Assembly: GCA_023014335.1 (NCBI GenBank)
Contig: JAECYW010000006.1
Location: 3,534,001-3,598,000, forward strand
Direction of reading: 5' to 3'
Source of the DNA: Galerina marginata
Taxonomy: Eukaryota > Basidiomycota > Agaricomycetes > Agaricales > Galerinaceae
Length of the DNA stretch: 64,000 nt
Shown here: piece by piece, positions 1 to 64,000 of the stretch
Layout: each line of letters opens with the position of its first letter
How positions within the stretch are numbered: the stretch's first letter is position 1
The notes under the pieces: generated by a model
Told to the model about the DNA's origin: nothing
What the model saw: the letters and a program-made list of their open reading frames with translations, nothing else
Database searches by the model: none
Program-made: the position numbers and the translations under genes

Positions 1-1095
1 TACAATTTGTAGCCGCCGTCGCAAATTCAGCTCAGCCTTTTTCTCATTTAAATAGTGGTTCAGGTTGCCTTCGTTCATCCAAGGACAGACCATAGCAACA
101 TACAGACCAAAGCTCATCGTTGTGCCGAGCAAGGGGACAATATTTGGGTGCCGTAGGCACGACCACACCCGGATTTCCCTCCTCAGCCTCTAATAGCCAC
201 GATGAGCTGAGTGTTTGATGGTTTTCCGACGAAGACATGCCTTATCGATCTTCCACTGATTCGCTTCTGTGTAGGTGTGAGCCCGAATCACTTTGACCGC
301 CACCTGCAGACAATACCTCTCGTCAGTATCAGGATATACAATGAGAGATTTATACAAGAAACCTTTGTGGTCAGTCCGTTCTTCGACAGAATGCCGGAAT
401 AGACATCGGCATAGCCTCCTCCATGGGCGGGATAAACGCTATTGCGAATGATTAAACCAGTCAAATCATCCGGGTTAGTCATATCCCAAGAGGCTACAAC
501 TGAGTTGTTGGGAGTCGGTATTAATGGCTGTCCTTCATTCCCTTTTGGAGGACCTGAGTCTAGTGAGAGACTCTTCAAACCATCGTCCAGGTTATCTTCG
601 TCTAAATCTGAAGAGCCTGAATCTGAATCCTCGACGAGTGGGCCTAGGTTTGATAGCTTTGTCCAAACGACTCTACTCCCAGCTTTACTGGCTCGGCCTG
701 AAGCAGGAGTTGCAACCTTTCTGGCCGAGGACGCTTTGCTTGCATCAAAATGACTGGAACGACTGGTGGAGCCTGAGGGCGTCGACGATCGTAGCATCGC
801 CATTTCTTCCCCCAGCGCGGCTAGCCTTGCCTTCAGCGCCTCGTTTTCGCGAATGAGAATCAATTCCGCATCCGAGGCTGAACTGAGAAAAACCGTTTTC
901 AGCCCAAATCGCTGACGACCAAGAGAAGAGAAACAAGTTCACCCTGTCCCATTCGCTGCTGCTGTTGAGTTTCATCAACACTGATCGAAAGCTCTTAAAC
1001 TGGTAAACGTAGTCGTGAATGAGCTCACATGGTGCAGAAGGCGTCCCGAGCCTAACATTCCTACCAAAATACCTGCCAAGGCCACAGAAACTCAT
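1..1095 (-). CDS. TKL-type protein kinase, N-terminal part (runs off left edge)
   Basis: This is the 5' part of a protein kinase read leftward and cut by the window edge. A charged helical leader (ENEALKARLAALGEE) is followed by a serine/aspartate-rich linker, then a glycine-rich loop (GGGYADVYSG, about 340-370), the beta-3 lysine (VAVKV, near 290-300) and the stretch RHPNIVPLLGT (about 105-140). These mark the N-lobe of a tyrosine-kinase-like kinase of the kind expanded in Agaricomycetes. The HRD and DFG motifs would lie to the left of base 1. An intron ends just before VAVKV, and the next one (190-240) is a GC-AG intron. The 5' end is uncertain: the ATG at 1095 can be joined by a donor near 1072 to the acceptor near 888, but other first exons are possible. 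Family certain, start uncertain. Confidence 0.75.
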
Positions 1096-2529
1096 CTTCA
1101 AGTTCGACTCGACTGGGGTGCCAAAATCTGGTTAGCAGAGCAAAACCTTGCGAACGAACGTATAGATGAATACAGATAAGTACCTTGAAGCAAGTACGCT
1201 GGCTATTCTGGAGGACGCCTCTAAAAAGACTAGAGTTAGGTGCAACAACTATTCTTCCCAGTGCAAGACGGCGGACAAAGGGTCCTTGGGAGCGCCGAGA
1301 AGGCCGGACACGAGGCGGCCTTCGATCAACTTGGGGTCAATTCACAGAGAGCGTCCAGACCCCGGCGCTAAATTGCACGGCTATGCAGTTCCATAAGCTA
1401 AAGGTGAACACTGTTCGACGCTGACCAGTGACAACGATGAACAAAGTAAACATTCAGACCCGCCAGCCAGGGCGATCAGTGCGGGAACAGAATTTAAAGC
1501 CAGCGGCTAGGCGCTTCGCGGTCCTTCAATCACGGAAATAAATTTACAATTTCTCAGATATTCGGGACCGAATCGATCAATTTTTAACGACTGCAATGAG
1601 CAAAGAAAGAAAAGTTGGAAATACTTTCGCATTATTCAAGTCGGACGTTCGCGGCTGCTCAATACTTTGGTCCAGAAATGGAAGTCACTATTAGTATTAG
1701 TCTTCCTTTTAGCTAAGTGCTCACTTTTGGTAGTCGCCTCTCGTGGAGTTTCTCATAAATTATACCACAGTCGAGGGAGCAGGAGACGGCGCTTTGGAAG
1801 GGCCGTAAGGACACCCTTGGCCATTATTTTAACATCACACCTGACAACCTCTGACATCCTCCGTGTTTTACCTGAACGGGCGCCGAGTCCTGAGTCCTCG
1901 CCTCGTGTGAGGACGTTAAGTACAACGACCTTAGGTGCTTAATTCTACTTCTACTTCTACATATGGCCTTGTTTGGGAACAATAGCTCAATTTTATAGAC
2001 GACATGCAGACTGGCAACGCAATGCTGCCAATGCAAAGCTGCACCGCCTGGTCCGCGAGGCGGCGCATTGACACGATATTCTTTTCTGAACGAATCGATG
2101 ACAATGTATGTAATATACTTGTGCCTTCTGGTTACGTTCCGGCTCGTAAAACTGTCCCTACAGCCAAAGACCTCAGGGGAAACACCTCGACAAAGCTGAG
2201 GCTTAAGCTAAGGTGCAGAGTTCTAAGGGTGCAACAATTAATCTTTCCAATGCCAAAAAGGTGGACGACACGAACCTTCCATCAATTTAAAACAAGAGAG
2301 CTCCCGGATCCGGCACTAAACTGTAGGCTAGAGAGCTAAGCTGGCGGTGAACGCTGTTCGGGGCAGCCGACCGTAGCGTCCTGCACGGATTCAAAGTCCG
2401 CGCAATTGTGGTCGCTTTCTGGGCGCTTGGCGGTTCTTGAATAGCGGAAGCAAATCGTCCAAGATGGATCTTGGGATCAACGCTCCCCAAAAGGATGATT
2501 TTCTCATCGGAGGCAAATTTGGAAGACAA
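1096..2529. other. gene-free stretch with dispersed repeat segments
   Basis: No convincing coding region is visible; open frames are short and in no consistent phase. Segments at about 1497-1548 and 2405-2462 share the core GGCGCTT(C/G)GCGGT...TCAAT with a third copy near 7383-7452. The part at about 1655-1860 is a diverged copy of about 7560-7780. Confidence 0.5.
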
Positions 2530-2531
2530 TA

Positions 2532-3683
2532 GGGTAGCTCACGGTAACGTTTTTCGGCTTGTTTTTCGGTTCGTTTTTCGATCAAAAAACAACATCAAAA
2601 AAGGCTTCGAAAAGAGCTCAAAAAGAAAACGAAACAGAAAAACAACACCGAGGGTCGTTTTTCATCCACTACGTATTTTTCATTCATTTTTCCACTTCGT
2701 TTTTTGTCTAGAAATTCGATCTCCGACCGAACCATGCTGCAAGCACACCACATTTCTGTTCTCTCTTGACTCACGCCTACCACCACCCTTCCACCACCCA
2801 CAATGTGACCCGCCGTCGTTGCCAGCTCCATCGTGGTCCCTTCACATTGTTCAACGGCCTTCACCGACTTCCCGGCCGCAACCTCCCCTTTTACGTCTGC
2901 CAGGAATTAAACCCTGCCCCAACGCGGCGCATGGAGCAAGGCCGACAACGACAACACCGGCGCGAGGTTCACCCAGTATGACAACCTTGAGGACCAAGCT
3001 ACACTGAAGCGAAGGGAAGGGCCTCAAAACAGCGGGGAGGTGGAGAAAGGGTCGCTACATAGGTACGTACCCGCCTGAAGGCCCATCCTGCGTTTTTCAT
3101 AGCAGTGAGTGTGTGCGCGAAACCAGCGCCATCCGAGTCAGTGTTACACACCTCCTCTGCCGTCTACTTGCACAGTGAGCTCCACCGCCCCCACTGCCCA
3201 GCCAGCTCCCGCTTCTTCCCTTTTCCTTGTGGTGTGTGGCTCGAGCTATTTCGTTGCCCTAACCTTTTTTTTTGTCTCTAATGTATGTAGTTTCGAGTGT
3301 AATATGTAGTAATGAATACATTTAACCTGTACAACTATTCCCGCAAAGTACGATGTCTGAACTTGAACAAATTCACCTGAACTCCTGCAGTAGACTCATG
3401 GGAACTGAACGGATAGTAACTTAGAGATAAAACGAAGACAAAACCAGTGGTGCAGCGGAGCTCGAAGGCAAGCCGCTATGCCGAGTGGGCGTGAAATCTG
3501 TTTTTCAGCTGTTTTTCGCGAAATCCTGGGGCTAGGAGCTCACGGTAGCCGTTTTTCGGCTGTTTTTCGGTTTATTTTTCGTTCATTTTTCCTGCGAAGA
3601 TTTCAAGTTGGCGGTAAAAACGGCCGAAAAACGAACCGAAAAACAGTCGAAAAACAGCCGAAAAACGCTACCGTGAGCTACCC
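2532..3683. mobile_element. TA-flanked element with GGGTAGCTCACGG terminal inverted repeats
   Basis: The left end reads GGGTAGCTCACGGTAACG followed by repeats of GTTTTTCGG. The right end is the near-perfect reverse complement, ending at 3683. Both ends are bordered by TA (2530-2531 and 3684-3685), the target duplication expected of mariner-like or related elements. No transposase is seen inside, so it would be a non-autonomous element. Alternatively two separate small elements share this end sequence, because a shorter hairpin unit occupies 3535-3683. Confidence 0.55.
3535..3683. repeat. 149-base near-palindromic MITE-like hairpin
   Basis: The left arm (GGAGCTCACGGTAGCCG, then three GTTTTTCGG-like units) is the reverse complement of the right arm (three CCGAAAAAC units, then CGCTACCGTGAGCTACCC). 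It is flanked by TA at 3533-3534 and 3684-3685. The whole unit could fold into a long hairpin. It shares its outer sequence with the left end at 2532, so it is either nested in or the right half of the larger element. Confidence 0.6.
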
Positions 3684-3685
3684 TA

Positions 3686-4217
3686 ATGTTGGGACCTCCA
3701 AATTGAACAAGGCCGCCGGATATTTTGATGTGAGAACCGAACCTCATGATTTCGCAACCACTGTCAATGAGGTTACCTTGAGAAACCTTTCCCGATTGGC
3801 CGCGTTTGCGGCTGCGATGAACAATTGAATATACTTAGTTGGAGAAAGCTGACAGTGTGACCACTCATGTAGTTTCCTCTTTGTGGGCACGCGCAGACTC
3901 CCGGGGACACACTTCGGCTTTGTTTCAATGTTGCACCTGACAACCTTTGACAACCCACGACTTGAAATGAGTGCCGTACAATGTAAAATGCAGTCTAGGG
4001 TCCCGAAAGAAGCCCACAGTTGGCGAGAATATTTCGGCGGAATTACCCCATTCCCTAAGGAAAGTTGCGTGGTGGCAGTACTTCCTAAGTAACACAACGA
4101 TGTCCCAGCGCATTCGCTGGTGTTTCTTCAATCGAACACCCATGCTTAGATTTTGACCATGAATATATTCCTAGTAAATACGCACGACATAATGGAGAGG
4201 ACCCGGAAATCGCTATG
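3686..4217. other. intergenic, degenerate repeat sequence
   Basis: No gene is supported here. The stretch near 3925-3960 contains TTGCACCTGACAACC, which recurs near 1835-1855 and exactly near 7741-7757. This marks the same dispersed non-coding repeat that flanks the kinase copies. Confidence 0.4.
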
Positions 4218-5559
4218 CTATGAACGAGGGACAGCAGGAGTGCCTTTGACCACAAAAACGATCTTTCTACTCCAGTGAGAGACGAAGTGTCCAAAATCTT
4301 GAAAGATGTTGGCTCTACGAGAAGAAGTCCGTGACCGAAGCTTCCACGTCGTAAGACCGTTAGCTATATCGTCAAAACGTTTGACTACTTCGTCTATTTT
4401 TGGCCGCTTTGCAGGATCGGTTTGCATCATATCATTGACCAGAGGTCTAAGGAACTCGAAGCCCCGGTATCCCCGGATGCTTGTTGAAATAGGATGTCCC
4501 TAGACGCAGAGTACTCAATGATAGGGACTCTGGAAGACAAAACTGGACTCACGTCTAGGAATACCTGACAAATCAGCTCACCAAGGTAGTATATATCTGT
4601 TACGAAAGGGTTTTGCAGCTCAGTTGCGTAGCTATCTGACCCAATTGTGAAGGTGATCTCAAGGGGTGAGGTATTACCAGCGTCGTAAAGACGGGAGAAA
4701 CCAAAGTCAATAATGAAATATTTCGAGGGGCGTTGGGTTCTGGTGTAGAACTTGGCGGAGCCACTAAGATCAGGTTTACGAAGGATGCTCAAGGGATGAT
4801 ACCCATCCGGAAACATAGTCTCCGGTGCGATCATGTAATTGTTGAACTTCAAATCCCTCGAAAAAGAGAATAAGAAATAGACACATATCCGACATATCTC
4901 AACACACCTATGCGCAACGTGGTTTTCGTGCATAAACTGTAGTCCCTAGAGTTATCTCAGCGAGGGTTCTCACAAGAGCACAGGAACCGAACCTCCAAAA
5001 GTTGACGAATACACTCAATCGCTTCACCAAAGGTATCAAAAGTAGGTGAATCAAAAGCACGCAGGAAGGGCATAACAAATATTATTCGGATGTCGGGGTC
5101 GGTGGCATCCTTTGGCGGAGGCCGTAAGACATCCAGAAGTGGTACGCAATGGTTGCGTGGATCTTTGGATAGAGGCTCGGAGGAGAGTAGGCGCATTATA
5201 TCCTCTTCGAATGGATGATCTGTCGTGTTTATCTTTTTTAACGCGACAAGAGACCCAGTAGGGACGTGAATGGCATCATTAATTTGCGTATTCTGGGGGG
5301 CAACACGTATGATTCAGGATTTAACAGCTTGCATAACTAGAACACTCACCACGAGGTTTCGTCCATCCTCACAATCCATCCGATCTTTCCGGGTTCCTTT
5401 CCACGATGGCACCCAGTCAGGAGAAAAACGAGGACGCAATTGATAGCCCTGTTCCTTTAGCCAGACGTAGTTGTCCCTCCAAAAGACTTCGCCTTCGAGC
5501 AAATCGTCAAGGGTTGCGGATATATCAGTAGTATCAGCAGCCATCGAAGATAGAGCCAT
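4218..5559 (-). CDS. basidiomycete-type protein kinase, apparently intact
   Basis: A five-exon kinase that splices cleanly by eye. The N-terminal exon carries the family signature EGEVFWRDNYVWL and VPSWKGT. Next come the beta-3 lysine (VALKKI), the family stretch RNHCVPLLDVL, LQFMHENHVAHRD with the catalytic Asp formed across an intron (HRD then LKFNN), IIDFG for magnesium binding, and a C-terminal block with RPKIDEVV and TWKLRSR. Introns of about 43-58 bases interrupt after GRNLV, after LLE, inside HRD and after VFLD. The glycine-rich loop is not recognisable, as is usual for this family of large lineage-specific expansions, but the Lys, HRD and DFG residues are all present. Substrate unknown. 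The decayed paralogue at 8585-9800 lies on the same strand. Confidence 0.8.
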
Positions 5560-6102
5560 TTAAGATAGATACAGCTCCCGCAAAGAATAAGAACACTCAG
5601 AAGGGTGAAGCAAAAGTCGTCGACAAATCGTTCAGTGGATGGACTGCTCAATGCTTGCATGTGTTTGGTTCTTGTTCCGGTTTTTTTATTGTCTGTTGCA
5701 TCCCGATTCCCCAGGCTCCTGTCAGCGGGGTATGTAACTTGCCTTTTTACTACTTAGTTATGTATGTCCTTCCGAGTCGGCGAATACAAGCAATGGGTTA
5801 TGGCATACCCAGCCTCAACATAGACAAACCGATAACTCTGTCACGGTTGCCAAGGTACTCTTCTTGTATTTCCAACCACGGCTTCATTTCGACGCTTAAG
5901 CCTGTCAAGATTAACTCACAAAAACTACACGAGACTGGGATTAAAATAGGTAGCCGAATCTGGAAGCAATCACAGGGTTCGAAGGTATAAAACTACCCAT
6001 GCCCATCTGGACGCAGAACTTATTATCCTGCCGTGACTGTTTTGTTCGAATTCTCTCTCTCGAATATCCCCTCGGACACATACCCCAATACCGCAGCATC
6101 CC
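5560..6102. other. intergenic region between divergent genes
   Basis: It lies between the start of the minus-strand kinase and the start of the plus-strand gene at 6103. No coding region or strong repeat was found; it presumably carries both promoters. A pyrimidine-rich stretch (TTCTCTCTCTCG) lies about 50 bases upstream of the 6103 start codon. Confidence 0.3.
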
Positions 6103-7149
6103 ATGGATCCAGTATCTCAAGCCGTGACTATACTCGGAGGAGTGCCAGCCGGCCTGGTCGTCCATACCGCTCTTCGAGGTTTACGTCCGAGAGCCCACCT
6201 CGAAAAATGGAATCAACGGGTAGAGCATATCGCCACTGTAGTCTCCGAAAAAGGGTACATTTCTCCAGAGGAATTCTCTAACTTTGTTGGCCTCCTCAAC
6301 CGGTATTCAAAGTTCACCATTGCATGTGCGGAATCCATTGACGCCTGGCATCTGACAGGTATCACATAGCGGAAAAAATATATAAAGACAAGGTCAGCGA
6401 AGGTTCGTTCCCCCTGTTGCGAAAGGGTGTGCGTAGCAGTGGGAACCACTTTGCTGCGTCAGCCAGAGAGGCTTGGGAGAAAGGGATTGTGAGCATTATC
6501 TTTGACCCAGTTCAGCCTTCGCTAAATAACCAAATAATAGGGTTTATCCACTGGAGGCTCCGAAAGAAGGGCAAAATGTCGAGCGCTTCATTACAGCGTA
6601 GCAAAAAATGACAACGGGGAATGCACTGTATGTGTAGAATCCCTTAACCTTCGCCCGGACTTGAATGCAGCATCTTCCTCGCTTGGTAATATTTGTCGAA
6701 ATTTTTCGTTTCTTGTTTCTGAACCGCAATTTCGGGATTCAGAATCTGCTACATCTTCAAGCATTTCGGGGACAGCCCCAGAGTCCCATGCATCAGAACG
6801 AAGGAATTTGGCATCCGACGAACACCAATTGCCCGAAAACAGACTTCCTCCTTCTTACGAACAAAGTGTTACCCATTCCAGCGTTTCCACTAGTGTTAGA
6901 AACAGCTCGAGATCTGACTCTGAAACACACGATGCCGATGCCAATAGCATTAGCGATAGATACTCGGTAGCGGATCTGGACAATTTAAGCGACAACGAAG
7001 TAATGGACGGCCATCGGACACATCGGATACAGCAAAGTGGACTTGCGAGTGTGCCGCCATATCCCGGAGAAAATAACCCTTGGACATCGAGGGCATCTGA
7101 CCTCGGTTTTTACCGGAGACTGGGTATCACATCTAGAGCACCTTTATAA
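6103..7149 (+). CDS. hypothetical protein with a PY-type motif
   Basis: Three exons join in phase: 6103 to about 6359, about 6405 to 6488, and 6541 to 7149. Introns start GTATCA and GTGAGC. The protein begins MDPVSQAVTILGGVPAGLVV, a mildly hydrophobic helix, followed by a helical region of about 90 residues. After the second intron come Cys-containing sequence (ECTVCVES) and a long serine- and acid-rich, probably disordered tail. The tail contains PPSYEQ, a PPxY-type motif of the kind bound by WW-domain proteins such as Nedd4-family ubiquitin ligases. A further in-frame intron (about 6686-6742, GTAATA to TTCAG) is possible. No family recognised. Confidence 0.55.
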
Positions 7150-8584
7150 TTGAATTTGCTTTCTGCGTTTGTTTGTTTAGCACTTGGTGTGATTGTCCTA
7201 TTGTACTAAATCTTTCACCTCAAAATTTAAAGACTTCATGGCATGAAGTAACTTCTCAAATTCATTAATGGTCTAGCCGTCGGACACACCAATGTATGGG
7301 ACGCATGTTGGCGCCTTGGACAAACTAACGGATCAGCCGCCGGGTGCGGGATCTGAGCGGGATCTGACCGCGAGGAGATTTATTTAAAGGCAGCGCATTT
7401 GGAGCGGCTGGGCGCTTCGCGGGCCTTCAATAGCGGAAGCAAATCCTCTAAGTAGGCACAACGCTCACCAAAAGCAGACCAGATGACGAGCGGAAAGTCA
7501 TGTCGAAATAACCCATTGCTCTTGTCGAAAGTTTGAGTTGAATCCGACGGCCGTATGTCTATTATTGTCGAAAGATCTTGGAATGGACGCTCAGTATTTC
7601 AAATCTGGTTTCTTTTTCACCACGTTTTGGCTCCTCGGCTTCTCGTCGAAGGAAGAAACAATTGTACCGTAGTGGAGGAGGTTGGTATTATGACGCTTTG
7701 GGACGGCCTTTCTTTATGGGCCTCTGCTTATGGTGTTCAATGTTGCACCTGACAACCCGAGACAGACCCGAGTCGTTGCATCGTTATTTAAGCTACATAC
7801 ATACACATATTAGCTCTGCTTCCTTCTACCCGGGACACCTTTTGAGAACAATAACTGGAATTCCATGAGCAAACGGGCGCATCACCGTGGTATTTACATC
7901 AACTGGACGATCTTCGGATTCTTTTCCTATTCGTCCCTGCATAGCTTAGTATCCTGCGGGGTGGGAACCAGTTGGGCTAGTACATTGCAGCAGGTAGTAT
8001 TTCCGCGGCGTGTATTCGAAGACTTTTTGCACACAGACTAGTGTGTGATTCAGATGCTGAAAACGGCGTCTTGCAATGTCCACTTTTCGATCAGAACTGC
8101 TTTGCATGAAATCAAAGCACACCTCGGCAAAAAATGCGATGACAGGGAGCGTCCAATGCTTCGTATTGTGGATGATGGATGATGACAAGGGTTCCCACTG
8201 AATCGGGATCCGGGGTGGTATTGTTTTATACGCCACCGCCAGACAGTAGCTGCCGCATGGGTTTATATGGGAAGAAATACAAATGTCTCTATACCACACC
8301 GCCAGGGTTAAGACGCACACTGCCCAGGATTCCAGGACGGTGTATTTATCACCGAACCAATGAATAGAAGGTCAAATACGAGGAAAAGCCCAAGAAGCCC
8401 AGATAGAGGGACTTCGTGCAGGATTAGACTCTCAGGCTATATGTATCGCCCAAGAATCACAGGGAAGATATTCAGTTTCATGTTGTGTAGATTATTGTCA
8501 GGGTAAGTACAGTGCAACTAAACTAATTTTTGAATAAAGCGGGAAGGGGCTATGAATCGCTGCTTTGCCTTCGAGGTAAAGCTA
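7150..8584. other. gene-poor stretch with duplicated repeat segment
   Basis: About 7380-7780 is a diverged duplicate of about 1490-1870. One minus-strand open frame of 124 codons (7946-8320) has protein-like composition in its C-terminal half but no recognisable domain, and no clear partner exons were found. Treated as possible gene debris. Confidence 0.35.
7946..8320 (-). CDS. unassigned open reading frame
   Basis: A 124-codon frame with no recognised domain. The segment CFDFMQSSSDRKVDIARRRF and what follows looks helical and charged, unlike random translation, but the N-terminal 40 residues do not. It lies in a repeat-rich stretch next to a decayed kinase and may be a remnant of a longer gene or a chance frame. 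Confidence 0.2.
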   Translation of the reverse strand: MCVLTLAVWYRDICISSHINPCGSYCLAVAYKTIPPRIPIQWEPLSSSIIHNTKHWTLPVIAFFAEVCFDFMQSSSDRKVDIARRRFQHLNHTLVCVQKVFEYTPRKYYLLQCTSPTGSHPAGY

Positions 8585-9800
8585 GTGTGCGTTTGATCAT
8601 TGAAAACAATCTTCCACCTCCAGTGCGAGAGCAGGTGACCAAAGTCTTGAAAGACATTCGCCCGACGTGAGGATGTGCGCGAACGTAATTTGGAAGTTCC
8701 GAGGCCATTAACTACATCTTCGAAACTTTTAACAATTGCATCTATATTTGGTCAGTTAGTTGGGTCGGTTTGCGTCATATCGTCGATGAGAGGCTTGAGA
8801 AACTCAAATCCCTTGTAGCCTTGCATAGTTGTTAAAAAGGGGTGGCCCTAGAATAAGAAGAAATTCAACATAAAATTGGTTTCACCTCTTGACGCAAAAT
8901 ATTTCCAAGGTACTAAATGTCCGTCACGAATGGGTTCTGCAATTCCGGCTCAACCTTTTCTCGGTCCCAATACGAAAGGTGGGCTCAACAGGAGAAGTGT
9001 TGCTGGCGTCGTATCGGCAAGAATGTCCAAAATCGATGATGAAATATTCTGCTGGTCGTTGAGTTCTGGTATAGAATTTCGCTGGCCCAGTTAGATCAGG
9101 TTTAAGGTGAATTCTCAGGGGGTGATACCCATCGGGAAACATTTTATCTGGCGTCATCATGAAGTTGTCGTACTTTAAATCTCTGAAAAAAGACAATAAG
9201 TAAGTGAAAGTCACATAATGACCTTCGTCGACATACAGATGCGCAACACGGTTCTCATGCATAAACTGTAGTCCCTGTACCTGAACCAGCATCGAACCTT
9301 TAGAGATAAAGAGGTCCGTACTTCCAATATTTGGCGAATAAATTCAATTGCTTCACCGAATGTATCAAAATTGGGTGAATAAAAATGGCGCAGATAAGGC
9401 ATAACGAGGATTCGAATGTCTTTAGCACCATCCTTACGCGGTGGATGTTCTAGAAGAGGAGCGCAGTGGTTGCGGGAATCCTTCGAAAGAGAGTCGGAGC
9501 AGAGATAACGCCTAATATCCTCTTCATATGGATGGTCGTCCGTGTTCAACCTTTTCAAAGCGACTCGCGATCCAGTGGGGATGTGCAACGCGTCATTAAC
9601 TTGAGCATACTGTAGATATGAGGATATGGCGATGCGTAATTCTAAAGAACTCACAATCAAAAAATGGCCGTCTTCACAGCACAGTATAGCCCAATGGGCA
9701 AAAGGGCAATGATGAGGTCACAATTGCTTGAAATCCACGAACACTGACATATCCATGTTCGTCCGTCCTGTGCATTGACCAAGTCTGAATAAGTGTTAAC
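8585..9800 (-). pseudogene. decayed paralogue of the 4218-5559 kinase
   Basis: The same exon order as the intact kinase can be followed: an eroded first exon ending CEDG (about 9670-9800), the VALKRL lysine exon with RNHCAPLLE, LQFMHENRVAH, YDNFM, IIDFGHS, and a tail with KLRSRTSSRRANVFQDFGH. Damage is plain. The catalytic HRD reads HLD across the intron. A frameshift lies after RIGTEK (about 8965). The codon for the first Tyr of the expected DIYYLG is TAG, and the Arg of the expected KRP motif is TGA. The first exon no longer encodes the WRD...VPSWKGT signature. The inverted-repeat element at 9935-10302 lies just upstream. Confidence 0.8.
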
Positions 9801-9934
9801 GTGCTTGGATAGCGCCGACCTACTATGTTCCGTCGTGTAATCGAACATCACTGATGGGAGGAGAATATGTGTGAGACGGAAGGTCGTGGAGGATTGAGAG
9901 GACAGGACTCGTGTGAAAATTTGCGCCGCCCCTA

Positions 9935-10302
9935 CTGTAAGCAATTGTATGGTGGCAACGTAACGCGTAACGCACCGTCCAAAATGTTGTCTATTTCCCC
10001 TCTGGTAACGCGTAACTCAGGCCTCGTTGCCAGAGAAAAATATTGGTATTTTAGGGTGATTTTGAGGCAATTTAAAAGACTGTCCTTCCCGTGTACAAAT
10101 ATGCAGAAAGCATTGGAATTGTAGTTATTATAGAGGTAAATTCTTTCCAAGAGCTAAATAACTATGCTGCAACTAAGTATATCTGCAGATATGTTGCCTA
10201 ACTAGACGAAGGTAACCTGTAACGCACCCCCCGTTGCCCAACCTAAACCTTCGGGAGGTGTAACGCACCCCCAGGCCGTTGCCACCATACAATTGCTTAC
10301 AG
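9935..10302. mobile_element. 368-base MITE with 26-base terminal inverted repeats and TA duplication
   Basis: The left end CTGTAAGCAATTGTATGGTG continues GCAACG and is the exact reverse complement of the right end (10277-10302). TA flanks both sides (9933-9934, 10303-10304). Just inside each end are copies of GTAACGCACC or its relatives. There is no coding capacity, so this is a non-autonomous DNA element, probably mobilised by a mariner-like or similar TA-targeting transposase. It sits immediately upstream of the decayed kinase. Confidence 0.85.
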
Positions 10303-12091
10303 TATGCATATGATTACGTGATCAAAGCTCAAAGAAAGGTCGAGAGCTTAGAGCTAAGAGCGCTTAGCGGCGAGACGGCTTGCGGTAGAAAATTTACAGA
10401 ATTACATAGGTACAGCAGATAAACCATAGACCGTGACGTAATATTAAATATACTAGTGGGAAGGCTATTATCCGTCAACTCTGAATTGTCTAAATGAAGC
10501 CGTCAAGGATAAATTGTCAATGATCAATGCTTTACAGGAAGTAAAGGATTACTCCCACACCAGTCAAGTTCGATAGAAGGGTTTTCGAAGGATTTTCTTG
10601 TTTTCAGAAGCCACTCTCGACAATAATGTATACAATAATAATACAACCCTTGACACTGGCACCTCTCCCTCCACATTCGCCTGGATTGCGAGGGCGAAGA
10701 CATTGAAGATAAAACATCGTCACCTAGGTATCAAGACGATCCAGTAAGTATTCACCGAGAAAGGAGACCAAAAAAGAACTTACCACAGGGGACGACAAGG
10801 TGGGACAGGCATGCGCCTTGGCGCGCTCAAGGCTCAAGCGACGACGCAATAGGCATTACCGATATTGCCACCGTTCTCTTCCTCGGTGGGGACTGGCTCG
10901 GGTGCAGGGTAGGTGAAAGAATCCATCGGTGATACGATGTGTTTGAGTGGTGGTTGCAGGGACGAAGGTGCGATCGAATTGATAAAGCTTACCTGAATTT
11001 CGCCCCGATTTTATACTCGAATACAAGGGAGGCCAGTGCGTGCTTGGGCCAGGCCGACGAGGCTGTTTCTGCAGACAATTAAGGATATCCGCCAGATATG
11101 CAGAAAGACAAAAGAGGCGGGAGACTCCGGCACGCGGATGTAAATTCAATCGAGGGCCCAAGCGCTGTAGTCTGGCCAACAATACCATTCAAGAAGGTTG
11201 CTTTGGCCACTGGCCTCAGGTTGTGAGCGCTTGGGATGATTCGCCAGCGCTTCACCCAATGTCGAAGCATATAGCGACGGCGTTGTGAAGAAGCCCAATT
11301 ACATATATTTTCCACTGTAAATCACCTACTGGCTCCGATACACAGAATGTATAGGCGGACATTCTAACAAGACGATCGAGAATGCGCAGGCGGATTGCCA
11401 AGTTAAGTAATACCCGCTATTATATGTCGGGGTGAATATTTGTGTTATGGAGAGCATAGCATTGGCTGTTACAGTTTGGAGACGCGTCAAGCGCGTCCCA
11501 GGACAAGCTGAGTTGGTCAGGTTTGTAGGTCCCAGTTTCATCGGGCCATCATAACCAAACACAACCAAGCAAACCAAAGTCCAATAAGGAAACTAATTCC
11601 TTTTCCGCCCTACGAATGTACCATACTACGATACCTTGACATGTAATAGGTGTCGACAATACGAAAAGCATTGAAGACCTTCATAAGCGAGAGTAATATG
11701 TATTAAGCCAATCCAGTAACATCATCAACGTCACTACAATTCCATCACACGACGTGGGGTCCAAGAAAAATGATAAGTAAAGAAAAGGCAAAAAGCAGAA
11801 CTAACGAGCGAGAGGTCGACAGCAGACGACAAAGTTTGTGGGGAGGGAGCGCGAGCGAGGTATTTTCCACAACATAAAAGTTCTGAAAAAGGAACAGATA
11901 AAGGGTTCAAAAAAGAGAGCGGGTATACTAAATCATACGAGAGGGGCGAAAGTGGGGATATGGGATATTGGAAACCGGCGATGGACCCCGCTGCAGGACT
12001 TGGGTCACCGCTGATCAAGAAATTGGTCTGAAGTTGGCGATACTCGCGTAACCAACGCAAAGTGACGCGTTAGGGATAAACGAGACGCCGC
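10303..12091. other. intergenic region, no supported gene
   Basis: Short open frames occur on both strands (for example 10856-11188 minus and 11040-11288 plus), but they overlap one another and show no domain, no splice logic and no protein-like pattern. The right end is the 3' flank of the septin gene. Confidence 0.4.
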
Positions 12092-13598
12092 TCATCGTCT
12101 GCCAGTGCCGGCACGGCCATAGCCAACTTGGAGGTTCTCCAGCTCCGCCTCGAGCTGCTTGATGGCGCTGTGGGCCATCTCCAAATCCTTGTTCAGACGG
12201 TCTCGTTCCGCGATCAACTAGAAGAGATCACGACATCAATGAAAAATTCAAAAAGTAGAGAAGAGGTGAAAATCCCACATGTTGTTCCCACTGCCTGAAC
12301 CTCGCCTCCTCCGACTTGACCTGCTCGGTGAACTTCTTCCTCAGCTGCTCTTCCTCCTCCTTGAACTTGGGGTTGTCCAGCTTCTTGACCTTGGGCTCGC
12401 CGAATTTGCGTGTCTCCATCTGTGTCTGCCTGTAGTTCTCGTAGTGGAGATCCTCGGACGTTGAGATGAGGTCGAGCATGTGCGTGCGGATGAGCAGCGA
12501 GCGAAGTTTCTTGAAGTCGCAGTGGCTCTCATTCTCAACTGATAAGAAATTATCAGACGAGAGTGGCGCTAGGAAAATGGAAACATACCTTCAGCAACAC
12601 CCCAGATATACTCACGACCTTTCACGACACGGCCATCAGGGGTCTTGACGTCCTCGGTCGAGCCAATGATCGAGAAAGGAATGGCGTCGATCAAGACACG
12701 GGCGTGTTCCGCGTTCTCGTCGTCCGCGTCCAGCGGGGGTGTGTAAATCCGGATTCCCTGCGCAGCAATGACTTCGCGCACCTATAAGATAGGCGAAAAG
12801 GAGGAGGAAGCAAAAAAGCTTGAGCTAAACCCTAAACTCCGATAAGAGATGCCACGTACCCGTTGCTTGAATGTGAAAAGGTCGTTTTGTGTCAGGGTGT
12901 CGGCCTTGGCGACGACTGGGATGAGATTGACACGGGTACCCAGACGCTTCATGATCTCAATATCCAGAGGCTTCAATCTAATGATATGTGTTCAGTCAAA
13001 TTGTCGATGGTCAAAAAGAGGTACGAACGTGTGCCCTGTCGGACGGATGAAGTAAAGGCAAGCGTGCACCCGCAAATCCGTCTTTTCGTGCCTCTGAGGC
13101 TGCTGCTCCTGACGCATGTACGCTTCGTGCTGGTCATCAATAAACTCGACAATTGGGAGCCATGAGTCCCGGTTGTTAACGTAGTCTCCGAACCCAGGGG
13201 TATCGATGACGGTGAGCTTGACCTTGAACTGACGCTCCTCAAGCTCGGCCTTGATAATCTCGACCTCAGTGAGCTTGTCCAACTGCTTATAGTGACGCTT
13301 GTTGTAGTTTTTAGGGGGTGACAGCTCAGTCGAGAAGAGCGTGTTGATCAAGGTGGTTTTGCCCAGTCCAGATTCACCTATCCCCACAATTTAGCCGCCC
13401 ATGCCTGTGCTTATTTCACTAATAAACTCACCAACAACCATAATGGTGAAGTGAGCACCACGTTTTGCGACAATCTTATGCCTCTGTCATCGTTTGACGC
13501 GTCAGTGACCTGGGAAATTGCGAGCTCAACGCTGAACAGACCTGGTTGGGGAGGTTGGCAATGCCGATACCGTCAAAGGAGGGCGTAGGGAGAGCCAT
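12092..13598 (-). CDS. CDC12: septin, Cdc12/AspC type
   Basis: A seven-exon gene encoding a filament-forming GTPase that assembles with other septins at the bud neck, septum or hyphal cortex. It starts [19 protein letters not shown], with a polybasic RHKIVAKRG before the G domain. P-loop GESGLGKTT spans the second intron. DTPGFGD is the G3 motif and AKAD the G4 motif. The septin-unique region includes [21 protein letters not shown]-terminal coiled coil with [20 protein letters not shown] ends in a short basic tail. The start NLPNQRHKIV and the RFRQWEQ coiled coil match yeast Cdc12 rather than Cdc3, Cdc10 or Cdc11. All six introns have GT-AG ends and preserve phase, so the gene looks functional. 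Confidence 0.95.
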
Positions 13599-13859
13599 GG
13601 CAGAGTTGGATGAAGGCTGGAAAGGGGGAGCAACGACGACGTTGACGAGCAAAATTCAAGCAAACCCAAAATCGTTTGAGAAAGGAACGTTGTTTGTCTC
13701 TGTTTGCTTCGTGGCGGTCAGGGTCCAGAATCATCAACCATCAAGTACATTTGCGAGTAATAATATTTTAACTACATCAGTATGTCCAAAAACTACGAAT
13801 AAAATATTGTTGGAGACTACACAACTACCTTCAGATAATGTGACTTTATACTGCTGATA

Positions 13860-15510
13860 TTATAGATCAACGTCCGAATCGATCTCAAAATCTGCGGTCG
13901 CTGGGTATTTTCGTAAAGATTCCTGTTGCCTCGCTTGCTGCAATGCTGAAAGGCATTCTTTACATTGTTCCCAGTACACCTTAACGTCACGAGGTTTTAC
14001 CGTGGTTTCACGAACATTACGAACATTTGGAAAGAGCGTGTCAATGCAGAGCGCGACGACGATGGGATTGGGCAAATGTTGCGTCTTCATATCAAGGCAG
14101 AGACGTCTCAATGGATGCGCAAGTAGAGGCACGTCTGCAACAGCAGGGGGATGGCTGCAGTCCAACTCCATGTGCAAGCGAATGAGGCGGGGCAAGCCTT
14201 TTGCGAGTAAGATTAAGGCGTCAAATCGGGGCTTCTCGGGGAGCAACGAACTGATCTTCAAGACTTGCAGGTTCGGCCACCAATCAACTATCATCTTCAC
14301 GTCCGCCACGGAGATTGTGTTCAGATATCCCATCCGAAATTTCGTCAACGGAAGGCGTTGCAGTCCCGAAAACGTTGAAATCGAAGTCCCATGTTTTGAG
14401 TTGCCAGAATATAATACACCGGCCCCGAAGTCGAGCGAGCGGATGACAAAACCAGTTGATTGGACGAGGTATTTCGAGAAGTCAGGGAACACGTCTACAC
14501 TTGTTTTTTTATCGTTCCAGTTGGAGGACATCACAAGTTCTTCGAGGCGCGGAAATTTTGCCACACGAAACAGATTTGTGATCTCTGCCAATGATATTCT
14601 ACTGCCAACCTTGATGCTCGTCAAAGCTGGGAAGCATAATGCATCGGGAGGCCATTCCGAGGACACTGGAAAGTTGATGATGCCATATAAATGCAGGCAG
14701 GAAAGCGTCCTGTATGCTGAGAAGGCCTGGAAAAAGTCAGGATTGATGGACGTAACGATCGACTGCCTGTTGAACAATGCAAGATACTTGAGCTGCGGCA
14801 TTCGACAAATGGCGTCCAGGTTCTGCCGTTGGATGCTAGTATATAGCCCAAGACAAACGAGGCTGGGCGTTGCTTGTCCCATTAAATTGAGGAATGCGTT
14901 AACCTGTAGCGTTGGTCCATGTCTTCCGAAGGGTTCGGCTACGCAAAATGCTCGCAGACAGGGGCACATCAAAAATAGAAGGAGTTCCGTTTCGCGGTCG
15001 CAACGAAGATACCGCAGCGAGGGCAGAATATAGTTGCGACCCAAGGAATGCGACAGTTGAATATAAGCCGACAGCGCGACGTGTACGCGTCTAATATCTG
15101 GGAGGTGGAAAAACTTGATTCTCCGGGAATATGCCTCAAACTTCAAACAGTCTTCCTTAGAGATTTGGCCGGAAATTGTGTATGTCTGGATAGTATTAGA
15201 TGTCGCATCCGAGAGGCATTTCATGTAGACAAACCTCGTCAGGCAAGTCATCGTCTAGCTTAAAGCTTGGAAGCAGAGAAAGGAGGGGTCGTAAGTCGTC
15301 CATCGCCCACCACAGGGCATCGAGAGCGGGTCCCACGAATGAGCGGCATGTCAAAGCAGCGCTAAGTAACGTCGCTCTGGTCGGTTTATCTGGTATGGGC
15401 AGGAGTTTTGGGTCTATTGAATCGATGAACGACCGCTTCATGTCGAATTCGGGGAGCAGGTTGTCAAAAATTTGGTGGAGAATCTCTTCTACCTGAAGCA
15501 CGCGCTCCAT
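13860..15510 (-). CDS. F-box-like / leucine-rich repeat protein
   Basis: Two exons. Exon 1 (15510 to about 15237) begins MERVLQVEEILHQIFDNLLP, an F-box-like helix, followed by ALTCRSFVGPALDALWWAMD, the typical second half of the basidiomycete F-box. A 50-base intron follows DLPDE, and exon 2 resumes TYTISGQISKEDCLKF. The remainder is about 430 residues of irregular leucine-rich repeats ending in an acidic tail (EIDSDVDL). Such proteins are thought to be substrate receptors of SCF ubiquitin ligases through Skp1. The family is highly expanded in Agaricomycetes, and two relatives lie at 16310 and 31893. Substrate unknown. Confidence 0.8.
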
Positions 15511-16309
15511 GACAAGCCTGTCTGGTTTGAGTTAGCGAACATAACATGGGCCGACTGATAATTGAAATCCTTACTCTCAGGCTGCGAGAAGTTCAACAAG
15601 AATCAAGGACAAAGTAAATACAGAGACGTTGAACTCGCGTCCGCATTCGCGTTACACTTCGGCGGTTATGCTGCAGTTTTCGTCGACTTTGAATTCAAAG
15701 TTGTAGGTCGACTTGAAGTTGAGCATCAAGATCACGATGCGATCAAATTGTCATGAACATGAACTCACGTGCCGCAGAGACCGTTGACGGTGGTCGAATA
15801 TTCTTTTTAATTTATTAAAACCTCTGAATAGAGAATCCCGGAAATTCACAGATACCCATCTAAATCCCCAGGATGTAGTGGTGGGTCATATTCAAATGCT
15901 TCTCAGACAGATACTCAACGTCACTATGTAATTTTTTGCAACTCGAATCCCGCAAGAGATATGGCATCATCTCAAAAAAGTTAGGGGACTTTGAAGCAAG
16001 AGAATGAGGAGCATTTTAGTTTTAAAAGATGTGGAAGTCAGCACCTTAAAAATGTATCCAATGAAGTCGTATTCAACAAATGATGTCTATCCTGCAGTGT
16101 AAAGACCGACACTGAAACATAGAGCCCAAGAAAGTAAAACCCACTGGCAGTACGCACTATAGTCCAATGCTTGGCATAATATACTGCAGAGAAGCGCCTG
16201 ATGGTGCCGTCATTCTGCTATTGATTGGATTCCGAAATACGCCTTCGAACATCTATCAAGGCAGACTGTTTTAACGAAGAACAAGGGATAAATATCATTC
16301 CCAAAACAA
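15511..16309. other. intergenic region, no supported gene
   Basis: No domain, RNA gene or clear repeat was seen. The open frame at 15562-15756 shows no protein-like pattern. It presumably holds the promoter of the F-box gene at 13860 and the 3' flank of the one at 16310. Confidence 0.35.
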
Positions 16310-18017
16310 TCAAATTAAACAGTCACCCACATCCGAATGGTAACCAGTTAACTAAAGTAAAACCAACGTTGGGCAAGTGATCAAGAAAATAAATGGTAAT
16401 AATATGACCAGTAGCACTCACGAGTCGTTTCATTTGATCCTCCCTGGCGGTGCGTAAAGACACGAGAATGGCCGGGACAATTCTCTCGAGACCGGAACCG
16501 TCTGTGTGGTCATTGAGATAATTTGATAGCTTGCATCTAGATATGTAAGGAAACATTCTATCAAGCAATTGTGCGAAGTAGGCAGGCTGGGACCCAGAGC
16601 TAGAAAGAGTCGAGAGAGAGATATTTTGTAGTCGATGTGTCAGGACAGGAATATCTTCCATTGAAGGAAGAACTCGATCCCGAACGTGTATACCAATGTG
16701 GAGAGTGTGAAGTTCAGGAAGCTTCTGTGCGATGAGAACGACTGTGTCAAATCCGATATCCCATTTCTTGGCCGGGATGATCAGTTCCCTGAGCCGGGGC
16801 GAATTTTCGGCCAGAGACACAAAATCTTCCTGAGAAACTTTGAAGAATAGAGCCTCTGATATGTGGAGTTCTGTGAGTTGTAACTTGAACAATGAGGGTA
16901 CGTCCGATGTCGATATTCTCTTGTAAGAACCTGGAACGTCAATATACAGGGAATTAAAGGCTGGTGTTGTATTCTCCTGCAAGGCCTTGAAAAAACCTTT
17001 CCAATCGAAAAAATCTGATGGGCCACCAGCCATGCTCGCATTGATACGCAGCCTGAGGTTTCGAAGTGCGGTAAATTTACCCATCTTGAGGAAGCTGCTC
17101 ACTTGAAAGGTGGTGGACCTTGGAGTAAGAATATCCAGATGCACGAGTGAAGGGGAAAAATCAGAAATTTCTGGAGACTCGGACATGTTCGGCAAGTCGA
17201 TCACGAGTGTCCCTTCGATGAGCAAATGTGTGAGCTTCTGTAAAGTTCCAAGTTTCATGAGGAAGTCCATCGAAAGAATGTGGTCAGATTCCCAGTAAGT
17301 CGCCCCGCTAAAATAGAGCCATTTGAGATTCTTCATCCCCGTGATGCAGTGTAGAACGTCATTGGGAAGCGCAAGCCTTTCACCAACCTCGAGGTGTTGC
17401 AGGTTTGGTGAATTTCCAGAAATGGTACTGAGAACGATCCAGGGATTGTGCTTAGCTATAGAAGGGTCGCCCCGGGTAATGCGGAAAGCGATGAGAGAGG
17501 GGGGAAGGAACTGGAAAAGTTCGGGATGGCCACCATCCGAGGACAGGTATCGAAGGTGAGGTAGCATTGGCTCGTAATTTCGCGCTCGCATGACCTGAAG
17601 ATAAGTGGCAGGTAGGATTTCATCAGCGAACAAAGAGGCTTGCACGTAGAGATGGACGCGCTTTGCGTAACGATTGAAGGAAAGCAGATCGATTTCAGGA
17701 GGTGACTGATAAACCAACTAAGCCGAAATGAGGGCAAAATCCAAGAAAAATGTTTCAAAAAGACGTACGTAACCAATTTTATCCGCCATCTTAAAACCAG
17801 GAAGGAGTTTAAACAAAGGTACCAAGTTATCCATCGACCACCATAACTTATCCAAAGCCGGATCCGAAAACGCTCGACACGTCAAAGCAAGGCTAACCAA
17901 AGTTTTCTTCACGGTACTCTCTGGAACACACCAGTTGAGGAATCCATGACCTAAGACTGGGAATAGATGTTCGCATATCTCCCGAATAATATCTTGGTTT
18001 AGAAAGACGCGAGGCAT
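16310..18017 (-). CDS. F-box-like / leucine-rich repeat protein
   Basis: Three exons. The F-box exon (18017 to about 17766) has NQDIIREICEHLFPVLG and LALTCRAFSDPALDKLWWSM. The middle exon begins LVYQSPPEIDLLSFNRYAKR and holds the LRR-like region. A short final exon is joined after EDQMKRL and ends LTGYHSDVGDCLI. Ignoring the last intron would give a different, hydrophobic tail, but the related gene at 31893 shows the same intron position and a similar SDV end, which supports the splice. Probable SCF substrate receptor, substrate unknown. It is clearly closer to the 31893 gene than to its neighbour at 13860. Confidence 0.8.
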
Positions 18018-18508
18018 GGGATTTGAGGTTGCGTGACTGAGGCTTGTTTAGTAGGTCGTTGGCAACACAAAATTGTACCGAATACATACGAAGAGTGCAC
18101 TTTGGTGTAAGTAGCTTTAACGGGCTTGGGTTGAGAGTTTCATGTAAGGCCAACTTGTCCTAAGGGTATCTTCAAAGAATACCAATGAGTGATCAACATA
18201 TCCAACTTAGGACTACTAAGGATCCAACTTTCAGAGCATATTTGTAGCTTACTTTTCGTCAAAGCTCCTTAGAGGTGGATGGAAGACCTAACAGGTGCTT
18301 TCGGCAGAGGAAGTTCGAAAATCATTTACGGCATAATCATGAAAAGGAGCGAAGGTCATGTGCCACATAACGCCATGTACAAACTGGAAGCTTAAAACTT
18401 CCAAAAACTCAATTATTTAAGTATTGAAACGACACAACGATTGAATCTGCACACGACCACATCGGGGTATACACGAGCAAAAGGACCTATTATAATGTAC
18501 GCAAACAT
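18018..18508. other. intergenic region
   Basis: It lies between the start of the F-box gene and the 3' end of the membrane-protein gene. No coding region, RNA gene or repeat was recognised. Confidence 0.35.
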
Positions 18509-20662
18509 CTATTTTTCCAATCCATATCCTGAATAAATTTCGTTGTTGACGCGCGACACGAGCATGTCAGATTGAGTACCGACTATGGGCATGCCATTAA
18601 TGACAGGTTTGAGGTGAGGCTCCGGCCCATTCTCCCAGACGAGAACAGTGTCTGTAGGCGGCTTCCCGGCAAAAGGAGTGACTATAGTCGGGGCAAGGCC
18701 TCCATACATGTCTTTCAAGCGCCCGGTCTCTCGAATGTGGCGAATTCCAGAAGTTACGAGCATGGTGAACAACCAGCACAGGACGAACACCGCGGCTAAA
18801 ACGAGAGGTAGGAATGCTGCCGCATATCGATAGTTATAGCATGTCGCGAGCTGTCCGCCGGTGCTAACGACTGTCAACGCTTGGCTACCTCTAGCAGCCC
18901 ATCCGTTGTATCCCACACTAGCAAGGAGAAATGACGCCCCGACTGCGCCTCCCAACTGCGTGACTTTAGCGGAAGAAAAATTGGTGGCACTGAAATAATT
19001 CGGGTCGATGATTCCAAGGGTTGCGTCCCCCAACGAGTTTATGCCGGTCATGCTATCTCCAACGCGAGAAAAAGCCAGGCCTATGACACCGGCGCCATGG
19101 GAGAAGGAAGCCGACGATGCCCCACCGAAGCTGAATTCTTGGTAGATGTAGTGATTCAATGGCCCAGCAGGATTATCCGACAACGTGTATCGATAGATAG
19201 GATCGTAGTTGCCCCAAGTAGTATCTCCAGGTGATGGTTTATCTTGGATAACTTCAAAATAGTCGGCCTGGACAAAATTGAGGTCGCTCGGAAGGCGGGT
19301 GATGTTAAGGGTTAAGAGACCACTCGCATCCGCTTCTATTCTCGCTGACGCCATATTGACTTGTGTTGTGGTGGCGCAGACCATTTCTGCATGTCCTCGA
19401 ATGGGAGATTGGCCCGCGAAGAACGATCCCCGCAGTTGATAGATGACGCACTGAGCAGGGGGTTTGTTAGTGGGAGAGCTGACGTTCAGCAGCTGGTTGA
19501 TCTCCTGCGTGCAATTACCCAGGATATATCTTGTGAGATCGGATGCCGAAAAAGTACTATTGCCAGTGCTAGGCGGGAAGAAGGAAGAGACCACGGTCTG
19601 CCATGAAAATTGGCCATATGAACCATTGATGCTTCGGTAGTATCCGTTGATATCGAGGTCGGAGGTGTTGAAGATTGGGAGCATGATATCTCGGACAGCG
19701 TGCGCGGTCTTGGTTAATGGCGCCTTGAGAATATCGGGTCCAGTATACTTCGGGTTGTAAATCTTGTCGGGAGCAAAAAAGTCTTTCCCCTCAGCGAACA
19801 GGCTTGTGGGATCGATTTCGCCTAGAGTGCCTAGAGGGAGACACCCCATATCGGCCTCCAAGATTAAAGTCTTCGGGATATCCACCCGTTGCTGGTTGGT
19901 TAGCTGAGGGACGTTTGTAATCATCCTTACGCCGGTGTCATGAGGGAAAACTGCAATTCCTCCTTGAATCTTCGGAGTCGTAACGGGTTCACCATCCGCG
20001 CCGACGAAATACGAATTGACGTCTAATTGATTGGTGGTGGTGTCATTATCGTGAGCGAGATTTTTAGCCATGAGGATATCGCTATCGGTAGAGTTGAGGA
20101 CACGGAAGCCAGAAGGGTCCCCATAGGTAGAATTTTGCCACGCAGAGCAGATCCTCTCGGTGACGTTCACGCTGATGACGACTGGCTGCGCTGCTTCACA
20201 TCTGTACGATTTAATGGAGTGCGGATCGGTGCCGTTGATCATGTTCGCTGAGATTAGGGCGAGTGCGTCGCTATCCGTTTTGACGGATGCCGGGAAGTCC
20301 TGGTAGGTTGAACCGGCGACGGTGCAGGAATGGAATCCAATGAAGCCGATGTCGCTTAGACTCACGAAGAGCCCGTAGCATAGTGATAGTGCGAGCGCGA
20401 TGGCCAGTCGAGAGGAAGGAATGGGGTCTCGGCTCCTTCGAAAAACCCGCCTAGTGATCCACTTGAGGGAGGTTATCGTGGTTGTTGATTTGCCGACAAC
20501 GCGATTGAGGACGTCGTGGGTCTCAAGAGGAGCGACACGAGGAGCGTTTCCGAGGATGATGAGGCCGATGAGAAATAGGCCACCATACGAAAGGATTTGA
20601 ATGACAACACGCAAAATGAAAGTGATTTGACCTGTGGTCAATTTATTGGATATTACGAGCAT
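18509..20662 (-). CDS. large hypothetical membrane glycoprotein
   Basis: A single uninterrupted frame of 717 codons. Hydrophobic segments lie at about residues 14-38, 86-108 and 617-636. The roughly 500 residues between the second and third are soluble in character, with many N-glycosylation sequons (for example NGT, NVT, NST, NTS, NIT) and several cysteines. That suggests a large lumenal or extracellular domain and a cytosolic tail of about 80 residues. The layout is common among uncharacterised Agaricomycete proteins. No enzymatic motif was recognised. An AG acceptor sits right before the start (GTGTAG then GATATG), so a 5'-UTR intron is likely; upstream frames contain stops, supporting this ATG. 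Confidence 0.75.
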   Translation of the reverse strand: MLVISNKLTTGQITFILRVVIQILSYGGLFLIGLIILGNAPRVAPLETHDVLNRVVGKSTTTITSLKWITRRVFRRSRDPIPSSRLAIALALSLCYGLFVSLSDIGFIGFHSCTVAGSTYQDFPASVKTDSDALALISANMINGTDPHSIKSYRCEAAQPVVISVNVTERICSAWQNSTYGDPSGFRVLNSTDSDILMAKNLAHDNDTTTNQLDVNSYFVGADGEPVTTPKIQGGIAVFPHDTGVRMITNVPQLTNQQRVDIPKTLILEADMGCLPLGTLGEIDPTSLFAEGKDFFAPDKIYNPKYTGPDILKAPLTKTAHAVRDIMLPIFNTSDLDINGYYRSINGSYGQFSWQTVVSSFFPPSTGNSTFSASDLTRYILGNCTQEINQLLNVSSPTNKPPAQCVIYQLRGSFFAGQSPIRGHAEMVCATTTQVNMASARIEADASGLLTLNITRLPSDLNFVQADYFEVIQDKPSPGDTTWGNYDPIYRYTLSDNPAGPLNHYIYQEFSFGGASSASFSHGAGVIGLAFSRVGDSMTGINSLGDATLGIIDPNYFSATNFSSAKVTQLGGAVGASFLLASVGYNGWAARGSQALTVVSTGGQLATCYNYRYAAAFLPLVLAAVFVLCWLFTMLVTSGIRHIRETGRLKDMYGGLAPTIVTPFAGKPPTDTVLVWENGPEPHLKPVINGMPIVGTQSDMLVSRVNNEIYSGYGLEK

Positions 20663-21619
20663 ATCCTACACCAAAAGAAAAGCTTCAGTGTCTGAGGCTT
20701 AGGTGAAAAAAAATAGGGGACTGACATGTAACGGCCTTCAACAGAGAGCGGGAGCTGGGATTTCGAAAACGAGAACGCAAAGTGTCATGGGTCTTTTGAA
20801 AGGGTTATTTGATTTCTACCACCTCAAAAAGTACAAAGTTTGTCCTGAGCCGTACTAGCTCCGTTGATGAAAATCGATGAGAACTTCATTTGGAAACTAA
20901 TTCAAATCGGTGTGTTGAGATAAAGTGAGCGCCGTTGCTCCACAACTGAATTGCAGTGCCGATAGCCATCGTTTGTTCCACGCCGAATGGGATCCTAAAA
21001 GTCTTGCAAGAATTGGTCAATAGTGGTCGCTTATTCGAACATCGCTTAAGCACTTCAACATATTGCAGATCTAGAGGCTAAATTCCAGCAAATCGTCGTG
21101 GCTGTGGTTCCAGAGGTCGAAGGGTCAATGTATAGGAGCGTCGGTGTATAGGAGATTACTCGAGAGGTGTCGTGAGGTGGTGCCAGGTGGCTAGCCAAGC
21201 CTTTCCCGATTAATTTTCATGGAAGGTGCAAGGAAGGTGTGGCGAAGCTCTCAACATGGCTCTGACTTGCGGGCCGGTCATTTCTCGGTACCCGTGTGGC
21301 AGACTTATCGCTACCGAGTGTGGCGCGCGTTGCTCGGGTTTCAACCTTTCCTTCGTTTCATGAAACCGCCCTACACAACTCAGTCAGATTGTTGTCACCA
21401 GCTAGGAGTTGACATGGGAATTCCTCTACAAGTCACAATACACCTTGGGTCGCATTCGAGGCAGCAGACCATCGGATTGGACAAGTGGGTCGGACTTGAG
21501 CAAAGGCATTCTGAGGGAGCAAGAAAGTTACACTATAATACAATGATCCCAGAGCGGCGAGGATCTGTGGTAGGGCTATATAACAAACTCAGAGCATGGT
21601 TAACCGTATTACCGAGAGT
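20663..21619. other. intergenic region
   Basis: It contains the 5' flank, including a probable 5'-UTR intron, of the membrane-protein gene and the 3' flank of the transporter. The 134-codon frame at 21219-21623 has no domain and is not supported as a gene. Confidence 0.35.
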
Positions 21620-24017
<2,398 letters not shown>

Positions 24018-26179
24018 TGCAGAAGTGGGAAAAGGAAGAGACCTGAACGCAAAAGTGGAGTTCTGCTGTTTGAGAAACTCTTTCTTTATAGACCTTCGAC
24101 GTCCATTGATGATGAGATCGCGAAAGAGCCCAGAGTGGATATGAACCGACCTTCTGGGGAGGCGAATAACCGCATGGATCAAACCTAAGATCCACTGAGC
24201 TGAAATGGGGCCTTTCGCTTTGAAAAAAAAACTGAAGGAGCATCAACGATGAACCTCGCCCCAGATGGAATCCAGGAAATGCAGCGCAGTGTTCGCTAAA
24301 TGAGGGGTTATATTCCAGTGAGGCCCAGCCATTTTTTTCATCTTCGTTCTCTGCTGAAATAATGAAGGGAGAGCAAGAGAGAAGAGAAGAGCAAGCGTAG
24401 CTACAAACCAGTCCAAGACGACTGGTAGCGACGCGTAGTTCAAAGTAAAGAAGAGAACCACATGTGGGAGTTTTGGACCAACTTTGGTTCCTGGTTCATC
24501 CCGAAATATCCTTCACTCCAAGTGACTCCACTATCATCCAGGCTCCTCCGTAACGCATGGATTTTTCGCCTCGTTTCTTGCTCGTTTCACCTGATCCACA
24601 TCCGTTTCGAAGAAATATAGATGTCAAAGCTGATTTTATCTCGACTTTATCTGCAATCATGTTTCATGTTCTGTTCTGTTATTTTCTTTCTAAAGTTCGG
24701 ATAAAGAGAAACGGCAAACTGTGGCGTGGTATGTCAGGAAAAAGAGGGGATCTACTTCGTTCCATTGAATCCTCGGCATCTGCGTCATTCAGCTTTTGCG
24801 GAATGTAGTGAGATCTTGTCGGACGAGTTGCAGCTACGACATTAATTGACCCAGCTGAAGAAACTCTCAGGTGAGCCGGTTTATCTGGCCTGGCCTTCGA
24901 CGAAAGAGGGAGAAAGGCGACGCTTCAAGTTGATCGAAGTCTGCACCATCGAATACAAGGGCCTGGATTCAGATATCCCCATAACAAAAACGATTCAAAG
25001 AATACACTCTACGTTTACCAACAAAGTTAAACCAGCGTGAAACAGTGCAATTCAGAAGCTGCTGCTGCAGAGTTTGCAAAATGGAATCTACTCATGTAGC
25101 CGGTCTATCAGGAAGAAGCTTTCTTAGCATGTATCAAAGCCGAGGTCTCGGTGACGCACATTACCCATCTCCTAGAAGAAAGCCCGATGCCGTGCAAGGG
25201 TACACGCTGGCTATCGAACATTCTGTTCCATCAAGCCCTCCCACTTGATTTCTTTGGGTTGAACTTCCTTGTCCTCCATATTCTCGGACCGTTCCCCTTC
25301 GCCAATTTTGCCTGACCATTTGTTCCAATCACGCTGTAAGGCGCCTTCGTTTCACCATTTCGGAACGTGGCGAGGTCGAAGTAGTTTGCAGCGAATCCAA
25401 TGAGCCTCCAGGGGTAGTCCCAGAACCAAGCCATTACTTTTCTACCCAATAACCCAGGAGGCGGTGAAAAGGTGGGCTAGAGAAGCGCTCTCTAGCCCAC
25501 CTTTCAGCTTTTGCTTCTGGTATTGTTCGGATATAAGGACGGGTAGCCAAAACAAACTCGTTGAAGAGGACCCATTCGGACTGCGTGCTGCTGCGTGCCT
25601 AGACCGCATGATGGATGTAGAGCAACAACCTGATGGAATGGTCAATAATGCGGGACTTTGCGAGCTGATACGCGGTAGAACTTACTTGGTTATCACTCAC
25701 AATAAGATAACTACCCTTCTCACCCTCTTTATGGGAAATTGGCATAAAGAATCCCTTGACGAGAGCCTGGCGGATATTGATGAAAAGCTTCGTCTTGTCT
25801 TGTCTGATGAGGAGACGAGGACGATGTCGAAGCGCTCCATGTGGCTGAGCGCGAATGGTGTCTGCCTATTGCAGCGCAGGCAGGCATAGGTAGTTCATCC
25901 ATGCCCAGTTCCTGTCGTGTTTATCTGCAATTGCAAGAAATGAGATTGTGGTCACGTGGCCTGTATTATTATTTTAAAAAAACTTTAAAAAGCAGTTGGT
26001 ATGCTTACAGTAAACGTACTGTGGTTGTAGCCGTTTTGGTTATAGCCGTTCAGGAGTAGTGTTCGCTATAGCGATGTGGCCCGACCGTCGTCGTCGATAG
26101 CTGCGAGATGGTCCTATTTACTCAGATAATGAGTTCTCGGTGATAGGATAAGATAAAGAAATGCTTACCTTGACTCCGA
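24018..26179. other. gene-poor stretch with unassigned open frames
   Basis: No gene is firmly supported. A minus-strand frame near 25231-25449 (MAWFWDYPWRLIGF), followed after a one-base shift by KWSGKIGEGE and EIKWEGLMEQNVR, reads like the C-terminal remnant of a real protein. A plus-strand frame (25464-25889) overlaps it. Neither shows a recognised domain. A perfect 16-base-pair inverted repeat lies at 25468-25504. Confidence 0.35.
25468..25504. repeat. perfect 16-base-pair inverted repeat (hairpin)
   Basis: AAAGGTGGGCTAGAGA (25468-25483) and its exact reverse complement (25489-25504) are separated by AGCGC. It could form a cruciform or a strong RNA hairpin. It lies inside a stretch of gene debris, upstream of a possible protein remnant. 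Confidence 0.8.
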
Positions 26180-26187
26180 TTTTTTCA

Positions 26188-27770
<1,583 letters not shown>

Positions 27771-28009
27771 AATATTCAAACTTTCAAAATTTGCCCATAC
27801 TCCACTCATCCGTCTTCTAGAGTACTTCCACTGGCTGCGACCAACAAAGTAACCTCAAGCCTAATTGCGCTGGATCAAGGAATACTGACCCCAACCGATT
27901 GGTCAATTTGTTAAAACTGTACAGACTGCTCAGTGCATCCTATCTGCATCCTATCTCCGAGTCACCATCGCCCTCGTTCATTTATACCATAGGCTTACTC
28001 GTCATACAT

Positions 28010-28900
28010 CGATCACTTCAAGTAGAAGAAATTATACGCCAGATATCCGAGAACTGTCGAGCACCCTCTGAGATTCCTGTTTTGTTCTTCTCAGTGGAGA
28101 ACTCAGAGCGGGTATCAAGCTTGTGCGTGGCGTGGATACTCGGTCTTTTCTTCATGCAGGGAGCTGACATTTTATACAAAGATATGCGTTGTAACATGCG
28201 ATGGTAGCAATGTTGCTGTGCTGGCCAATCGAATGTCAACTCTTCTTCGGATATGCCAGCAGAATTAAATTCTGTCTTCTGATGCTGGACATCCAGAGAT
28301 CCAAGTTTCATATTCCCAAGCCAGTGGTTGATCCTGTACGTTGTTTTGTTTGCGATATCTATTCTCCAAGGCTGGTTGTCCTGATCTTCCCTTTCCCCTC
28401 GAACGCTTGGCCTTTCCTCAAAGCTCCCCAAGACGATGCCTCGCCTGATTTTTCACCACCTAGGCTTTCATATTTCGAATCGTTGTCTCGAAATTATTGC
28501 CGAAATATCTCATCTTCGGTATTTGGCCCTTGACCAGCCTGAGCAAGCTGATCATTGGCGAATGAATTCCTCGAGAAACTTTCGGTTTCCCGGCTCAGGA
28601 TCCCCGGGTGTGGTGTAGTACCCTTGAGTTCGTCTACACCCCCTGAGTGCTTCTGCGACTTCCCTGATTCAGTCCTGAAAGTCTTCGAAATTTCCTCTGG
28701 GCCTCCGACGTCCGTTGCTCTCCAATACTACTTCATATCACAACCTTTCCCCGACTTGAAGGGTAGGAAATACCAATCCTTCCTCATGAACTGGGCAACT
28801 AGGATTGGCAGGACGCTTCCACTCTCACGAACCTGTGGACGATTGAGCCGTCGCTGAGGAGGTCGTGCGACAGCTTCCTCACCTGCGGTAAATCAACATG
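28010..28900 (+). pseudogene. decayed F-box / LRR gene
   Basis: Fragments in changing frames resemble the F-box family of this window. LQVEEIIRQISENC (28018) parallels the LQVEEILHQIF start at 15510. CLEIIAEISHLRYLALDQ (about 28450-28550) and FEISSGPPTSVALQYYF (about 28680-28740) are LRR-like, and a further piece is SLTNLWTIEPSLRR (about 28820-28860). No single frame links them and stops intervene. Interpretation as a pseudogene is an inference from order and similarity. Confidence 0.45.
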
Positions 28901-29716
28901 ATATCTTTTTCGATTTCACTCCCTCTCCAAATCACTATGGCATATGTCAAAATGATCTTAGCTTTATAGCCCAATTTGACCGACTTAGGCCTCAAATACT
29001 CAGCCATCGTGATCAAAATATCGGGTCTATGTCTTGAAAAAGGCCTGTCGACTGTCCAACTGTTGTTCCGGCTGACGATGTGCCGGCTCGTAGGCATAGA
29101 CTTACCTTTCTCACTCTGAAGCCAACCAGATTAAAGGACCCACCTATTCTCTCATGGTACTAGGCTCTTCCCGAACCTTGTAACTCGAACCTTTCGGACA
29201 ACTAGTTCGTTTCACAAGAAATTATATTTTAAACCCTTTCTTACTGAAAAACGGAATAGCAACTATGTAATAACCACCCCTTAAATAAGAAAATTCCCCC
29301 TCAAAATTTGACAATGGGCCCAATAATCTTTCTAATATGATGGCCGGGAACTAGTTCAACTAGACAGGCCAAATCAGTTGCCCCAGGGCCTGGTAATCCG
29401 TTTCAATTTTCTGCCTGGAGGTAACATATTGAATCCTTAAGACAAACACATCCTCCCTAAATTAGAAAACCTCCACCTTGACCTTCACTAAAAACATCAG
29501 TTCAATCTGCTGTCAGTTGCAGATAATTTATGTCGCAGATTCAAATGAACACCCATCCCAGTGGACTAGTAATTTGCAATTTTAGAAAAACCAAGATGTC
29601 CGAATCTTTTCGAGAGTAGATTCCTTCATTTTGGAAAGGTTCAGCTGCACTCGGCTTTATTCAGCCGCACGTGGACATCATTGAAGCAGTCTTTCTCCTT
29701 TTCTTCCACTTCCATC
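28901..29716. other. intergenic region
   Basis: No coding region was recognised. It is moderately AT-rich and holds the 5' flank of the DnaJ gene. Confidence 0.3.
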
Positions 29717-31568
29717 ATGAACACATACCCAATTCTACCTTCACGGCCAATTCTACCACATATCGCCACAAGCTGCTCCAATACAAGATGCAATGTTCTA
29801 CTGGAATTTCCCGTACCGTCACCACAGCCCCGCCCAGGAACCTTGCTCCAAATACGATGCTTTGCCTGCCAAAACATCGTCTCGCACGCGTTTTATCAGG
29901 GCCAAGTGCCTTCGTCGTCGGCTTCTGCTGTGCATGGAGGCGCATCAAGATCGGCGACGAGCACGCCGACTGCGGGACAAAGGCCTGCGTCAGCTAGCGC
30001 TGCTGGACAACAGCAGCAGCGGAAAGGGCGGAAGATTGGGACACAGGACCGACCACTGGAGACTGGGTACTACGATATTCTAGGTGTTCCTATCACTGCT
30101 ACGACGGACGATATCAAGAAAGCATACCGTAAGTCATAAATCCGAATTTCGTTATCATCTCTGTTCATCTGATCTATCTTATTTTTTTCTTCATTAATTT
30201 GTATTTTCAATCCGCAGGCCGCCTCGCAATAAAACATCACCCAGATAAGAACCCAAACGACCCACACGCAGAGGAACGCTTCAAGGAAATTGCCATCGCG
30301 TACCAAACCTTGTCGGACGATACGCTACGGCGCAAGTACAATGAGTTTGGGCCCAAGGAGAGCGCACCGGAGGGCGGGTACGTCGATCCTGAGGAAGTGT
30401 TCGGGGCGATCTTCGGCGGCGAGCGTTTTGTGCCTATTATCGGGCATATCAGCCTGGCACGGGATATGAAGACGGCGCTGCAGGAGGCAGAAGACGCGGA
30501 GGGTGATGAGGAAGACAGTCAGGGACCGAAGATGGTGAAGGATGCGAAAGGGAGGGACGTTTTGAGTCCGGAGGAAAAGGCGAAAAAGGAGGAAAAGGAC
30601 AGGATCAAGGCGGAGAAGGACAGGGTGAAAGCTGCAGAGGTGTGTCATTTATTTTTCTCCTTCATTTTATTATTGCAATGATTTTAATGTCTTTGTGTTC
30701 AAACAGAAAGCCGCGGCACGGGCAGAACGAGTGGGAAAACTCGTAGAGAACATGGAGCGCAAGCTCAGCATATTCACCGAGTCCGCGACGGGCCCGGAAG
30801 ATCCTGACGTGTCGAACAGCTGGCGCACGATATGTCAGCTGGAGGCAGAGTGCGCATTGACACCTTTATCATAACCCTTCATCTAATTTTTTTTTGGTTG
30901 ACAGGGAGCTAAAACGCGAATCTTATGGCATCGAACTGCTACATACTATCGGATTCACCTACGTGTCGAAAGCGAAGCACCACCTCGCAACGAATCAGAC
31001 GTTCCTTGGTGTAGGCGGATGGCTGCACAACGTGCAGGGAAAGTACCATGTTTTCAGTGAAACGTGCGTTTGTGTCCTAATATTCTCATTTACTTGTACT
31101 AATTTTTTTCTCTGAAATGTATAGAGTATCCACCCTCCGCGCTGCTATTGAGCTCAAATCAGTCTTCGACCAGATCCAAGCTGCAGAAAAGGCAGGAAAC
31201 CTCAGCCCAGAAGAAAAGAAACGGCTCGAGGAACAGGCTGCGGAGAAAGGGCTGCAGGCGTTATTCAAGGTGTGTTATCATTCGTCTTTCATCCCTAGGT
31301 GCAAGCCGATCTAATCCACGTATCCCAGGGCACAAAACTCGAAGTGGAGTCGATACTGCGCGAAGTGTGCGAGCGTGTGCTGTCCGATGCAGGGATCACT
31401 CGGGAGAAGGCCGTCTTACGGGCGGTGGCGCTGCAGATGCTTGGGGAGGCGTATATGGCGGTGAAGAAGGAGGATGGGACAGGGGCGAATGGGCAAGGCG
31501 AGGACAGTGAATACGTACGTATTGACACGAAGAGCAGTCGTGCGAGGGAGGCACAGGATGGAAGGTGA
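29717..31568 (+). CDS. DnaJ-X domain J-protein (Caj1/Djp1-like) with N-terminal cysteine pairs
   Basis: Six exons. The N-terminus has CSNTRC followed about 30 residues later by CFAC, a four-cysteine arrangement that could bind zinc. It is followed by a Ser/Ala/Gln-rich linker, then the J domain (TGYYDILGVP, HHPDKNPND with the HPD triad, RRKYNEFG) that stimulates Hsp70 ATPase activity. A charged Lys/Glu helix and the DnaJ-X region (LLHTIGFTYVSKA, FLGVGGWLHN, LREVCERVL, EAYMAVKKEDG) follow. This order matches the Caj1/Djp1 family, which acts in the cytosol, including peroxisomal import and membrane-protein handling in yeast. Start at 29717 is the first ATG of the frame. All five introns keep phase. 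Confidence 0.9.
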
Positions 31569-31892
31569 TGAACAGGGAGACTCTCTGTTGGTCAGCTATG
31601 AGTGTTGGGACAGTCGTTGATTGGATGCAGTAGAGAGGAGCTCGAGGAGAGACAGGTCCAAGAAGAAGAAATAGAAGAAGTCGACGCGGATCTGATGTAT
31701 CTTTGCAATTGCAATTCGTACAAGTGTTCTCAATTTTTAATTACCCCATTCGCTGTGCGTTCGATTTCTATACCTTCCTTCATCCATACGTGTTTGATGC
31801 ACTGTATTCAAGCTGGTATCCTACGATCTACGTCAACGATAATATTAATAGTATGATAGATGTTATCTGGTTCTTTCCCAGTGGTTCGTTCT
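31569..31892. other. convergent 3' region
   Basis: It lies between the ends of the DnaJ gene (plus) and the F-box gene (minus). No feature beyond likely 3' UTRs was recognised. Confidence 0.3.
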
Positions 31893-33673
31893 TCATCTAG
31901 CAGATTGTAAGATTTGTCTGCGTACTCTGATCGATAATGGCTGATTCAAATTGGAAGACGAATCAACACCTCGACCAGGAGCGAAATGAAAAGCACTCAC
32001 ATCCGAAGAGATCCCAGACACCTAGACAAAAAAGAGAGGGAGGGGGAGTCAAGATGGTGGAAATAAAGACGGATAAATGAACACTCACAAGTCTTTCCAT
32101 CTGAGTGCTCCTTGCTTCGCGTAAGGCCTTGAGGATTTCAGAAACCTCATTTTCAAAGCGGTTTGGAACTGAGAACGCATTACTTCGAAAATCATACGTA
32201 AATAAATTTGGGAAAATGATGTCGACGAGCTGAGCAAAATCTACAGGCCGCTTTCCAGACATGCCGGACATTTTAAGGGAAAGGTCTTGCAATTGGTGTG
32301 TGAGGATGGGCACGTCATTGAGAGCTGGGCCGCCAGTGACAGCAACCCCGATGTTGAGTGTACGAAGGTCGGGAAGCTGTTGGGCGATGTAAAGGAGCGT
32401 TGAGATGTCGACCCAAGGCGAATCCGTCATGAAGGAAAGTTTCCTGAGTTTCGGCCACGCATTAACCATGGACATAAAGTCTGAATGGGAAAGGTTGGAG
32501 AAAACGTTCTTCGATATTTCGAGCTCAATAAGCCCCAATTGCAATAAACCCGGGACATCGGATATTGATACTGTCTCCTTCGACGAAAGTGGGACGTCGA
32601 GGAGTAGAGAGGAGAATACGGAAGTCGTGCTTTCTTGCAAGGATTTAAAGAAGGCCGGCCAAGGGTTTTCTTCCAATAAGCTTGGCCTCATTAATTTGTG
32701 CTCCAGATGTAGACCAAAATGCCGAAGCATGCTGAATGTACCCATACCGAGAAAATTATTGATTTGGGACATAGTCACGTTGGATATCAAGCCGAAAATC
32801 TCGAGTTTTCTAAGCTCCGGGAAGAAAAGCGAACCAGGCTGTGTTAGAGAATCATCTTGCACGATGAGATTTCCATCGATCCGCAGAAATGTTAGTTTTT
32901 GCAAATTCGACAGTTTTTTGAGGAAGCCACTATCAAGGTTAAGTTCGGTGAAGGTGTATTTCGTGGCACGGAATGTCAACTCTTCGAGATTCTCCATTTT
33001 TGAGATCGAATCTAGGCATCCCTCTGGAAGGTCAAGGTCGGTTCCAATGTCCAGGTATCGAAAGTTCGACGTCATTGCGGGAATTGCATGGATTACCGAC
33101 CAGATTTCTGGTGAATTTGAATTTTTATAGCCGGCTTTGATGTCAAGAGCCATAAGCGAGGGGCAAACAAATTGCAGAAATTCGGGTTTTCCCTTGCCCT
33201 CTATGGCAAGATAGCGAAGACGCGGTAAAATAGGTTCGTAGCTTCGTGCTTGAAAAACTTGAAAATACGTAGTAGAGAGAATTTTTTGCGTGGGACGAGA
33301 CAAGTAAATATGAATGCGTTTTGCATAGCGATTGAAGGCCTGAAGGTCCGTTGCGGGGTGCAGCTGACAGTTGAGCTGTAAAATTCATCAAGAAGGTTAA
33401 TCGGCCTGATGCTTTGAAAATCCGTACATATCCCCCATTTGCTTGAAACCCAGGCAAAAGCTGGAACAACGGTGTCAAGTCTGCCAGTACCAGCCACAGT
33501 CTGTCCAGAGCCGGTTCGGAGAATGCTTGACATGTCAAGGCGAGGCTGAGGAGAGTACTCTCGATAGAACGTGTAGGAACGAGCCAGAAAGATTCTTTTC
33601 CCCACTTGGGTGCTGGGAAGACTTGTTCGCATATTTCACGGACGATCTCTGGAGGAGGAATGGCTCGATGCAT
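31893..33673 (-). CDS. F-box-like / leucine-rich repeat protein, paralogue of the 16310 gene
   Basis: Three exons. Exon 1 (33673 to about 33426) has PEIVREICEQVFPAP and LALTCQAFSEPALDRLW. Exon 2 starts LNCQLHPATDLQAFNRYAKR and holds the LRR-like body, with SYEPILPRLRYL parallel to NYEPMLPHLRYL in the 16310 gene. The last intron follows THQMERL-like sequence (STQMERL), and the final exon gives VSGISSDVSAFHFAPG and a basic tail of about 30 residues, with the stop at 31893-31895. If the last intron were retained the end would be near 31963 instead. Probable SCF substrate receptor; target unknown. Confidence 0.8.
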
Positions 33674-34499
33674 GTTTTATTTTAAAAACCTGTTTATAGC
33701 AAGCAGCTTGAGTCAACGTTAGGATTCGAGTTTCAAATATTGCCCACCAGCAGTTAGGAGTAGATAATGATATGGTATCTTCTTCTATAAAATTGCCTCA
33801 ACGTTTCGAGTTGTCATCAATGAAAGTAATAAATGAAGTTGTGAGCCTTTGTGTGACTGATCGCGTACCCATGTCACGAACGCGAAAGATAACTGGGTCA
33901 CTGGTCACGCGCATGATTTTCAATATTAATGCAACCACTAACTCACAGCGCCGCGCTGTATTGGCCTGGTTGTCTGGCCACGACAATCTAGCTGGGTTCT
34001 GGTGATTCGTTGTAACTTCAATAACTGCCGAAATTTGTGTTAACATCGAACGTGTCACTGTTACCTGTTGCGAACAAAAATCTCGCATTCTGTCCGGTGC
34101 CTTCGGGGCTCGAAGAATCTCTGGGCCCGTATAACTCGTCATCCTCTCGGTGTTAAGCCTTGAAAGGCAACCCTGGCTATTTCAAGAAAAAAATATTATA
34201 TACAGAACGTGAAAACAGACTGTCTTTGTGGCCAGCCCTTCAAGTATTAAACTTCAGCCTTTGTGCTGCTCAACGAATAATCCAAGCAGCAACGACGCAG
34301 GACGTGTATGTGGTTGCGTCGTGCCAATGTGGCATGGAAAGGACGGTGAGGTATGCTATATTTCGTGTAAGTCATGGCTGAAGTACTTTGTCCAGGCATA
34401 ATTCATCCCCTTTATGAACGCAAATAGGTTAAGTCAGAGATTTTGGTTCGGAGTGATAAATAGCTTACATCGCGGACAAGATCGCCCGTTACAAAAACT
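33674..34499. other. intergenic region
   Basis: No supported gene; short overlapping frames only. It includes the F-box gene promoter and the 3' flank of the zinc-finger gene. Confidence 0.3.
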
Positions 34500-35411
34500 T
34501 CAACCATCTGTGAACAAAGGATTTCTTGTACCCCGCGTTCTCGCTGCGCCATTTCCAATTCTTCCTCCTTGCGATGACTTGGAAACCTCAGGCTCTCTCG
34601 TCTCAGAGCCCAATGACATCCACTTCAACCTGACGGGTGGACTCCTTCCCGTTCTACTCTCCACATCTTGTAGTTCAGCTACGACTGGCACCTCGAACCC
34701 CACAACGTAGGGGATCATACTTTGATCTCCCTCTTCGGCGGAGACCCCCATCCCGTGGGTCCGCATGTGACGCTTGGCATTTGACACGACTGAGAACGTC
34801 CGCGAGCAGCCTGGGTATGTACAGGCATAAGCTGTAGGAAGATTGCAATAAGGATCTATACAGGATGACGATTGGGAGCACATCGTACGTTTCTCCTTAG
34901 TATGAATATTCATATGCGTTTTCAGGCCACTTGGGCTGGAATAACCTTTTTCAGTTGAATTCAAAACGATTTCTGAAAGCACCTTACCGCGGAAAGTCTT
35001 TGTGACATTCAGGACATCTGTGCATTTTGACTTTCTTCTTCTTGACCGGGGATTCATCTGGGGACAGACTCCTCGCTATCGGGCTGACCGGAGACGAAGG
35101 CTCGGACAGCTGGTAGGAGGCAAGAAAATAAAGCTCAAAGGTCAATTCATCTACCATCACAAAGCAAAACCCACATCACAGTCTTGTTGAACAGGCGAAC
35201 CTCCCAGACTGCGTGAGCGTGAACCAGGAGGGGATCTAGGATTTATCGAAACGTCGTTCAGGATATTCTCCAAACGCATCACGCTACTCCGCGAGACCCG
35301 CCGCGGTGGTGATGTAACTGGACTTACGCCCCTTTCTGAGGCAGTGTGTTGCGGAAAATAAAATACTTCCTCATCAGAACGCGTTGGTGATGGTTGACTG
35401 ATATCAGACAT
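34500..35411 (-). CDS. two-finger C2H2 zinc-finger protein
   Basis: At least four exons. A Ser/Pro-rich N-terminal region (MSDISQPSPTRSDEE, SPPRRVSRSS) runs to QQDCD. Further exons supply LSEPSSPVSPIARS and a basic stretch (KKKKVKMHR), then two C2H2 fingers assembled across two introns. Finger 1 is CPECHKDFPRPSGLKTHMNIH and finger 2 CTYPGCSRTFSVVSNAKRHM plus RTH, joined by the TKEKPYA linker. The tail is disordered. Probably a nuclear DNA-binding transcription factor. Start is placed at the first in-frame ATG (35411), but the open frame continues upstream and an extra 5' exon (for example from an ATG near 35600) is possible. Confidence 0.75.
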
Positions 35412-36962
35412 CGAATCGCGCGCATCATGGTCATCGGGCACGGTCCTCTGAAACGATTCTGGAAAGCCTACGCGACAGCTAGCGTCAATACGAACGCCAT
35501 CGCCAGAAAGCGGGTATCGCGCCGAGATACCCCAAATATCAACGCTTACCTTTACCGCCCTTGGACGAGCTCGCAGCCACAGAGCCTGAGTAAAGCATAC
35601 TTGGGTGCAGGAATCAAGAATCGAATATCAATGGGGCGACTACCATTCCAGAACAGAGCCTGTGAAATTTTGTGAGTGAAAAGAACGGGGCTAGAATCTT
35701 GGCTGGCGAGTTCAACGTAGAACCTTCTCGTGGCTGTAGATGGTTGTTGTCGTCGTTTGTTGGCGTTCCAACCCCGGACATACAGGATGTCAAAGACTTG
35801 TTGGTTATCTTTCCTTCCCTAAATGATGCAATGGATGACAGACCCTAACGGATGCGTGGAGCCTTATTAACGCATGGGCTTCCTTCCAGCTATTCTCATC
35901 CACACACTGACCTCGGCCGAATCTGGGCAACTAATTCGCCTCTTCTCCACACCGAGCGCAGATCGTATAAGTAAGGTAACGATGTGGTAAAGATGTAGCC
36001 AGTCCCCCTGGGTTGCTCCGGTCAATTAATTGAACTATGTTTGATAATTTTCGCTGATCACAATCTATGATGCTGGAAAGGCGTAGAAAATGACATCATA
36101 CTTGCCGTGGAAGATTTACGTCAAAACCCTGATATCTTGAGGTTTGCACCCAATTTATCAGCGAACGTTACATGCACACGAACATGGGTCGAGAGGCAAG
36201 GCTACGCTTGGGTCGAGGATTTATAAGGAAGCTTCGTCATTGGTGATACGACTGTGATACGGGCACATAACAAAAGGAAGCATAATTCGAAGTATTATGA
36301 TTCACGGGGATACTTTGGGGAACCCCGAATGGGAATATTTATTTTAGTTATTTCAGGAACAGCCCTGGGTACCAGTTGAAGCTTGCTATTTTTGCTGATC
36401 GTCGTTGTTGTGGGATCCACTCGAGTAAGTGCTGCAAATAGTAGGCGGAGGTTGATAAACACTGGATAGTTACATTAATGCCTTTTTAAAAGAGGACAAA
36501 GCCGTGGCTTAGTAGATTTGGTTTGGGTTCTTTTTGCGACTTGTTGGTGGAAGTAAAAAATCCTCTGGTCCCGTGGAAACATCGACGAATAACAGGTCCA
36601 GGTTTCCATTTCAAGGACGTAAAAATAAAATCAGGGGGAAAAGAACATGCCCCTTCCAAGCCCAGGTGTGCCTGGAGGACAGCCCATTCAAAAGGGAGGA
36701 AGTCCGAGAGGCTACGACGACAAGAACGCGATATGAGTAAGGACGCGTCATCAGATATATTACAGACCCGGAGCTTCGAGCTTCAGCCTCAGACTTCAGG
36801 ACCGTTGACTGAGGCTGACCCAGGTGCTGTCTCGTCCGGGCCTCGTAACACTTAACAAGTGCCATAGCGTTAGAGAAGGGAAATGGATTTTCTGTATGAC
36901 GCAGAAGGTAACGAAAAAAGCCAGACCTGACGACCAAGATGTAGCGAATGAGACATAGTCCA
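35412..36962. other. intergenic region, no supported gene
   Basis: Open frames at 36523-36855 (plus) and 36611-36937 (minus) overlap and show no domain. No tRNA, rRNA or repeat array was seen. Confidence 0.35.
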
Positions 36963-38015
36963 TCATATTATTTGAATATCATCTCGATGCCACCCTTTCC
37001 CTTTCGCGACTGTTTCCTTTAAAAAAACAAGCCAATTATCTGGCTTCCATTGTGTGGACCAGTCACGGGTTCGATCGTCCTCGAAGAACCAATTCTTCAG
37101 CATCGGAACCGCGTGCGGGCAAAAGGAGACGCTCTGCACAACCATTGTGAGGCGCCAGTTTGGGTTCGATGAGTATACCCTTGATCTATGACTCTCATAG
37201 TTCTCCACAATCGCTGTGTTATACTCATTATAAAGGCGGTGGGATTTCTGCACGGCGGCTGTTCGGAATTCGTCCAGGGACAGCGCCTCAGCGTGCTTGA
37301 TCGTGAATGCCGCACGAGGTTTTGTGTCGGCCGTGAGCTTGGGCACTGGCGCCAATTTGACGAAAAAGACCTGGGGAGGCTCGGAGAATGCGGCTAGCGT
37401 AGGGTAACCATCGGCGCGACCCATGGCGTTGATCAAAGAAATAACCATAAGTGGGCGATAAGTCACTGTCCAGTCTTGCTGTTTATAGCGTCAACTTGTC
37501 TGTATTTGCATAAAAAAGGCGATTGCTAAGAAACGCACGAGCATCGTGTGGACTGTATCGGCTGAGAGCACACAATTAACACAATTGTTAGGAACTGGCT
37601 CAAGCCACTGAGCCCGTTGATTGCAAAGTGGTTTGTGAGTGGGCCAGTCGGCGCGTTCTGTAATAATTGGTCGCAACAATCCTAATAATAATCCAAAGAT
37701 AAGATACTTACGACAGTCTCTCGAACAGTAGCATGTTCTTAAATTAGCCGACAACGGATCTATAAGTCAGTGGAACGAATCAATTGCACTGAGGACGGAC
37801 TCACGTCTTGCACTTAGCGCAGACTTGGAAACGAACGGCGGAACAGCTCTCGCGCATCATACACCCCTGAAGAATGATTTAAAATTGGTGTATCAGGAGG
37901 CAAGAATAGGTTTACTCCGCAGTTCCGAAGCTGATGTCTGCGTAGAATTGTTAGGCTGCAAAGTCAAGAGAGTGTAACCTGACAATCTGACTTACTTGAG
38001 AGTACCCGAGACCAT
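36963..38015 (-). CDS. MYND-type zinc-finger protein
   Basis: About six exons. Exon 1 is only 20 coding bases (37996-38015). Spliced together, the N-terminus reads LNLTILRRHQLRNCGGC, then CSAVRFQVCAKCKTTCYCSR and DCQRADWPTHKPLC. That is the C-x2-C, C-x2-C, YC-x3-C, H-x3-C pattern of a MYND finger, a protein-interaction module. The last large exon (to 36963) follows QDWTVTYRPLM and contains FSEPPQVFFVKLAPVPK and NWFFEDDRTRDWSTQW, with no recognised domain; many fungal MYND proteins have such an uncharacterised C-terminal half. The intron after the MYND DC is rebuilt with GTAAGT to TTACAG. Exon 1 and any upstream exon are the least certain parts. Confidence 0.72.
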
Positions 38016-38339
38016 TGCAATGGGGCTGAGACCGTCAAGGTGGGAAACAAGGACGAAAGACGATCATCAGATTAAGAGCAAACGCTGCGTGTTTGGTTAT
38101 CTTTGGACCTTCGACTCGCTATTGTTTGCCACGTGGACTTTGTATATAATAGGAAGGTGTATATCCTATTCTCGATCAATTACCAGAGGCTATTTTTAGG
38201 TCAATTCATGGGACAAGGAAGGAAAGCGTTTGGGATTCCGTCGCATACGGATGCGTAGCTCATATTAAATTAATTAAAAGGCTGGTAAATTCTGGATTGA
38301 ACGGGAAACTGTTGGGTTGGAGAAAATCCACGGGTCCTC
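38016..38339. other. intergenic region
   Basis: 5' flank of the MYND gene; no other feature recognised. Confidence 0.3.
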
Positions 38340-38341
38340 TA

Positions 38342-39295
38342 CTCGTGCTCGTCAAAAGTAACGCAACAGCACGTGATCTATTCGTCTCACGGCCTCCCTC
38401 TGCAGGACGAATGCTCGACGCTCTCAACACACAGAAACTATGTAGACAATATAAATAGACAATTGTAATTGCATGGATCCTCGTAATGTATAAGCAAAAA
38501 TTCAAGATGTTTGAATGCTTCCTTCAAGCTGTAGATGATATGAAATGTTTTGGTTACCTAGAAAGGAACAAGCAAATTGCGTAGCCTCCCTGCTGTCTTG
38601 CGCTAAGTTTGGGCACACAAAAATTTATAAAATAGAACTATGTAGGAGTGGCTTTAAATGGATGAACTTTTCTCCACAAAAAATTCACAGAGTCCGAAGA
38701 TTTGAGGCATTGTCTTTTACATGAGAGTTATAGCGACAACCATACTCATACAGAAACATATGCTACCGGCAGAAACAGGGTTGTTGCTTATAGAAGATTC
38801 CACTTAAATACTCTAGGAGCAATATCGAGTATATTCTATTGGTTTTAAAGCGTGTTCATAGTGGAGATTGAACTCAATCCACAAATTTTGAAATATGATG
38901 ATCTGTGACTTTTTTTGAATTAACTTGGCCAGGCAATATTCTACGTATGAAGTCTGGAGCGGGCCTGAAACTTCAACTGCATCTGATTTTAGCTATCTAT
39001 TATCTCCATACATTTTCTTGTGAGCTGATTTCTTGCGGAACAAGCTGTAGGGGCTCTGCAACTTGCTTGGTACTTTAAATTGGCCCAAATGATCAGCCTC
39101 GCCTACAGCGTTAAGAAACAATCTAAATTCATTTAAATTTTGGATATGTCCTACTGGGATACATGGAATTATGATTGTCTATTTAAAATTCCTACATAGT
39201 TGCTGTGTGTCGAGAGCGTCGAGCATTCATTCTGCAGAGGGAGGCCGGGAGACGAATGGATCACGTGCTGTTGCGTTACTTTTGATGAGCACGAG
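38342..39295. mobile_element. 954-base foldback element with long terminal inverted repeats and TA duplication
   Basis: The left arm (CTCGTGCTCGTCAAAAGTAA and onward, at least 38342-38510) is matched by the reverse complement of 39130-39295 (ends TTACTTTTGATGAGCACGAG) at about 90 percent over the outer 100 bases. Weaker similarity continues to about 300 bases in each arm. TA flanks both ends (38340-38341, 39296-39297). No coding capacity. It could be a non-autonomous DNA transposon or a foldback element; the very long arms favour the latter. Confidence 0.75.
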
Positions 39296-39297
39296 TA

Positions 39298-40130
39298 GTA
39301 TTTAATTTAAGGCCCTGTATGGGCGGCTGCCTTAAAAGACCCAATGCCCGGGGTCGACGGTCGACATGAGGCAAGTCGAAATGTACAGTCAGTACTTTCC
39401 TTGCCTCTTAAGGCTTAAGCACACGTATCAGCACCGCGGTTCACTCTATCTCCCGCGTGTCCTAATTGGTTTCCCTGCCACTAGCCTCTCTTGCTGGGAT
39501 TTGCAAGGATGGCAACCATAGACTCCACAGGGATGTGAAATTACATTTTGTGCGGTGAAAAATTACTTGCGAGGCGGTCCATGGCAGTAAGAAGTCTGGA
39601 GTAGTGCGGGGGCGATCATTGTGACCCAACTTAAGAGGAGTCAGCAGAGTTATGCGTTTATCATACCTCGCCTGAGCGTCTTGTGCCTCTGTTTGAGAAA
39701 AACATGGTTGATAGGCTTGGGAACGGTCGACTTTTGTGGGTGAAGTGAACTCATCCTTGCAGATCTACTTAGTTTAATTGTACTAAGCGCGCGACGAGAA
39801 TAAAAGATGAGTGTTGGGGGAAACAATTTAGGAAAGTCAGCAAGTGCAGAAGTGAGCTGTCAAACAGACTTATAGAATGAAGTTTTTACGGCCTATTTTA
39901 CAGCCTAAGTTAGTATTAGGTACCAGGCTGGTTAAGCATCGTCTGCTCAAAGACGTCCAGGACTCCAAAACCACCCCTAAGTTCTAGTCAAGGGCATAAA
40001 ATCTGCGGCGCATGTGGAAGTTATGGGATTATGTAACGCTGTGTATCTAACCTACGTCTAAAATAGATGAAGGCATCTTGCTTGCATCTTTCTTCGTGGA
40101 AGAATGAGCAGTAAGAACATGAATTGGAAA
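39298..40130. other. AT-rich gene-free stretch
   Basis: No coding region or repeat array was recognised between the foldback element and the decamer array. Confidence 0.3.
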
Positions 40131-40133
40131 GTA

Positions 40134-40325
40134 TCATGAAACTTTGAGACTTCGTGATACTTATGATACCTGGTGATACTTCGTGAGCCCGTGAGCCTCC
40201 GTGATACTTGGTGATACTTGGTGATACTGTGATACCTGGTGATACTTTCTGATACTCTGTGATACTTCGTGATACTTTTGATCCAAAAGGGTTCGTGAGA
40301 CTTCGTGAGGGGTGAGACTTTGAGG
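40134..40325. repeat. imperfect short tandem repeat, unit near TGATACTTGG
   Basis: About fifteen copies of a 9-12-base unit (GTGATACTTGG, GTGATACTTCG, GTGATACCTG, GTGAGACTTCG) lie head to tail. In translation this gives the repetitive string YHQVS/YHEVS on the minus strand, which should not be mistaken for a protein. It ends just before a TATA-like GTATATAACG at 40327-40336. Confidence 0.85.
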
Positions 40326-40339
40326 GGTATATAACGACG

Positions 40340-41590
40340 GATGCATTGCCACCAAGCCATTCTTCCTTTCCCCCCCCCTGCCGTCATGCTGCTTGTCTGC
40401 CCACCCGTTCCACGCGCCCGGCGCTATAACCCTCACACCCCCGCCTCCCTGCGTCGCGCCCGATATTATTACAAACCGCGCCACATGCCTTCGCCCGCTG
40501 TTTCACCATCCTCGCCGCTCGGTACACTGGTGCTGGACATGTGATGCACCAGCCGTTCCGTTCAAGGCGGGCCCTTCCTCGCACGCTTTATTCGTTGCGT
40601 CGCCGCGGGCAGCTGCAGCGACTTCTCCGGCACGCCCTCTTCAGTATCTATGTAATTAAAAATCTACTTGATGTGTAATTAGACATTATTTATTTATTCA
40701 TTGAACCCATTTGTCACTGTGCTTGATGCACACGGATTAAGTTATAAAATAAAATAATTCTAAAAATGACATTTGCCTATGTCGGATTGACGTTGGATAA
40801 TTATTTTTTGAAGTTAAAATCGGCTAAGCGCCTTTAAGCGCTTAAGCATCCACGGAAGACATCCAATTTTTCAATCAAGTCATCACGCAGATTTACATAC
40901 ATATATGGCAAGACAAACAAGTGTATTTGAAAAAAGTCCTAATAATAAACTTCGACTTCGTCGAATGGGCCTTGCTGATTCTTATATCAAAGTTACATAA
41001 ACAATTCAAGACAGTAGTCATACTCGAAAAGCGAAAAAGGATTAATATTACAGACGCTAAATAAAACGAGATTTTCGACAGCTGCAAATGGGGCCCCAAT
41101 GCAGTTATGGAAAATTGACGATATCCGGAATACACCTTGGCACACTGTCAACCTGAAGACGCTATGGAAAGACCCCTACCAATTTAGCACCAAAAAGCAC
41201 TGATGGGCAATGAGAAATTGACGATACTGCATACCAGTCAAAGATGTTCTCAACTTTCAAGGACAAATATCTACACAAGTTGTACACAAGGATATAGTAA
41301 GATTAACTCCCGAAGAAAAGGGAGAGACGGTAACAGAGGCGGAATCAACGTAGTTGAACTTCTACATGACCCAGAACTTGAAGCGATGAATTCAAGAAAG
41401 GAGGGAAAGACAGCACGTAAACCAAACAACACCATACGGGAGCGATTTCGAGTTGAAAGGTCCCAGCAAGGTTTTATGTGGTTAAGAGTGGCACTAGGGT
41501 GTAAAACAAATAGGACCATACGGGAGCGATTTCAAGTCGAAACACATCGGGGGCTCCAAGATAAAAGAGCCGTTTTAATTTAATTCCCGT
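40340..41590. other. gene-free stretch with a short direct repeat
   Basis: The first 300 bases are C-rich on the plus strand (CCCCCCCCTGCCG); the rest is AT-rich. Two copies of ACCATACGGGAGCGATTT lie about 81 bases apart (near 41432 and 41513). The plus-strand frame 41203-41583 spans this repeat and is not supported as a gene. Confidence 0.4.
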
Positions 41591-41594
41591 AGCA

Positions 41595-41996
41595 AGTTGA
41601 ATATTTTAAATATAAGACTACCCAAAGAAGCCATTAGTATTTAAAATATCGTATAACCTGCAGAAACATTCAATATTTAAAATTTTGAACCCACCGGAAA
41701 CATACCCTCCAGGGAAAAGAATATTTTAACTGCAAACGCCTTTTCGAGCGAATTCAGTTGTTAAAATATTCTCCCTCGTACAAAAAACATTTATATTTAG
41801 AACAGAAACGCTCCGAAAATGGAATTCGGTATTTAAAATATTGACATATCTACAAAAGACATTTTTATTTAGAATGTAATCATCTCCCAAAGGGAGTTCA
41901 ATATTTAAAATACTCAATTTCACTGAGAAATCGATTGCATTTTAAATATAAATAAAGCTACAGGACACGTTTTAATGTTGTATGATATTTTAAATA
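41595..41996. repeat. array of AT-rich palindromic cores (TATTTAAAATA-like)
   Basis: About eleven copies of a palindrome-like core (ATATTTTAAATA, GTATTTAAAATAT, CAATATTTAAAATAC and variants) occur every 31-52 bases. They are separated by unrelated, less AT-rich spacers. Approximate positions are 41606, 41637, 41670, 41722, 41758, 41791, 41829, 41861, 41900, 41937 and 41984. The core is conserved and the spacers are not, so this is not a simple tandem repeat. It could be a cluster of protein-binding sites. Confidence 0.75.
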
Positions 41997-42014
41997 GAAA
42001 AAGTGTTTTCAGTC

Positions 42015-42062
42015 ATTACCCGCTCATCGCCCGCTCGTCGCCCGCTCATCGCCCAGTCAGTC
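42015..42062. repeat. tandem CGCCCGCTCATCG repeats
   Basis: Three to four copies of a 10-base unit (CCGCTCATCG, CCGCTCGTCG, CCGCTCATCG). The reverse complement (GCGGGCGACGA) appears at the corresponding place in the leader modules at 44275, 49508 and 56937, so this may be an outlying piece of such a module. Confidence 0.5.
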
Positions 42063-42500
42063 GCCCCACGGTCGGGCACGGCTACGTCGCAGGGAGTACA
42101 AGTTGGGAAGCTGGGGCAGGAGGGTCAGCAATTTGAATGACATCTCAAAGGTCAACTCACTGGACCTCAATCTTCGTACGAAACCGCTGGAAGCTCGGAA
42201 ATAAAAGAAACCAAGCACTCGTTAGTAGTCGTAGATGAGATAGAAGCTTGTTTGACCAGGACTTGAGAAAGGATAAGGATACGACAATGGTAGTTGAATG
42301 GATTAAATGTTATTATATACAATATTTACATGGGCTGAATGAACCATAAGCCATACGCCGAACAAAGAACGGAGGATGAACTTACAGTAGTAGCAATACT
42401 CGACGAGGACAAGATAAGATCTACCGCTGGTCAAACGACGGTGATTGGATCAATTGAAGTACATTATAGATACATATTTACATCTGAGTACAGAAAAACG

Positions 42501-43120
42501 TTAGACATAGATTTGAACTCGAAAAGAAGAAGTAAACCTACAGTTGCAATAGCAAGATTTGAAGCCATCTCCTACATCACCGTAATCGTAAAAAAATTGG
42601 TGTTGAATTTTCGTTTGTTCCACTTCTTCGCCTTCCTTCGCGAATGCGGCTTGAAAGTCGGAGAGGTGGACGACTGAGCGGGGTACAGATGGATACCGCC
42701 GAGGTATCCGTGCCCGTCCGATCCCACAAATACGCGGAGGGTGAAATGAGGCTCCGGGCAGGTGTCGGAAGGCGACGCGACAGCCCTCAAAACGGAAGCT
42801 AATGAGATAGGCCGAAGGAGAAGAGCAAGACATATTCAAGCGTACCTCGTTGCCACCAGATGTACCGCTTCCATTCCTCCACGTACACCTCGAAGGGAAG
42901 CCTGCACGGCTTCTGTATCCATCGCGAGAATGAGCGCATCCGCCAGGCTTTGACGGTTGTAGCTTTCGAGTCGGGTTGCATCAGCCAGGACCCAGGCGAA
43001 AAATTCGATTCGTCGAGGTCGGCTCATTTGAGAGCTCGGTTGGGGTGCGTCAAGCGTGGAGCCGCGTGAAGGGAGAAGATAGGAAGTACCCAGAGGCCGG
43101 ACGACAATACGGCTGTCCAT
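42501..43120 (-). CDS. small hypothetical protein of the mobile cluster
   Basis: Two exons join in phase across an intron starting GTACGCTTG (about 42793-42839). Exon 1 from ATG 43120 (MDSRIVVRPLGTSYLLPSRG) contains RRIEFFAWVLADATRLESYN and SLADALILAMDTEAVQASLR, protein-like amphipathic sequence. Exon 2 contains VHLSDFQAAFAKEGEEVEQ. Another frame of exon 2 also gives protein-like sequence, so the splice or frame is not certain and the gene may be damaged. No domain recognised. Class-2 hairpins lie upstream from about 43470, as they do in front of other genes of this region. Confidence 0.45.
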
Positions 43121-43459
43121 GTAAGCAGATGGTGAGCAATGAAGTGCGAGCCGGCGGCGGTGTTTGGGAGAAATGAGAATCAGGACGCGAGAAAGCGTAT
43201 GAGGTAATCGTCGAACGTTCAATTAAGCGTCGCAAAGTACCAGCATCGCCAAGAAAGACGATTATACCATCGCTCTACGCATAGTCAAATAGTCGATGGA
43301 GGGAAAAGATATAAATTTAGATCGCGTTAACAAACTGTGGCTGTGACAGGCTCGGACGATCGGCCATTTGGTTTCTCAGTGACATATCGAGGGGTGCGAC
43401 CTCTGAAAGTAGAATTAATAACAGCGGATGAGTTGGGTACGGCGAGGCTAATGGAAAGG

Positions 43460-44660
43460 CCTGGCCAGCATTCGACGTAGTAGATACAATCGAAATACAT
43501 ACGAGGACAGTTCGACGGTAGTCCAACGGCGGAAGCTGGGGTCAGCTACATGCAAGTTCGCCGCATTCAGCTACCTTCCAAAATAGCCAGCAGGAGAGGA
43601 GAATCATGTATTAGATACAATGGTTCTCACTAAGGAGGAGGCTTAGTGGGCATGAAATGAAATTAGTGGGCGACCAGAGCGGGTTAAGGGAATAAACAAA
43701 AAGAATGGACAAGGTCTGGCACGGCAAGCGAGCGACGTATGCCTGAAACGATGGGCAGATCCAGATCCAACAGTAATACGTGCAAATTTCTATGTATCAT
43801 ATACAATAGAAATCCGGTGTATATTTAATTTACAGAATAAGATCGAATTTTATGACCATATGAGAACTAGGAGCAAGAGATTATTATAAGTAACGAAGTG
43901 TTCGAATGAAGACAAAACATACGTCAAAGAATCGCGTAATTCCTATTGGCAGCATTATGTTATTGGCCAGTCTGCCCATGCTACCGCCGTCAATAATGCC
44001 CTTGACGATAGCCAATAAGAGTAAGGTGTCTGAACAGCTAAATTGGTGCAGAGTGCGATGGGTGCAGCCGGGCGGTAATGGTCGAATAGCTGGAACAACG
44101 AGTGGGGCAAGGATTGCTGTGTATTGGGACGCGCCTTCGATGTATCAGATACAAACGAACTCGACAAATAGGTAGGCCAGGCAGAAGTAAACCGAGTATC
44201 AATACATGGGTTCTCCGGCTGGTCATTGGGGGTAATTTCGTTGTATTAGAGACAAACGAAAGACGTTGGCGACGATAGCGGGCGACGATAGCGGGCGACG
44301 AATGAGGTAGGCGGGCGCGGCTCAAAAAAAAGAGCGAATATGTTGAAAAGATACGGAATAAGACAAAAACCATCGACGCCGACGGCGCGATGGAGACAGA
44401 ACTACTCTGGTGGAGGGACATGGCGGTGGTACTCATTGATTGAGGAAAGAATCGAGCCAAGTTCATGCTTGTTTGGCCGCAGTGTTGTCGCCAAACAAAG
44501 TGACGCCAACACCCCCAATTGCAAGTCCCTCGGGCCCTTGAATCCCGTTTAGTGGGCTACAAGCCACGTTCATCTGGACCTCTCCGATGAAGTGGCTTCC
44601 TCTCTGACCGATCCTACCAGACAGCTTTCATCTGGACTGCTCCGATGAATGGCTCCTTTG
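43460..44660 (-). promoter_or_regulatory. hairpin-rich leader module A
   Basis: Upstream of the 42501-43120 gene. Going away from the gene it holds class-2 hairpins (arms 43786-43792/43807-43813; 44136-44139/44156-44159; 44236-44241/44256-44261; a weaker one near 43466-43492) and the tandem GCGGGCGACGATA (44275-44305). Then come the CATCGACGCC/GGCGCGATG hairpin (44371-44392), the TTGTTTGGC/GCCAAACAA hairpin (44469-44498), and two class-1 hairpins (44562-44597 and 44627-44649). The same order occurs in modules B and C. Confidence 0.7.
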
Positions 44661-44858
44661 CTTCCCATTATGATCACCGACCCTCGCACCCCGCACCCAG
44701 TTTGTACCGAGCGAGCAACATATCACAATTTCTCAACTTTCAAATCCAGCACCTGGATTTACGAAATCCGTCGAACGACTTCGAGCGACGCCTTTAGTTC
44801 CAGCCAAAGGTCGATCTAAATCACTACCCGCATATTCTGATACTGTGTTCGTACGCAT

Positions 44859-45315
44859 GGCGGACGCCAAGGAGAATCAACATACCCAAGGGGCCTGCTT
44901 GGAAGGTCAGTTAGTCATCCTGGAATCTCTCGTTCAAATTTCCAATGCAATCCGTAGGACTTCGATTTTTGAGCAAGTCTTCCAGAGCACCTCCGTCACA
45001 CTCGTTTACCCAATCGTCTAGCCTACGTCGAATGGTTTACACCCTTTTCGGCCCCGCATCCCGATTCTGTCCTCTATCCTTTTACTCGCGCTTCATGATC
45101 ACGGAACAACGGACCAGTCAGAGATTATTCCGCTCGACTCAATTGTTTCCAGCTGTTACCTCATCCCCAGGTTAGGTGCTAAGTATCATCCTGCCAAGTG
45201 GGATAGCGACACAGTCCTCGAGGAGTGCAACTCTGCCTTTTTGACCAAGTATCCAACTATTCCGATCTTCTTTGACGAGCATCACTTACATGTCGAGATA
45301 ATTTATAATTAATAG
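44859..45315 (+). pseudogene. C-terminal remnant of a Plavaka/KDZ-type transposase
   Basis: Fragments in two frames give RLPNRLAYVEWFTPFSAPHP (about 45000-45065), then SEIIPLDSIVSSCYLIPRLG, AKYHPAKWDSDTVLEECN and a short tail ending at about 45315. These match, in order, the ends of Agaricomycete transposases (LAYVEWFTPF, then a CHLIPRFG-type block and W-S-D-x-V-L-x-x-C). A stop or frameshift separates them near 45090, and the catalytic region is absent. It is in opposite orientation to the transposase gene at 45556 and from a different lineage. Confidence 0.6.
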
Positions 45316-45555
45316 ACGCCTTATTGTACTAGCCACACTTCAATAGCAACTAGGAGGGAAAAAAATCTATACCATTACATAGTCTACGGAGTTAATAACA
45401 AAGCTGCCAAGTCAGAACAGAGAATTCACTTAATAATCACACAAATAGAATGTCCTCGGTACTAGAAAAGAAATTGTATACAGAGTAATAGTACATTTAG
45501 ATAGAACCACACAGCTGGGTACCAAAGCGAGAATGACACAGAACTACCAGTGTCG

Positions 45556-48500
45556 TTAGTCCTAAGAAGAATGAGTTTATATCCCAAAAGCAAATGAGTG
45601 AAAAACATACACGGGAAAGAGTAAGAACAACAGTTCTTGTATCATCTAAGTTCCACCGAGCATAATGTGATACGACCCACTCAGGACGAATACGGAAGAG
45701 CTCAGGCGATAGGGCTGGGGAATAAACCATTGCCGGAAAGTGAGGATAATGGCGAAATGGGTCGACAGACCCCGGAGCAGCAGGTAGTTGTTGGCGAACG
45801 ACATAGTCAAGTTGACTATTCTGCCGTGCGACAATGTACTTGATGGAAGCAGGAACAAGGGCGCCTGACATCTTACCATCTGGGCGATACATGATAAGAC
45901 TGTTGCCGACATGTGTGCTTGAACGGGAAAAGAAGACGCCATTAGACTGGTGGCGGGCCCGTAGCGCTACTTTAGGATCATGGAAGATGTTTTTCAAGGC
46001 AGGGGGAACGGGCAGGTAAGCAGAGTCGGCAATGTCGTCGTTGTCGGATGTGCGCATAGCATTACCAGCAAATTTGTCGAATAGAGTCTTGCATTCCTTG
46101 ATAAACGGTGGGCAATTTGGACGGGCGAGCCAGTGCTTCAACTTCGCAGCCTTCGAATAATAGGTGAGCATGGTGGCTTCCAATTCACCTACAAAAGGAG
46201 TCAGGTTGATTTTTAATTGCGATAAAATAGACTTACCAAATTTATGGTTATGAGGAAGACGCTGCAGCTGGCCAATCAGACGTTCAAATGGGAAGCACCA
46301 CCAGGAACGTACAGGACCAAACAGGCGTAAGAAGTCAAAGATATGGAGCGCCATATGGCAGTTGACACGGGGTTTAGTGTCAGGATGAAGGACCGTAAGG
46401 TTGTGTAGCCAGAATTTCATGTGTGTCAGGTAGGCGTTCGATCGAGCTTCAGTCATCGTGCGCATACAAGCCAATGTGATGGCAGAGACCAGTGCCATTG
46501 TGTGGTCAAGGGCTTGACGCAACGACAAAGCAACCGATTGCGACGAATGAATACTACCTTCTCCCCATGTGCTAATAAGAGCAACAGGAAGGTAAACAGT
46601 GGCCAAGGTTCGCCATTCATCCGCCTTTAGCGTACCTGCAGCTGGCAAGCCAAAGTTACGTGGGACAGAGGGAAGCCAAGACGGAGTAGCCATATCACGA
46701 ATGACTGCTCGGATATGGTTCATGACTTCTGGAGTCCCGAATTTGACGGGTGCATTGACCATTGTATATGGATGCATCTTCCGCTGAGAGATAACAGGGT
46801 TAGCTTGAATCAAGACCACAACTTATGAGTACATACCCAATCCATCAGGAGCTTTACATAGGAAGCCTTACTCGCACGTATGGTTGTTGGCAGCTTTAGG
46901 CCAAGGCTGCTAGAAACAAATTCGAGTGCTTTGGAGTTTTTCGAAGAGAGACGCCGTTCCAAGGTCTTCAAATTGTCTTCTAAGGTTTTGGTATTCAGCT
47001 CATCTTGACCCTCTATCGGTTCCAATAGGCGTCTGTGGATGTGAGGGATGTGCTTCAGATCGTTCTCTGATACATCTTTCCGATCCTTGAAATCCTTGCC
47101 TGGTTCTGTGAATTTGTGTTCGAAGGCAGGGACAAATTCTGCCTTTTCTGTTACTTCCCTCAGGCAAAGGACATCCCGAAAATGAAACTGGGCCAAGCCC
47201 AACAAAAGACAGTGCATTGAGTCGACGACCAACATACGGGGTGGATCCCAATACGGAAGGCGCCATACTTCCGACCATCGGATACCATTCGCTTGAAATA
47301 GTTTTTCTTGATCTCTGACAGTAGGGGCATCTCTCCAAGCCTCGGCTTGACGACGAAGCTCATCCCGGTCTTTGGGTTTCCAATCAGCGGCTTCAACATC
47401 GGTCCTCCCGAGAGTATCTTGATGATAGCAGCGGCAGCGGCTGCAGTAATGGTTACTGCTGTGATTTGCCGATTGGTTGAATTTGCGTGCAGCTGGAAGG
47501 TCATTGACAGACAAAGCTATCGCACAGCGAGTTAGTCTTCCAGTGGGGTAGTTGGCCGTGCGTGAAAAGTGTACACCGCGTTCCCAAGAAACCAAGAAAT
47601 CATCAATTACCGGACGAAGGTAGTGGTTAAGTTCCGTATTGTGTGGTTCATTTGGGCCAGGGATAACACACGCGACATATATATTCTCGGGCTTGTAGCG
47701 AACACTGAAAGGGAGGCTGAGGCACACCGCCGATATTATCCCACAAGATGCAGAGGCTCCTCTGGGTGTCGAACCTTCAGCGCTGAAAAAATCAACATTG
47801 ATTGCAAAAAGGTAACGGCCTTCAGTACCGGGCCTATCGACGAAGAGGCGGTTCCCATCCGGACCTTTGAAAGTACGAATGAATTCCGCTTGAGATATAT
47901 CGGTAACGTAGGCCGGAACCGGTTCACCCCTATTGATCGACGCCATCAAGTCGTCATTGGTACGATCCGCCATGTTTTCCAGATCTCCCTGCGATATGAG
48001 TCCCCCGAGATAGTCGTGGAAACTATGATAGATAACAGTTTTCAAAGGTTTGGCGCCTTCGTCAGGTTCAGAAAGGGCCGTCTTACAAATATCCGAGTCA
48101 GGAGTGGGGCGATTACTGCATTCACGAGGATATGAGGGGACAGTTGACCCTAGAGCAAAGGTGGGGGGGTATGTGCAGTGACAACTCGGACAAACTGCGT
48201 TGGCAACAGTCATGGGCTCCAAGTTAAATCTTGCCAATGCGGTTTCGAGGGTAAGGGGTATTTGGTCGATAATGTGCTGTTGATTGACGGTAAAACTTCC
48301 TGATGGATCCCGAAAGGCGCAGCGAAGCATTACTGAGAGCAGACCCAGGATAAAATCTCCCATGCGCCGACTGACGCCCATGATGACTGCGCAGACGACT
48401 GAAATGAACATGGCTATCTGGGCGACCTGGTCATGACGATCAATTGGCATATTAAAGTGGTGATCTGTGGAAGCACAAATAAGAAGAATTTCCAACCATG

Positions 48501-49287
48501 TCTGCAGGAAAACCTTACCAGAATTGAACAGAAGTGGTCCGCTTTCATCCACAGGTCTTGCCTTCCGAACTTCGACGAAGCGGTCGTGCAGATCGGCGAC
48601 AAATTTAGTAACAGTGGCTTTCGCCGTGATGACTGAATGGACACTGCGCGTGACGCTCTTAAGAGACACTTGCAGTTGAATCAGTTCGGCTTCCACGTGG
48701 GTCAGAGTCTCGGATGAGGGCGACATCGAAAGTTTGGCAGAACATGTTTCAGCGCGCTCCTGGATGGCTTTGAGGGCCAGGTGTGCTTTCTCGGTCTTGC
48801 GATTTCCCTCGCGTTTTTCTAAACGACTCTTCATCTTGATCAGAGGAGGGGGCTGGTCATCATTCTCGGTGTTCTGGGATATAATGTCGGGGGCAAGATG
48901 CAGGAGATCGCCAGCCTGGGGAGACGGGTCCGATATCTGAAGATTCTGAATGCCGGCAAGAATGTCGTTGAAGGGAGGGGGTTCAGCAGCCGCAGGTACT
49001 ACTGGGCACGATCGTTGATATTCATCTTGTGAAACCCATAGTTTACTGGGTTGTCTCTCGGTACTGAGGCCGCCGTCCGCTAAAGTTTCGGCGAAAAGAG
49101 ACGACGCGGCTTCACGAACGGCCGCGAGGCGAGACTGCTCAGTTTCAAGCTTGACACGATTGAGGTGAGCGATACGCTCCGATGCTTTCAGCGTTTTGCC
49201 TAAAGATCTACCGTCGGGTCCAACAGGGCCGGAACTTGTGCACTCTTGACAAAAGCACTGAAAAAATGCATTGCCTCGAGCAGGCAT
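45556..49287 (-). CDS. Tnp2-like transposase (Plavaka/CACTA clade)
   Basis: A protein of about 1200 residues with a few short introns. The N-terminus has FFQCFCQECTSSGPVG, a putative zinc-binding leader; a middle block has CPSCHCTYPP. The conserved Tnp2 core follows: NVDFFSAEGS, RYKPENIYVACVIPGPNEPH, ARKFNQSANHSSNHYCSRC, AWRDAPTVRDQ and VDSMHCLLLG (about residues 688-697 of the first long frame). After an intron come MHPYTMVNAP, FDFLRLFGPVRSWWCFPFER and the tail FRHYPHFPAMVY, with the last splice giving SRD and stop at 45556-45558. Such proteins catalyse cut-and-paste transposition of CACTA-like elements. The frame has no internal damage that I can see, so it may be recently active. Module B lies directly upstream. 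Confidence 0.82.
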
Positions 49288-49321
49288 ATCGAGTTAAATA
49301 GTCAACCGCAGTACGAATTTT

Positions 49322-50048
49322 GAGTTCTATGTACTGAAACAATAGAACTCGAGCCCAACTTCGACAACGCAGCAGGATTTCTATGTATTCGATACAAAGG
49401 AAATGAAAGTCGTCCAAAGAAATTGCCTCAGCAAAGTAGAACCGTGTATGAATACAACAGTTCCAAGTTGAGCGAATTTCGTTGTATGCGATACAGACGA
49501 AATGAGTGGGCGACGACGGCGGGCGCTGCAGCGGTAGGGAGGCACGGCTGCAAGAAAACGCGAATCATGTAAGTAAATGCAAAACAAGAAGAGATAAGAC
49601 CAAAAACATCGACGCCAACGGCGCGATGGAGACGTACCGTAGGATTGGTATTGATGGATGGTGGATTTGATGGAGGAAGTTGGACTTGGAAATGTTCGCG
49701 TCATTTTGTTTGGTGACATCCCCGTCGCCAAACAAAATCACGCGAACATTTCTAATCCACGATTTCAAGTTCTTCCCTCCCACTGCCAGACCTCCCTTTA
49801 CAAGCCACGTTCATGACCTCCCTTCACAAACCACGTTCATTTAGACCGCTCTGATGAACTGACCTGGCCGACACCACCAAGCGCCCTTCATCTGGACAAG
49901 TCCGATGAACGGTTTCATCGTCGTTACGGCCGTCTAGCCCAGTCAAGAACCGAATCCCTCTGCTCTGGACCGCTCCGAGGAACTGGGGTCGGTCTCTGTC
50001 GCTCGTCGATTTCACGATGTAGCATTCATTTGGACAACTCTAATGAAT
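49322..50048 (-). promoter_or_regulatory. hairpin-rich leader module B (upstream of the transposase)
   Basis: Class-2 hairpins have arms at 49322-49329/49343-49350, 49377-49381/49400-49404, 49439-49442/49460-49463 and 49476-49482/49497-49503. Next is a conserved GC-rich block (GGCGACGACGGCGGGCGCTG, 49507-49526). Read on the minus strand, a probable 5'-UTR intron ends TTTTCTTGCAG just before that block. Then come the CATCGACGCC/GGCGCGATG hairpin (49607-49628) and a near-perfect 30-base-pair inverted repeat (49691-49717/49724-49750). Class-1 hairpins lie at 49835-49859, 49887-49909 and 50024-50048. Confidence 0.75.
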
Positions 50049-50301
50049 CGTCGTCGTAGTCCAGTAAAGGTACTGAACCTCTCCGCCAGACTTATCGTTG
50101 TCCGTGCTGAAATCTATTCCCTCTTCTTAGCCTATTTGTCTTGCATCGTCAGCAATGCCGACAACGGTTATCACATAGATGGATTCGGACCTATGCCTCC
50201 CCATTTTCGTGTTCAATCTGTTACGAGTCAGGTACGTTCGTTCATTCACACTGTATTATCTAAAAATGCTAATTCCTTGGCCGTGGTCGTTCTGTAGAGT
50301 C

Positions 50302-51842
50302 TCAATATGCTTCCCAACTTCCGTCGCCGCTCTTCTTGTTCCAAGTAGTGAACCGGAAGCCTCTGGCGAAAAGATACCCCGGAGCATATACCTTTGGCCC
50401 TGTATTTCCGGCATTCTCGACCACCACGTCTTGCCGTATATGGGACTTCATAAATTCCACCAAATAGGCAGCGGTCGCGAGCACCATTATGACTTTGCCG
50501 ATCAACTCGAGAACACGGAACATGGTCCATTCGACGTCACCGTTATCCTGCTTCGCTAGCCTTCTGTTTGTCGTCCACTTCCAGAGTCGAATCGGACTTG
50601 GTCCGGTGGCCGTCGAAGAGGCCGAGGCAATGCTGACGCTGCCGTCGTCGTTGTCGTGCACCTATCGATTTCAGTCATTATTATTCAAGCTCAAAATGAC
50701 CAGGAGAAAATCCTCACGGCTATGGTTTCCGCACCTCCCTTTTTGGCATGTCTTAAGGTCTTCAAGAGTTTGCCAGTCTTCCGTTCGAAAACGTAAACCT
50801 GCCCATGATCACTTCCGCCCACGACCAAATATGAATTGTCAGCAAAGACGACCCCCTTGGGCTGCGTCTTATCTGCCTCCCGAGTCGCGAATGTCCTGAT
50901 GAATTGTCCGGAGTCCATCTTGTAGATGTCGAAACCGTTCCCGACGTTGTCTACAACACACAACCTGCGTTCTGTGTCGACGGCCGCATTCCCGCTACGC
51001 TTCCTTTAGCCCATTTTTTATTAAGTCCTGGAAGCGACTCACATTTGGGACCCAAGCTGGTGCTTTGAGATGCTCTTGGCGTCTTTCCCACCGTACTTGT
51101 ATCTGAAATATATGAAGAACATCGACACTTTTATTCAGGCGATCGACTCACAATCCTCCGTCATACAGGCCGAACACGTAGAGGTCACGATCGACGTTGT
51201 TGTTGAAGGCCAGGGTCTTGGGTAGGATCTCTTTATCCTCTCCATAAGCCTTGGAATACATCGGAACAAGTTTTCGGCTGCTCGAATCGAATGTCCAGAC
51301 CTGAACGCATTTGTCGCGCGTTCCGGTTGCAATGCGGGTGGGACCATTGACAGAGGTATCGGCTGCGATGCTGACTATCTCACCGCCCCGGGCGATGCGG
51401 CAGGAATGGATGATCTCAAACTGGGCCTGCATTATTTGTTAAATCGTTTTGGTTTTCTACGAAAGCGCATTCAACGTACCTCTGCTGGGCGATGCTGGAG
51501 AAATACCAAGAATCCAAGGACATTTCCATAGCACAATGTATCGTACGTTTCGTTCTTTCGTGTGACCCAGCACACAGACGAAACCTGGCCCCTTTCATAG
51601 AAAGATTGCATTGGGGTGTCGATCTCACGACCGGTCTTGACGTCCCATACTTTCACCCCCTCTATGCCTACATGGTGTCAGCGCGCGAGTTAATGAACTA
51701 TTCACGAACACCTACCGCCACTCGCCAGGAGCTTGCCATCCCGAGAGAGGGCCATGCCAAATACGGGCCCACTATGCCCGCGGAAGGTGGCCACAAGCCT
51801 CGAGTTTCGTGAAAATAGTCCTTTAAGCCAGTTCAAGGACAT
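50302..51842 (-). CDS. WD40-repeat protein with a C-terminal membrane segment
   Basis: About six exons. It starts MSLNWLKGLFSRNSRLVATF; the first WD40 blade is GHSGPVFGMALSRDGKLLAS rejoined across an intron to GVKVWDVKTG. Further blades include ARGGEIVSIAADTS with CVQVWTFDS, LAFNNNVDRDLYVFGLYDGG, GFDIYKMDSGQFIRTF, and GQVYVFERKTGKLLKTLRHA with SPIRLWKW. A hydrophobic stretch VLELIGKVIMVLATAAYLVE near the C-terminus would anchor it in a membrane. All introns preserve phase, so the gene seems intact. The start is 279 bases from the divergent start at 52121. Its place among transposon-linked genes suggests it is cargo or an accessory gene, but no role is known. Confidence 0.8.
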
Positions 51843-52120
51843 TTCGAATACTTTGGCAGGTAGTGGTTAAGTGGGGTGGTGTTCAGTTCTAACGATGCAA
51901 GTTATTTCTTTTATACTTCGAGCGTTGGCTTTGCCCGCTCGGCCTCTTTGTCATAAACAGTTATTGCCGCGGTGGCGTGGTCGCGGAGATTTGTCTCCTT
52001 TGTCTCGTTCTACTTATAATACTGGTTCGCCTCCCATCGCCCACCATCCTCATTCACCCATACCCACCTACAACCTTTGACTTACTCCAACCCTTTAACA
52101 CACCAGTCTTCCCAATCCCA
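51843..52120. promoter_or_regulatory. bidirectional promoter region
   Basis: A 278-base gap between the divergent starts of the WD40 gene (51842, minus) and the Ser-rich gene (52121, plus). The 52121 side is pyrimidine-rich (ACCCATACCCACCTAC, CTTACTCCAACCC). It carries none of the hairpins seen in modules A-D. Confidence 0.5.
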
Positions 52121-52939
52121 ATGTCCCATCGCCCAATTATTTCTACTGGATGTTCTTTTGTCGACGTCCCAGCCATTTTTGAGCCTGGTGCTCCACCCGC
52201 CACCCGACCTATTCCTATTGCACAAGCCGAGGTCGGTCGAACGCAGACGCCAAACAAGTTACTTGCTCAAGAGGAAATCGGACCAGCACCCACCCGCAAT
52301 GGACGCAGCCAGGCACGCTTTACTCCCTATGTCAAGGATTCCCCAGCTCGAGGAGCCCGTTCCTCTCCCACTCGTCGTTCGGCAACTCCGTCTCCAAACA
52401 AGGCTGGAAAATCGCGCGATGCCACACCCTCTGATTCTGGTTCCTCGTCGTCTACGTCTGAGATCACTGAAGATTCAGACGATGAAGGCCTGATCCCTAA
52501 GCCAGAGGGTGAAGCTGGTCGACCCGGCCGTGGTGGTTACAATTTTGAGGAAGCCCTGGGTTGGACGAAGAAGGATTTTCAGAAACTCAAGGTTTGGGTC
52601 CTATTATCTGTCTTGCGTCCATTGATTCACTTTTTGAGTAGAAATTTATGAACGACACCATTGACACCCACCTGGACACCTCTAAGAAGCCTTCCATGCA
52701 GCCACAGCCTTCAATCAACACTGTACGGAAGATGGTATGTGGTTGTCATCCCTCTATACGATAGCTGATAATCAGCAATTCAGGCAATCGAGAAATTTCC
52801 AACCCTTAACAACTATGAGGACGTCTGGCCAGTGATGGACCTCATCCGCATTCGGCTTAAATATTCCCGTGGACAGGCGCGCAAGGCTGATGTTGGGGTT
52901 GCTAAAGTCGAGAAACGTTCGAGAAAGCATGGAAAGTAA
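52121..52939 (+). CDS. small Ser/Pro-rich protein with conserved C-terminal block
   Basis: Three exons: from ATG 52121 (MSHRPIISTGCSFVDVPAIF) through a basic and Ser/Pro-rich disordered region (SPTRRSATPSPNKAGK, then an acidic SEITEDSDDEG) to GYNFEEALGWTKKDFQKLK. A 50-base intron follows, then KFMNDTIDTHLDTSKKPSMQ, a second intron, and PTLNNYEDVWPVMDLIRIRL with a basic end (KRSRKHGK). No domain recognised. The C-terminal block looks folded and could bind DNA or a partner. It is divergently paired with the WD40 gene and convergent with the 53514 gene, with which it shares a 3' repeat. Confidence 0.7.
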
Positions 52940-53103
52940 CTCAATACTCCATGGTTTGCTCACGTGTTTCTCATTATAATCAGATTTTCCCATTGTATTT
53001 TCTCAGACATCCTCGCGTGTTTCTTGTATTTAGAACTGTTAGAACCAGCTCCTCCTTTTGCATTTTATACTTGGATGAGCTACAGGCTCGTGTAAATTAA
53101 GCA

Positions 53104-53380
53104 TTGAAGCCAAATTACAGCACTTTCAGAGCACAATGAGATTGTTGAATTTTTGGGCGGCGTGCCAAATGACATACGTCACGTGTCACGAGCAAATGGG
53201 TATCTAAAAAGGAAATTGCTGGACGTCGTCGCCTCGCAAAAAAAGACACAAATCTCATCACACTCTGAAAGCGCTGTAAAGCCATACTTGAAAATAAGAA
53301 GGAACAATTGACGATTGCGTTGGTGCTGGCAGTGTAAGCATTTGCACGTGACACGGAAATTGATTGCTCTATTCTAAACT
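53104..53380. repeat. shared 3' element (A/B blocks), partly palindromic
   Basis: Block A on the minus strand (53310 to 53212: TTTACAGCGCTTTCAGAGTG onward to CCAGCAATTTCC) is almost identical to plus-strand 61951-62058. Block B (53311-53377) matches the reverse complement of 62059-62120. The order of A and B is swapped between the two loci. A diverged forward copy of A (TTACAGCACTTTCAGAGCAC) starts near 53116, so 53104-53310 is an imperfect inverted repeat. Each copy lies downstream of a gene: 52121 on plus, 53514 on minus, 61063 on plus. Confidence 0.8.
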
Positions 53381-53513
53381 ATTCTAATTTCCAAGGTCAT
53401 CTCAATGGCGGAGGTGGGGTTAGAATTGAATTATATGTCATTAAAGCGAGCCCAAAAACAACACGAGATTATACAATATAAGATACAAATTAAGGCGGCC
53501 AAAGCGACAAGAT

Positions 53514-56500
53514 TTAATGCGACATAGGGGTAATGGTAAACGATGATGCTAGCGAAGATTGTAGATACGCCTCTGCCGCCTTGTTCATCTGGAAGACGAG
53601 CTTTGGTGCCTGCCTATTCTTTCGAATTTCCTGCCGCCATTGATGTGTAGTCAATGGCTTCGCTGTTCCGTCCAGTATGGAACCAACTCGGTTGATGTAC
53701 CAATCCTCGCATTCACGATTCCAATAACCGACATTATACCCAGTGGATGCCCATACATTAGCCCGAGGAAACCAAGAGCACATAGATGTCTGGGCTAATA
53801 AACAGCAGTGATTAGTCAGGTGGGAGGACAGCCAGTAATAGAGATACCTACCGCCCTTTCCAGTTGCTACTCTGTAGGTCCCACATATCAAATCCAGTTC
53901 CTCCTCCGAGAGTTGATCATCAACCATGGTCTCCTGCCCACTCATAAAAAGTATTTGCTCTCCTCTGCGTGCACTCGAGGAGGGACCGGCAAGAATATCG
54001 GAGTCTGGCAGGACATTCCTGGCCAAGCGAGCAATGATACCACCAAAGGAAAGGGCCCGACGACTGTTATGTTGAGCAAGTAAAAACGAGTCCCGAAGTG
54101 TTGCATATGCCGCGGAATCAGCACGGTCAAAGTTGTGCCCAGCTGACCGGTCCCCCAGGAGTGGGCGTTCCAGAGGTTGAGGCGGACGATGAGATGAGCC
54201 TGAGCAACGCTCAAAAGGAAGTAACGTATTAAATGGCATCCCTTGCTCCATCAGATACTCGGCGATGTCAATTGAAGAAGGTCCAAGGTCGCGCCGAATA
54301 CACTCCAAGGCAGTTATAGGCGGAACAGCAACCACCCACCGCGGATTCTCTACAGAGTCTGAGGCACGAGGGTGGAGGAGGCAGAGGACTCCGGTATGGA
54401 ACTCCTTGACTTCAATGGTAAGACACTTCGGCTCTAAATCCTTCAGCTGCTCGCCATTTGCAGGACTCAAGTCCCAGAACATCCCAGGAACATCATGGAA
54501 CGGACGCTTGGAATTGAGCAGAGCCACCAGGAAATCCGTTATAGGTCGGTGGTTGGCAGTCGACGAGGAGAGACCATATCCACCAACAGCATGGCAGACT
54601 GTTGTCCAGTGATTAAAGGGATTTTCGGCTTTATCAAAATATGGTGGGAGTCCATCATATGTAGTTTCATTGAAAGCGAAGCCATATCTATAGTAGACAA
54701 TATCCTCGATAGACTGAAACGGCGGCGGTGGGAGCTTAGTTTGCGTGGAGCGATTTACCGCAATAACGTCCTCCACTGAGGTGCGGAGAGGGTCATAGCT
54801 GTCGTCGTCGTCGTTTGTTGAACACGCAACACGAGCACCATTCGAATTGTACCCCCGTTCAGCCAGCGGCTCAAGTACCACATCAGGCGTTGTACGAGGA
54901 GGTGGAAGAGAAGCGTGTGATGTCACTGGAGGAGGCGCTGGAGGACATTGTGCCACACCTGGCGAGTGTGGTGCATTACTGACAAGAACTCTCGATGAAG
55001 AGCCACTGGAAGGCGAGACTCGCCCAGGAACCTCACGGTGGGGAAGGTACCGGGGATCTTCCACTGAGACCTCAGGTGGTGCATCAACTGACATATCAGG
55101 TGCCATTCTGGGAGGTGAAGAGGAAGCTGGAGGTGGCATCGGGAAAGAGGTGGTCGGGAGGTCTGCAGAGCAACCGAACTCGACAGACGGAGCGGCAATG
55201 TGGTTAAATTGAGAAGACGATAGTGAAACCTTCGGCGAAACGACAGACGATGGGTTGACTGTCACATCAGATGTAGCCTTAACAGGGGGAGATGATCTTT
55301 GATTCAATTGAGGTGCTCTTCGTTTTGTATTTATGGGCAATATTGTGGAAGAAGCATCCGATACACAATCGTCCTCGTCATCGGAATCGGACGGTAGGTC
55401 TGAGCAACAGTCCCACTGGTTTGAAAAAGCGTCGTACCTCCGCTGCGATTTACCCCACTCGAACCAGTATTCCTCAACCAAATCACGATTAAGAAGGGTT
55501 CTAATGCGAAATCCGTCAACGTCCTCCCAGCGATACACTCTGGCACCATTATTACCAGGTTTGTGATGATTCGCATTCGCGAGCTGACGATTCAATCGTA
55601 TCTGCCTCTCCTGCCTCGTTTCCTCTAAAAGGGTTCGTGCATTTTTCTCTTTATGACGCGCCAGAAATGCCCGTATTGTTTCCCCCGGTCGCTGACCGCT
55701 TCCAGGTATAACAGGAGGAAAGCCACCTGGGATTGACGAGGAGGGTTGATTGGGCGCAGATGAGGAAGAATGCTCGGGCGGGGCCGACAAGGGTGTCCAA
55801 AAAGGTGCTGGTTCCAAGTCTGATACCCAGGATTGCCGAGGTATCGAGAAAGGCGGTTTACCCCAGGAGAGCCAAACCGAGACATTGGCCTTGATTACGA
55901 TGGGTACCAGGTTGATCCACGTGCAATCGGAAATCTTGACGATTAATCCTATGCGGGACCGTTGGTCCACACTGAAATTGCCGATACCCGAATCATGAAG
56001 ACCCTGTATCCACTCGGGGTGTACTTCGACGCCAGCAGACTTAAACAACTCTGCTGTGGTTTGTAAAGGGCCCCTGGATGGGGGACAAAACCGGCAGAGG
56101 GCGATAAGGAAGGATAGATATCCCGAAAAGACGATAAAACCGTCAATTGAAGAAGTGACGGCTTCAAGAGCCGCTTGTTCAGAATCATGGGTATCGAAAT
56201 AGCCGTAGGAACTAGGATTTTGAGGGATATCCCAGAAGGGTCGAAAGTCAGGGTGTGTAGAAAAGAAAAGGGACGATAGCTTCGCCGCAGCATCGCGCAT
56301 GCCGTGCTCAAACCGCTTCCACGATTTGCAGGTGTTTCGGGGCAAATGCCAGTTATGAGCATCTTGCTCGATCTTGTATTTGTCAAAGCGACCCATCATA
56401 GGACCAAATAAGGGCGTTTTAAAGATGAACGCGGTATATGGGGTAGTCGGTGTTGCCCAAACGCGACATCGAAGTTCTTCTGGAGACGGCATTGGGCCAA

Positions 56501-56704
56501 GTTCAGTATCAAGGGGAAGCGGATCTGGCAAAGATTCTTGGTTTGGGGAGGTAAAGACATGGCCATCACACATCATCTGGTAGTTTGGTAAACGATCGCG
56601 AAAAAAGTATGACGCCGGTTTTGGGACATTTGATAGGGCTAGGCGGAGAGATCGAGGAGGTTAGAATTGATAAAGTAGTCAGATCAATGTGAGTACTTAC
56701 ACAT
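53514..56704 (-). CDS. large hypothetical protein of the mobile cluster
   Basis: About 1020-1040 residues. The long frame (ATG 56576) can be extended: an intron with GTAAGT to CCTAG ends (about 56647-56700) joins a first exon that contributes only ATG plus one base (56701-56704). The result begins MSLSNVPKPASYFFRDRLPN. It contains GYFDTHDSEQAALEAVTSSI, a hydrophobic block, a Pro/Ser-rich disordered middle (SPPRMAPDMSVDAPPEVS) with an acidic patch (SDLPSDSDDEDD), RVYRWEDVDGFRIRTLLNRD, RYDAFSNQWDCCSDL and C-terminal SMCSWFPRANVWASTGYNVG. An in-frame intron after ATGKG is likely. I do not recognise a domain; similar architecture is seen repeatedly near transposons in Agaricomycetes. Module C lies upstream. 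Confidence 0.7.
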
Positions 56705-57465
56705 AATTGAGTACTGTGAGATGGAGCTACAACCAGTTTATCTACACCAGAAAAGTCCTGGCCAATGGGACGCAAATTGCCTGAGCGAAGGAGAACTGTG
56801 TATGGATACAACGGTTCCAACTTGAGCACGTTTCGTTGTATGCAATACCAACAAAATGGCTAAGCGACGACGACGGATGCTGCAAGCGTTAGCCAACTTG
56901 AGCAAATTTCGTTGTATGGGATACAAACGAACTAAGCGGGCGACGACGGCGGGCACTGCAGCGGTAAGCGGGCACGGCTGAAAGAAAACGCAAAACAACG
57001 TGAGTAAGAGGCAAAACACAAAGAAATTAGACTAAAAACATCGACGCCAATGGCGCGATGGAGGCATACCTAGCAGTGTCAGTGGTGTGATGTTGGACTT
57101 GGTGGTGGTGGATTTGACGGAGGAAGTTGAACTGAGAATAGAAATGATTCGGGTTGATTGTTTGGCCACGAGGGTGTCGCCAAACAAAACGACGTGAACA
57201 TTTGGCCAAGTCCTCGATGCCTTCCCTTCCTACAAGCCAAGTTCATCTGGATCGCTCTGATGAACTGGCTGCATCTTTGACCGAAACCACCAAGCACCGT
57301 TCATCTGGACAGGTCCGATGAACGGATTTCCCTCCTCCAAACCAATGGTCGCTCTGGATTGGGTTTTACGTTGATAAATATCACTTGGATAGCTCTGGTG
57401 ATACTTATTCCGCACCACTGGTGCCATCGACAAACGATTATCACCTGGCCCTCTCCGGTGATGAT
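56705..57465 (-). promoter_or_regulatory. hairpin-rich leader module C (upstream of the 53514 gene)
   Basis: Class-2 hairpins lie at about 56793-56817 (GAAC/GTTC), 56823-56850 (degenerate) and 56908-56931 (TTCGT/ACGAA). They are followed by GCGGGCGACGACGGCGGGCA (56936-56955). The minus strand then has a probable 5'-UTR intron ending TTTCTTTCAG. Further out are the CATCGACGCC/GGCGCGATG hairpin (57039-57060) and TTGTTTGGC/GCCAAACAA (57158-57166/57179-57187). Four class-1 hairpins follow, at 57240-57266, 57297-57325, 57379-57403 and 57440-57462. Confidence 0.75.
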
Positions 57466-57564
57466 TCGAACTGTTAATTCATTCCATAGTCAAGCTTTAC
57501 AACAGGTATGTTTAATTTCTTCACTGTGTATCGCCTAAATACCGATTATTGTACCACCTCCTTC

Positions 57565-60500
57565 CTAAGCAGCTGATCCGCCTCTGCGTCGAAGTTTCCT
57601 GACATGGAACTCATCCTTTCGGATCTGAAGTTTGGCCTTTCCCTCATTCGACAGGGCAGCAAACCAGGTTTTCTCGTAGAGGGACTTAGGGAGCTCTGGG
57701 GCCGGTCCCCTTCGGGAATTCTTCCTTCCGTCCCGTATCCTCCTCCCTGGTTTTGCTCCCTTGTTGGGGAACAACTCCTTGTCCTTGCGCCGCTGTCGGT
57801 CGACGATCTCCAGCTCCGCCTCGATGTTGCGCCGCCACGGCATTGCCATGACGTAGTAAACTTCATTTCCGGCGTCATCCACGTCGCTCTCGTCCGAGCT
57901 CATACCCTCATCTCCAAGCAGCTCGAAATATTTCTCCATATATTCCCAGAGTTCGACATCTGGGTCTCCTCGCTCCTTTTTCCTCGCAATGGTCTTCCCA
58001 ATAATTTCGATGCGACGTGCGTATCTCTGAAAAAATGCGTCAGCTTCACCGAAGAAGAGGTATTGAAGCACATACACTAATCCGCCTCGATGTCGCGCGC
58101 CCAAGCTTTCCCACTTCCTTCTTCCTCGCGACCATTCTCTGTTCGACCTCGTTCACGGTTTCGATCTGCCCATCCTCCTTGACTTTTGGTTGGGCATCCT
58201 TCCAAACTGTCCTTGCACGTTGCACTTGGTCATAGATAAGGTCGCGAAGATAGGCCTCTGAGCGTTGGGGAAGCGATTCCCAGGCCTCAGTTTGCAACTT
58301 GGTGCGCATGAGGTCAACCATGAGGTCAAGCACTTGGACATTCCATTTAGACGAAATCTTTCCTCTCATGTCGATGCGAAGATCCGCTGCATCTGGCCCT
58401 GGACCTTTTCCGTCGTTGTAGAGACAAACAGCATCTTTCTCGGGTGGGTCGTGCAGAGCAAAATCTTCGAGAGCATCGACGCTGAAGCAGTCATCCCTGA
58501 CTTGTCGGGCGAGGTTCTATATTCCTTGTAAGTAATTCGCTGGCTAGATAAATCGAGAAATCACTGACGAGATAATTTTTCCTTTCAAAGGTCTCATCGT
58601 TATCCTTCTCCTCTTCCAGTCGGTCTTTCGCAGACTTTTTGCGAGACGCGCTGGTGGGCTTCTTAGAGTTCTGGGGACCTTTGGTGAATTTGGCCTTCCG
58701 GATCGATTTCCCGGTCAACCTTTTTGCAAGGTCGTTCATAACGTCGCCAATCATCGCCTGGAATTCTTCCTTTGTCATGCGTGACGATTTTTTGTTGCTG
58801 TCATCATCGTCATCGTCGTCGTCGTCATCGTCGTCGTCGTCGCCATTATCTTCCTCATCTCCTTCTCCACCGTCGTTTCTGCCCGTTTGCCTGCGTTTGC
58901 CGTGCCGTTTGCGGCGTCTCTCATATACGTCGTCCATTTCGACATCTTCATCGACGTGGTCATTATCGTCATCCTATTTTCTGTCAGCAACGCACGATAA
59001 GACAATAGAATGATGACACCCACAGAGGCTTCAACCAACACAGTCGATGTTTTGGCCCCCTCCTTGCGTCTAATCTCCTTCCAGTTGGCTCCAGCCAATT
59101 TATTGGCCGATTTGGATGGATTCTGTGCCTTGGATGATGTGGCCGAAGATTGTCCTCGTCCTGCATCTTCTTCAATGACTTCGTCTCCCATATGCGTATC
59201 GCTTTCTACTTCTTGATCGATATGGACAGCAGGCTGGCCTTCGGGACGTGCGTTCTGCGCGGATTGACCTGTTTGAGTTGTACTCTCAGGCCCCTTCCGA
59301 GAAATAATTATTTCAAGTCAAAGCAAATGCTCGAGTCACCTACTCGTTGCCCATGGAGTCGCTCGACTTTTTGTATCAATGTTGCCATTTGTTGCTCGCT
59401 ACTTGCCTGCATCAAGCATCAACTATCATGTTCAAGATTGGTTCAAGCCAGAGTATTCACCCGAAGACGCTCAAATCTGTCCTCCCACTCTTTCTTCAGC
59501 TTCTCAGCATCCGCTTTCCGTTCCTCCTAACCAGGTTGTCAATTTCCATCCGAGTATGGAACTATGATTAAAATTACCTCCATACACACGATTGCTGCCT
59601 TTGCGGCCTGTTCATGTCGTTCAGCAATGGCGACCGCATTCACAGCCTGTGCCTTCTCTCGCTACCGAGGCGTTAGTAAAGGCTAAGCCGAGAACTTTAA
59701 TTTGACTCACTTCAATTTGCTGGATTCTCGCCTCTGCTTCCGCCTCCCTTTTCTGGGCAAGCACCGCCTGTTCTTCCTTTTCCTTAGCTAGCTTAGTTGC
59801 TTCAAGAGCCTCAGCCTCCCTTTTCCGAGCAAGGGCCGCCTCTTTTTCCTTTTCCTTCCGTGCAAGCTCAGCGGCCTCAACCGCTCGTTGTTTATCATGC
59901 TGGCTGGAGATAAATTGAGATTGTCCGATCAAACTCAATGAAACACACCCTTATCTGGTCCAGTTTTAACTCCAAATCCTTTTCCCTCTCACTACTCTCC
60001 TTCAAGCTTGCTGTTCGCGCCTCCCATTGCTTTCCCATTTCTTGAGCACTCCTCAATACTGCTTGAGCATCGTTTGTCATCTCATCAAGCGCCGCTTTCT
60101 TAGCGTCCAATTCCCGTGTCCTCTTGTCTTCCCATTGACGTGCTTGCATTTCTAGCTCTTCCTGGAATTTTTCGATCTTCTTCGACTGCTCCTTTTGGAG
60201 CTCTTCTTGGAATACCCGCATCCGCGTCTCCTGTTGGAGGAGTTGCTCCTTTTGAGTCACTGTCAGCTGGTTGAGGACCCTATTTGCCGAATGCAATTTG
60301 TGGTTTGGTGGACCATCCCTTCTCATGCGCTTTGTGATTTCCTTGGATGGGTCAGATTAGAAGGTTCAGTGGAAGCCTCTCCACTAGCTTACCACTTCAC
60401 TGGAGCTGCCCCGCTTTTGAACCAACGGGTCAGGATCAGGAATAGTGTCATGATCAAGTCGGAATTTAAACGCAGTCCTGCTGGGTACGGTATTTGGCGG

Positions 60501-60719
60501 CGTGTCGTTCGTCGTATCCAGCTGCCCTGGCGCTCCAGAAGAGGAAGATATCATGACAGATTTCTGCGACGAAGCAGCAGGATCAGGAAGTTGTGCAAAG
60601 TTTTGACGAGGGGTAGTGACATCCATGTCTCTGTCGCTTTCGCTGTCGGTCTCGCACTCCAAATACTCCGTTTCGGCACCAGAGGAATGACCAGAGTTGA
60701 CTTCACTGGTGGGCGTCAT
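57565..60719 (-). CDS. coiled-coil protein with poly-aspartate tract
   Basis: About ten exons that keep phase. The N-terminus (MTPTSEVNSGHSSGAETEYL) is Ser/acid-rich. Next is a long coiled coil (NQLTVTQKEQLLQQETRMRV, ELARKEKEKEAALARKREAE, KREAEAEARIQQIE). A run of 14 aspartates follows (about 58798-58842), then KEEFQAMIGDVMNDLAKRLT and a folded-looking block with VLDLMVDLMRTKLQTEAWES and YLRDLIYDQVQRARTVWKDA. The C-terminal part is helical and basic, ending RKLRRRGGSAA. No enzyme motif. The start at 60719 leaves 343 bases to the divergent start at 61063, mirroring the WD40/52121 pair. It probably makes a structural or scaffold protein of the mobile cluster; function unknown. Confidence 0.7.
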
Positions 60720-61062
60720 TATCGTTCTGAGTGGCGTCGATAACCACTGGGTGCGTATGAATATACCCCACGATTCGAGAGGAATGAAAGGACTAGCCAC
60801 TGCTATCGGCACGTTGTCAATCTTAGTCATCATTGCCGTCCAATGGCAAGCCTCGCTGAGCAAAAACCTTTGTCTTTTTACACCTCGAGGTGTAACCGTT
60901 CTGGGACAGGACCCTATTCGTCGCTCGCCATTTATTAGAGGGCGACTTCGTAAATTCTTCCTCCATCCTCCTTTTCTTCGCCCACCATCTTCGCCCGCTT
61001 CTCTCTCCCACTTTCTCCGCCCACTTCTCTCACCTGCCAACCTTTACTCAACCACTTACAAC
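60720..61062. promoter_or_regulatory. bidirectional promoter region
   Basis: Gap between the coiled-coil gene (minus) and the small gene at 61063 (plus). The 61063 side is strongly pyrimidine-rich (CTTCTCTCTCCCACTTTC). The minus-strand frame continues upstream of 60719, so the coiled-coil protein could in principle start further out. Confidence 0.4.
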
Positions 61063-61696
61063 ATGGTCAATACTCGCACCTTCATTGCTCCCTCTCCCAC
61101 TGTAAGTCCGAATCTCTTTCATCATCTTGTGTATGCTTGCTAACTACTGTGCAGACCACCATCGTTGACCTTCGCGCTCGAATCTACCCTTCCGTTGTTC
61201 AAAGCACGCGAGGCGCTGCGCCTCGTCAGGTTAACGTCCCCACTCGGCAGGAAGCCGGTCCCACCGGTTATCTACACCGTTATCCTTTGGTGGAGAGCGT
61301 TATGCGTGACCCCCTCTCCCCCACTGTTCATTCCACCGACGTGCTCATCGTTGAACTCTCGACCCAAACGATGACGAAGTTTACCGTCTTCTATAAGCAA
61401 GACCACCGCCTTCCGACTTCGGCTTGCTTGAACGTTCTCCTCTTTGGCCTCGGCCCGGCCAACGCCACCCAGCTTCGCTCGGATGTCGTCGTTATGCGCA
61501 AAGGTGCAATGGGGCAGTATATCAATTTCGGGCACCGTGACAATTTGCTAGCTGATTGGTTAATTCCCCGGTAATTATACTCATTTATCAAAGGAAACCT
61601 GCATTTATGAGTATGTCTTTCAGATTTGCAAAGCACCCTACCGTCAACGTTCCTGTTGCATCCCTTCCCCCCGTTATCGTCATCCACAAGCAGTAA
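61063..61696 (+). CDS. small hypothetical protein of the mobile cluster
   Basis: Three exons, 176 residues or so. ATG 61063 gives MVNTRTFIAPSPT. A 51-base intron leads to TIVDLRARIYPSVVQSTRGA, then STDVLIVELSTQTMTKFTVF, RLPTSACLNVLLFGLGPANA and LRSDVVVMRKGAMGQYINFG. A last intron before FAKHPTVNVPVASLPPVIVI ends the frame at 61696. The alternation of beta-like segments suggests a compact beta fold. No family recognised. The shared A/B element follows about 250 bases after the stop. Confidence 0.7.
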
Positions 61697-61859
61697 TCAA
61701 CTCAAACGCGTCTGCCATCCCCCTTCGTTCCTGTCCAGCTTCTCAATAGATGAATTTGTCTCGTTATTTTGCGTCATTTTATTTGTATGTTTGTATCACG
61801 TTACCGTTTGCATCACGTTACCTATTACGGCTCACCCTTATTCCTTTATAATCCAAGTA

Positions 61860-62125
61860 ACAAAAAAATTCGCTCCATCTTTCCTTTTTTTCGCGTTTAT
61901 AATCCAGTAACAAAAAAAAATTGTTCCTTCTTATTAGACCTTAATGATAAAAAAATTGTTCCTTCTTATTTTCAAGTATGGCTTTACAGCGCTTTCAGAG
62001 TGTGATGAGATTTGTGTCTTTTTTTGCGAGGCGACGACGTCCAGCAATTTCCTTTTTAGAGCAATCAATTTCTGTGTCACGTGCAAATGCTTACACTGCC
62101 AGCACCAACGCAATCGTCGAGTGTC
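61860..62125. repeat. shared 3' element (A then B blocks) with short tandem units
   Basis: It begins with two ATAATCCA(A)GTAACAAAAAAA units (61850-61922) and two AAAAAAATTGTTCCTTCTTATT units (61915-61972). Block A follows (TTTACAGCGCTTTCAGAGTG onward, to 62058), then block B (62059-62120). Both blocks match 53212-53377 on the opposite strand, but in swapped order. It is placed downstream of the 61063 gene, so it probably includes its 3' UTR. Confidence 0.75.
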
Positions 62126-62149
62126 AAGTTTGATCAATGCCTTCACCGA

Positions 62150-63112
62150 ATCCCACCACCGCTCCAGGTGCTTCTCAATTGCGCCGTCTCCATCGCATCA
62201 TCGATGATTTGTATCTTTATCATTTTGTTTCGTATCTTACTTACATTATACGCGTTTATTTTCTGCTGTGCCCCCAGCGCCCGCTGTCGTTTCGCCCACC
62301 TATTTCGTTTGTATCTGATACAGCGAAATCACTTTTGAATGTCAGGATCTGATACATCGAACTCACCACTCGTCGACCTGGATTTCTTTTGTATTGATAC
62401 GCAGAAATCTTTGCCCCGTTCGTTGTTTCACCTATTCGACGTTACCGCGTGCTTCACATATCCCACTCTGCACCAATTTCACTTTTTGTGCTACCTCGTG
62501 CAAACGAATTCAACCTTGGCGTGGCCGTTTGTCTCAGGGATGAACCCTCCCAGCGTCTGATCAACTATTTAAACACATTATGCTCATCGGACAGGAATTC
62601 CCCGATCCTTCGACGTATGTTTTTTCCTTCATTCGAACACTTTGTTACTCATAATTATTTCTTGCTCCTAGTCCTGACACGATCGTACTGCGAGAAAATC
62701 ACCTTCACCACTGACAGCAACTTCATCGTGGCCCTAGAAAGCTTCTCCAGCTCAACAACTTACACCCCCACCTCATAGCTTTTGCTGTCATCTAAGCATG
62801 ATGATATAACTTCTGAAGTTTCGCTCAACGAAGCTTTGTATCAGATACATGCTTCTTAGAAGGCGGAGTTGTATGTTGGTACCACCTCTGCTCATCAGTC
62901 TCGGTGTCTCCGTCGACATCGCCCGCTGTTTCCTACATCGGGGCTCATCAGCCTCGATCTTATTCAGTAAACTGAATGTGCTCTGGATTTCTTTTGTATA
63001 TAATACATAGAAATTTACACACATTACTATTGGATCTGCCCACCTTTTGTCGCTCGCTAGCCGTGTCAGTTCGGCAGTGTATGAATTTCAGTTATATCTG
63101 ATACACTGAATC
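62150..63112 (+). promoter_or_regulatory. hairpin-rich leader module D (inverted, upstream of the 63447 gene)
   Basis: Opposite orientation to modules A-C. It starts with a degenerate CATCG...CGATG block (62189-62207) and a CGCCCGCTGTCGTTTCGCCC block (62279-62298). Class-2 hairpins follow with arms 62302-62307/62324-62329, 62381-62387/62403-62409, 62830-62834/62851-62855, 62987-62992/63009-63014 and 63087-63092/63105-63110. Class-1 and class-3 hairpins were not found on its outer side, where the A/B element adjoins directly. Confidence 0.65.
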
Positions 63113-63446
63113 TCATTTCCAGGTCGGCCGTCGAGGAATACCTCACCCCTTCTCGCGTTCCAACGTTCGGTTGCACAAAATATCCGCCTGTATGTTGCTG
63201 GCCTCTGTCAGTTAAAGCACGATGTGTGCACAACGTTTGGCATCGTTTGATCTGGTGGTCATTGCCTGGAACATTGTAGTCATTTCGTTTGGCATCGTTT
63301 GATTTGCTGGTCATTGCCTGGCACACTGTGGCTGCATAGTTTGGCATCGTTTATCACAACATCTTGGTTCTTTCCCCAACTTTCTTCCTTCCCCAACCAC
63401 CACCACTGCTACTCCTGCCGTCGTCTAACGCACCTAAATCACCATC

Positions 63447-63912
63447 ATGTCCGCAACTTCAGACTACACCAGCCTGCGCACTTGGTATGCGCGCTCCCGT
63501 TTCCCCTCTGAGTATGGAGCGTACAAGATTCTGGGCCTCATCGTCGTTCCGGCTTTGAAGGAGGTTTTGGTTAGATTAGGCGCTGAGAGTCGGTTCAACG
63601 AGTATGACTTCCTTCTTTAGTGCGTTATTTTCACATTTTCAAGTTCGGTGTACTGATTCCTCACCGTAGTCGCGATCGTCGTAATTCTGGCCGTTATTTG
63701 GTCGTCCTCGCCTTCGACCTCGACGGCGACCTTGCCTTCAAGTCTCGTATTTATCCCCCGTCCTACGACGTCCCAACGGAGATCTTGAACACGGCAGGAA
63801 GGGTCAGGCGGTTCGCGGACATCGTCGACGCGGTCCAAATTCCGTGCGTCCCCCTTCTCCTCCTTCCTTTCACGCTCTGACCGGCCCTTACATCAGTTAC
63901 GAGTCACTTTGA
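63447..63912 (+). CDS. small hypothetical protein of the mobile cluster
   Basis: Three exons. ATG 63447 gives MSATSDYTSLRTWYARSRFP and then GLIVVPALKEVLVRLGAESR. An intron starting GTATGAC (from about 63600) leads to DRDRRNSGRYLVVLAFDLDG and SRIYPPSYDVPTEILNTAGR. A second intron starting GTGCGT (about 63843) gives YESL and a stop at 63910-63912. The last exon is very short, so the gene may instead continue with other exons past the window end. No domain recognised; strand and position match the other small plus-strand genes of this cluster. Confidence 0.55.
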
Positions 63913-64000
63913 ATCCGTCCGTACCCCTCTTCGACACGCCGACACGCCGCGCCGCGGCTTACTCTTTCTTGACCGATTCGCCAGCATACGCTCCCATCCT

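Follow-up and report, generated by a model that had tools for sequence, protein, structure and literature searches.

The question raised by this locus of Galerina marginata is why short inverted repeats recur beside the genes of a transposon with their pairing largely kept, and whether they act in the DNA or in the messenger RNA. A preliminary description of the window (the whole stretch of 64,000 nucleotides analysed, in whose numbering positions are given) had pointed to at least a dozen inverted repeats with a common core, and this was borne out. Over 66.5 kb, a scan combining a relaxed core with arm pairing returned 18 matches, of which 17 have cores starting within 43476–63093 and one at 2105; four Markov sequences of equal length gave 2, 0, 2 and 1. 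With at most one mismatch allowed, the core TGTATNNNATACA has 15 occurrences in the window versus 1.19 ± 1.08 in shuffles, and 12 of the 15 lie within 43607–63105. These core counts and the Markov controls rule out a chance origin of the 17 hairpins, called family 1, which span 43466–63115. A strict generic inverted-repeat scan did not set the region apart (15 observed versus 13, 13 and 14 in Markov sequences), but scans that tolerate an extra base or that cluster by loop do separate it from the background. With perfect arms, the loop-clustering scan recovered this family and a second one, its family-2 cluster including one unrelated member, together with an unrelated cluster of three members in the window and another in C14, a related copy of the element. 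Taken together, the two families look like folded signals in the mRNA leaders of at least two transposon genes.

The host of the hairpins is a large fungal tnp2 (EnSpm/CACTA-like) transposon. Its transposase reading frame, P0001 (46810–49287, minus strand; start backed by one relative), contains the tnp2 domain PF02992 (29.8 bits versus a cut-off of 28.6), which is also borne by 30 of the 34 relatives found. A continuation of the transposase (45497–46819, minus strand) gave a weak DUF4218 match of 17.9 bits, under the cut-off of 27. The second gene, P0002 (53514–56704, minus strand), consists of ATGT, a putative GT-AG intron and a long reading frame, 1042 amino acids in total, and its predicted model has a mean pLDDT of 45. 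Related proteins are also present in Psilocybe and Agrocybe. Homology between the window copy and the C14 copy extends over 42289–63096; on the left, a C12 copy begins 90 bp further in, and on the right the C14 copy continues into another element. Long inverted repeats (41543–42054/64256–64767) flank the window copy alone. Terminal inverted repeats seem not to be the cause of the similarity between the left and right sides, where the conserved blocks 43851–43917 and 62621–62687 have the appearance of an intron common to both (GTATGT...CTCCTAG). The intergenic blocks duplicate one another. Viral contigs were also searched: ten matched the hairpin pattern once each, which was taken as chance, and a peptide pattern of the transposase found four matching stretches, none encoding a relative.

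The layout of family 1 is an arm, TGTAT, 2–3 bases, ATACA, one extra base and the complementary arm. The GTAT/ATAC motif had been described as the loop; the motif is there, but it forms an inner stem and the loop is the 2–3 bases between its halves (2 nt in 8 of 34 rows, 3 nt also being present). Of the 17 window copies, 11 have an exact core and 6 a core with 1–2 mismatches. The extra-base column after ATACA is occupied in all 34 aligned window and C14 copies, by A in 32 and by G in 2, and a free scan for the best fit placed the extra base on a uniform side inside each cluster for 33 of the 34, the exception being the C14 copy at 784122. The arms quoted in the preliminary description (e.g., ATTTCTA/TAGAAAT at 43786) are present as given, and its statement that the outer arms differ while remaining complementary holds in that pairing is largely kept, with standard pairs in 84.6% of 390 cells; the arms are, however, not all different, columns 6–8 of the left arm in the alignment being TTC in 25 of the 34 window and C14 copies. 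Of 30 distinct rows, 12 lack pairing at the position adjoining the extra base, 6 of them with A.A there.

When strand is assigned as the one having the extra base on the 5′ side, the copies located by the scan form two outer clusters in inverted orientation and two groups before internal genes. The outer left cluster, on the minus strand, comprises 43466–43499, 43597–43630 (arms GAGAATCA/TGGTTCTC), 43783–43816, 44131–44164 and 44232–44265, where comparison with orthologs revealed a T-A pair in the window versus C-G in the C14 copy. The outer right cluster, on the plus strand, comprises 62299–62332, 62379–62411 (2-nt loop), 62826–62859 (G-C in the window versus A-T in the C14 copy), 62984–63017 and 63082–63115, the last truncated in the C14 copy. 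On the minus strand, four copies lie in the putative tnp2 leader, at 49320–49352 (arms GAGTTCTA/TAGAACTC), 49374–49407, 49435–49467 (2-nt loop) and 49473–49506, and three in the putative P0002 leader, at 56789–56821 (2-nt loop), 56827–56860 and 56903–56936.

At these two genes, which account for 7 of the 17 hairpins, the order is putative leader intron, hairpins and ATG. The putative last leader exon of tnp2 (49288–49547, minus strand, 260 nt) contains 0 ATG and 6 CAT, and that of P0002 (56705–56977, minus strand, 273 nt) 0 ATG and 7 CAT; each would be preceded by an intron identified by eye, GTACGT...TTGCAG at 49548–49637 (90 nt) and GTATGC...TTTCAG at 56978–57069 (92 nt), both on the minus strand. 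The seven putative stretches from 3′ splice site to ATG, in tnp2, P0002 and five relatives, hold 1 ATG versus 52 CAT in total, which supports 5′ leaders at tnp2 and P0002; the seven represent about four independent kinds, with a P of 0.001 to 0.065 each under a dinucleotide null. The suggestion that the hairpins may sit in the 5′ leaders of at least four genes was thus supported for tnp2 and P0002, the two genes for which the orientation relative to the gene start was established, but not for the outer clusters. There, the stretches between the 10 remaining hairpins and the presumed starts contain 17 ATGs on the left and 11 on the right, outside the intron-like block, and 4 of the 10 hairpin stretches contain an ATG in sense. 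The genes beside the two outer clusters are a guess from reading frames.

The second hairpin family comprises 10 copies with the layout arm, extra T, GGA-nnnn-TCC and arm. All were located by the scan on the plus strand, at 44563–44597, 44621–44655, 49830–49864, 49881–49915, 49955–49989 (short arm), 50019–50053 (T-A in the window versus C-G in the C12 copy by ortholog comparison), 57236–57270, 57294–57328, 57374–57408 (arms TATCACT/GGTGATA) and 57434–57468 (arms ATCACC/GGTGAT). The flanks of family 2 contain ATGs, and the genes beside it are putative.

The same layout recurs in diverged elements, whose P0002-like protein is 38% identical and whose transposase is 52% identical. Their arrays, in other letters, read TCTC-TTT-TGTGT-nnnn-ACACA-CT-GAGA, again one base longer on the 5′ side, and lie 3′ of a putative leader intron and 5′ of the ATG. 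Outer arms are nearly invariant among the copies of this lineage, so there is no covariation within it. In the C17 region, a perfect-arm scan found no hairpin clusters, and arrays with bulges were present there by another scan. The leader of the C17 transposase gene has three hairpins by pattern, one of them a variant with T-A changed to C-G and a further C.A mismatch; these were missed by the bulge-tolerant scan because the outer arm is just CTC/GAG. No hairpin clusters were seen in 22 other tnp2 loci, viewed to about 1.5 kb on each side of the match; the bulge-tolerant cluster scan also yielded no cluster at the window's outer left cluster.

Compensatory base-pair change does occur in the hairpin stems, with two of the five measures compared with shuffles giving no excess. 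In family 1, cells with both sides changed number 58 versus 21.8 ± 3.5 in shuffles and 9–21 in slid controls, and in the 10 rows of family 2 they number 14 versus 5.7 ± 1.8. Two family-1 measures stayed at background: pairs showing a double change at all (7 versus 6.6) and extra pair types (18 versus 16.3). This lack of excess, together with the dominance of a single arm type, is what would be seen if these were ordinary conserved repeats and the apparent covariation reflected a small number of ancient sub-types (ATTTC/GAAAT, GAGAA/TTCTC, GAAGC/GCTTC) that many copies of common ancestry had inherited. Such an origin is nevertheless very improbable, since double compensations are found among orthologous copies, every one of the 30 distinct rows has standard pairs at 6-29 and 7-28, T-A in 23 and A-T in 7, and the second family behaves likewise. 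The ortholog comparison of family 1 covered 16 of the 17 window copies against C14, three of them also against C11, leaving out window 63093 (no complete C14 partner) and C14 768480 (no window partner); it gave 2 double compensations among 17 stem substitutions in 19 comparisons (null 0.096, P 0.0034). For family 2, 9 pairs were compared, leaving out 49967 (no partner), L052:1092 and the C11 copies, and gave 1 double compensation (P 0.07). One-sided changes that weaken pairing also occur between orthologous copies. The proposal that the folded structure and not the arm sequence is maintained was supported by the both-sides-changed cells and the double compensations, with the two shuffle measures and the pair-weakening changes standing against it. 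A mutational process could also keep the arms paired, through arm-to-arm correction of quasi-palindromes during replication or repair, the repeats spreading by local duplication. The double changes and four family-1 substitutions from mismatch to standard pair between the window and its relatives (two of which are one window change scored against two relatives) would fit such a process, as would intergenic blocks that duplicate one another. But correction should erase both the extra base, kept in every aligned copy, and its frequently unpaired neighbour, and it leaves the conserved inner stem unexplained, which makes this explanation unlikely.

Evidence on whether the hairpins act as RNA is mixed. 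As isolated RNA, family-1 hairpins have a mean of −7.4 kcal/mol and the sense strand is the stabler in only 10 of 17; in a context of 131–150 nt, their stretches have fold z values of −0.7 to −1.4 against shuffled sequences, and those of family 2 −1.7 to −3.6. Wobbles were counted in the sense direction over 72 distinct hairpins of three families, with duplicate loci counted once, one C11 row padded with N, and L055:1593 (family 1), L053:5034 and L053:6300 (family 2), whose cores fall outside the frame, left out. There were 62 G.U versus 17 A.C, counts that are not independent, one G.T position recurring in all 15 family-2B rows; by distinct column and pair type, there were 20 versus 11. In the inner-arm and core columns of family 1 alone, the excess almost disappears (9 versus 7 in sense). 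One-sided changes of standard pairs between orthologous copies, in gene sense, gave two A.C and one G.U in family 1 and two G.U and no A.C in family 2, with no clear wobble preference. Wobble direction thus modestly favours action as RNA, and stability does not. Bulged stem-loops such as the iron-responsive element and the operator of the MS2 coat protein are RNA sites bound by proteins. The present hairpins share with them a lower stem of free sequence, a 5′ bulge, a conserved upper part and, putatively, a position in or near a leader, and differ in the bulge base, the loop and the inner stem; none of 4227 Rfam families, the iron-responsive element included, matched 40000–64000 even at an E of 1.

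The main rival is that the repeats are double-stranded DNA sites for a transposon-encoded protein, such as a TnpA-like accessory or an anti-silencing factor, with inverted half-sites at the outer sides and beside the internal promoters. Plant CACTA elements (Spm/En, Tgmt*) also have a short motif repeated many times near the sides of a tnp2 transposon; according to the available part of PMC2613891, TNPA-like proteins bind these subterminal repeats, and soybean Tgmt* has 14 potential stem-loops, built from a single conserved motif in direct and inverted orientation and presumed to be a DNA–protein site. Unlike these, the present hairpins have varying outer stems with pairing largely kept, a one-sided extra base and copies also before internal genes. 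The VANC motifs of VANDAL elements likewise form dense one-orientation arrays in non-coding parts and have diverged among element families; the motif recognised by VANC21 is nine bases of double-stranded DNA, and palindromes or inverted repeats are not mentioned in the available text of PMC5735166. Accessory genes are in turn known from fungal EnSpm/Plavaka transposons, some in Agaricomycetes, which resemble the present element as tnp2-type transposons with additional genes; in the accessible part of PMC12730594, the accessory gene is a TET/JBP dioxygenase, and hairpins, subterminal and untranslated regions go unmentioned. No such dioxygenase was found among the 15 window reading frames scanned with Pfam, and the open-licence literature yielded no paper on CACTA/tnp2 in basidiomycetes or on stem-loops in basidiomycete transposons.

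Several features of the locus itself would suit a DNA site: the inverted copies at both outer sides and beside internal genes, the resemblance of the inner TGTATnnnATACA to a dimer site, the common TTC, the weak RNA folding in context and the 10 of 17 hairpins for which a leader is not evident. Against this, the extra base offsets the centres of the inner and outer palindromes by half a base pair, and 2- and 3-nt loops coexist, neither of which fits easily with a single dimer of two-fold symmetry; a double-stranded site gives no reason to expect compensated double changes; and seven copies occupy ATG-free stretches just 5′ of start codons, although a DNA site could sit in a leader too. Binding as DNA is thus possible but on the improbable side. 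On balance, it is slightly more probable than not that the hairpins act as RNA, folding into short stem-loops within the 5′ leaders of messages from the transposon itself, a reading best supported at tnp2 and P0002. Each unit would then comprise a drifting paired outer stem, a single extra base placed 5′ in gene sense, a conserved UGUAU/AUACA inner stem and a loop of 2–3 nt. A protein, probably encoded by the element, would read the extra base and the inner stem and control the translation or the fate of the messages that bear the arrays, and family 2 may have the same role on the opposite side of the divergent intergenic regions.

Self-recognition by DNA transposons is usually ascribed to DNA sites at their ends, and the message as a level for it, or for copy-number control, is, to our knowledge, rarely discussed. 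A rather doubtful conjecture goes beyond the leader stem-loops: the transposon may run its own RNA regulon, with arrays of 5′-bulged stem-loops, a different type serving each side of a divergent intergenic region; an RNA-binding protein encoded by the element would read bulge and inner stem while the outer stems drift, and hairpin and reader would co-evolve as a self-recognition code, the layout staying the same and the letters differing in diverged families. A conserved, covarying array of stem-loops in the leaders of a transposase gene and its partner would itself imply that control by a DNA transposon reaches its messages too. Since diverged elements show this layout in other letters, a comparative search could lead to the reader protein and to the code it uses.

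The 42-63 kb region of the window is occupied by a tnp2 (EnSpm/CACTA-like) transposon with two minus-strand genes: the tnp2 transposase (46810-49287, PF02992 match), which has a weak DUF4218 match beside it (45497-46819), and P0002 (53514-56704), a large protein with no family assigned. Relatives of these proteins occur in Psilocybe, Agrocybe and Mycena, which makes an agaric fungus the probable host. The genome (69.3 Mb, 43 contigs) holds five further copies of the element, with transposases 94-98% identical to the window's, with an inverted pair on each of contigs C12 and C14 and a single copy on C16. The C14 copy is 97-99% identical to the window in the interior, 85-88% in the left outer region and 89-91% in the right. 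A lineage on C11 shares 84% identity over most of P0002, and a distant lineage on C17, C12, C14 and C16 encodes a P0002-like protein 38% identical. The C17 transposase (52% identical) lies about 16 kb from the C17 P0002-like gene, not necessarily in the same element.

Several features of the surroundings were recorded. The inverted-orientation pairs of element copies (C12:4372395-4422040 and C14:768590-809625) show at least 99.9% identity across contigs where compared, pointing to probable recent large duplications that C16 would share. On its right side the C14 copy (C14:784222; loci L039/L043 against L007) stops within the last hairpin, where a C17-type element takes over at a shared ACACTGA. 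The window element is flanked by 512-bp inverted repeats, 97% identical (41543-42054 and 64256-64767, window numbering, locus L046) and dense in short A/T palindromes like TATTTAAAATA. Searched against the genome, they have full-length copies at these two sites only; six short, partial matches were located on contigs C12 and C14, and none of these adjoins another element copy. A TGATAC minisatellite lies on either side in inverted orientation (40158-40276 and 65762-65905, window numbering). Outside the mobile region, three minus-strand ORFs (13860-15251, 16323-17717, 31963-33303) have weak leucine-rich-repeat matches, all under Pfam cut-offs.

The hairpins given as examples in the preliminary description are all present where it placed them. 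The core with at most one mismatch occurs 15 times against 1.19 ± 1.08 expected, and a scan scoring core and arms returned 17 copies of this first family at 43476-63093 and one elsewhere, compared with 0-2 in each Markov sequence. Genome-wide, 81 exact matches to TGTATNNGATACA were listed (palindromic ones on both strands), with 13 for the reversed-pattern control, and by our count 49 of the 81 fall in the window, C12, C14 and C16 copies; a longer pattern allowing three mismatches gave 327 matches, near its control (224). On the alignment strand the outer arm is followed by TGTAT, a loop of 2-3 bases, ATACA, a single extra base and the complementary arm, the core being free of mismatches in 11 of the 17 window copies. 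Among the 34 window and C14 copies the loop has two bases in eight and the extra-base column is always occupied (A in 32, G in two). When the side of the extra base was left floating, 33 of 34 copies agreed with the rest of their cluster, so the motif is directional. It occupies the + strand between 43 and 57 kb and the - strand between 62 and 63 kb; relative to the sense of tnp2 and P0002, the extra base falls 5′. The C14 copy has its P0002-bearing segment inverted and the hairpins with it, which shows that hairpins and P0002 move together and is not independent evidence for direction.

Pair statistics from an alignment of 30 distinct rows, with 13 pairs scored, were compared with shuffles and slid controls. 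Paired cells reached 84.6% (69.0 ± 1.4 shuffled), cells changed on both sides numbered 58 (21.8 ± 3.5 shuffled, 9-21 in slid controls) and the covariation score was 0.359 (0.101 ± 0.017 shuffled); pairs with any double change (7 against 6.6 expected) and extra pair types (18 against 16.3) showed no excess over shuffles. Counts of this kind are inflated when many copies have inherited the same old sub-type, so orthologous copies were compared, 16 with C14 and three with C11. These 19 comparisons contain 17 stem substitutions, among them two double compensations (44242, T-A to C-G; 62837, G-C to A-T), compared with a mean of 0.096 when the same substitutions were scattered at random (P 0.0034). 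The remaining changes, named from window to relative on the alignment strand (antisense to the genes, so that G.T and A.C swap in gene sense), were standard pairs turned to G.T (two) or A.C (one), mismatches turned to standard pairs (four, two of them one window change scored against both C14 and C11), wobble types turned to standard (one A.C, one G.T), one G.T turned to a mismatch and three mismatches to other mismatches. Applied to the same alignment, RNAalifold kept five outer pairs, all with compensation, and did not keep the inner stem.

A second family emerged when perfect-armed hairpins of the window and C14 were clustered by loop. Both families were recovered in each, together with one unrelated three-member cluster each; one of the eight hairpins in the window's second-family cluster was unrelated, and nine Markov sequences gave no cluster. 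The ten window copies, including one with a short arm (49955-49989), consist of an arm, an extra T, GGA-nnnn-TCC and the complementary arm, with arms such as TTCATC/GATGAA, TATCAC/GTGATA and CTC/GAG, among others. Across them, double-change cells number 14 (5.7 ± 1.8) and pairs with a double change eight (4.1 ± 1.1); nine orthologous comparisons contain one double compensation (50031, T-A to C-G; P 0.07). Family 1 occupies the lower-coordinate side of the left and of both internal intergenic regions, and family 2 the higher, where it would stand ahead of putative plus-strand genes. Both families are present in the C11 relatives, in which the conserved-core, free-arm pattern fails for family 2 because the arms are mostly GTTCATC/GATGAAC and several cores are shortened or have lost GGA/TCC pairing. 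Each intergenic block also has a TTGTTTGG..CCAAACAA palindrome (49692-49749, 44469-44498, 57158-57187), whose arms at 49692 reach 22 bases, with mismatches.

Where the C17 relative starts supports the tnp2 start at 49287. The P0002 reading runs from ATGT at 56704 through a putative GT-AG intron into a long frame (1042 residues); of four acceptors tried, one alternative also opens a long frame (1004), and ATGTGTAAG is common to the C11, C17, C12 and C14 relatives. Putative GT-AG leader introns of 90-92 nt were read by eye at 49548-49637 (tnp2) and 56978-57069 (P0002), and from their 3′ ends to the ATG there are four hairpins in 260 nt and three in 273 nt, respectively. In seven leader stretches with ends chosen by eye (window tnp2, window P0002, C11 P0002, C17, C12 and C14 P0002-like, C17 tnp2), ATG counts were 0, 0, 0, 0, 0, 0 and 1 and same-strand CAT counts, which come partly from the hairpin letters themselves, 6, 7, 5, 5, 8, 5 and 16 (P against dinucleotide nulls 0.032, 0.031, 0.065, 0.044, 0.018, 0.038 and 0.001); several being close relatives, they amount to about four independent cases. 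The pattern is the one expected of a scanned 5′ leader. Control regions differed: outside an intron-like block, ATG/CAT counts were 5/8 and 12/16 in the left outer cluster and 3/4 and 8/22 in the right, the last low and not ATG-free; the family-2 flanks gave 4/6, 4/5 and 5/7. In sense, an ATG falls within none of the seven leader hairpins and within four of the ten outer stretches. The proposal that the hairpins sit in the 5′ leaders of at least four genes is thus supported for two, tnp2 and P0002, and may or may not extend to the outer clusters, which lack the leader signature. The intron-like block itself (GTATGT...CTCCTAG, 43851-43917 and 62621-62687) is 82% conserved and inverted between the outer clusters. 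A minus-strand hairpin with a one-base bulge, CATCG-CGCC-nnn-GGCG-T-CGATG, recurs at 49607-49628, 57039-57060 and 44371-44392, the first two close to the 5′ end of the putative leader introns.

The same layout, spelled with other letters, is found in diverged elements. The putative leader exon of the distant-lineage P0002-like gene has four copies of TCTC-TTT-TGTGT-nnnn-ACACA-CT-GAGA at each of three loci, with a one-base excess on the 5′ side, as in the window, and arms nearly invariant between copies. A pattern search found three TGTGT/ACACA-type copies in the C17 transposase leader, one with an inner-stem T-A to C-G change plus a C.A mismatch. Further upstream, an array with CAGA-nnnn-TCTG inner stems is present at two of the three distant-lineage loci and also ahead of the C17 transposase gene. 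Its extra base is on the opposite side, which becomes the 5′ side when the array is read the other way. No hairpin arrays were found within 1.5 kb either side of 22 other tnp2 loci.

If the hairpins act as RNA, their stems, read in sense, should admit G.U in preference to A.C. Counted from the loop outward, the stems of 72 distinct hairpins from three families gave 62 G.U against 17 A.C (22/8, 19/4 and 21/5 by family); counted by distinct column and pair type the numbers are 20 and 11. A plainer count, also in sense, gave 19 against 10 in family 1 and 8 against 2 in family 2 over all columns, and 9 against 7 and 5 against 1 over inner columns. The events behind these counts are non-independent, and one G.T position is fixed in 15 of 15 family-2B rows. 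Part of the excess could stem from C-to-T change on the transcribed strand, and orthologous one-sided changes showed no clear preference. The wobble direction is therefore support for, and not proof of, an RNA role. The hairpins are modestly stable: the mean for family 1 is -7.4 kcal/mol (-2.73 shuffled), the sense strand folds more stably than the antisense for 10 of 17 family-1 and 6 of 10 family-2 copies, and in context two family-1 stretches had fold z of -0.7 to -1.4 on either strand, and two family-2 stretches -3.6 sense/-2.5 antisense and -1.7 on both strands.

The chief rival explanation is that the hairpins would be double-stranded DNA sites for a protein of the element, a kind of site documented for the subterminal repeats of plant CACTA elements and for VANC motifs. 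The outer clusters, inverted at both sides and without the leader signature, leave room for such a role there; as the whole story it is opposed by the centres of the inner and outer palindromes, which lie half a base pair apart, and by the constant extra base, the compensatory changes and the ATG-free leaders. P0002 is no more than a candidate for the protein that would read the hairpins, proposed solely on the grounds that it accompanies the arrays; the confidence of its structure model is too low for judging that role. The reading favoured here, to which we give slightly better than an even chance, is that the hairpins are RNA stem-loops that would mark the element's own messages.
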